29,492 bases of DNA from Baffinella frigidus (Eukaryota > Cryptophyceae > Cryptomonadales > Baffinellaceae), in assembly GCA_026770585.1 (NCBI GenBank), contig MU646356.1, forward strand, positions 195,597-225,088, read 5' to 3'. Shown here in pieces: positions 1-29,492 of the stretch. Positions within the stretch are counted from its first letter, which is position 1. Each line of letters opens with the position of its first letter. The notes below the pieces were generated by a model. The model was not told the DNA's origin and ran no database searches. It saw only the letters and a program-made list of their open reading frames with translations. The translations under genes were made by a program, and so were the position numbers.

Positions 1-4
1 GGGT

Positions 5-78
<74 letters not shown>

Positions 79-83
79 GGTTC
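1..83. repeat. GGGTTGA telomere-like array
   Basis: About eleven uninterrupted copies of the 7-mer GGGTTGA start at the first base, ending in a GGGTTCA variant. It is a homogeneous variant of the plant-type telomere repeat (TTTAGGG). The downstream sequence and many similar arrays elsewhere show it is interstitial and not a chromosome end. Confidence 0.95.
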
Positions 84-262
84 AGGGTGAAGGGTTTCCT
101 GTGTCAAGTCACTCTGGCTACTCCTGCATGGAGCGTGTCACCAGAAAGAGTGGAGGCTGTGGGGGAAACACCTTGCGGCGCGCTTTGGGGTCCAGTTCAT
201 CAGCATACGTTCCTCTGTCATGCCTGTTCGGTCGGCCAGGCGTCAGGGGTGAACACACCGTT

Positions 263-386
263 TACAGGGGTACCTCGCTTATCCCTCAAGTGACCAGTAG
301 GCGCATACGCCCTTTCGTAGAGCCCTAGGACCTGCCTAGGACCTCTCGGCGGTCAATGTTGACTGCCTCGCCACTGAAGGGATAAG
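263..386. mobile_element. MITE-like element, family B (copy 1) fused to a family C end
   Basis: The inverted ends CTTATCCCTCAAGTG (276-290) and CACTGAAGGGATAAG (372-386) enclose a core with CCTAGGACCTGCCTAGGACC. The left flank TACAGGGGTACCTCGCT is the terminal sequence of family C (see 16444-16564 and 16798-16920). Related copies lie at 16340-16446 and 23166-23272. No coding capacity. The transposase family is unknown. Confidence 0.75.
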
Positions 387-805
387 GAGCCACTCTGACA
401 AAGAACAGGGCCATTTTCAGGGGTGAAACTCCTCAATTGTGAAGGAGCGTGCAAGGCCTCCTCGTCGGATGGGCGTCAGGGACAAAACACCGTTGATTGA
501 TATCGTCACGACGACCGTACGACATCAAGGCTGGGCTTCAGGTGCAAAACACCGGGAAGGGCTGAAAGGAGGAAGCCTACAAGGGGGAAGTCTCAAAGGG
601 GGAGGCCTCAAAGCTTCGGGGCTCGAATTCGGGGAGGGGTGAACCTGCGACTATGGACAGCACGAGTGTATTGAAGGCTGTGCCCCCAAGCATGTACCAC
701 TCCCCGACCCTGCTCGCATTTCAGTCCGCAGTTGAGTCCGTGTTTCACTGTTCGCAACCTCATCACTTCCGCGCTGCGCTTGCCTCACAGATTTTTTGTC
801 GTGGG

Positions 806-822
806 AGAGAGAGAGTGAGTGA

Positions 823-864
<42 letters not shown>

Positions 865-892
865 AAAAGAGACAACGACAGTAAGAGAGAGG
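806..892. repeat. (GT)n(GA)n microsatellite
   Basis: A GAGAGAGTGAGT stretch passes into (GT)n and then (GA)n. Simple repeat, no coding inference. Confidence 0.9.
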
Positions 893-989
893 TTTAGGGT
901 TTAGGACCGGGCAGAATTGAGGCTCCCCGGGGTGGTGATTCGGTCCACGAACAAACCCAACGCGCAGTCATCCAGGGGCGTGGGTGCTG

Positions 990-1250
990 CTGCGGGTAAC
1001 CCAAACCCCAAGCTCTTAAACCCTACCCCCAAAACCTTACCCCCAAAACCCAAAACCGTCAACCCTCAACCCTACCCCGAAACCCTACCCCCAAACCCTA
1101 CCCCCGTAATACATGGTGTGCAAGGTTCGGGAAGAACGGGCTGTACCGTAAACCCTAAACCCTAAACCCCAAACCCCAAACCCTACACCCTACACCCTAC
1201 ACCCTACACCCTGCACCCGAAACCGTATACCCGAAACCCTCCAAGGTTCA
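990..1250. repeat. Degenerate CCCTAAA/CCCCAAA array
   Basis: C-rich strand telomere-like heptamers and octamers (CCCTAAA, CCCCAAA, CCCTACA). A non-repeat island at about 1108-1150 (CATGGTGTGCAAGGTTCGGG) recurs in diverged form at about 1284-1310, so array and flank were duplicated together. Confidence 0.85.
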
Positions 1251-1375
1251 GGGCAGAGGGGCAGAGACAAACCCCAATCCTACAATACGTGGAATGCAAG
1301 GTTCGGGAAGGAGGGGATTTACGCGACTGAGAAGAGGGCGAATGACGTCCACCACGTGATCTCTCCCAGGTAGCT

Positions 1376-1575
1376 GCCAACCGTTACAAGTCAGAGCCGA
1401 CCGTTACGAGCTAGTGCCAACCGTTACGAGTTAGTGCCATCCGTTGCGATTTAAAGTCGACCGTTACGCGTCGGTGTAGACCGTTACGCGTCAGTGACAA
1501 ACGTTGCGAGCCAGTGCCGACCATCGTGCGTGAGTGCCGACCGTTACGATTCAGTGCCGACCGTTGCGAGCCAGA
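1376..1575. repeat. About 20-bp minisatellite
   Basis: About ten diverged tandem copies with consensus near GTGCCGACCGTTACGAGTCA. The open frames across it are by-products of the repeat. Confidence 0.9.
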
Positions 1576-1833
1576 CCTTCACAGGATCTCACGGCTCCTT
1601 CCGGACGCGTTGGTCAATTTAGCGAAAAGCTGTCCCGATGTTCGCCCGATTGGGGGGGCTGAATTTCCTCACGCCTCTCCCTGCCCTGAACCTGAGCTTC
1701 CATCGTGCTAAGAAATCAAAAGACGTGGTTTCATCGGTAGGGGGTAAGCGAAGAGGGCCTCACTTGGGGTGTCTTGACCACCCCCAGACCCCCGCGCTGA
1801 GAAGCTCCACCTGCCAGCGATCGCACCGGGCTA

Positions 1834-1898
1834 TGAAATTTACTACACACAACGATCTTTACTAGTAATATTAAAGCAGACGTGTAGTAATTTTCAGC
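1834..1898. mobile_element. MITE-like element, family A (copy 1)
   Basis: The inverted ends TGAAATTTACTACAC and GTGTAGTAATTTTCA flank an AT-rich core containing CTTTACTAGTAATATTAAAG. The same core occurs in opposite orientation at 12253-12290 and in related form at 25070-25095, which defines a dispersed family. Confidence 0.85.
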
Positions 1899-2186
1899 GA
1901 GATCCAATGTTTTGAATCAAACCAGTTTTCCTATGAAATCGCCGGGTGCCGTCAGGAGGGTATAGGTGCATGTTTTCAGTACATTCACTTTCTCTCTCAG
2001 TTTTAGGCGTATAGCGCAGGGCCGGCAGTAGTGCCTTCTAGCATGAGGCGCCAGGACGGTGCAATTCTGCTGTCGCACACCCTCACCCCTACTAGAAGCG
2101 TATCAAGTCTTTCCCGAAAATGGGCTGCACCAGGAGCCCGCCAGCAGAAAAGAGAACAGAGCGTTGGTTACGGATCGAAACCAACA

Positions 2187-2690
2187 TGGCCAGCATGTAG
2201 TGCAAGATTCCCGCCTTGAAGGAACGTCTTATGTTGAAGCCAAAACATGTGGAACCGACCTACACAGAAACGTTTCGTTCGCCGTACAATATCCAATAAC
2301 GCTGCAATAGCTCCAATAGCACCTTGGGGCGCCCCAGCCGCTCAAGCGCATCACGTATTTTTGCGAAGATTTGCGTGTGTTGCGAATCAAATCTAACATG
2401 GCCACCCTGTATTGGTGAATTCCCGCCTTCAAGGAGCGCCTGATGTTGGAGTCAAACCTTCTGGGACCGACCAGCACAGAAACGTGTGGGCAGCCGTACA
2501 ATATCCGATCAAGCTCCAATAGCTCCAACAGCACCTGGGGGCGCCCCAGCCGCTCAAGCGCATCAAGTATTTTTGGCGAGGATGCGCGTGTGTTGCGAAT
2601 CAAACCCAACATGACCACTGTGTATTGGTGCATTCCGGTCTTCAAGGGTCGCCTTATGTTGGAGACAAACAACATGTGGAATCGACCTTG
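2187..2690. repeat. 213-bp tandem repeat carrying copies of the exon 8 donor junction
   Basis: Two full copies and one partial copy with a 213-bp period (2187-2399, 2400-2612, 2613-2690). On the minus strand each contains a copy of the 3' end of DUF1295 exon 8 plus its GT (echoes near 2320-2347 and 2533-2560). The authentic exon end is at 2687. Because 213 is a multiple of three, a minus-strand frame stays open across the copies and gives a false impression of a 71-residue repeat protein. Confidence 0.85.
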
Positions 2691-2772
2691 GGGCGGCCCA
2701 GGCGCTCCAGCGCTCGGTTTCCCTCCATGTAGGAGAAGAGCTGGTTGTCGGCCACGCGCCCCAGCGCAATTC
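2687..2772 (-). CDS. DUF1295 gene exon 8 (last one visible)
   Basis: Acceptor TGCGAGCAG, donor CCCAAG|GTCGAT. 86 nt encode IALGRVADNQLFSYMEGNRA followed by LERLGRPK. The ADxQLxxFxxxN pattern matches the family. The next block (PNLDxGLW...HPNYFGE type) was not found downstream in the window. Confidence 0.87.
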
Positions 2773-5643
2773 CTGCTCGCACGCCGCAGAGTCGAGATTG
2801 GTAGTGGCATTGAGGACAAGTGGAGAGAGGTCGTAAGATTCTGGAGACCACAAATCACGCGGGGTAGCGTGGAAGCGCGTCGTGTCACGGTGGCACGCGC
2901 CCCCCCAGCGCAATGTCTGCACGCCGCAGAGTCGAGTGATGTCGTGGCGTTCAGTGGGCCAAGCTAGGCCCCTAGCGTGGCCCACTGAAAAACTGTATCA
3001 CGAGGAGCCGCCTAAACACTTGTAGCGCGAACCAGTGCGCATGAAAAAGCCACTTCTGCCCTGGCGCGGCTCCCGTCACCGATAATATCTCAAATTTGGC
3101 TTGGCGTGGGAGCCATTTCGTACAATGCCTGCTCGCCGCAGCGTGGAGAGAGGTTGGCATTCAGGAGAAGTGGAGAGAGGTCGTGGCATTCCGGAGACCA
3201 CGAATCACGCGGGGCTGGGTGGAAGCGCGCTGTGCCATGGTGACATTCAGCACCTCGTCCTATCAAACCAACATGAAACATCGCTATGTAGCACATAATC
3301 CACAGGCGTTTTCACAATGCAGAACGCTTGTGACCCTAAAACCTGAACCCCCAAACACTTCAACCCCAAACCCCCAACCCCCACACCTAAACCCTATACC
3401 CCAAACCCTAAACCCTACAACGAGGAGGACGGGGACCAGCGAGGCAGGCAGCGACCGCGAGCGAGTCGAGGAGGGTCCAGGGAAGGGTGGAGAAGGCGGC
3501 GGAGAAGAGGGGCAGCGAGATCCCGACGAGCATTGGCTGCCGGACACAGCGAGTCGACGTCGGGGTTAGCCCGGCCACAGCAACTCAACGTCACGGGTAG
3601 CGAGATCCCGATCACCATTGGCGGCCCGGACACAGCGAATCGCTGTGTCGTCAGATCGGGTGTGTGCTTCCCTCCTACGTGCGGACCAGGGATCCGGCTC
3701 AACGACAGGTTTGATGCTTGCTACGTAACGTAAGCAAGAAGGGGTGCCTGGTGCGTTGAACCGACCCGGCCTTGCACGCTGAGAGTCGTGGGCTGAAACT
3801 AGCAGACCGACATCGACGATGCGCATCGTCGGGGGAAAGCTCATGCACTGCATCCAATGAAACACACCCGAATGTGAAATCGACTAGTTACGAACGTGAG
3901 TGGACGAGAGAGGTTGCCTGCAGTGAGAGGCAGTGCGGGTTGAGGTCCTCCGGTAGCACCCTACGAAATGCCGGAATTAGGTGGACGCTGGAATTAGGGC
4001 GTCCACCCTTTGAACGAGAGAGGTTGCGAATCGGTACCAACACACCCGGCCTTGAACACACCCGGCCTCGAAACTGACTAGCTACGAGTTTGAAACTGAC
4101 TAGCTACGAGTTTGATAAACTGACTAGCTACGCGTTTGAGACACTGACTAGCTACGCGTTTGAGAAGTGCACGGGAAAGGTTGCTTGCTGTGCGAGGCAG
4201 TGCAGGTTGAGGTCCAAATTCCGAGTTGGGTAGCACCCTACGGAATGCCGGAAATAGGCGGACGCCGGAACTAGGGCGCCCTAAGCCCGTAACCCTAAAC
4301 CCTAAACGAGAGACCCTAAACCCTAAACCCTTAACGAGAGAGGTTGCCTGCTGTGCGAGGCCGACTGCGAAGAAGGAGAGTAGCCACCAGCTCCTGCCCA
4401 TTAGGGTTTCGAGTTGAGGGTTTGGGGTTTGGGGTTTGGAGTTTGGGGTTTGGGGTTTGGGGTTTGGGGTTCAGGGTTTAGGGTTTAGGGTTTGGGGGTT
4501 AGGCTTTAGGGTTTGGGGGTTAGGGCTTGGTGTTTAGGATTTAGGGTTTGGGTTTGGGGTTTGGGGTTTGGGGTTTAGGGTTTGGGGTTTAGGGTTCAGG
4601 GTTTAGGGTTCAGGGATTAGGGTTTAGGGTTTAGGGTTTAGGGTTTAGGGTTTAGGGTTTAGGGTTTAGGGTTTAGGGTTTATGGTTTAGGGTTTAGGGT
4701 TTAGGTTTTAGGGTTTAGGGTTTAGGGTTGAAGTTTCAGGGTTTAGGGTTTAGGGTTTAGCAAAAAACGACAAGCCGAGGTCAGCAAGAATGATGCAGAA
4801 GTGGGTGTGAGATTCCGGAGGTGTCGATGCGGCGGAAGCAGTCAGTTGCTCGAGCCCCACTGGGCTCAGAGTTTGGATTTAGCGCTTACGTTTAAGGTGT
4901 AGGGTTTGGGGCGAGGGGAGCGTAGGGTTTGGGGTGAGGGAAGAAGACCTGGGGAAGTCGCGCGACATTTTTTCGTATCTCCAGTCTTGCCTCTCCCCGA
5001 ACCTGCGCGCAGGCCAGCGTCAGATGAGGCAGAGACGAGGCACCTCATGTATTCAGCGGAATCACGACGACCACAGAATCGCTCAACAAATTTAAATCAT
5101 GGGGAGTAAAGGAAGGATGCAATGAGGAGGAGTAAAGGACGGATGTGCACCTCCAGCGTTCCCGCCGGAAGTAGGAATACGTCAGACCCGCCGACCACAG
5201 TACCACCAGGCCCTGCCACCGCCTCGTACAGCTTATCATTAACCCACAACCTAAGCCCGACACGTGACCCCTGATTGACTAGCTTGCACGGGCACGGGCA
5301 CACACGCACGTCTTCTACCCTTGCAAGTAACTGGAATCCGAAGCGGAACACCACCAATCATGTCCTGGCTATGTAGAGACTCTACAAACCCAGCCGCAGG
5401 GACAGACAGGGGATGTGCTGAGTATGTAGAGATTCAATGTTTAGATGCTGGTGAAGAAATGTTTATGCAGACCGCGGCTGAGAGGGTTGGGGGCAGTACC
5501 GAGGCGGCAAGGAGACGCGGCGGCATAGGCTGGATCGTGCGGGGGTGGCAGGAGACGAAGAGAGCGATCATCGGAGGGATCAACGTCCAGTATGGATCGA
5601 TGAGCCAGAAGCTGCGACGGGGTGCATGTCAGCCACGGAAAAC

Positions 5644-5710
<67 letters not shown>

Positions 5711-6655
5711 GTGCGTGGGAGTTGGGTTGCTAGCGGGGGATGGACATATCAACAAGGCGTTTCCATGTGTGCTGGGTTGATAGTGTGTGCCGTACGAGTT
5801 GTATTTGTGAAGGGGATCCCTGATTTCCAACGAAGAGTGGAGTTTCCATATGTGCTGGGTTCATAGCGTGCGCCGTGCGATGAATTTTCGAGCAGCGTGT
5901 GTGTGGTGGGGGGGGTGGAATGGTAAGTGTACTGGAAAGATGCCAACGGAGTCCTGAGTTCACGCGAGATCACGGTCCCTTCAGGGGATCCTGAGTTCAC
6001 GCGAGTTCGCGGCTACAATATCATCCTGGGTAGTATTTCTGAGAAATACGATCCTGGCAACGAAAATTACTACACACCAGACATTTTCAGTCACGTCCGT
6101 GTAGTAATTTTCGTTGCAAATCGAATCGGAGATCCCCGAAATCGTATTTCTCAGAAATACTCGCCGGGATGAAATAATGATTACCTCCCCTGGAGGAGCC
6201 CGACGAGCCAGAAGAGCACCGTGACGTTGACGAAAAACAGCACGTTGACCTGCACGAGTGGATCTGCGCCGCACACCCACTCTCCCAGCGTCTCAACACA
6301 CCTGCCAAGCAGATTGCAATTTGTCAGCAGCCACGGATCCTGCCTTGAGCATCTGTGGGAATCTACTCACGGACTAACTGCCAGGATTGGTGTGTACTGG
6401 TGAGAGGCTCGCAGGCGCAGCGCAGTGGCATCCACACATTAACAACACAGAGAATGGTGGGGAACATGACACACGAATATTGCAAGATGGAAAGGACATC
6501 TAGAATGGCCGGAACAGGGACCTGGGGCTGAAGAGCGCCCTTGAGGCCCAGATGGACGGGACCGGGGCTAGGAGAGCGAGCAATGCATTGACGAGATTCT
6601 TGCTCCCCAGGTGCGGGTGCGGGTCCGTTTCCGCGGCGAGGGGGGTCCTCCCCAT
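2687..6655 (-). CDS. DUF1295 / steroid 5-alpha-reductase-like membrane protein, 8 exons, C-terminus outside the window
   Basis: Joined minus-strand exons: 6655-6522, 6301-6185, 5611-5500, 5212-5151, 5002-4949, 4393-4336, 3536-3437 and 2772-2687. All have AG acceptors, GT donors and compatible phases, and give 241 codons without a stop. Order of motifs: NALLALLAPVPSI near residue 23 (first membrane segment), VNVLFFVNVTVLFW at 63-76, FWLIDPYWTLIPP at 85-97, YSYFRRERW at 133-141, GERQDWRYEKM at 144-154, SWWLLSFFAVGLAQQ at 161-175, PMLVGISLPLF from 180, and VADNQLFSYMEGNRALERLG from 218. This is the conserved order I know from plant DUF1295 (PF06966) proteins, which belong to the same superfamily as membrane sterol reductases; the substrate of this clade is not established. 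About 60-90 C-terminal residues are missing. An in-frame ATG at 6760 would add a Ser/Arg-rich 35-residue N-terminus; 6655 was chosen because homology starts soon after it. Confidence 0.87.
2772..3247. repeat. Acceptor-side echoes of DUF1295 exon 8
   Basis: About 120 bp at 2772-2895 (exon 8 acceptor and upstream intron) recurs at 3127-3247; a shorter copy of the acceptor junction lies at 2911-2945 (on the minus strand GTGCAG followed by an exon-like ACATTGCGCTGGGG). Shared landmarks are GTGGAGAGAGGTCGT and ATCACGCGGGG. On the gene's strand the copies lie upstream of the exon. Confidence 0.8.
3330..3420. repeat. Short C-rich telomere-like array
   Basis: Degenerate CCCCAAA/CCCTAAA repeats in intron 7 of the DUF1295 gene. 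On the gene's sense strand these read as the G-rich strand, opposite to most intronic arrays in this window. Confidence 0.85.
3437..3536 (-). CDS. DUF1295 gene exon 7
   Basis: Acceptor TCCGGCAG, donor GCTG|GTCCCC. 100 nt encode PMLVGISLPLFSAAFSTLPW and then a second hydrophobic stretch TLLDSLAVAACLAG, i.e. membrane segments following the SWWLLSFF block. An acceptor-side partial copy lies at 3586-3650. Confidence 0.88.
3574..3655 (-). repeat. Acceptor-side echo of DUF1295 exon 7
   Basis: On the minus strand GCCAATGGTGATCGGGATCT resembles the exon 7 start GCCAATGCTCGTCGGGATCT, and the flanks with GACACAGCGA are also shared. The copy has lost the AG (GGCCG instead of GGCAG), so it is probably not spliced. 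Confidence 0.75.
3905..4285. repeat. Donor-side echoes of DUF1295 exon 6 and a 22-bp minisatellite
   Basis: Two approximately 105-bp units (3905-4010 and 4172-4285) share GGTTGAGGTCC, GTAGCACCCTACG and AATGCCGGAA. Each begins with a minus-strand copy of the exon 6 end plus GT. Between them, 4073-4165 is a 21-23-bp minisatellite (CTGACTAGCTACGAGTTTGA, four to five copies). All lies in intron 6. Confidence 0.8.
4336..4393 (-). CDS. DUF1295 gene exon 6
   Basis: Acceptor ATGGGCAG, donor CTCTC|GTTAAG. 58 nt encode SWWLLSFFAVGLAQQATSL. The donor position is supported by four downstream echoes in which the sequence varies but the GT after ACCTCTCTC-like bases is kept. Confidence 0.87.
4409..4760. 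repeat. TTTAGGG/TTTGGGG array
   Basis: About 350 bp of plant-type telomere repeat with TTTGGGG variants at the left and pure TTTAGGG from about 4619. It sits in intron 5 of the minus-strand DUF1295 gene, so the sense strand carries CCCTAAA. Confidence 0.95.
4949..5002 (-). CDS. DUF1295 gene exon 5
   Basis: Acceptor TGCGCGCAG, donor CCCCAG|GTCTTC. 54 nt encode FGERQDWRYEKMSRDFP, the soluble motif following the YFRRERW segment. Phase 2 in and 2 out. Confidence 0.9.
5151..5212 (-). CDS. DUF1295 gene exon 4
   Basis: Acceptor GGTGGCAG, donor GG|AG|GTGCAC after codon TGG (phase 2). 62 nt encode GLVVLWSAGLTYSYFRRERW. The acceptor was chosen because it is the only AG that keeps phase 0 with exon 3; an AG at 5271 would give a longer exon in the wrong phase. 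Confidence 0.85.
5500..5611 (-). CDS. DUF1295 gene exon 3
   Basis: Acceptor CGTCGCAG, donor TCG|GTACTG. 112 nt encode the family hallmark FWLIDPYWTLIPPMIALF. The intron upstream on this strand contains the long (CA)n tract at 5648-5714. Confidence 0.9.
5648..5714. repeat. (GT)n microsatellite
   Basis: About 33 GT dinucleotides with one TT interruption. It lies just upstream (sense strand) of the exon 3 acceptor, where it reads as (CA)n in intron 2. Confidence 0.97.
5759..6012. repeat. Two pairs of short direct duplications in DUF1295 intron 2
   Basis: 5759-5797 and 5843-5880 share TTTCCATRTGTGCTGGGTT-like sequence. 5956-5975 and 5990-6012 share GAGTTCACGCGAG. No exon identity could be assigned to either. 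Confidence 0.7.
6031..6161. mobile_element. Nested inverted-repeat element with family A core
   Basis: Outer arms AGTATTTCTGAGAAATACGA at 6031-6050 and its near-perfect reverse complement ending at 6161 enclose the inner arms GCAACGAAAATTACTACAC and GTGTAGTAATTTTCGTTGC (6057-6117). It is inserted in intron 2 of the DUF1295 gene. Confidence 0.88.
6185..6301 (-). CDS. DUF1295 gene exon 2
   Basis: Acceptor CTTGGCAG, donor GGGAG|GTAATC. 117 nt encode CVETLGEWVCGADPLVQ followed by a hydrophobic FFVNVTVLFWLVGLL segment. Leading G and trailing AG match the phases of exons 1 and 3. Confidence 0.88.
6522..6655 (-). CDS. DUF1295 gene exon 1
   Basis: Starts MGRTPLAAETD and ends in a SIWASRALFSP stretch with donor AG|GTCCCT (phase 2). 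It contains the first predicted membrane segment. The longer alternative start at 6760 is in the same frame. Confidence 0.75.
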
Positions 6656-6918
6656 TTCTCTTTTCGGATCCTTGCTGATGCTCCTGCTCCGGCCAGTGCT
6701 CGCAGATGGGCTCCGGCTACTGCGCGTCCGGGACACGCTGCGCTTGCCCGCTCGCGCCATCAGTGCCCTGTGGTGTTTCGGGAAGCGTTCCTCTGCACCT
6801 CCTCCTCAAGAGCAAAAATCCGTTCGAAATCCGGGATTTGACATTTCAATTTGACCATCAATTTGACCATCAAACCTTGATGGTCAAATCCACATTTTAT
6901 CAAACGGCCGTGATTGCG
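6656..6918. promoter_or_regulatory. Shared intergenic region of two divergent genes
   Basis: 263 bp separate the chosen ATGs of the minus-strand DUF1295 gene and the plus-strand lectin gene (158 bp if the upstream ATG at 6760 is used), so both promoters should lie here. No TATA-like element was recognised. A 13-bp-arm palindrome (6861-6889) lies next to the lectin start. Confidence 0.6.
6861..6889. repeat. Palindrome in the divergent promoter region
   Basis: ATTTGACCATCAA, spacer ACC, TTGATGGTCAAAT: perfect 13-bp arms, with one extra direct copy of TTTGACCATCAA just before. It may be a dyad operator-like site or a degenerate MITE; GACCATCAAACC recurs at 22301-22312. Confidence 0.8.
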
Positions 6919-7388
6919 ATGCCGGGGCGAAGGACAGTGCGTTCTGGGGAAGATGCCCGGAGAGTGGCGCGCGCGGGAGCGGGGCGTGTGCGGGCTCGGA
7001 GATTCTTGGCAGTGGGGCGGGCCGTGGGTTGGCTGGTTCTGGCTGGGCTTCTGGGGTTCATCGGGGAGAGCGCGGGGGACTTCCGGTACCCAGACTTCGC
7101 AACCGTGTGCGATCCGACGCTCCCGTGCTCGCCCGACTTTGAGGGTACGCTCTCGTGCTGCTTGAAATTCGAGACCGACGTGGGCTCGCGCCTGCATGTC
7201 CTCTCCGGCGCGCACTTCCAGACGTGCGCGCAGGCCAACAGCCCCACGGGAGAAATGGAGGGGCTCAAGGGGCGCGACAGCGTGTTCTCGCAAGACCGCG
7301 CGGAAGACCCGCAGATCTCAGTGACGCAGATCACCGAGGTGGACTATGAGGCGGCGCCCCGCAAGAGTGTCACTTACAACTGGACGCG
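6919..7388 (+). CDS. Lectin gene exon 1
   Basis: ATG at 6919; donor ACGCG|GTCTCC (phase 2). Encodes the basic leader, the hydrophobic segment [20 protein letters not shown] and the Cys-rich N-terminal region with CDPTLPC and LSCCLKFE. An upstream in-frame start at 6706 was not used because 6919 sits directly before the leader. Confidence 0.8.
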
Positions 7389-8610
7389 GTCTCCCTCCCC
7401 CACTCGCCACCCTCGACCGCGCTGCGCTGTTCCGTGTGTGGGGTTGCTCGTCGATGCCAGCTTGCACCTGTCCATTTCGAGCCGGTCACCGACCAGCATT
7501 CACTGAATGGCGTGTGGGGACAGGTCCGTGTTCGAGGAGGTGGTGCGGAGGCGCGACGAGCTGCGCCTCATGCTGGTGCGCCCTCCAACAATTATCCAGC
7601 GAGCAACCCTGGGCCCCTTCCCCTGAGCATCATCCCCCGAAGATGTGTGCGCTATGGCGCGCCTCTGCGTGGTATCCCTGACGGAAGCGCCTCTCCCGAC
7701 AGATCACGGCGCTGGAGGCGCTCAAGAAGAGCCGGATCCTCATCGAGCAGGGCCTCGAGCCTGACCCCAACGGCCAGGTTCGCCTCCTTTTTGGTTTGCC
7801 TCCTTTACAATCATTTATCGGGATGCACTGCCACTGCTCCTCCCTGAACCCTGAACCATAAGCTATGAACCCTAAGCTCTGAACCCTGGACAATAAACCC
7901 TGAACCCCAATCTCCAAAGTAGCTCAAGATCTTTAGAAGCGCGCCACTTTACAAAGATTCAACGATGGCTCCTGGTCTACGGTATGTTGCTTGTACTGGC
8001 CGGTAGCACTGACTTTGCTAGAGGGGGTGGTCGGGCTGAGAGGGATGCGCATGAGTGGAGCAGGTGTGGTTGATCATCGCGATGCAGCAAGCGGAAGTGA
8101 CGCGCATCGAGATGCTGTACAACGAGACTCTCGGACGCGACGTCAAGCTTTTCAAGGAGCATCGCAACGAGTACTCTAATTTACCCTACCATTCCCTACC
8201 CTACCCTGCCCTGCCCCTAGCCTACCCTAGCCTACCCTATATCGAGACTCACGGGCGCGACGTCAAGCTCTTCAAAAAGCACCGCAACGATCCACCCTCC
8301 TTCCCCGCCCTGAGAGTTTAGTGTTCAGGATACCATATCTTATCGGTTGAGGGCTAAGGTTCCCAAAAACGACGCTTTGATGGTTTAGGGTGTAGGGCAC
8401 CATGCACCGAGGCCATGCCTGATCCCTTGCAGCGCGGGTCTAGGGTCTGTTGCTTGTAATTGCAGGTAGCGCTGGAACGCTGCAGCGTTCCGGACTGTGC
8501 TGGATGACTGATCATGCAGACGGCTAGCAGCAGAGTTGGTAGGAATCGGCAGGTTGGATGAAAGGTGGGGTGCGATCTATCACAACGGAGATTTAGGCAA
8601 ACCCTCCACC

Positions 8611-8663
<53 letters not shown>

Positions 8664-8666
8664 AAC

Positions 8667-8704
<38 letters not shown>

Positions 8705-8708
8705 CACC

Positions 8709-8761
<53 letters not shown>

Positions 8762-8792
8762 AACCTCAACCCTCAACCCTCAACCCTCAAAC

Positions 8793-8824
<32 letters not shown>

Positions 8825-11785
8825 ACCCGCAACCCGTAATGTACCCGCAGGTACCTAGCGATCTTCCCGAACTCAGACTACGAGAAACAATGCGACGACC
8901 GGCTTCGTCTGACGCCCGCCGCACCAACCCGCCGGGGGTTGCTCCCTCAACCCTCAACCATAAACCATCAACCATAAATCCTAAACCATAAACCCTAGAC
9001 CTTAAACCCTTACCCCTTCACGACCGGCTCCGCCTTACTGCCGCCGCTCCAACACGCCGGGGGTTGCTTTCTAAACCATAAACCACGAACCATAAACCAT
9101 ACACCATAAGCCATGCACCAAAAATCATTAACCATAAACCCTCAACCATAAACCATAAACCATAAACCATAAACCATAAACCATAAACCATACACCCTAA
9201 ACCCTAAACCCTGAACCCTAAACCCTTGACCACCGTCCCCGCCTTACTCCCGCTGCGCCAACCCGCCGGGGGTTGCGCCCCGCTCTCTTTGAAAAGGTGC
9301 AAGGAATGCAAGGTGCTTCTCAACTCGACTCGACTCGACTCAACTCAACTCATGTGTTGAGGGAGTTGAGTCGAGAACAGCAGGGTTTGAGTGCTGTTCA
9401 CTTTGGCAGAGTGGTCCTGCGTTGAGAAGCGCCTTGCATTTCTGACACCTCACTCCCGCTGCACCAACCCGCAGGGGGTTTCTCACAGCCCTCTTCTGCA
9501 GAGTGGTCCTGATTTGATAACAACGGGGGTTGGTACCAGATCGCTTTGCCAGAGTGTTCATGCGTTGAGAAGCACCGTACATTCCTGGCACCGCCAGCCT
9601 CGCATCTCCCAGAGAGACACCTTGAGCACCACCAACACGGCATGCACGCATGCTTATCTCAGATAAACACTTTTAAAAGTCGTTTTTCTAAGTCAACTCC
9701 CCCACAAATCTGTCAACTTATGCGTACGGGCTCGCAGAGTAAAGCATAATTTGACAGATTTGTGGGGGAGTTGACTTAGGAAAACGACTTTTAAAAGTGT
9801 TTATCTGAGATAAATGCACCACCACCACAGCTGAGCAGAACCTACCATCTCACATGTTCCGCCCGTGCCCAGAATCTCGTCCGACTTGACGCAACAGGTG
9901 AGATCATAGCCTATCATCCTCGCAAGGCACGCATCTCGCCTGGTGGTGCAGGGCTGTCTGGTGCGAGGACATGCAGTGAGTGACACGCGGATTCACAACA
10001 ACCTCCAAGTTGCAGCTTTCGGCGCAGAGAGAGAGACCTTGACGACTTCCATCAAGGCCGCCACGCGTCAACCCCCGCCGATACTTCTGGGCGTACACGT
10101 GTGTGTAGTGAGTGGTGTGGTCGAACTTCTCCATCCTACCCTCCTACCCGCACTACCCACACAGAGGCTGAGTCTGGGCCTAGAATCTAAGATGTTGGGT
10201 GCGTGCGCGCGCAGGGCTGTGTGGTACGAGGACCAGCAGTTCGTGACCAGCGGATTCACAACAACCTTCAAGTTCCAGCTGTCCGCGCGGAATCGCTTCT
10301 GCAGACAGAAGGTCGAGGCTCGGTCGGATCAGATGAAGGGCACTGCTCTCACGGTGCGTTACCCATCTCCATACAGCTTGATGCCAAGGGGTTTTCGGCC
10401 CAAATCCGGCCACCTTTCTGTTACCTTATCCGTAGGACCCCCCCTATGTCCCTACGGTTTGCCTACCCTAGGGTCTCAGGTCTTATCGCTTAGGGTTCAG
10501 GTTCCAGCTGTGCACGCGAAACCGTTTCTGCAGACAGAAGGTGGAGGCTCGGTCGGATAAGATGAAGGGCACTATGTTTGACGGCCAGTCCCCCATATTC
10601 ATGGACTTCTTCTTCTTCTCCTTCTTCTTCTCGTTCTTGTTCTTCTTCTTCTTCGTTACTACTCTCGACACAGGTCATATAAAGGCTTGAGAGGTCCTAT
10701 GAAGGCCCTTAAGCCTTAAGTTGAGTCCCTTAGGCCTTAAGTTGAGGTACATAGCCAACCACTGGTTTAGGGCTATCCACCGGTGTAGGGTTGACCGTGG
10801 CGATGTGCCACGGATGCTTGGAACAGAACGGCGCAGGAACGCGCGGCAGCTTCTGTTTCGGCAAAGCCGGACGCGCGTGGCCAAGGACCTCGAAAGGCCC
10901 CTCAGCCTCTTGAAAAGTGAAGTACTACTAACCTAACCCTGCTGCGCCCTTCCGAGCGCGTGGTCTCGCACAGCCTTGTCCGCCAGGTCCTCGCTCCGGG
11001 GAGCAGAAACACGTGTTTCTGCAAGGTGACCACCACCGCGGTGCGCACCGCACACCGGCGAGGTGTCCGGCTACGGTGGCGGGATTGAATCAACCATACG
11101 GGTCCTAAAGGACCACGGACGCTTTCGCCGGAGGTGCAACTCGACGAATGCCTTGGTTCCGGCGTAGGGGCGGTCGGCGGTGTGGGTGCGCATGTGTGTC
11201 GTCCGGTGGCCGGACTTCCTGACGGCTACGCATTCGCAGTTCCAACTCGACGTAACGAGAGCAAAGCGAATACCAAAACGGGGAGGGGGCATATGCCTTT
11301 GCTGCAAGGCGGAAATGCGAACCCCTGACGGCCACGTTTTCGCAGGTCCAACTTGACGAATGCCTTCGCGCGGTCTGGAACTCCACCGAATGGGCCGAGC
11401 GTGTTTTTGGAATCGGCGGGGGGGACGGGTTCGCGTTCGTGCTTCAGGGGGCGGGGCCCGGCGCGATGGGGGATCGGGGGAGTGATTTGGGCTACGGTGG
11501 GATTGAGGTGCGCTTGATCACTGAACACGAAACACGAAAAAAGAAAAAAAAGAAACACGAAAGACGAAGCCCGACCAAATCCCGAAAATCGAAACCCGAA
11601 ACCCGAAACCCGACAATGCGTGGTGGCGTCCGGGTGCTGAGTGTGCCTGGTTGCTTCGGTGCGGTCTTGGTGAAGGCTCAAACACACACAGACACACGCA
11701 GAGAGAGAGACACAGAGACAGAGAGAGGGAGAGAGAGAAAATGAGAGAGAAAGGAGCAGAAAGAGACAGAGACGCACAGAGAAAC

Positions 11786-11816
<31 letters not shown>

Positions 11817-14800
11817 GACAGAAAGAGACAGAGAGAGACAGAAAGAGACAGAGAGACAGAGACAGAGACAGAGACAGAGACACACAGACAGACAGACAGA
11901 CAGAGAGAACGACAGACACAGCGCAGTGCGGTGACACGCCTCTCGTCTCGCGCAGGACTCCGTGGCCATCGAGTTCGACATGTATGACAACAAGGAACAG
12001 GGAGACGTCAATGATCTCCACGTCGCGGTATCCCAACCCCCCCCCACTGACACAGCGGACTTCGAAGGGATTTTGAATAACCCCTAAGCGATAAGACCTA
12101 GGACCCTGCGGTCGAGTTCGACATGTATGACAATAAAGAACAGGGAGACGTCAATGATCTCCACGTCGCGGTACAGCCTCGAAATCCCCTCCAAATCTAA
12201 TGTGGAAACACTTTTAATTTAAAAAAGTGATTTCAATTAAAATTACTACACGTTTGTCTTAATATTACTAGTAAAGATCGTTATGTGTAGTACATTTCAT
12301 TGCCGAAGTTTTTTAAATTAAAAGAGTATCCGCGTGAAACTCCCTCCACCTTGGTCGACTCCAAATACTGCAAATCCTCCAAATCTCTACATGTCGCGGT
12401 ATTCCAAAGCCCCTCCATATTTCCCCCACCCACACAGTGGACTTCGAAGGGATTTTGAATAACCCCTAAGCAATACGACCTAGGACCCTACGGTAGGCAA
12501 CCCGTAGTGACATAAGGGGGTTCATACGGATAAGGCAACGGGAAGTCGGGCATTTTCTATCCGAAACCCCTTTGTAGCCCGCTGTGTGGCTTGGTCGACT
12601 CCAAATAGTCCAAATTTCATCCACCTTGGACTACTTCAAATGCCCTCCACCTTCGATGGAAATTGCTTCGCAGCACTTGGCGCCATGTGGAATTTCACTG
12701 ATGAGAGAGACATGGTATGACCATGTCTCGCGTTACAATTCAACATCCTCGCCCAGTGACAGTGACTTCCTGTTTATGATAAACCCGTGCCGTCGCCCCC
12801 CACGGGTGTATCATAAAATCTCGCATCAGAATTGTAGGTCCTTGCCCACTGTCACAGTATTCTTGCTAAGATGAACGCGTCCCGTCAACGAAACACCAAA
12901 CACCAAACATCGAACACCAAACACCACACCCCAAACACCACACCCCAAACACCAAAACACCAAACACCAAACACCAACCCCCCCCCCCTTCCCCCCCCCG
13001 GCCAGGTTCGCACAGGAGGGTGCCACAAAGGGGCAACTCAGGCGACTCCTCCTCGAACGAACATTGCTCCGCAGCACTTGGCGCCACGTGCCATTTCACT
13101 TGCGAAAACTTGTGGCCATGTCTCGCATTACAATTAATTCTCCCGTGTCCTCTGACAGTAGTTTCCTCTTTATGATAAGCCCGTGCCGTCGCCCCCCCCA
13201 CCCCTGTCAAATTTGACACTAATTTTGTCGGAGTTCCCCCCAGGTTCACACAGGCGGGTGTCGTAAAGGCAATTCAGGCGACTCCTCTACTCGCCTCTCT
13301 TCTTACGGAGGGTTGCGCACCACCGGAAGGTTTCTGCAAGATGGCGACTTTCACTACGCCAAGTAACCGCGCCATCCATTACCCCCTGGCGTGATAGGCT
13401 CACGGCGTGAACGCAGGATGGTTGAGCGTACGGTATCGACTACGGTGGGCCCCCAAGCTCGGATTTCTTGTAGGAGCCCCCTAGACCTCTACGGCCTGCC
13501 GGGGGGGCGGGTTTGACTCCTGTCTCAGGGTGGACCATGTTGGCCACAAAGGCGGACCAAGCCGTAGCGCTCCTACGAGAAACCCGCGCCGCGCCCTGTT
13601 TCCTCTTCTTCTTCTTTGTTACTTTCGAGCCTTACGTTGAGTGGTCCAAAGATACAAAAGCCGTATGCCGGACCCGCCTCGCCCTGTGGTATCCCCTACC
13701 TGCTCTCTGTATCGAGAGGGTCGACCAAGGCTCCTAACCTGTCGTCGATCCTGCGACCACCCCATACGACTCACGCCCTGCTTACTTCCCAGCCTTATTT
13801 TACCATTTTCCAGCCTTAATTTACCAGTTTACAGTTTCTTCCCGGCCTTATTTTTCAGCCTCGTATCCTGAACGCCGCGTCACCGCCCCGCAGAATCGAG
13901 TACACTCCAGGGGTGCACTTCAACCCGCAATCCCAGCCGCTCTGGTCCTCCTCGGAGTACCTCCAGCAGTTTGTCAAGTCGGATGGCATCGGGACGCTGC
14001 GCGTGTGGGTGGGGAGTCCTCAACCCTACACCCCAAACCCTAATCCTTACACCCTAAACCAAACGCTGAACCATAAACACTAAACCTTGAATCCTGAATC
14101 CTGAACCCTAAAACCTAAACCCTGAACCCTGAACCCCAAACACTAATCCTTACACCCTAAACCACACACTGAACCCTAAACACTAAACCCTGAACCCTAA
14201 ACCCTACACCCTAACGCCTACACCCTGTACCCTGAACCCTGAACCCTGAACCCTAAACCCTTACCCGAAACCCGAAACCCGAAACCCGAAACCCTGTACA
14301 CCAAACCAACCCCTAAACCCGAAACCCGAAACCCGAAACCCGAAATCCTAACCCCTCAACCCTCAACCCTAAAACCTAAACCCTACACCAGGTGGGGCGA
14401 TCGCTTGACGCGCTCTCGTCCACCTCGGAGGCGGTGATCGACCCTAAACCCTCAACCCCAAACCCTAAACCCTAAACCCTAAACCCTAAACCCTAAACCC
14501 TGAACACTAAACACTAAACACCAGACCCTGAACCCTGAACCCTGAACCCTGAATCCTAAACCCTAAAACCCAAACCCTAAACCCTAAACCCTAAACCCTA
14601 AAATTTAAACCCTATACCCTAAACTTTATACCCTAAACCCTAAATCCCAAATCCTGAACCCTGAACTCTGAACCCTAAACCCTGAACCCTGAACCCTAAA
14701 CCCTAAACTCTAAACCCTAAACCCTAAACCCAACCCTAAACCCTAAACCCTAATGCAGGTGATCAACATGCCGCTGAGTATCAAGTACGCGATGAAGCTC

Positions 14801-16325
14801 GCCGAGGGTAAACACTTCACTCCAAACCCTCAATCATGGTCCATAAACCATAAACCATGCACCATAAACCATAAACCATAAACCATAAACCATAAACCAT
14901 AAACCATGAACCCGAAATCCTGAAAACCGGAGTGATGAACATGCCCTTGAGTATCAAGTACGCTATGAAGCTCACCGAGGGTAAACCCCACATCCCAAAC
15001 CCTAAACCCCAAACCCTAAACCATGATCCATAAACCATTAACCATAAATCATAAACCACAATCCATAATCCATAATCCATACTCCATAAACCATGAACCA
15101 TTACCCATACAGCATAAACCACAAACCATAAACCATAAGCCATAAACCATAAACCATAAACCATAAACCATAAACCATAAACCATAAACCATAAACCATA
15201 AACCATAAACCATGATCCATAAACCATAAACTATAAACCATAAACCATAAACTATAAACCCGAAACCCTGAACCCTGGAGACCACCAGCGGTGCTGCCCT
15301 CTCGCCCTTGCCACCCATTCCTTCTTCTACGACTGCCAACAATACACCCTGAACTCTGAACTCTAAACCCTAGACCCCAAACCCCAAACACCAAACACCA
15401 AACACCAAACACCACACCCCAAACCCCAGACCCCAAACCTCAAACCCCACACCCCACCCCAGGCAAGGCATACGTAGGCTTCACAGCCTCGACAGGATCA
15501 ATGTGGCAGAACCACGACATTCTCGAGTGGGAGTTCAAGCAGTACTATCCTGACCCGATCCTCGCCTGTCCGCCTGGCCTTGTCGCACGGTGCCCCCTAA
15601 ACCCTAAACCCTAAACCCTAAACCCTAAACCCTAAACCCTAAACCCCAAACCCTGAATCCTACACCCTCAACCCTACACCCTATCCTATACCCAAAACCC
15701 TAAACCCTAAACCCTAAACCCTAAACCCTAAACCCTAAACCCTAAACCCTAAACCCTACACCCTAAACCCCAAAACCCAAAACCCCAAAACCCAAAACCC
15801 AAAACCCTAACCCCAAATCCCAAACCCCAAACCCCAAACCCCAAACCCCAAACCCCAAACCCCACACCCCACACCCCACACCCCAAACCCTAACCCCCAA
15901 CCTCGTTGCGCAGCGCGCAATACCTCGCAGAAAAGCGGTGGGCCGAAGTCGAGGGGGGCTGTAGCTCGAGCGGCCCACCGACGCCTAAAGCCCAAAACTC
16001 AAAACGTAAACACTAAACCCGAACCTCCGTTTGCAGCGCGCAATGCCTCGCAGAAAAGCGGTGGGCAGAAGTCGGAAGGGGGGGCAATCGACGATTTACT
16101 ATCTTGGACCTCTTGGACTGTGGCTCGAGCGGCCCACCGACGCCTGAACCCTAAAACCTAAAACGTAAACACTGAACCCCAACCTGCGTTTGCAGCGCGC
16201 AATGCCTCGCAGAAAAGCGGTGGGCAGAAGTCGAGGGGGAGGCCATCGAAGGGTACCCCTACTTCGAACCTGGAGGGGTTCCCTGGGGGCCTGATCGAGG
16301 CTCTGTGTGCACTACCTGTCCGTGA
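6919..16325 (+). CDS. L-type (legume-type) lectin domain protein, 14 exons
   Basis: Joined plus-strand exons: 6919-7388, 7524-7575, 7703-7777, 8064-8170, 8851-8937, 10215-10353, 11346-11507, 11956-12027, 13244-13362, 13894-14008, 14392-14433, 14759-14807, 15463-15589 and 16196-16325. All phases agree and give 581 codons and a stop. A basic N-terminus (1-28) precedes a hydrophobic signal-anchor or signal peptide (29-48), then FRYPDF at 55-60 and a Cys-rich part. Residues 158-235 are charged and helical. The lectin core is RLRLTPAAP (252-260), [21 protein letters not shown] (334-344), [15 protein letters not shown] (367-381) with probable Ca/Mn ligands E370, D372, N376, D381 and H386, [11 protein letters not shown] (429-439), and [10 protein letters not shown] with [10 protein letters not shown] at the end. 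By analogy it binds glycans at the cell surface or in the secretory path. A splice from the GTGAGG at 16321 would extend the C-terminus, so the last exon is the least certain. Confidence 0.88.
7524..7575 (+). CDS. Lectin gene exon 2
   Basis: Acceptor GGGACAG, donor ATGCTG|GTGCGC. 52 nt encode [17 protein letters not shown], a charged helix-forming segment. Phase 2 in, 0 out. Confidence 0.75.
7703..7777 (+). CDS. Lectin gene exon 3
   Basis: Acceptor TCCCGACAG, donor GGCCAG|GTTCGC. 75 nt encode [20 protein letters not shown] then DPNGQ. Phase 0 in and out. Confidence 0.8.
8064..8170 (+). CDS. Lectin gene exon 4
   Basis: Acceptor TGGAGCAG, donor AACGA|GTACTC. 107 nt encode [18 protein letters not shown] then [18 protein letters not shown] donor-side partial copy follows at 8241-8290. 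Confidence 0.8.
8241..8290 (+). repeat. Donor-side echo of lectin exon 4
   Basis: CGAGACTCACGGGCGCGACG and the following bases repeat the last 50 nt of exon 4 with a few changes. The GT has become TC (AACGATCC), so it cannot serve as a donor. A CCCTAC-rich spacer separates it from the exon. Confidence 0.85.
8599..8842. repeat. CCCTCAA array
   Basis: About 34 copies of CCCTCAA, with occasional CCTCAAA variants, in lectin intron 4 directly upstream of exon 5. Much more homogeneous than neighbouring arrays, pointing to recent expansion of one variant. Confidence 0.97.
8851..8937 (+). CDS. Lectin gene exon 5
   Basis: Acceptor TACCCGCAG, donor CGGGG|GTTGCT. 87 nt encode [20 protein letters not shown] then TPAAPTRR; the phase joins to GAVWY of exon 6. 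The LRLTPA strand is typical of L-type lectins. Confidence 0.85.
9021..9482 (+). repeat. Three donor-side echoes of lectin exon 5 with telomere-like spacers
   Basis: Copies at 9021-9068, 9228-9277 and 9441-9482 share the consensus CCGCTGCACCAACCCGCCGG and the following GGGTT of the donor. Between the exon and the first two copies lie CCATAAA/CCCTAAA arrays (8943-9015, 9070-9225). The third is embedded in a 50-bp direct repeat (9402-9450 and 9545-9594, GCGTTGAGAAGC). Confidence 0.85.
9651..9816. mobile_element. Long near-perfect palindrome (MITE-like)
   Basis: About 72-bp arms at 9652-9723 and 9744-9816 (TATCTCAGATAAACACTTTT ... reverse complement) with only a few mismatches and a spacer of about 20 bp containing GTACGGGCTCGCAGAG. 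AT-rich relative to flanks, inside lectin intron 5. The low divergence between arms suggests recent insertion or repair by template switching. Confidence 0.92.
9953..10050 (+). repeat. Acceptor-side echo of lectin exon 6
   Basis: GGCTGTCTGGTGCGAGGAC and GCGGATTCACAACAACC resemble the exon 6 start at 10215. It carries an early TGA and a changed acceptor context, so it is unlikely to be used. Confidence 0.85.
10215..10353 (+). CDS. Lectin gene exon 6
   Basis: Acceptor GCGCGCAG, donor CTCACG|GTGCGT. 139 nt encode [20 protein letters not shown], then [20 protein letters not shown] and a short tail. The GFTTTFKFQ strand is canonical for the family. Confidence 0.87.
10391..10495 (-). repeat. Dispersed repeat family D, copy 1
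   Basis: About 105 bp that is the diverged reverse complement of 12464-12575 (shared features: CGGATAAGG, GGTAGGCAA, CCTAAGC). A truncated third copy lies at 12076-12112. Confidence 0.75.
10497..10585 (+). repeat. Donor-side echo of lectin exon 6
   Basis: Repeats TTCCAGCTGT and CTGCAGACAGAAGGT ... GATGAAGGGCACT of exon 6, but after GGGCACT it runs into TATGTTTGACGG and has no GT in the homologous place. Followed by a CTT-rich tract at 10601-10663. Confidence 0.82.
11125..11262 (+). repeat. Two acceptor-side echoes of lectin exon 7
   Basis: TGCAACTCGACGAATGCCTT (11135-11154) and CGCAGTTCCAACTCGACG (11235-11252) copy the exon 7 start CGCAG|GTCCAACTTGACGAATGCC. The second keeps the CAG acceptor. 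Confidence 0.82.
11346..11507 (+). CDS. Lectin gene exon 7
   Basis: Acceptor TTTTCGCAG, donor ATTGAG|GTGCGC. 162 nt encode the diagnostic [11 protein letters not shown] block and DLGYGGIE. D337 in GDGF corresponds to the conserved Asp of the lectin sugar/metal site. Confidence 0.9.
11690..11915. repeat. (GA)n / (GACA)n microsatellite
   Basis: Purine-rich tract of GAGA and GACAGA units in lectin intron 7. It produces long but meaningless Ser/Leu and Arg/Glu frames. Confidence 0.95.
11956..12027 (+). CDS. Lectin gene exon 8
   Basis: Acceptor CTCGCGCAG, donor GTCGCG|GTATCC. 72 nt encode [20 protein letters not shown] then LHVA, the Ca/Mn-binding loop of L-type lectins with the expected Glu, Asp, Asn, Asp and His. 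Confidence 0.92.
12110..12398 (+). repeat. Donor-side echoes of lectin exon 8
   Basis: 12110-12171 repeats nearly all of exon 8 (GTCGAGTTCGACATGTATGA onward) with four silent or conservative changes and an intact GT (GTACAG). It lacks the original acceptor and the DSVAI start. A residue of a further copy, TCTCTACATGTCGCGGTATT, lies at 12383-12402. Confidence 0.87.
12211..12324. mobile_element. Nested inverted-repeat element with family A core
   Basis: Outer arms CTTTTAATTTAAAAAA and TTTTTTAAATTAAAAG enclose the family A arms (AAATTACTACACG ... TGTGTAGTACATTT) and the core, in opposite orientation to the copy at 1834-1898. Lies in lectin intron 8. Confidence 0.85.
12464..12575 (+). repeat. 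Dispersed repeat family D, copy 2
   Basis: Contains ACCCCTAAGCAATACGACC, CCCTACGGTAGGCAACCCG and TACGGATAAGGCAACGGGA. Opposite orientation to 10391-10495. Confidence 0.75.
12657..13192 (+). repeat. 130-bp direct duplication and acceptor-side echo of lectin exon 9
   Basis: 12657-12797 and 13064-13192 share GCAGCACTTGGCGCCA, GACCATGTCTCGC-like and AACCCGTGCCGTCGCCCCCC-like sequence. 13008-13063 (GGCCAG|GTTCGCACAGGAGGGTG) copies the start of exon 9, keeps its CAG, and stays open for several codons. It sits in lectin intron 8, just upstream of the true exon. Confidence 0.82.
13244..13362 (+). CDS. Lectin gene exon 9
   Basis: Acceptor TCCCCCCAG, donor GCCAA|GTAACC. 119 nt encode [20 protein letters not shown], then [19 protein letters not shown]. 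It joins exon 8 as HVA-VHTGG and exon 10 as HYAK-IEYTPG, as expected for the lectin fold. Confidence 0.85.
13363..13893 (+). other. Lectin intron 9, no feature recognised
   Basis: 531 bp without telomere-like array. It contains pyrimidine-rich CTTCTTCTTCTTTG at 13604 and two CAGCCTTATTTTACCATTTT-like units near 13790-13850. Frames open here are not supported by splice sites or motifs. Confidence 0.6.
13894..14008 (+). CDS. Lectin gene exon 10
   Basis: Acceptor CGCCCCGCAG, donor GTGTGG|GTGGGG. 115 nt encode [17 protein letters not shown], then [20 protein letters not shown] and W. The IEYTPG and LRVW strands are typical. Confidence 0.9.
14015..14385. repeat. Mixed CCCTAAA/CCCTGAA/CCCGAAA array
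   Basis: Fills lectin intron 10. It is subdivided into blocks of different heptamers, including runs of CCCTGAA and of CCCGAAA. Confidence 0.95.
14392..14433 (+). CDS. Lectin gene exon 11 (42 nt)
   Basis: Acceptor CTACACCAG, donor GAGGCG|GTGATC. Encodes [14 protein letters not shown], a short exon isolated between two telomere-like arrays. Phase 0 in and out; supported by continuity into [11 protein letters not shown]. Confidence 0.82.
14443..14755. repeat. CCCTAAA array with CCCTGAA blocks
   Basis: Fills lectin intron 11 from just after the donor to the AATGCAG acceptor; C-rich strand is the sense strand. Confidence 0.95.
14759..14807 (+). CDS. Lectin gene exon 12
   Basis: Acceptor TAATGCAG, donor GAGG|GTAAAC. 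49 nt encode [16 protein letters not shown] plus G. Phase 0 in, 1 out. Confidence 0.87.
14818..15270. repeat. CCATAAA arrays in lectin intron 12
   Basis: Two blocks (about 14830-14910 and 15015-15255) dominated by CCATAAA, a telomere-repeat variant also abundant at 9070-9190. The exon 12 copy lies between them. The long minus-strand frames rich in Tyr, Gly, Leu, Trp, Phe and Met arise only from this repeat. Confidence 0.93.
14930..14982 (+). repeat. Nearly complete second copy of lectin exon 12
   Basis: Repeats 49 nt with six differences and an intact GTAAAC donor; it would encode [15 protein letters not shown]. The acceptor is altered: CGGAG|TGATG instead of GCAG|GTGATC, shifting the AG by one base. 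Using it would break the phase, so it is probably a decoy or relic. Confidence 0.88.
15340..15460. repeat. CCCCAAA/CACCAAA array
   Basis: End of lectin intron 12, adjoining the CCCAG acceptor of exon 13. Confidence 0.9.
15463..15589 (+). CDS. Lectin gene exon 13
   Basis: Acceptor CACCCCAG, donor GCACG|GTGCCC. 127 nt encode [20 protein letters not shown] then [20 protein letters not shown]. This is the canonical C-terminal lectin block (G-F-x-A-S-T-G ... H-x-I-L-x-W-x-F). Confidence 0.93.
15596..15905. repeat. CCCTAAA then CCCCAAA array
   Basis: Fills lectin intron 13 up to the first last-exon copy; C-rich sense strand. Confidence 0.95.
15913..16014 (+). repeat. Candidate last exon, copy A
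   Basis: Acceptor TGCGCAG followed by C GCG CAA TAC CTC, in phase with exon 13. Open reading gives [20 protein letters not shown] and runs to a TAA at about 16014. Alternative to exon 14 or an acceptor-side echo of it. An inverted repeat CGGTGGGCC/GGCCCACCG lies within. Confidence 0.6.
16036..16152 (+). repeat. Candidate last exon, copy B
   Basis: Acceptor TTTGCAG followed by a sequence starting like exon 14; it diverges after [13 protein letters not shown] and reads to a TAA at about 16152. Same splice phase as copies A and C. Confidence 0.6.
16196..16325 (+). CDS. Lectin gene exon 14 (copy C, chosen last exon)
   Basis: Acceptor GTTTGCAG. 130 nt encode [20 protein letters not shown], then [20 protein letters not shown] and CP before TGA at 16323. 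Chosen because it has the longest protein-like extension. A GTGAGG overlapping the stop could instead splice to an unseen further exon. Confidence 0.65.
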
Positions 16326-16339
16326 GGGCCCGCTCGAGA

Positions 16340-16446
16340 CTATCCCTTAAGTGGCCGGCAGGCTCAGACGCCCTACCGTAGGGCCCTAGGACCTGCCTAG
16401 GACCTCTTGGGGGTCAATTTTGACCCACTGGCCACGTAAAGGATAG
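16340..16446. mobile_element. MITE-like element, family B (copy 2)
   Basis: The ends CTATCCCTTAAGTGGCC and GGCCACGTAAAGGATAG enclose CCTAGGACCTGCCTAGGACC. It abuts the family C element on its right. Confidence 0.82.
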
Positions 16447-16564
16447 GGGCACCTCGCTCATAAGGAGCCGCGCCCCCCCAGGACCACCGTAGGGTCGTAG
16501 GTATCATAAGCCTACTGTAGGGTCCTGGGGGGGGGGGGCTCCTTATGAGCGAGATAACCCTGTA
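16444..16564. mobile_element. MITE-like element, family C (copy 1)
   Basis: The ends TAGGGGCACCTCGCTCATAAG and CTTATGAGCGAGATAACCCTGTA, with a nested CCCCCAGGACC ... GGTCCTGGGGG pair, make a hairpin-forming element. TA at both ends suggests a TA target site. Confidence 0.85.
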
Positions 16565-16737
16565 GCGGTTGGGCTGCGTTCGTACGCTACACCCCACGCT
16601 CACAGCGGACGCACACGCATGAACATAATAGAGACAAGTAAATAGATGTGTTGGGTTGGATTTGTTGGGTTCACGTCTCACCCGCACGCCTCCATGAGGT
16701 GTGGCAGGGATCGACGAACACTGCACGGGAGCGTGTA

Positions 16738-17103
16738 CGACGTTCCGCTGTGCACTAAGTAAACCTCCAAAAACTTTCACAGCTGTGGTTGCAGATGTAC
16801 AGGGGTACCTCGCTCATAAGAAAGCGCCTCCTCCTAGGGCCCTACAGTAGGCCTATGCCTGGGGCCCTACGGTGGTCCTCCAGGGGGGGGGCAGTTTCTT
16901 ATGAGCAAGGTATCCCTGTACGCGTTCAACAGAGGCGAGGAAGGGCTTGGGACAGACAGAAAGGTGCGGTGGTGTATTACTACGCACCCCATGCCTCGCT
17001 TTCATCGTGACCATCCCCGGCTTTTGAATCACCCCACGTGCGACTTTCCGCTGTGTACTAGAAATAAAACCCCGAAAGTGTTCACAGCTGCTATTGCAAA
17101 GTT
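16738..17103 (+). repeat. 60-bp direct duplication flanking a MITE
   Basis: 16738-16797 and 17041-17103 share TTCCGCTGTG and CTTTCACAGCTG-like sequence. The family C element at 16798-16920 begins exactly at the end of the first copy. Confidence 0.75.
16798..16920. mobile_element. MITE-like element, family C (copy 2)
   Basis: TACAGGGGTACCTCGCTCAT to the reverse-complementary GAGCAAGGTATCCCTGTA: about 22-bp terminal inverted repeats plus internal inverted arms (CTCCTCCTAGGGCC region). Flanking TA on both sides is compatible with a Tc1/mariner-type TA duplication. No open frame of use. Confidence 0.88.
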
Positions 17104-17481
17104 ACGTCGTTCAACAGGCGTACATGTGTACACCTCCATTCACTTGTTTTCGAGAGCGGTCCTCCGTCTCCTCTCATCCACACCTCCCTCGCATGCATCA
17201 CCCCTCCCCTTGCTTCCGCTTCCTTCCCCGCGAGGCGTCACCCTTGCCGTGCCGTCCACCCCCCACCTGCTGCCGCGCCTTTCCCTGGATCGTGCCTTTC
17301 CCTGGCTGTTGCAGAGGTGTACTTTCCACGGGAAGTTGTTGGTGGGATGGTTTTGGTGTAGACGGGTGGTCGCCCGGGCGTGTGAGAACGTCGGCGGGTT
17401 GCGTCTGGAGAGAACGGTGTTCGGGAGTTGCGAAGAGCCGCGACGGGATCCTCGCAACCTGTTCGCGGGACCAGCTCTCAC
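17104..17481. other. Unassigned 380 bp
   Basis: Pyrimidine-rich on the plus strand (17180-17300). Long frames occur on both strands but no motif, splice pair or codon pattern singled out one. Confidence 0.5.
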
Positions 17482-17542
17482 CTCTTTTGAAATCAAAATG
17501 AGGGCCCGGCGCGCTTCTTGTCCCGACAGGCTCTCTCCTTTT
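17482..17542 (-). CDS. Possible coding exon (helical)
   Basis: Minus strand: acceptor GGGGGCAG, donor AAAGAG|GTGAGAG, the best consensus donor in the region. 61 nt encode KGESLSGQEARRALILISKE. A repeat-like copy of its upstream flank (ACATGTGTCGG...) lies near 17695. The gene it belongs to is unknown; it could be a downstream part of the nuclease gene or a separate gene. Confidence 0.5.
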
Positions 17543-17751
17543 CTGCCCCCGACACATGTTGCTGGGCTCCACAGACACATCAGAACTACTGTGAGGACAG
17601 AGTGGTAGGAAGGGCCCGCCTCGGGCAAGAAGGAGTCTTCTGACGTGTATGTGTCCCACAGACATTGCAGCACTCCCACTAGCGCTCTTCTGGGTCCGAC
17701 ACATGTTTCTGTTGCAGGGTTGAGGGCACGCACCAGGACTGTAGATTGACC

Positions 17752-17830
17752 ACAAAACCCAATGGGTTTAGACTACAGCGAAACCCAATGGGTTTCGACT
17801 ATAAAGAAACCCAATAGGGTTTAGACTAAA
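17752..17830. repeat. Three tandem palindromic units
   Basis: 27-bp units each containing AAACCCAATGGGTTT (the third has AAACCCAATAGGGTTT). Each can form a short hairpin. Located between minus-strand coiled-coil exons. Confidence 0.85.
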
Positions 17831-17844
17831 GAGCGGGAGCATAC

Positions 17845-17889
17845 CGCGTCCTCCAACTCGCGCACCTTCCCCTTCACATCCCCCCGCTT
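17845..17889 (-). CDS. Possible coiled-coil exon, copy 1
   Basis: Minus strand: acceptor CAACCCCAG, donor GACGCG|GTATGC. 45 nt encode KRGDVKGKVRELEDA, phase 0 in and out. Paralogous to copies at 18038-18065 (in-frame TGA) and 18197-18235. Family not recognised. Confidence 0.5.
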
Positions 17890-18037
17890 CTGGGGTTGGG
17901 CCATGGGGTGGGCCACGGTTGCTGGCGGCAGCCAGCGGCGCTGGTCATACGGTGCATAGACTATTGGATCACTCAACTTCAGGCACGAGAGTAACGAAGA
18001 GAAAAACTAGCTTGGGGGGGGGGGGTCGGGAGCATAC

Positions 18038-18150
18038 CGCATCCTCCAACTCCCGCACTTTCCCTCAACCCCCCCCCCGCACCCCCTTCCCCCTCCCGAG
18101 AATCTCAACAACCTCAGCAGCAACGGCGAGCAGCGCCGTGGGGGGTCTGA
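18038..18150 (-). pseudogene. Degenerate copy 2 of the coiled-coil exon pair
   Basis: Minus-strand copy of both ALLAVAAEV (near 18120) and GKVRELEDA (near 18040). The second part has an in-frame TGA and the AG acceptor was replaced by a G-run. Confidence 0.55.
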
Positions 18151-18196
18151 AGTCGAGGGGGGGGGGGGGCTTGGGGGGTGGGGGGTGGGAGCATAC

Positions 18197-18310
18197 CGCA
18201 TCCTCCAACTCGCGAAGCTTCCCCTCGACCTCCCGCTGGTGCCCCCCACCCCCCCTCCCGAGAGTACCAACCACTTCAGCAGCGAGAGACAGAAGCGCGG
18301 GCTTTCGGAG
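18197..18310 (-). CDS. Possible coiled-coil exon pair, copy 3
   Basis: Minus strand: an exon ending KPALLSLAAEV with donor GAAGTG|GTTGGT (end 18272) is followed by acceptor GCACCAG and 39 nt encoding REVEGKLRELEDA (18235-18197), donor GCG|GTATGC. Joined, they form a leucine-heptad helix. The start of the first exon is not defined; a low-complexity Gly/Ala frame extends upstream to about 18500. Confidence 0.5.
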
Positions 18311-18616
18311 GGGCCCCGGGAGCATCTGCCCCCCCCCTTCGGGACACGCGAGGAGACAGTGCACCGCCGCGCTCCACCATGCCCCTGTCGCCCCTCCTCC
18401 TCCTCCTCCTCCTCCTCCTCCACGCGATGCGTCCGCGCACCCCCCCGTGAACGCGCCCGCAGAGCCACCCAGCGTCAGAGGCGCCCCGCCCGCGCCCACC
18501 AGCGTCAGAGGTGCTCCACCCCCGCCCGCAGGAAGGTGGTGAGGGTCGGACGTGCCCGCGTCCACCGCCCGTGCTCCCCTTCCGACCGACAGGCCCGCCG
18601 CGGGTGCACGAGAGCC

Positions 18617-18712
18617 CGGAGAATGCGGAAATTTCGGGCCCGGAGAATGCGGAAATTTTGAGTCTGGAGAATGCGGAAATTGGCGGGCGGAGAATGCGGA
18701 GATTTCGGAAGG
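18617..18712. repeat. Four tandem copies of a 24-30-bp unit
   Basis: Unit GGAGAATGCGGAAATTT with variable spacer. Open in several frames on both strands (plus ENAEI, minus FPHSP and FRILR); coding status undetermined. Confidence 0.85.
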
Positions 18713-18954
18713 GGATGCGCCGACGGGGTTCGAGTAGCAACCGCCGGCTTTGTCGCGACACTCTCCGGTGATGGTCCTGGGGTCAACCCCGAGAGATATT
18801 TCAGTTGGAGTGTCTCTGAAAAGGCGCTTTGTCGAGGGTAGGCGGGGAGACATTTCAGTGGGGGGTGGCTCTGCCTCACGCGGGTTGACTGGTCGTTTTC
18901 ACACCAAGAGTTGACTGATGTGTACCAGACAACAGGGGAATCCACTTCCGGTCT

Positions 18955-19313
18955 CTTCCTTTTGAGGAGACCAGATTAACGCAGACAGAGCTAGAAAGTC
19001 GCGACGTTGGTTTCTCCTCGGGGGGGGTCGGGGGATGGCCAGGTCCAAACGTCTTGCTGGAAACGCCCCTTATCTGAACCATCCACGCCTGAGCGCGCCG
19101 AAACCCGAAACCCTAAACCTTGACCAAACCCCCTCAACCCGCAACCCCACAGGTCTCAAATCAGCGCAGCCCACTCCAACGTTTCAAGGTACCTTTTGGG
19201 TCGTAGTATTTTTGGTCCGGGGGGGGGGGCAAACAGAGCCCCCCCCCCCCGGGGAGAAACCAGTGTCGCGACTGTCTAGCTCCGTCTGCGGTAATCGGAT
19301 CTCTTCAAAATGA
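18955..19313. repeat. 75-bp inverted repeat pair
   Basis: 18955-19033 and 19235-19313 are imperfect reverse complements (CGCAGACAGAGCTAGA versus TCTAGCTCCGTCTGCG, plus GGTTTCTCC next to G-runs). They enclose about 200 bp that includes a partial copy of the nuclease YLETLEWAAL exon. Confidence 0.82.
19165..19210 (-). repeat. Donor-side echo of nuclease exon X7b
   Basis: On the minus strand TACCTTGAAACGTTGGAGTG copies TACCTTGAGACGCTTGAATG of the exon; the donor GT has changed to TT. Confidence 0.8.
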
Positions 19314-19331
19314 AGGTGGGCGGAAGCTCAC

Positions 19332-19498
19332 ATGAGTGCAGCCCATTCAAGCGTCTCAAGGTATCCAGAAACGTCAACTTCCTGCCCGCGCCCCAGCCAG
19401 TCCGCCCCGCCCCCTCCCTCCACCAACCATGCGCCCTCCTCCACCCACTCCTCGTACACGCGTTTGGCTCCGCAGACCGCGCACCCGTCAGTTTGGTT
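19332..19498 (-). CDS. Nuclease gene exon X7b
   Basis: Acceptor GGGTCACAG, donor CTCAT|GTGAGC. 167 nt encode NQTDGCAVCGAKRVYEEWVE, an acidic/Gly-rich segment, and VSGYLETLEWAAL. CxxCG may be half of a zinc site. The frame is open back into X7a through the G-rich tract. Confidence 0.6.
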
Positions 19499-22400
19499 CT
19501 GTGACCCCCCCTCCCCTTTAGACACCCCCCCCTCCCCTTTAGACCCCCCCTCCCCTTGAGACCCCCCCTCACTTTTAGACCCCCCCTCCCCGTTAACCCC
19601 CCCTTCCCCTTCAGGCCCACCACGGAGCAGGGTTCCCCGGGGGTCGAGGAGGGCAGCGAGTGCGGAGATGTTCAAGCCCCCATGCGCAACGTCGATGAGG
19701 CGGGGGCTGGGAGATGCACAGGCGCATTTGACCCACCGCAATCCTCTAGCGGTTGGCGCGCCTGCGAGATTCAATTGATTCAATTTAAAATATGGTTTTT
19801 GTTATCGTAAGGATGGTCATCTTAGCCTCGGTGTCACTTCAAAAAAGCACACAGTGACCCCTAAGATAGCACGCGGCGGGCGCACCTGCGCGCGAGTGTG
19901 TCACACATCATCATACAGTGCATAACCCGGTAGAGAGATATTCGGGACAAACCACCTTCCAATAGGTCCTACTCAGACACAGCCTCGGTGGCGGTGCATA
20001 TATCGAGTGTGTGTCACCCAGTCAGGCCCCAGACGATTGTGTATCACATTGCGGCCGTGTTGGTAGTCAAGCGTCCGCACCAACTCTCAGATCCTCACTG
20101 CAAAACCGGCTTCTCCACGCGCGTATGATTCCGGTGCCTGAAATATTCCAAGACCCCACCAGAAAGAACAAGGTGCCCGTACCTGGCTTCAGACGCCAGC
20201 CTTCATGTATCCGGGATATCCCGCAGCTACGTGACCAAAACCAGCCATCTGTGTAAACATTACCACACATCGCCCCACTTCTAAAGGAATCCCGATTTTA
20301 AACTACTCCCCTTTCTGGCCTCGAGTGGAAGTACCTGGCTTGAGACGCCAGCCTTCCTGCATCCGGCAATACCTCTGCCAGCTGTCCGCGAACAAGCGAG
20401 ACGTCAGCGCAGGGTTGAGTATGTGCGACGCGACACCAACGCCCCTGAATAGACACCAATCACGCACACGCAACGAAATCACAGCGATCCAGCACACGCC
20501 ATTTCTCTGCCGTCCCAGTATGGAGAGAACGATCACATTCGTTGCGGGGAAGCCCGCGGAGGGGCGGGAGGTAGTCGACAGCACAGCCCACCTAAGATAT
20601 CAAGTTCTAGCCAGACTGGCGAGGCCGCCCAAATTCGCTAAAAAGCACGCCGCATGCCTTTAAGTCCCGGGATGGAAAGGAAGATCACATGCGCTGCGGG
20701 GGCGGGTCACGGAGGGGCGGGGGGTGATCTGATGTGAAAGCTGATTCAACTTGATGTGTGTTGTGCTATTTCAGGGGTGGATGTGTGGTGTTTGAAGCTG
20801 ACATGCGTTGCGGGGGCGGGGCGCGGATGGGCAGGACGGCCGCGTGACCGGTCACGCGGACGCCGAAGCCAACTGTCCGAGGTGACTGCCTTGCGTGTGC
20901 TGCCTGTGTTTGAAGCTGACATGCGTTGCGGGGGCGGGGCGCGGATGGGCAGCATGTAGGTGTGCGAGTGTGTGGAGAGTGCGAGGGTTGTTTGAGGTTT
21001 GAGGCTGTGCTCTGACAAGCGTTGCAACTGGAGAGGGTGGAGAGGAACATCACATGCGTTGCGGGGGCGGGCCGCGGAGGGGCGGGAGGTAGTCGCAGCC
21101 TCCCAACATGGTTATCACAACGAAGTCCCTGTCGGGGGGCAGATTTCTCTCCCGTCACAATGTCGAGCATGCTGGAGAAAACAAGGATCCTCGACCGGTC
21201 TATCAACATGCTGATCACGAGAACGTCCCTGCACCCCGTTGACACGGTCAGTCTCTGTATTGCGAAGGCAGCAATCAACGTGCGGGTGGTTACGTTGGTT
21301 TGGGGTTTGGGGTTTAGGGTTTAGGGTTGAGGGCTTGGGTTTTAAGGTGTAGGGTATAGAGTTGACGGTTTACGGTTTACGGTTTACGGTTTACGGTTTA
21401 CGGTTAGGGTTGAGGGTTTCACGAGGCGCTTTTCCTCCCACCAGAGAGCACGCTGAGAACCCCGGCCGCGGAGAACACCAGAGAGGGCGATTTGGGGGGG
21501 GGGGGGCACTCCTCCCCAGGCGCTCTTTCTTCCTCCGGGGCTCCTCCCTACCAGAAAGGCAGGGAAGAGGAGAAACGCAGGGCATCAGAAATGTATGGAA
21601 GAGGAAGGGAGCATCCTCAGGGGGCGACCTCCTCACCGATCGGCGATGAGGCCACGCTGAGGAGGCAGAGCAGGGGTCTCTGCCAGGGGGGGGGGGGTGC
21701 ACGCTTCTCACCAGGCGCTCTTTCTTCCTCCGGGGAGCGCGGAGAGAAGCCCAGCCGCCGAGAACACGAGGCTGCTTTGGTCGGGCCGCGCGCTCCCTGT
21801 CACACAAACCTGCACCCCACCACACCAGGTCATAAATGTTAGGCGCCCGGCCGCCAGGCTTGTCAAGAGCACCGGTGCCGCCGTCGTCTCTTTTTGGGAC
21901 TTTAACTTTTTGACTTTTCCAGGGTAGTCTCGAATTTTCAACTCAACGTTTCGCGCTGAAAGTGTTTCGTGGTACAAAAAAATATTATAGCGGCGGCAAC
22001 GAGCTCCAAATCCCATCACTTTTGGCGTATTTCCCGGATGACAATCATCGTTTCATGGATATGGTGCAGTCAAATGAAATTTCGAGTTGTGGCCTGGCAT
22101 GACGAAATTCAAGACGAACTTTACGAACTGTATGACGAAATTTATTGGATACCTATAAAACCGCACAATCACAGGTGGTACAGAGCAGAATGCAGCCGTG
22201 CGTGACCGCGCACGCCACAGACCTGCCTGCCATGCAGAGCCCCCTCGCGAACCGAGGGGGGCACTTTCATCCGGGAACATGTTTGATTTAAAAAGAATTG
22301 GACCATCAAACCGGATTCTGCCCTAATTCAATTTACTTAGGGCCCTAAGTAATCTTCTCCCAACTCATATGAACACATAGTGATCCGTTTTCTTTTAAAT

Positions 22401-25400
22401 TAAACATGTCCCCGGATTAACTTCAGGCGCGCGAGATTCCAGGCAGGGTGGCTGCACGGCCACTCGAGGTTGGAAATGTGACTATTTTAAAAGTTTTAAC
22501 TCTAAAAGTCTTTTACAAGTGGACCGCTGTGTAGTAATTTTCACACAAATAGGGTCGTATGATCACGTATCTGGGGGAATTCCCCCAGAAACGAGACCAA
22601 GCCCGCCCGTGACTGGTACAAATTTCAACAATCCCACATTTAAAATGCTCCCTCTTCCAGCCTCGAGTGGGGGCAGGGGCGTAATCGGGGCGGGTCAGGC
22701 TCAGTTCTCTGGCGTGCGCTCTGACGTGCGTCCGACTTTCTTTTTTCGGGGGTGGCGTGGGAGGGCTGCACACCCGTACGCTTGGAGCGGCGCGCAGCAA
22801 CGCGACTGCCATCACCTGTCGGGCGCGCGCGTGTGTTGAGAGACCACCATAACCTGTCAGTCCGGAAGCTGTTGAACGAGCGTCGCCGAGGGTGCCGCCG
22901 CGGATGTATGGGGTTTGCAGAAGGTAGGCATGTAGGTGGGCTAGGCTGGCAGGTAGGCAGGAACGAGAGGGGACGGAGCGAAGTGGGTGTGCACCGCGTG
23001 CTGGGAGGCAGCTGAGAAGGTGTTTCACGGCTCACTCAGCTTCGCTGGGGCAGCAGGGGTAGGAGGTAGGAGGCAGGATGTAGGAGGTAGGAGGTTGGAG
23101 GTAGGAGGGGTGCTCTCTCGGCCGAGAGCACCTTGCCAGCACCACGCAGTCACGTCACGAGGGTGTCCCTTAAGTGGCGAGTAGGCTCATACGTCCTACG
23201 GTAGGGCCCCAGGACCTGCCTAGGGCGAGTGAGGGCGAAATATTCGCCCGTCCGGCACTTGAGGGATACACGACAGCCAGGTTGGGGGGGGGGGGGGGGG
23301 GGGGGGGGTGACCTTGGTGTCTCCGTGATCGCTGGCAGGGGGTAAACCGCGTGGCGAGAGCACCGTGCCAGCACAACGCGTGCCAGCAAAAGGCGTTCAC
23401 GTCAAGAGGGTATACACGACAGCCAGAGTGGGGCGGCACGGTGCATTACCTTGGTGTCTCCGTCGTCGCTGACGATCAGCGCGTCGACGCCACGCTTGAT
23501 CGTCTTGAGGGATAGGAGAAACGCTTGCGCTTTCACCTGCGTCGGCCCCCCTCCTAGGACCCCCATAGGGCCTTAGGCATAGGCCTACTGTAGGGTCCTA
23601 GGGGGAGCCAGTTTCTTGTGAGCGAGGTACCCCTGTACACAGCAGTCAGGGTGGAGGGGTGACCTTGGTGTCTCCGTCGTCGCTGACGACAAGCGCGTCG
23701 ACGCCGCCCTTGATCGTCTTGAGGGATAGGAGAAACGCTTGCGCTTTCGCCTGCGTCGGCGGGGACGCGGCGTGGAAGCGAAGTTAGCAAGGAGTGCGGC
23801 AGATGTCAGACTGTGTGTGGTGCCGCGAGAGTTCCATGTAACCCGTGGGCTTTGAGGTTTGGGGTGTAGGCTTGTCTTGAGGAATAGGAGGAACGCTTGC
23901 GCTTTCGCCTGCATCGGCGGGAAGGCGGCGTGGAACGCAAGTTAGGAAAGAGTTGGGTTGAGGGTTGAGGGTATAGGGAACAGGGAATAGGGTTCAGGGT
24001 TTAGGGTTTAGGGTTTAGGGTTTAGGGTTTAGGGTTCAGAGTTTAAGGGTGTAAGGTTGAGGTGCAAGACTGCGGGTGGTGAGTGCACAAGAGCGAGTGG
24101 CCTGATGACGCTGGCAGCGCACGCATGCACTCATCCTAGCAGCACGCAGCACTAGCAGTGCTCGTGACACGCTGTCGCGAAATGCGAAATGGCCTCAGTT
24201 TCGACATGAGTGGTCTCCCACACGGTGGACTTCCGGGGTTTCGTGACCCCGGATATCCGCGTGGTACGTGACCTACTTTGAACCAGAAAAGTCTTAAAGT
24301 TAATTGTCTCGAGGCAAGTTGACTTTTGATGAAAGGTTCGTAGTCCACCGTGTGGAGTCTCGAAATGAGTGGTGGAGTGATGAAGGCAGGAAGGGTGCTG
24401 GGAGCGTCACCTCTGCTTCGCCTGGCACCGACGCGTCCGAGACCATGATCCTGCATCCGTCAGGAGCCTTCAGAGTGCAGGGGTCAGGGTTTAGGGTTTC
24501 GGAGTTGGGGGTTGGGGGTTGGGGGTTGGGGGTTGGGGGTTCGGTGTGAGGGGATAGGGGTCAGGGGTTGGGGGTTAGGGGTTAGGGGTTAGGGGTTAGG
24601 GGTGAGGGGTTAGGGGTTAGGGGTTAGGGGTTAGGGGATAGGGGCTAGGGTTTGCGGCACCATCATCGCCCCCGCTTCGCATCAAGAGGCTCAACTCCTA
24701 AACCCCTAAGAGGTTTAGGGTTAAACCCCTAAGGGGGTTAGGGTTCACGTTTTGAAGGCAGGTTAGCCAACCTGCCTTTGGTGCTCAACCCGCACCAAAC
24801 CGTGCTCAACCCGCACCAAACCTTGCTCAACCCGCACCAAATTTTGCTGGCTGGCAGGAAGGTGCCGTACTGTCTGGCATCCCTCAACCGGTGATGATGA
24901 TTCCGTTGGATACCCCCGTACCACCGCACTGTCCTAGGGGGGAGTGTCGCCACGGGGGGCGAGCCATGTTCTAGGAGGGGGCGTCGGAACGGGAGGCGAG
25001 GAACTATCTTTATCCGGGGAAACCAATTTTTCTTTCATTTGATGGCAACGAAAATTACCACACAATACGTTTGTATTAGTAATATTAAAGCATTTGTGTA
25101 GTAATTTACGTTGCCATCAAATGAAAGAAAAATAGGGTTCCCCGGATAAATCTGCTGGCCGCACGCACGCCTCGATCATCTCGGGACACGGAGCATCAAT
25201 CACCGAGAGAGAATCTCGGGACACACGATTATCTCGGGACATCACCCCTCGATAATTTCGGGGCGCACCGAGCAACAATCACCCCTCAAGAATCCCAGGG
25301 CAAGGAGCATGAATCGCCTCGACAATTTGACGGCAACACGCATCCATCACCCCTCGAGAATCTCGGGACACAAGGGGAATCAATCACTGTTCGAGAATCT

Positions 25401-26069
25401 CAGGGCAAGGAGCTTCAATCACCCCGTGAGAATCTCATGACATGGAGCATCACCGGGCAGAGGCAGAGGAGAAGCGTTCTTCCAGAAGACGATCTCACGC
25501 CCACCGCCATCACCCCTTGAGAATGTTGGGACACGCCGAGCAACAATCACCCCTCAAGAATCTCAGGGCAAGGAGCATCAATCACACCTCGAAAATCGCA
25601 TGACACGGAGCATCACCGGGCAGAGGCAGAAGAGCCTCGCGAATCTCGGAGCAAGGAGAATCAATCACCAAGCCTCGAGAATCTCGGAACACAAGAAGCA
25701 TCACCGGGCAGAGACAGAGGAGAAGCCTTCGAGGAGACGGTCTGACGCCCACCGCCGCACCCCGTCCCCTTCGATAATCTCAGGGTAAGGACCATCAATT
25801 ACCGAGCCTCTACAATCTCGGGACACGTAGAATCAATTACCGAGCCTCAAAAATCTCGGGATACACAGAGAAGCAAGCACCGGGCAGAACCTTTCCATAT
25901 ACGATTCCGGATACGCAAACACCCACCACAAGCTGACGGATCAAAGTCAATTTGCATTGACTTGTGAATGTGCATTGGCTTGTCAGTTTGCATTGACCTC
26001 ACCGGGCAGAGGCAGAAGAGAAGCGGTCTTCGAGGAGACGATCTGACGCCCACCGCCGCACCCCGTCCC
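19332..26069 (-). CDS. 5'-nuclease of the XRN/FEN superfamily (partial, at least 8 exons)
   Basis: Minus-strand exons in order: 26069-26003, 24450-24411, 23750-23664 (or the twin 23536-23450), 21809-21712, 21128-21054 and 20374-20335, all in continuous phase; then 19706-19621 and 19498-19332, where a linking exon is missing or the low-complexity stretch between them is coding. Key blocks: IMVSDASVPGEAEAK (compare the SDxxVPGEGEHK acidic block of XRN and GEAEAQ of FEN/XPG), GVDALVVSDDGDT with the clustered Asp residues of the metal site, DFVVITMLGGCDYLPPLRG (compare VGNDFLPHLP of XRN and LLGCDY of FEN), LIDVAHGGLNISALAALL, and YLETLEWAAL (compare YLEGLQWVL before the YYY motif of XRN). XRN is favoured because of the last two blocks. 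Expected role: 5'-to-3' RNA degradation, or a structure-specific nuclease if FEN-like. N- and C-terminal parts were not found. Confidence 0.62.
19502..19612 (-). repeat. G-rich minisatellite between two nuclease exons
   Basis: On the minus strand GGGTCTAAAGGGGAGG-like 15-17-bp units, about six copies. One frame stays open and would encode (GEGGSK)n, so this is either intron or an expressed low-complexity linker. Confidence 0.85.
19621..19706 (-). CDS. Nuclease gene exon X7a
   Basis: Encodes PRLIDVAHGGLNISALAALL then DPRGTLLR with strongly GC-rich third positions. Acceptor CTCCCAG; donor CCGTG|GTGGGC or read-through. Its phase does not connect directly to X6, so one exon is probably missing between. 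Confidence 0.58.
19765..20334. other. Mostly unassigned intronic stretch
   Basis: Probably intron downstream of nuclease exon X6. It contains the X6 donor-side echo at 20180-20226 (minus strand GAAGGCTGGCGTCTGAAGCC with GTACGG). No other feature seen. Confidence 0.5.
20335..20374 (-). CDS. Nuclease gene exon X6
   Basis: Acceptor AGCTGGCAG, donor AGCCAG|GTACTT. 40 nt encode GIAGCRKAGVSSQ, phase 2 in, 0 out. Support comes from phase and from a donor-side echo at 20180-20226; the sequence itself is not diagnostic. Confidence 0.5.
20520..20960 (-). repeat. Four donor-side echoes of nuclease exon X5
   Basis: Copies near 20520-20585, 20685-20730, 20795-20840 and 20915-20955 share the minus-strand pattern CCCCGCAACGCATGT, i.e. 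the exon end and its GT. The copy at 20520-20585 keeps GACTACCTCCCGCCCCTCCG and reads DYLPPLRGLPRNE. The plus-strand unit is ACATGCGTTGCGGGGGCGGG. An 18-bp palindrome, CGTGACCGGTCACG, lies at 20843-20856. Confidence 0.85.
21054..21128 (-). CDS. Nuclease gene exon X5
   Basis: Acceptor CCCGACAG, donor CGCAT|GTGATG. 75 nt encode DFVVITMLGGCDYLPPLRG then PPPQR. Joined to X4 it reads SAW-DFVVITML, matching the conserved core of 5'-nucleases. Confidence 0.72.
21142..21285. other. Acceptor-side echo of nuclease exon X5, open on both strands
   Basis: Minus strand: GTGCAG|GGACGTTCTCGTGATCAGCA copies the X5 start CGACAG|GGACTTCGTTGTGATAACCA and continues open (DVLVISMLIDRSRILVFSSM). The plus strand is also open between GGGGGCAG and a GTGGTT (LEKTRILDRSINMLITRTSL). 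The echo reading is preferred because it fits the pattern of the gene; a plus-strand exon cannot be excluded. Confidence 0.55.
21300..21415. repeat. TTTAGGG and TTTACGG array
   Basis: Starts TTTGGGG/TTTAGGG and ends with five copies of TTTACGG, a variant seen nowhere else here. Lies in a nuclease intron with the C-rich strand as sense strand. Confidence 0.92.
21421..21545 (-). repeat. Donor-side echoes of nuclease exon X4
   Basis: 21421-21478 (minus strand) reads FSAAGVLSVLSGGRKSAS and then TGA: the exon X4 end with donor GGTGAG changed to CGTGAA. 21506-21545 carries CCGGAGGAAGAAAGAGCGCC and CTGGGG in place of CTGGTG. Confidence 0.85.
21712..21809 (-). CDS. Nuclease gene exon X4
   Basis: Acceptor GGGGTGCAG, donor GCCTG|GTGAGAAG. 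98 nt encode VCVTGSARPDQSSLVFSAAG then LLSALPGGRKSA, phase 0 in, 2 out. The frame is also open upstream to about 21885 (TSLAAGRLTFMTW), so the acceptor could be further upstream. Confidence 0.68.
22271..22415. mobile_element. MITE-like inverted-repeat element
   Basis: The ends CCGGGAACATGTTTGATTTA and TTTAAATTAAACATGTCCCCGG enclose an AT-rich core with the palindrome ACTTAGGGCCCTAAGT. Confidence 0.85.
22855..22925. other. Ambiguous exon-like segment
   Basis: Plus strand: acceptor ACCTGTCAG, donor GAAG|GTAGGC, encoding RKLLNERRRGCRRGCMGFAE. Minus strand: TPYIRGGTLGDARSTASGLT with donor ACAG|GTTATGG and a donor-side echo (GACAG|GTGATGG) at about 22817. Either could be real; the minus reading would fit the nuclease gene but adds no recognisable motif. 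Confidence 0.35.
23041..23112. repeat. GTAGGAG minisatellite
   Basis: Short units GGTAGGAGGTAGGAGG repeated over about 70 bp, preceded by a GTAGGCAGG stretch at 22922-22960. Confidence 0.85.
23166..23272. mobile_element. MITE-like element, family B (copy 3)
   Basis: The ends TGTCCCTTAAGTGGC and GGCACTTGAGGGATAC enclose a core with GGACCTGCCTAGG. The right half differs from the other copies (GGCGAAATATTCGCC palindrome). Confidence 0.78.
23284..23308. repeat. 25-nt G homopolymer
   Basis: Uninterrupted G25, the longest of many G/C runs in the window; adjoins the donor echo of exon X3 at 23309. Confidence 0.9.
23309..23326 (-). repeat. Short donor-side echo of nuclease exon X3
   Basis: On the minus strand ACGGAGACACCAAG|GTCACC is the last 14 nt of the exon plus its donor. 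Confidence 0.75.
23450..23536 (-). CDS. Nuclease gene exon X3, twin 2
   Basis: A full-length copy of the previous exon, with acceptor GACGCAG, donor ACCAAG|GTAATG, no stop and the same 0/0 phase. It encodes VKAQAFLLSLKTIKRGVDAL then IVSDDGDTK: three amino-acid changes and the acidic residues kept. Inclusion of either or both keeps the frame. Confidence 0.65.
23541..23637. mobile_element. MITE-like element, family C (5'-truncated copy 3)
   Basis: Right terminus CTTGTGAGCGAGGTACCCCTGTA and the internal inverted pair CTCCTAGGACC ... GGTCCTAGGGG are present; the left terminal repeat is missing. It sits exactly between the two twin exons X3, right next to the acceptor of twin 2. Confidence 0.82.
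23664..23750 (-). CDS. Nuclease gene exon X3, twin 1
   Basis: Acceptor CCGACGCAG, donor ACCAAG|GTCACC. 87 nt, phase 0 in and out, encode AKAQAFLLSLKTIKGGVDAL then VVSDDGDTK. Confidence 0.75.
23872..23908 (-). repeat. Acceptor-side echo of nuclease exon X3
   Basis: Minus strand CTGCAG-like acceptor (GATGCAG) followed by GCGAAAGCGCAAGCGTTCCT, then divergence after AKAQAFLLFLKT. Confidence 0.82.
23955..24055. repeat. TTTAGGG array
   Basis: Telomere-like repeats in the X2-X3 intron of the nuclease gene; C-rich strand is sense. Confidence 0.92.
24190..24365. mobile_element. Inverted-repeat element
   Basis: CCACACGGTGGACT at 24218-24231 and AGTCCACCGTGTGG at 24342-24355 are perfect 14-bp arms; weaker pairing extends outward (TTTCGACATGAG/CTCGAAATGAG). 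A second palindrome CCGGGGT...ACCCCGG follows the left arm. Lies in the X2-X3 intron. Confidence 0.8.
24411..24450 (-). CDS. Nuclease gene exon X2
   Basis: Acceptor CGGATGCAG, donor GCAGAG|GTGACG. 40 nt encode IMVSDASVPGEAE, the first acidic block. Phase 2 in, 0 out. Confidence 0.72.
24480..24655. repeat. GGGGTTG / GGGGTTA array
   Basis: Blocks of GGGGTTG and then GGGGTTA, six- to seven-base variants of the telomere repeat, directly upstream (sense strand) of exon X2. Confidence 0.93.
24770..24850. repeat. Short tandem repeat (GCTCAACCCGCACCAAA)
   Basis: Three to four 22-bp units with GTGCTCAACCCGCACCAAAC. Intronic in the nuclease gene. Confidence 0.85.
25012..25149. mobile_element. Long palindromic element with family A core (copy 4)
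   Basis: About 57-bp arms: TTATCCGGGGAAACC ... TTTCATTTGATGGCAACG on the left and the reverse complement on the right, with family A arms (AAAATTACCACAC / GTGTAGTAATTTACG) and the core AGTAATATTAAAG in the middle. The best-preserved member of the family. Confidence 0.93.
25165..25890. repeat. About 35-bp degenerate minisatellite
   Basis: Some 15-18 copies of a unit near CGAGAATCTCGGGACA followed by CGGAGCATCAATCACC. Pieces of nuclease exon X1 are interspersed in it. Confidence 0.87.
25447..25769 (-). repeat. Three donor-side echoes of nuclease exon X1
   Basis: Minus-strand copies 25706-25769 (GGGACGGGGTGCGGCGGTGG to CTGCCCG|GTGATG), 25613-25632 (only CTTCTGCCTCTGCCCG|GTGATG) and 25447-25515. 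Each keeps a GT after GCCCG. Confidence 0.85.
25930..25999. repeat. TGCATTGACTTGT tandem units
   Basis: Three units of about 20 bp (TTGCATTGACTTGTGAATG) just inside the intron after exon X1. Confidence 0.85.
26003..26069 (-). CDS. Nuclease gene exon X1 (first recognised)
   Basis: Acceptor TATTCAG, donor GCCCG|GTGAGG. 67 nt encode DGVRRWASDRLLEDRFSSAS then A, with phase 1 in and 2 out. It is the only one of several copies with both splice sites intact. Confidence 0.6.
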
Positions 26070-26084
26070 CTGAATACGGTTTAA

Positions 26085-26380
26085 GGTTTGGGGTTTGGGG
26101 TTTAGGGATGAGGGTTCAGGGTCTAGAGGAGACGATCTGACGCCCACCGCAGCTCCCCGTCCCCTGCTTGTCGTTGAGGGGTGAGGGTTGAGGGTTGAGG
26201 GCTGAGGGTTGAGGGTTGAGGGTTGAAGGTTGAGGGCTGAGGGTTGAGGGTTGAGGGTTGAAGGTTGAGGGCTGAAGGTTGAGGGTTGAGGGTTTAGAGT
26301 TCAGGATTTAGGGTTCAGGGTTCAGGGTTCAGGGTTCAGGGTTTAGGTTGTTTAGGGTTTAGGGTTCAGGGTTTAGGGTA
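26085..26380. repeat. GGGTTGA / GGGTTCA / GGGTTTA arrays
   Basis: Block-wise variants in the intron before X1. An acceptor-side echo of exon X1 is embedded at 26124-26168 (minus strand AAGCAG|GGGACGGGGAGCTGCG). Confidence 0.93.
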
Positions 26381-26404
26381 TGGCATCACAGCTGTCATCC
26401 AACT

Positions 26405-26820
26405 CCCTCCGGGTTTCGGGGGTCGGGGGTCGGGGGTCGGGGGTCGGGGTGCAGGTTTCGGGTTTATGCCGGCATTGCTACCACGCCAGCGTTCTGCACC
26501 GAGAACCAGAAACCAGAAAAAAGAAAAAAGAAACTAGAAACCAGAAACCCGAAACCCGAAACCCGAAACCAGAAACCAGAAGCCCGACACCAGAAACCAG
26601 AACCCAAAAACCAGAAACCAGAAACCAGAAACCAGGAACCAGAAAACAGAAATCAGAAACCAGAAAACAGAAAACAGAAACTAGAGCACGCCACGAGACG
26701 ACGCGTAAGGATTTAGGGTTCAGGGTTCAGGGTTCAGGGTTCAGGGTTGAGGGTTTAGGCTTTAGGCTTTAGGCTTTAGGGTTTAGAGTTTAATGTTGAG
26801 GGTTTAGGGTTTAGGGTGCA
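26405..26820. repeat. GGGGTCG, CCAGAAA and TTTAGGG-type arrays
   Basis: 26405-26450 GGGGTCG; 26505-26690 a CCAGAAA/CCCGAAA array in opposite orientation; 26706-26820 GGGTTCA and TTTAGGG. The orientation switch at 26500 is unusual for the window. Confidence 0.9.
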
Positions 26821-27360
26821 GGGGACATCCGCCTATCAAAAAGCATGTGGCAAGACACGTGTTAATGCAAAGCGAAAAACAAGGTAGCCGCTGAGTAGTC
26901 CGCACGGGCTACACTTCTGGGTGTTTGTGCAGTCCCGCGCAGCTGTGCTTCCTGAAAAGAGCAACTCTCTCTCTCTCTCAGTACTGCAACGAGAGGAAGC
27001 CAGGTTTAATAAGTTGACAGTCAGTCAGTTCAATCAGTTGACACGACCGCTTCAGAGGGCAAGTTGGTACACGGGAAGCACCAAGATAGTCCCACCCAGC
27101 TGTACCATTTCAATGAAGGAACTCTCACCCTCTCTCTCGGTGATGCGAGGGAAGTACCGAGATAGTTCATGAGCGGCGTGCCAGGCGTGACATGCAACTT
27201 CCGGCCATCCGCATTCTTCCCCCGCTGCGCAACCATCCTGGGTTTAGGGTTGAGGGTTTATGGATTAGACCAGCTAGTTGATGTCGTAGACCGGAGCCTG
27301 CCCCCGCCAGAACTCCCTTGGTGGTTGCACCTGCAGGAGAAGGGGGGGGGCGTCATACGG
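26821..27360. other. Unassigned 540 bp
   Basis: Contains a CT microsatellite near 26964-26980 and a related TCTCTCTCGG stretch at 27129. At 27193-27235 lies a segment (GCATTCTTCCCCCGCTGCGCA) repeated at 27548-27580. On the minus strand that repeat reads MVAQRGKNADGRK after an AG, the best exon-like signal here, but no family was recognised. Confidence 0.4.
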
Positions 27361-27443
27361 TGCAACGTGGTGGCAGGCGCTTTCCGGTATTCTTCGACGG
27401 GCCAGCAACCTCGCCAAGCTCCCACTGCAACGGTCGCGCCGAG

Positions 27444-27989
27444 CCTCGTGGGTGCCCCTTGTTCCGCGCACCCCCTTACTTCAACTTAACTTCCTACTAC
27501 CGCTTGCTCCGCCACTGATTGTGTGTAGACAAACTTGCGGCCGTCCGCATTCTTTCCCCGCTGCGCAACCATCCTGCAGGAGGGGGGGAGGCGTCATCAG
27601 GCGCAACCATCCTGCGTGAGAAGGGAGGGCGTCATGAGGCGTAACCATCCCGACAGGAGCCAGCGGCGGGATCATTACTTCGCAAACAACCTTGATTCGC
27701 AAGAGGAAGCCAGGATTCATTAGCAAAACAAACTTGATTCGCAAAAGGGGGCGTGGGTCCATTCGCAAAAGGGAGCAAAAGGGGGGGGTCCATTCGCAAA
27801 AGGGAGCAATATCGTGCGGCGCAAGCACCTTGGGGGGGGCAGGAGCGATCATGCGGCCCATCGACGCTGGAAAAAGGCCTTAGCCTTTTATCTAGCCTGT
27901 TTTTTCTACAAACATTCAGAGGCGAAGCAGCGGTAGTAGGTACTTAAGTTGAAGTAAGGGGGTGGGCGGAAGAAGGGGGACGCACGAGG
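27444..27989. mobile_element. Foldback-like segment with 69-bp inverted arms
   Basis: 27444-27512 and 27921-27989 are reverse complements with few mismatches (TTACTTCAACTTAA / TTAAGTTGAAGTAA). The 408-bp interior holds GGATGGTTGCG-type and ATTCGCAAAAGGG-type direct repeats. It overlaps the preceding inverted pair. Confidence 0.75.
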
Positions 27990-28000
27990 CAATTTATGGA

Positions 28001-28030
28001 GGCTAGACTGCATAAAACTGCAGTCTAGCC
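28001..28030. repeat. Short palindrome
   Basis: GGCTAGACTGCA, spacer TAAAAC, TGCAGTCTAGCC: 12-bp perfect arms next to the foldback segment. Confidence 0.85.
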
Positions 28031-28928
28031 AGAAATAAAACGATCCATTTGCCCCCCCGCTTTCCGATCAAGGAACCACCAAACCTCACGGCAAGACCAA
28101 ATCGTCGATTTTCAGACCTCAGATTCCCCTTGCAGAGACCCCATATCTGGGGTCTATGTGTCAACTTAAGTCCCAATCTTGGTACAAAATGAACTTTGGG
28201 GAACAGGTCGAAATCAATGAATTTGGTCCTTGCGTGAGGGTTGGTGAAAAGGGGCACGCACGACGCTCGACGCGAGCGTTGCAGCGGGAGCTTCGCAAGA
28301 GGTGCTGGCCCGTCGAAGAATATCGCAAAGCACCTGCCACCACGCCGGGGTCATGCCACGCCGATCCATCCCACCAGCCCTCACGGCCTGGGTAAAACGT
28401 CGGATTTCGATTTGGGATTTCAAGGGGGTTGAAGTCGCAATCTGACTTCAACGGCTCCAATTTCGATCGAAACTCGATGATTTGCTCAGGCCGTGAGGGT
28501 TGGTGGTCGATCAGGCGGTTTCGCCTCGCAGTCAGCGGGTTTCGCCTGTGGAGCTAGGTTTCCAGTGTCAACGCGGTGTGCTCGGACGCCAGATTGTCTC
28601 AGCAGCACCTCTAATTTGAACACATGCTGGACAGTAAATTCAAATGCGTATGTGGAATGACTCCGGTATTCGCAAATGGCGTGGAGGCCGCCAGCAACCC
28701 GTAGCAGCTTTTACCGGATCCTTCCGGGATTGGTTTTTTGTTTTTGTTTTGTTCGTAGGACCCTACGGTAGGAAATCCTAGGGACCTCGAACTGCTGACG
28801 GGAGATACCCAAGAGATTTCTTGGGTCTGCCTGAAATTTACTACAGTACCCGATCCGGTTAAAAGCTTCAACGGGTTGCTGGTGTGGGTGCGGACATGAG
28901 GTTCCGCGCGACGCATTCATAGGCTAAC

Positions 28929-29070
28929 GGACTAAAAGTGGGGTAGTTAGGCCTACGGAATTGCCTACCGTACGCCGTAGGGCTCCTATGACCAAAAATT
29001 CCCAGAATTTTGGCCTACAGTCGGAGGTCTTAGGCAATACCGTAGGCCCAACTACCCCATTTTTAGTCCA
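28929..29070. mobile_element. MITE-like palindromic element, family E
   Basis: GGACTAAAAGTGGGGTAGTT and AACTACCCCATTTTTAGTCC end the element. Pairing continues inward (GCCTACGG ... CCGTAGGC and ATTGCCTA ... TAGGCAAT). Sits between the arms of the 129-bp inverted pair. Confidence 0.9.
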
Positions 29071-29149
29071 TTCCCCTATTAGCATCGGAGAGCAAGTAGG
29101 CTGTTCAGGCTGCGCATGAGGTTCAGGAGTACAGTACATTCAAACGCGT

Positions 29150-29295
29150 ATGTGGAATGAATCCGGTATTCGCAAATGGGAGGGTGCGGACATTATATTC
29201 CGCGCGACACATCGGAGAGCAAGAAGGCTGTTGAGGCTGGCCAGGAGGTTCACCAGAACGGCGGCGTTGAACCCCGGCGATCCGGGCCTGCGGGC
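29150..29295 (-). CDS. Possible exon on the minus strand
   Basis: After a CCCGCAG the minus strand reads PGSPGFNAAVLVNLLASLNS then LLALRCVARNIMSAPSHLRI before TGA. Echoes at 29434-29492 (acceptor side; PGSPLFNGSVLLNLLA) and 29085-29137 (LLNLMRSLNSLLALRC) follow the same order as in the three recognised genes, which argues for a real exon. Function unknown; it could belong to the nuclease gene's 5' part. Confidence 0.4.
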
Positions 29296-29492
29296 CACCA
29301 GCAACCCGTTGAAGCTTTTAACCGGATCGGGTACTGTAGTAAATTTCAGCTTAACCCAAGAAATCTCTTGGGTATCTCCCGTCAGCAATTCGAGGTCCCT
29401 AGGGTTTCCTACCGTAGGGTCCTACGAATAAGGGCCGGCCAGTAGGTTCAGGAGAACAGAGCCGTTGAACAACGGCGATCCGGGCCTGCGGG

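Follow-up and report, generated by a model that had tools for sequence, protein, structure and literature searches.

Copies of exon ends beside exons of Baffinella frigidus: a possible record of insertions that duplicate their target

The locus studied here raises the question of how introns come to hold diverged copies of the ends of the exons they adjoin. The window, that is, the whole stretch of 29,492 nucleotides that was analysed, belongs to the nuclear genome of the cryptophyte Baffinella frigidus, and an earlier note had described such copies, or echoes, around exons of three genes, encoding a lectin, a DUF1295 protein and a nuclease. We rebuilt two of the three, with 26 exons together:

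6919..16325, plus strand: L-type lectin gene, 14 exons
6919-7388, 7524-7575, 7703-7777, 8064-8170, 8851-8937, 10215-10353, 11346-11507, plus strand: first seven lectin exons
11956-12027, 13244-13362, 13894-14008, 14392-14433, 14759-14807, 15463-15589, 16196-16325, plus strand: last seven lectin exons
172..6760, minus strand: 12-exon DUF1295 gene, running from 6760 down to 172

The joined lectin exons form a single open frame with a terminal stop and match Lectin_legB (46.6 bits, above the cut-off) and Lectin_L-type_dom (62.8 bits, below the cut-off). They fully account for the public Baffinella lectin model, from which the echoes are absent. The DUF1295 gene, whose last exon found is perhaps not the terminal one, matches PF06966 with 45 bits, above the cut-off; the public model misreads this gene. 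For the nuclease gene a weak match alone was obtained (XRN_N, 13.6 bits for a cut-off of 22.9), and a phage-collection search gave no match.

When the exons were compared with the TRF-masked window at a threshold of at least 26 bits, taking as local any match within 2 kb, 14 local matches were found at 59-512 bp from the exon. They fall on 10 of the 26 exons, named L for the lectin and D for DUF1295: L4, L5 (three), L6 (both ends), L7, L8, L8b, L11, L13 (two), D7 and D8. Beyond 2 kb there were three further matches, all of L5. The local copies, and a related segment of the nuclease-like gene, are as follows:

8243..8290, plus strand: echo of the L4 3' end (exon 60-107 of 107), 87.5% identity, donor GT lost
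9020..9062, plus strand: echo 1 of the L5 3' end with GT, 84%
9228..9271, plus strand: echo 2 of the L5 3' end with GT, 80%
9449..9477, plus strand: echo 3 of the L5 3' end with GT, 86%
9952..10028, plus strand: echo of the L6 5' end with AG, 83%, one internal stop codon
10496..10573, plus strand: echo of the L6 3' part (exon 53-130 of 139), 90%
11134..11154, plus strand: echo of the L7 5' end, 21 bp, 90%
12112..12170, plus strand: echo of the L8 3' end with GT, 97%
13006..13051, plus strand: echo of the L8b 5' end with AG, 83%
14932..14980, plus strand: complete copy of L11 that includes the donor, 90%, and lacks the acceptor AG in this register
15914..15957, plus strand: outer echo of the L13 5' end with AG, 95%
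16037..16091, plus strand: inner echo of the L13 5' end with AG, 93%
3595..3621, minus strand: echo of the D7 5' end (DUF1295), 85%, AG lost
2323..2349, minus strand: echo of the D8 3' end with GT (DUF1295), 89%, within the tandem array 2207-2687 (212-bp unit, 2.3 copies)
23448..23760, minus strand: duplicated exon-like segment of the nuclease-like gene, 99-bp copies, 95%, flanking a palindromic repeat

The echoes are real, and Markov-shuffled copies of three other loci, used as a chance control, contained no local pair. The exon search found again those listed in the earlier note for lectin exons 5 (three copies), 6 and 8. Of the two copies reported for exon 7, one came from this search and the second (11218-11252/11324-11358) from the self-comparison of the window, which also confirmed three copies around nuclease exon X5 (23448-23546, 23662-23760 and 23874-23953). 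Among DUF1295 exons 6-8, D7 and D8 held, while D6 is weak, with 28-bp pairs in one comparison and no match in the exon search. The L4, L8b and L11 echoes are additions to that list, whose 'exon 12' may correspond to L11 or L13.

All 14 local copies are in direct orientation, and those nearer the 5' end of the exon lie upstream, those nearer the 3' end downstream. L11, with its copy downstream, is the sole whole-exon case among the 10 echoed exons. The acceptor AG is retained in 5 of the 7 copies that reach the acceptor and the donor GT in 6 of the 7 that reach the donor. The pattern also extends beyond the window, with echoes on ten other contigs: a local echo accompanied 16 of the 35 Pfam-anchored coding segments taken from other genes. 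Combining all coding segments gives 26/61 with an echo, compared with 152/488 random noncoding segments (p = 0.08). Of 20 stretches drawn at random from the genome, 3 were usable (L009, L011, L021), the other 17 being N; 11 kinase stretches were picked among 108 matches for closely spaced exons, not for echoes. The 29 exon ends, the nearest echoes and the echo-bearing introns used in the counts below were compiled manually from the search results. Assembly artefact is an extremely improbable source of the copies, since most of them are diverged, with differences that carry a codon-position signature, and they occur on many contigs.

The order of the echoes had been called non-random, and this was borne out: all 38 partial exon copies were direct and on the predicted side, and none was inverted. 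Noncoding control segments of the same loci had no side preference, with 175 concordant and 150 discordant direct local copies, although the control matches are not mutually independent and the segments may contain unannotated exons. This control rules out an exon-specific mechanism as the source of the order. Local direct duplication covered 19% of unmasked exon bases, 31% of intron bases and 26% of other bases in the window, so that duplication is not specific to exons. Since the exon must remain whole, a duplication that straddles its junction can leave the spare copy on the intron side only. The duplication process is thus general, and the echo order is a consequence of exon integrity. The side rule also bears on the capture of nearby DNA, in which a neighbouring segment is copied and pasted into another break. 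Such a process would fit the strong locality of the duplications, 107 of 133 pairs having a gap of 51-500 bp, and primate cases, with exons and splice sites among the duplicated parts, are described in the cited passages of PMC2671141. Free insertion should, however, put roughly every second exon-end copy on the opposite side, and 0 of 38 were found there; this rules out the simple form, and we regard repair-mediated capture of nearby DNA as quite unlikely here.

What lies between the copies? In a genome-wide search for the origin of the spacer, made for two pairs (L049 2479-2801 and window 20788-20952), the spacer was in both cases a dispersed repeat, and the flanking copies were not common to its other sites. 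The second of these pairs, and one repeat beside a lectin exon, are:

20788..20952, no strand: noncoding model case, 47-bp copies of 100% identity (20788-20834 and 20906-20952) that enclose a dispersed repeat (about 20836-20905)
10369..10495, no strand: repeat separating L6 from its downstream echo, right end adjoining the echo

The 70-bp repeat of the noncoding case lies 1 bp from each 47-bp copy and occurs in at least 39 other places at 97-99%. Among the 40 matches listed, 38 take in the spacer and no more than 7 further bases; the two partial exceptions reach 28 and 20 bases into a flank. In L049, where a kinase exon has a 94-bp echo, the spacer repeat is found in at least 39 other places at 83-88%, and most of the matches listed begin 3 bp before the first copy ends and stop 23-32 bp before the second. 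The repeat next to L6 has a second, inverted copy (76%) at 12464-12589. Of 12 repeat copies with a flanking duplication, 10 lay within 7 bp of it at one end or both, a count made by hand in which the ends of one repeat were taken from the spacer itself and two window inserts relisted under L001, which is the window, were counted once. Flanking duplications numbered 0 to 4 per repeat family among 2 to 11 rows. Two of the four distinct copies of the 70-bp repeat had none, and for a 210-bp repeat none of eight copies had a long duplication near its ends, three having short matches 149-361 bp away. Copies of this kind rule out that all repeats generate long duplications. Insertion of a MITE produces a short target duplication and no long duplication at the element ends. 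RNA-derived filler was also rejected, Rfam searches of the window and six loci giving hairpin-type matches alone, below gathering scores. The telomere-like array proposed as a frequent part of each unit has to be abandoned: such arrays are present in 7/29 spacers and in 386/1721 (22%) control intervals, without enrichment.

We favour, with somewhat better than even confidence, insertions at staggered breaks that duplicate about 20-100 bp of target sequence. The DNA inserted into the nuclear genome of B. frigidus, mostly in lengths of about 50-250 bp, would consist of hairpin repeats, array DNA, parts of dispersed repeats and filler of no identified type. Repair of the staggered break would fill in both overhangs and capture the filler between them, so that about 20-100 bp of target is doubled around the insert in a copy-spacer-copy arrangement of direct orientation. 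If the duplication spans a splice junction, the copy joined to the remainder of the exon would retain the splice signal and the intron would absorb the insert; the other copy would stay in the intron as an echo that often carries a decoy AG or GT and probably has no function. Direct orientation, the spare copy on the intron side (38/38) and an insert shared without its flanks (2/2 pairs) are all expected from such insertions and were seen. Against them stand young tandem arrays of short units, repeat copies without duplication, breakpoints mostly close to the junction in the window and a pN/pS below neutral.

Placement on the intron side is equally predicted by plain tandem duplication, whether by slippage, unequal exchange or simple fill-in, with subsequent fast decay and insertion of arrays or elements between the copies. 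The D8 unit (2207-2687) is tandem, and the L13 unit repeats together with its filler in the self-comparison. Of 133 duplicate pairs in 106 kb, 7 touched or overlapped, and among TRF arrays of periods 15-35, 18/84 had units at least 94% alike (12/44 for periods 15-21, 6/40 for 22-35). These adjacent young arrays have units of 15-28 bp, and longer units behave differently: none of the 20 young pairs (at least 94% identity) had a gap of 10 bp or less, and none of the 21 arrays of period 36 or more reached 94%, so that at 94-100% identity longer-unit pairs are non-adjacent despite little time for decay. The pair and array tables omit L001-L008, all-N stretches and five overlapping loci (L034-L038). 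Arrays of up to 21 bp were masked ahead of the pair count, and self-BLAST may lose pairs less than about 50 bp apart; the adjacency of short units is therefore understated in that count. Altogether, plain tandem duplication is in our view possible but considerably less probable than insertion with target duplication. Echo-bearing introns had a greater median length, 843 bp (n = 8), than the others, 386 bp (n = 16; p = 2e-5), although introns were classed by hand and longer introns also offer more room for echoes. The earlier proposal that introns grow by tandem duplications straddling splice junctions thus keeps the copies, their order and the longer introns, and loses the process aimed at junctions and, for units above about 28 bp, the word 'tandem'. 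The splice-site redundancy, decoy splicing and exon birth that it raised as consequences are hypothetical.

The ends of the homology are less easily accommodated. Ten window echoes reach a splice junction, and in 7 of them homology stops within 5 bp of it, the median extent being 48 bp on the exon side and 4.5 bp on the intron side; the exon parts measure 21-78 bp (11/11). Such clustering is not predicted by random breakpoints. Splicing- or transcription-coupled breaks at the exon-intron junction, with copying of the exon flank, would explain it, and echoes are indeed slightly commoner in coding segments. Duplication is, however, equally dense outside the lectin and DUF1295 genes, intron sequence decays in both copies, and in the young pairs L047 and L045 homology continues into the intron, with indels, as judged by eye. 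We thus consider this origin about as improbable as the pasting of nearby DNA.

Differences between exon and echo are mostly synonymous, with a pN/pS of 0.22 (95% range 0.15-0.32), a value reached in 0/1200 neutral simulations. L031, whose segment runs past a stop, was left out of this estimate and kept in the comparison of echo and exon differences. Neither base composition nor CpG was supported as an explanation for the excess at third positions. The ratio would suit echoes used as alternative or spare exon ends under coding constraint, as would copies that are whole or nearly so (L11; 23448/23662). The same value would nevertheless follow if exons had a synonymous rate three times as fast, the echoes contain gaps and 4 stops in 417 codons, partial copies are unable to substitute for an exon, and the public lectin model lacks them. 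Use as exon ends therefore appears, if anything, a shade less credible than junction-coupled breakage. A process acting at junctions that duplicates exon ends, whose copies are then kept under coding constraint for a time, would account both for homology stopping at the junction and for the synonymous bias, and is also unlikely, though slightly less so than either of these two.

If about 4 in 10 coding segments have an adjacent, recognisable broken-off copy, this genome naturally documents how DNA is locally duplicated and inserted, and the exon, as a fixed reference, distinguishes the two sides of each duplication. It would offer a route to study intron lengthening, the tolerance of inserts near exon edges and the handling of decoy splice sites; the misread DUF1295 gene is a caution for gene finders.

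A rice study of 'patch-mediated' break repair is said to be related to fill-in duplications at breaks. In the cited passages of Schimmel et al. 2021 (PMC8355091), small tandem duplications arise by fill-in at break ends, which resembles our case in the direct duplication of the break flank; the copies in Baffinella, however, mostly enclose other DNA and seem very dense, as measured in this genome alone. The repair-mediated duplications or 'doublets' of Pace et al. 2009 (PMC2671141), with 824 closely linked human cases in the part cited, are likewise short and include exons and splice sites, but sit at a separate break, whereas the Baffinella side rule suits copies lying on either side of an insert; since the pipelines differ, the 824 cases cannot be set directly against the 133 pairs in 106 kb. 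Introners also link the insertion of short repeats to intron evolution; their flanking repeats are given as 3-9 bp in the cited section of PMC9860276, while in Baffinella the exon parts are far longer and existing introns lengthen. Rotifer R9 retroelements share a long duplication around the insert, a target-site duplication described as exceptionally long where they are cited in PMC7943196. As presented there, they are rDNA-specific, whereas the Baffinella inserts are varied and we noticed no coding sequence in them.

Introns can also be gained through tandem genomic duplication, in which case the duplicated exonic AGGT sites enclose the new intron. The likeness lies in duplication across exon sequence, with exon copies left in the intron, as the cited passages of PMC4974935 and PMC2891723 describe. 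In Baffinella, by contrast, the spare copy lies within the intron, away from the next exon.

The lectin gene (+ strand, 14 exons) and the DUF1295 gene (− strand, 12 exons, one GC donor) both splice to a conserved protein, and two public Baffinella frigidus proteins were identical or nearly so (100% or near) to the window exons when compared exon by exon (source assembly: 382 Mb, 1364 contigs). The public DUF1295 protein model (P0052; gene 172-6760) loses the conserved frame after its third exon; the 12-exon model gives the conserved protein. The nuclease-like gene, recognized by a weak XRN_N match alone (E = 0.045), was left out of the exon analysis.

4347-4348, − strand: GC donor of DUF1295 exon D6 (CAG/GCAACC), GC-AG intron

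With arrays of period ≤21 masked, the 26 window exons gave 14 matches within 2 kb and 3 more distant ones. All 14 near matches were direct, and every partial one was found on the same side of the exon as the end it copied, so that diverged copies of exon ends (echoes) do flank exons, as the earlier note had stated. Whole or near-whole copies were seen for lectin exon L11 (14932-14980) and a nuclease-like exon (23448-23760), both candidates for mutually exclusive exons.

We then looked outside the window, at 35 coding segments anchored by Pfam matches (chaperonins and kinases), some from overlapping loci yet from different exons. As HMM matches are not whole exons, these loci were scored by the nearer segment end. 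Direct echoes were found for 16 segments on ten contigs, meaning that the pattern is indeed wider than the window, and for 26/61 segments when window and other loci were pooled. The pooled set comprised one full copy (L11), no inverted echo and 38 partial echoes, representing 29 exon ends listed by hand; all 38 were concordant, copies of 5' ends lying upstream and of 3' ends downstream. As a control, 488 random noncoding segments, length-matched and from the same loci, were searched: 152 had a direct echo, a frequency close to that of coding segments (p = 0.08), and their partial direct matches were 175 concordant versus 150 discordant, with 78 inverted matches (concordance, coding versus control, p = 5e-10). 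The order claimed to be non-random is thus real and, since the control has copies without side preference, it is a consequence of exon integrity and not of copying. If a stretch A-B became A-B-A-B, B would have to stay joined to the remainder of the exon, leaving the spare copy on the intron side. Local copies are not confined to exons, because local direct duplication in the window (gap ≤1 kb, ≥36 bits, unmasked bases) covered 523/2698 exon bases but also 2884/9223 intron and 2997/11741 other bases; direct matches more than 3 kb apart covered 0-4%. We somewhat favor insertion accompanied by duplication as a general process, whose products are ordered because exons must remain intact.

The junction was reached by 10/11 nearest window echoes, the exon part of the homology having a median of 48 bp. 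In seven of these ten, ungapped homology stopped ≤5 bp into the intron; L5 and L11 continued into heptamer arrays and L13 extended at least 36 bp. Gapped alignment carried the homology to about 20 bp for DUF1295 exon D7 and about 12 bp for L7. Any of three causes could explain an end near the junction: selection against complete decoy splice sites, decay of the intron in both copies, or breakage at junctions.

Mismatches between exon and nearest echo at codon positions 1, 2 and 3 numbered 10/176, 11/176 and 38/175 in the window and 14/195, 15/198 and 39/201 at the other loci (77/127 at third positions when pooled). The pN/pS was 0.22 (95% 0.15-0.32) for 28 echoes, one of them without a whole codon, and 417 echo codons held 4 stops. 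This third-position excess and low pN/pS occurred in the window and at L029-L049 (other genomic loci). Together they indicate that the copies are old and real. A simulated neutral echo beside an exon accepting synonymous changes only had a mean pN/pS of 0.39-0.53 (≤0.225 in 0/1200 runs), and a threefold faster exon rate would yield 0.21. The low ratio reflects either faster silent change in exons, constraint on echoes or a diverged allele as source.

The 106 kb of usable sequence held 133 local direct pairs, 7 touching or overlapping, none with gaps of 1-10 bp, 13 with 11-50, 86 with 51-200, 21 with 201-500 and 6 with larger gaps. None of the 20 pairs ≥94% identical had a gap ≤10 bp; in an unmasked recount 10/102 pairs did, and 0/12 of those ≥94%. 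At the same loci TRF found 105 adjacent arrays of period ≥15, of which 18 were ≥94% alike, every one with a period ≤28 bp (0/21 with period ≥36). These young arrays of 15-28 bp units, seen in the window, L009, L021, L045, L047 and others among 20 loci surveyed, are a second kind of local duplication, and short-unit tandem duplication therefore operates alongside the separated kind. Short tandem duplication, as proposed earlier, fits units up to about 28 bp and is an inexact description of longer ones, which are mostly separated.

Some spacers are dispersed repeats, as in this pair:

20788-20834 and 20906-20952: 100% identical copies, repeat enclosed

Among the matches listed, 38 of 40 other places consisted of this spacer plus ≤7 bases, and the remaining two took in 20 and 28 bases of a flank as well. 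Another piece of the repeat lies between different 35-bp copies at locus L041, and its copies at L002 and L007 have no such flanking copies. At L049 a second dispersed repeat, present at at least 39 other places, lies between a kinase exon and its 94-bp echo. In seven repeat families many copies lacked a flanking duplication; where present, it lay within 7 bp of the repeat on one side in 10/12 cases. Palindromic families (9654-9813, 25009-25150, 16341-16448 and 16796-16921) also occur at other loci, and for a dispersed repeat of about 210 bp (22461-22672) identity was 86-93% at the majority of the 40 further main sites among the matches listed.

Telomere-like heptamer arrays (1-96, 4401-4760, 8600-8835, 14018-15897 and others) each carry one variant, CCCTAAA, CCATAAA, CCCTCAA, AAACACC or AACCAGA. 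They made up 12.7% of all bases versus 9.3% of spacer bases (106 kb), and lay inside 7/29 exon-echo spacers versus 386/1721 control intervals, which speaks against the idea that each duplicated unit often carries one.

Among the matches listed from open-licence papers on Baffinella, cryptophyte genomes, telomere-like repeats, intron gain with tandem duplication, long target-site duplications and partially duplicated exons, none described the echo pattern. Cryptophyte genomes are characterized as large and rich in repeats in sections of PMC12220804. As for known systems, excerpts of PMC9860276 give introners flanking repeats of 3-9 bp, PMC8355091 attributes small tandem duplications to the filling-in of break ends, and parts of PMC2671141 describe repair-mediated duplications in primates that take in exons and splice sites.
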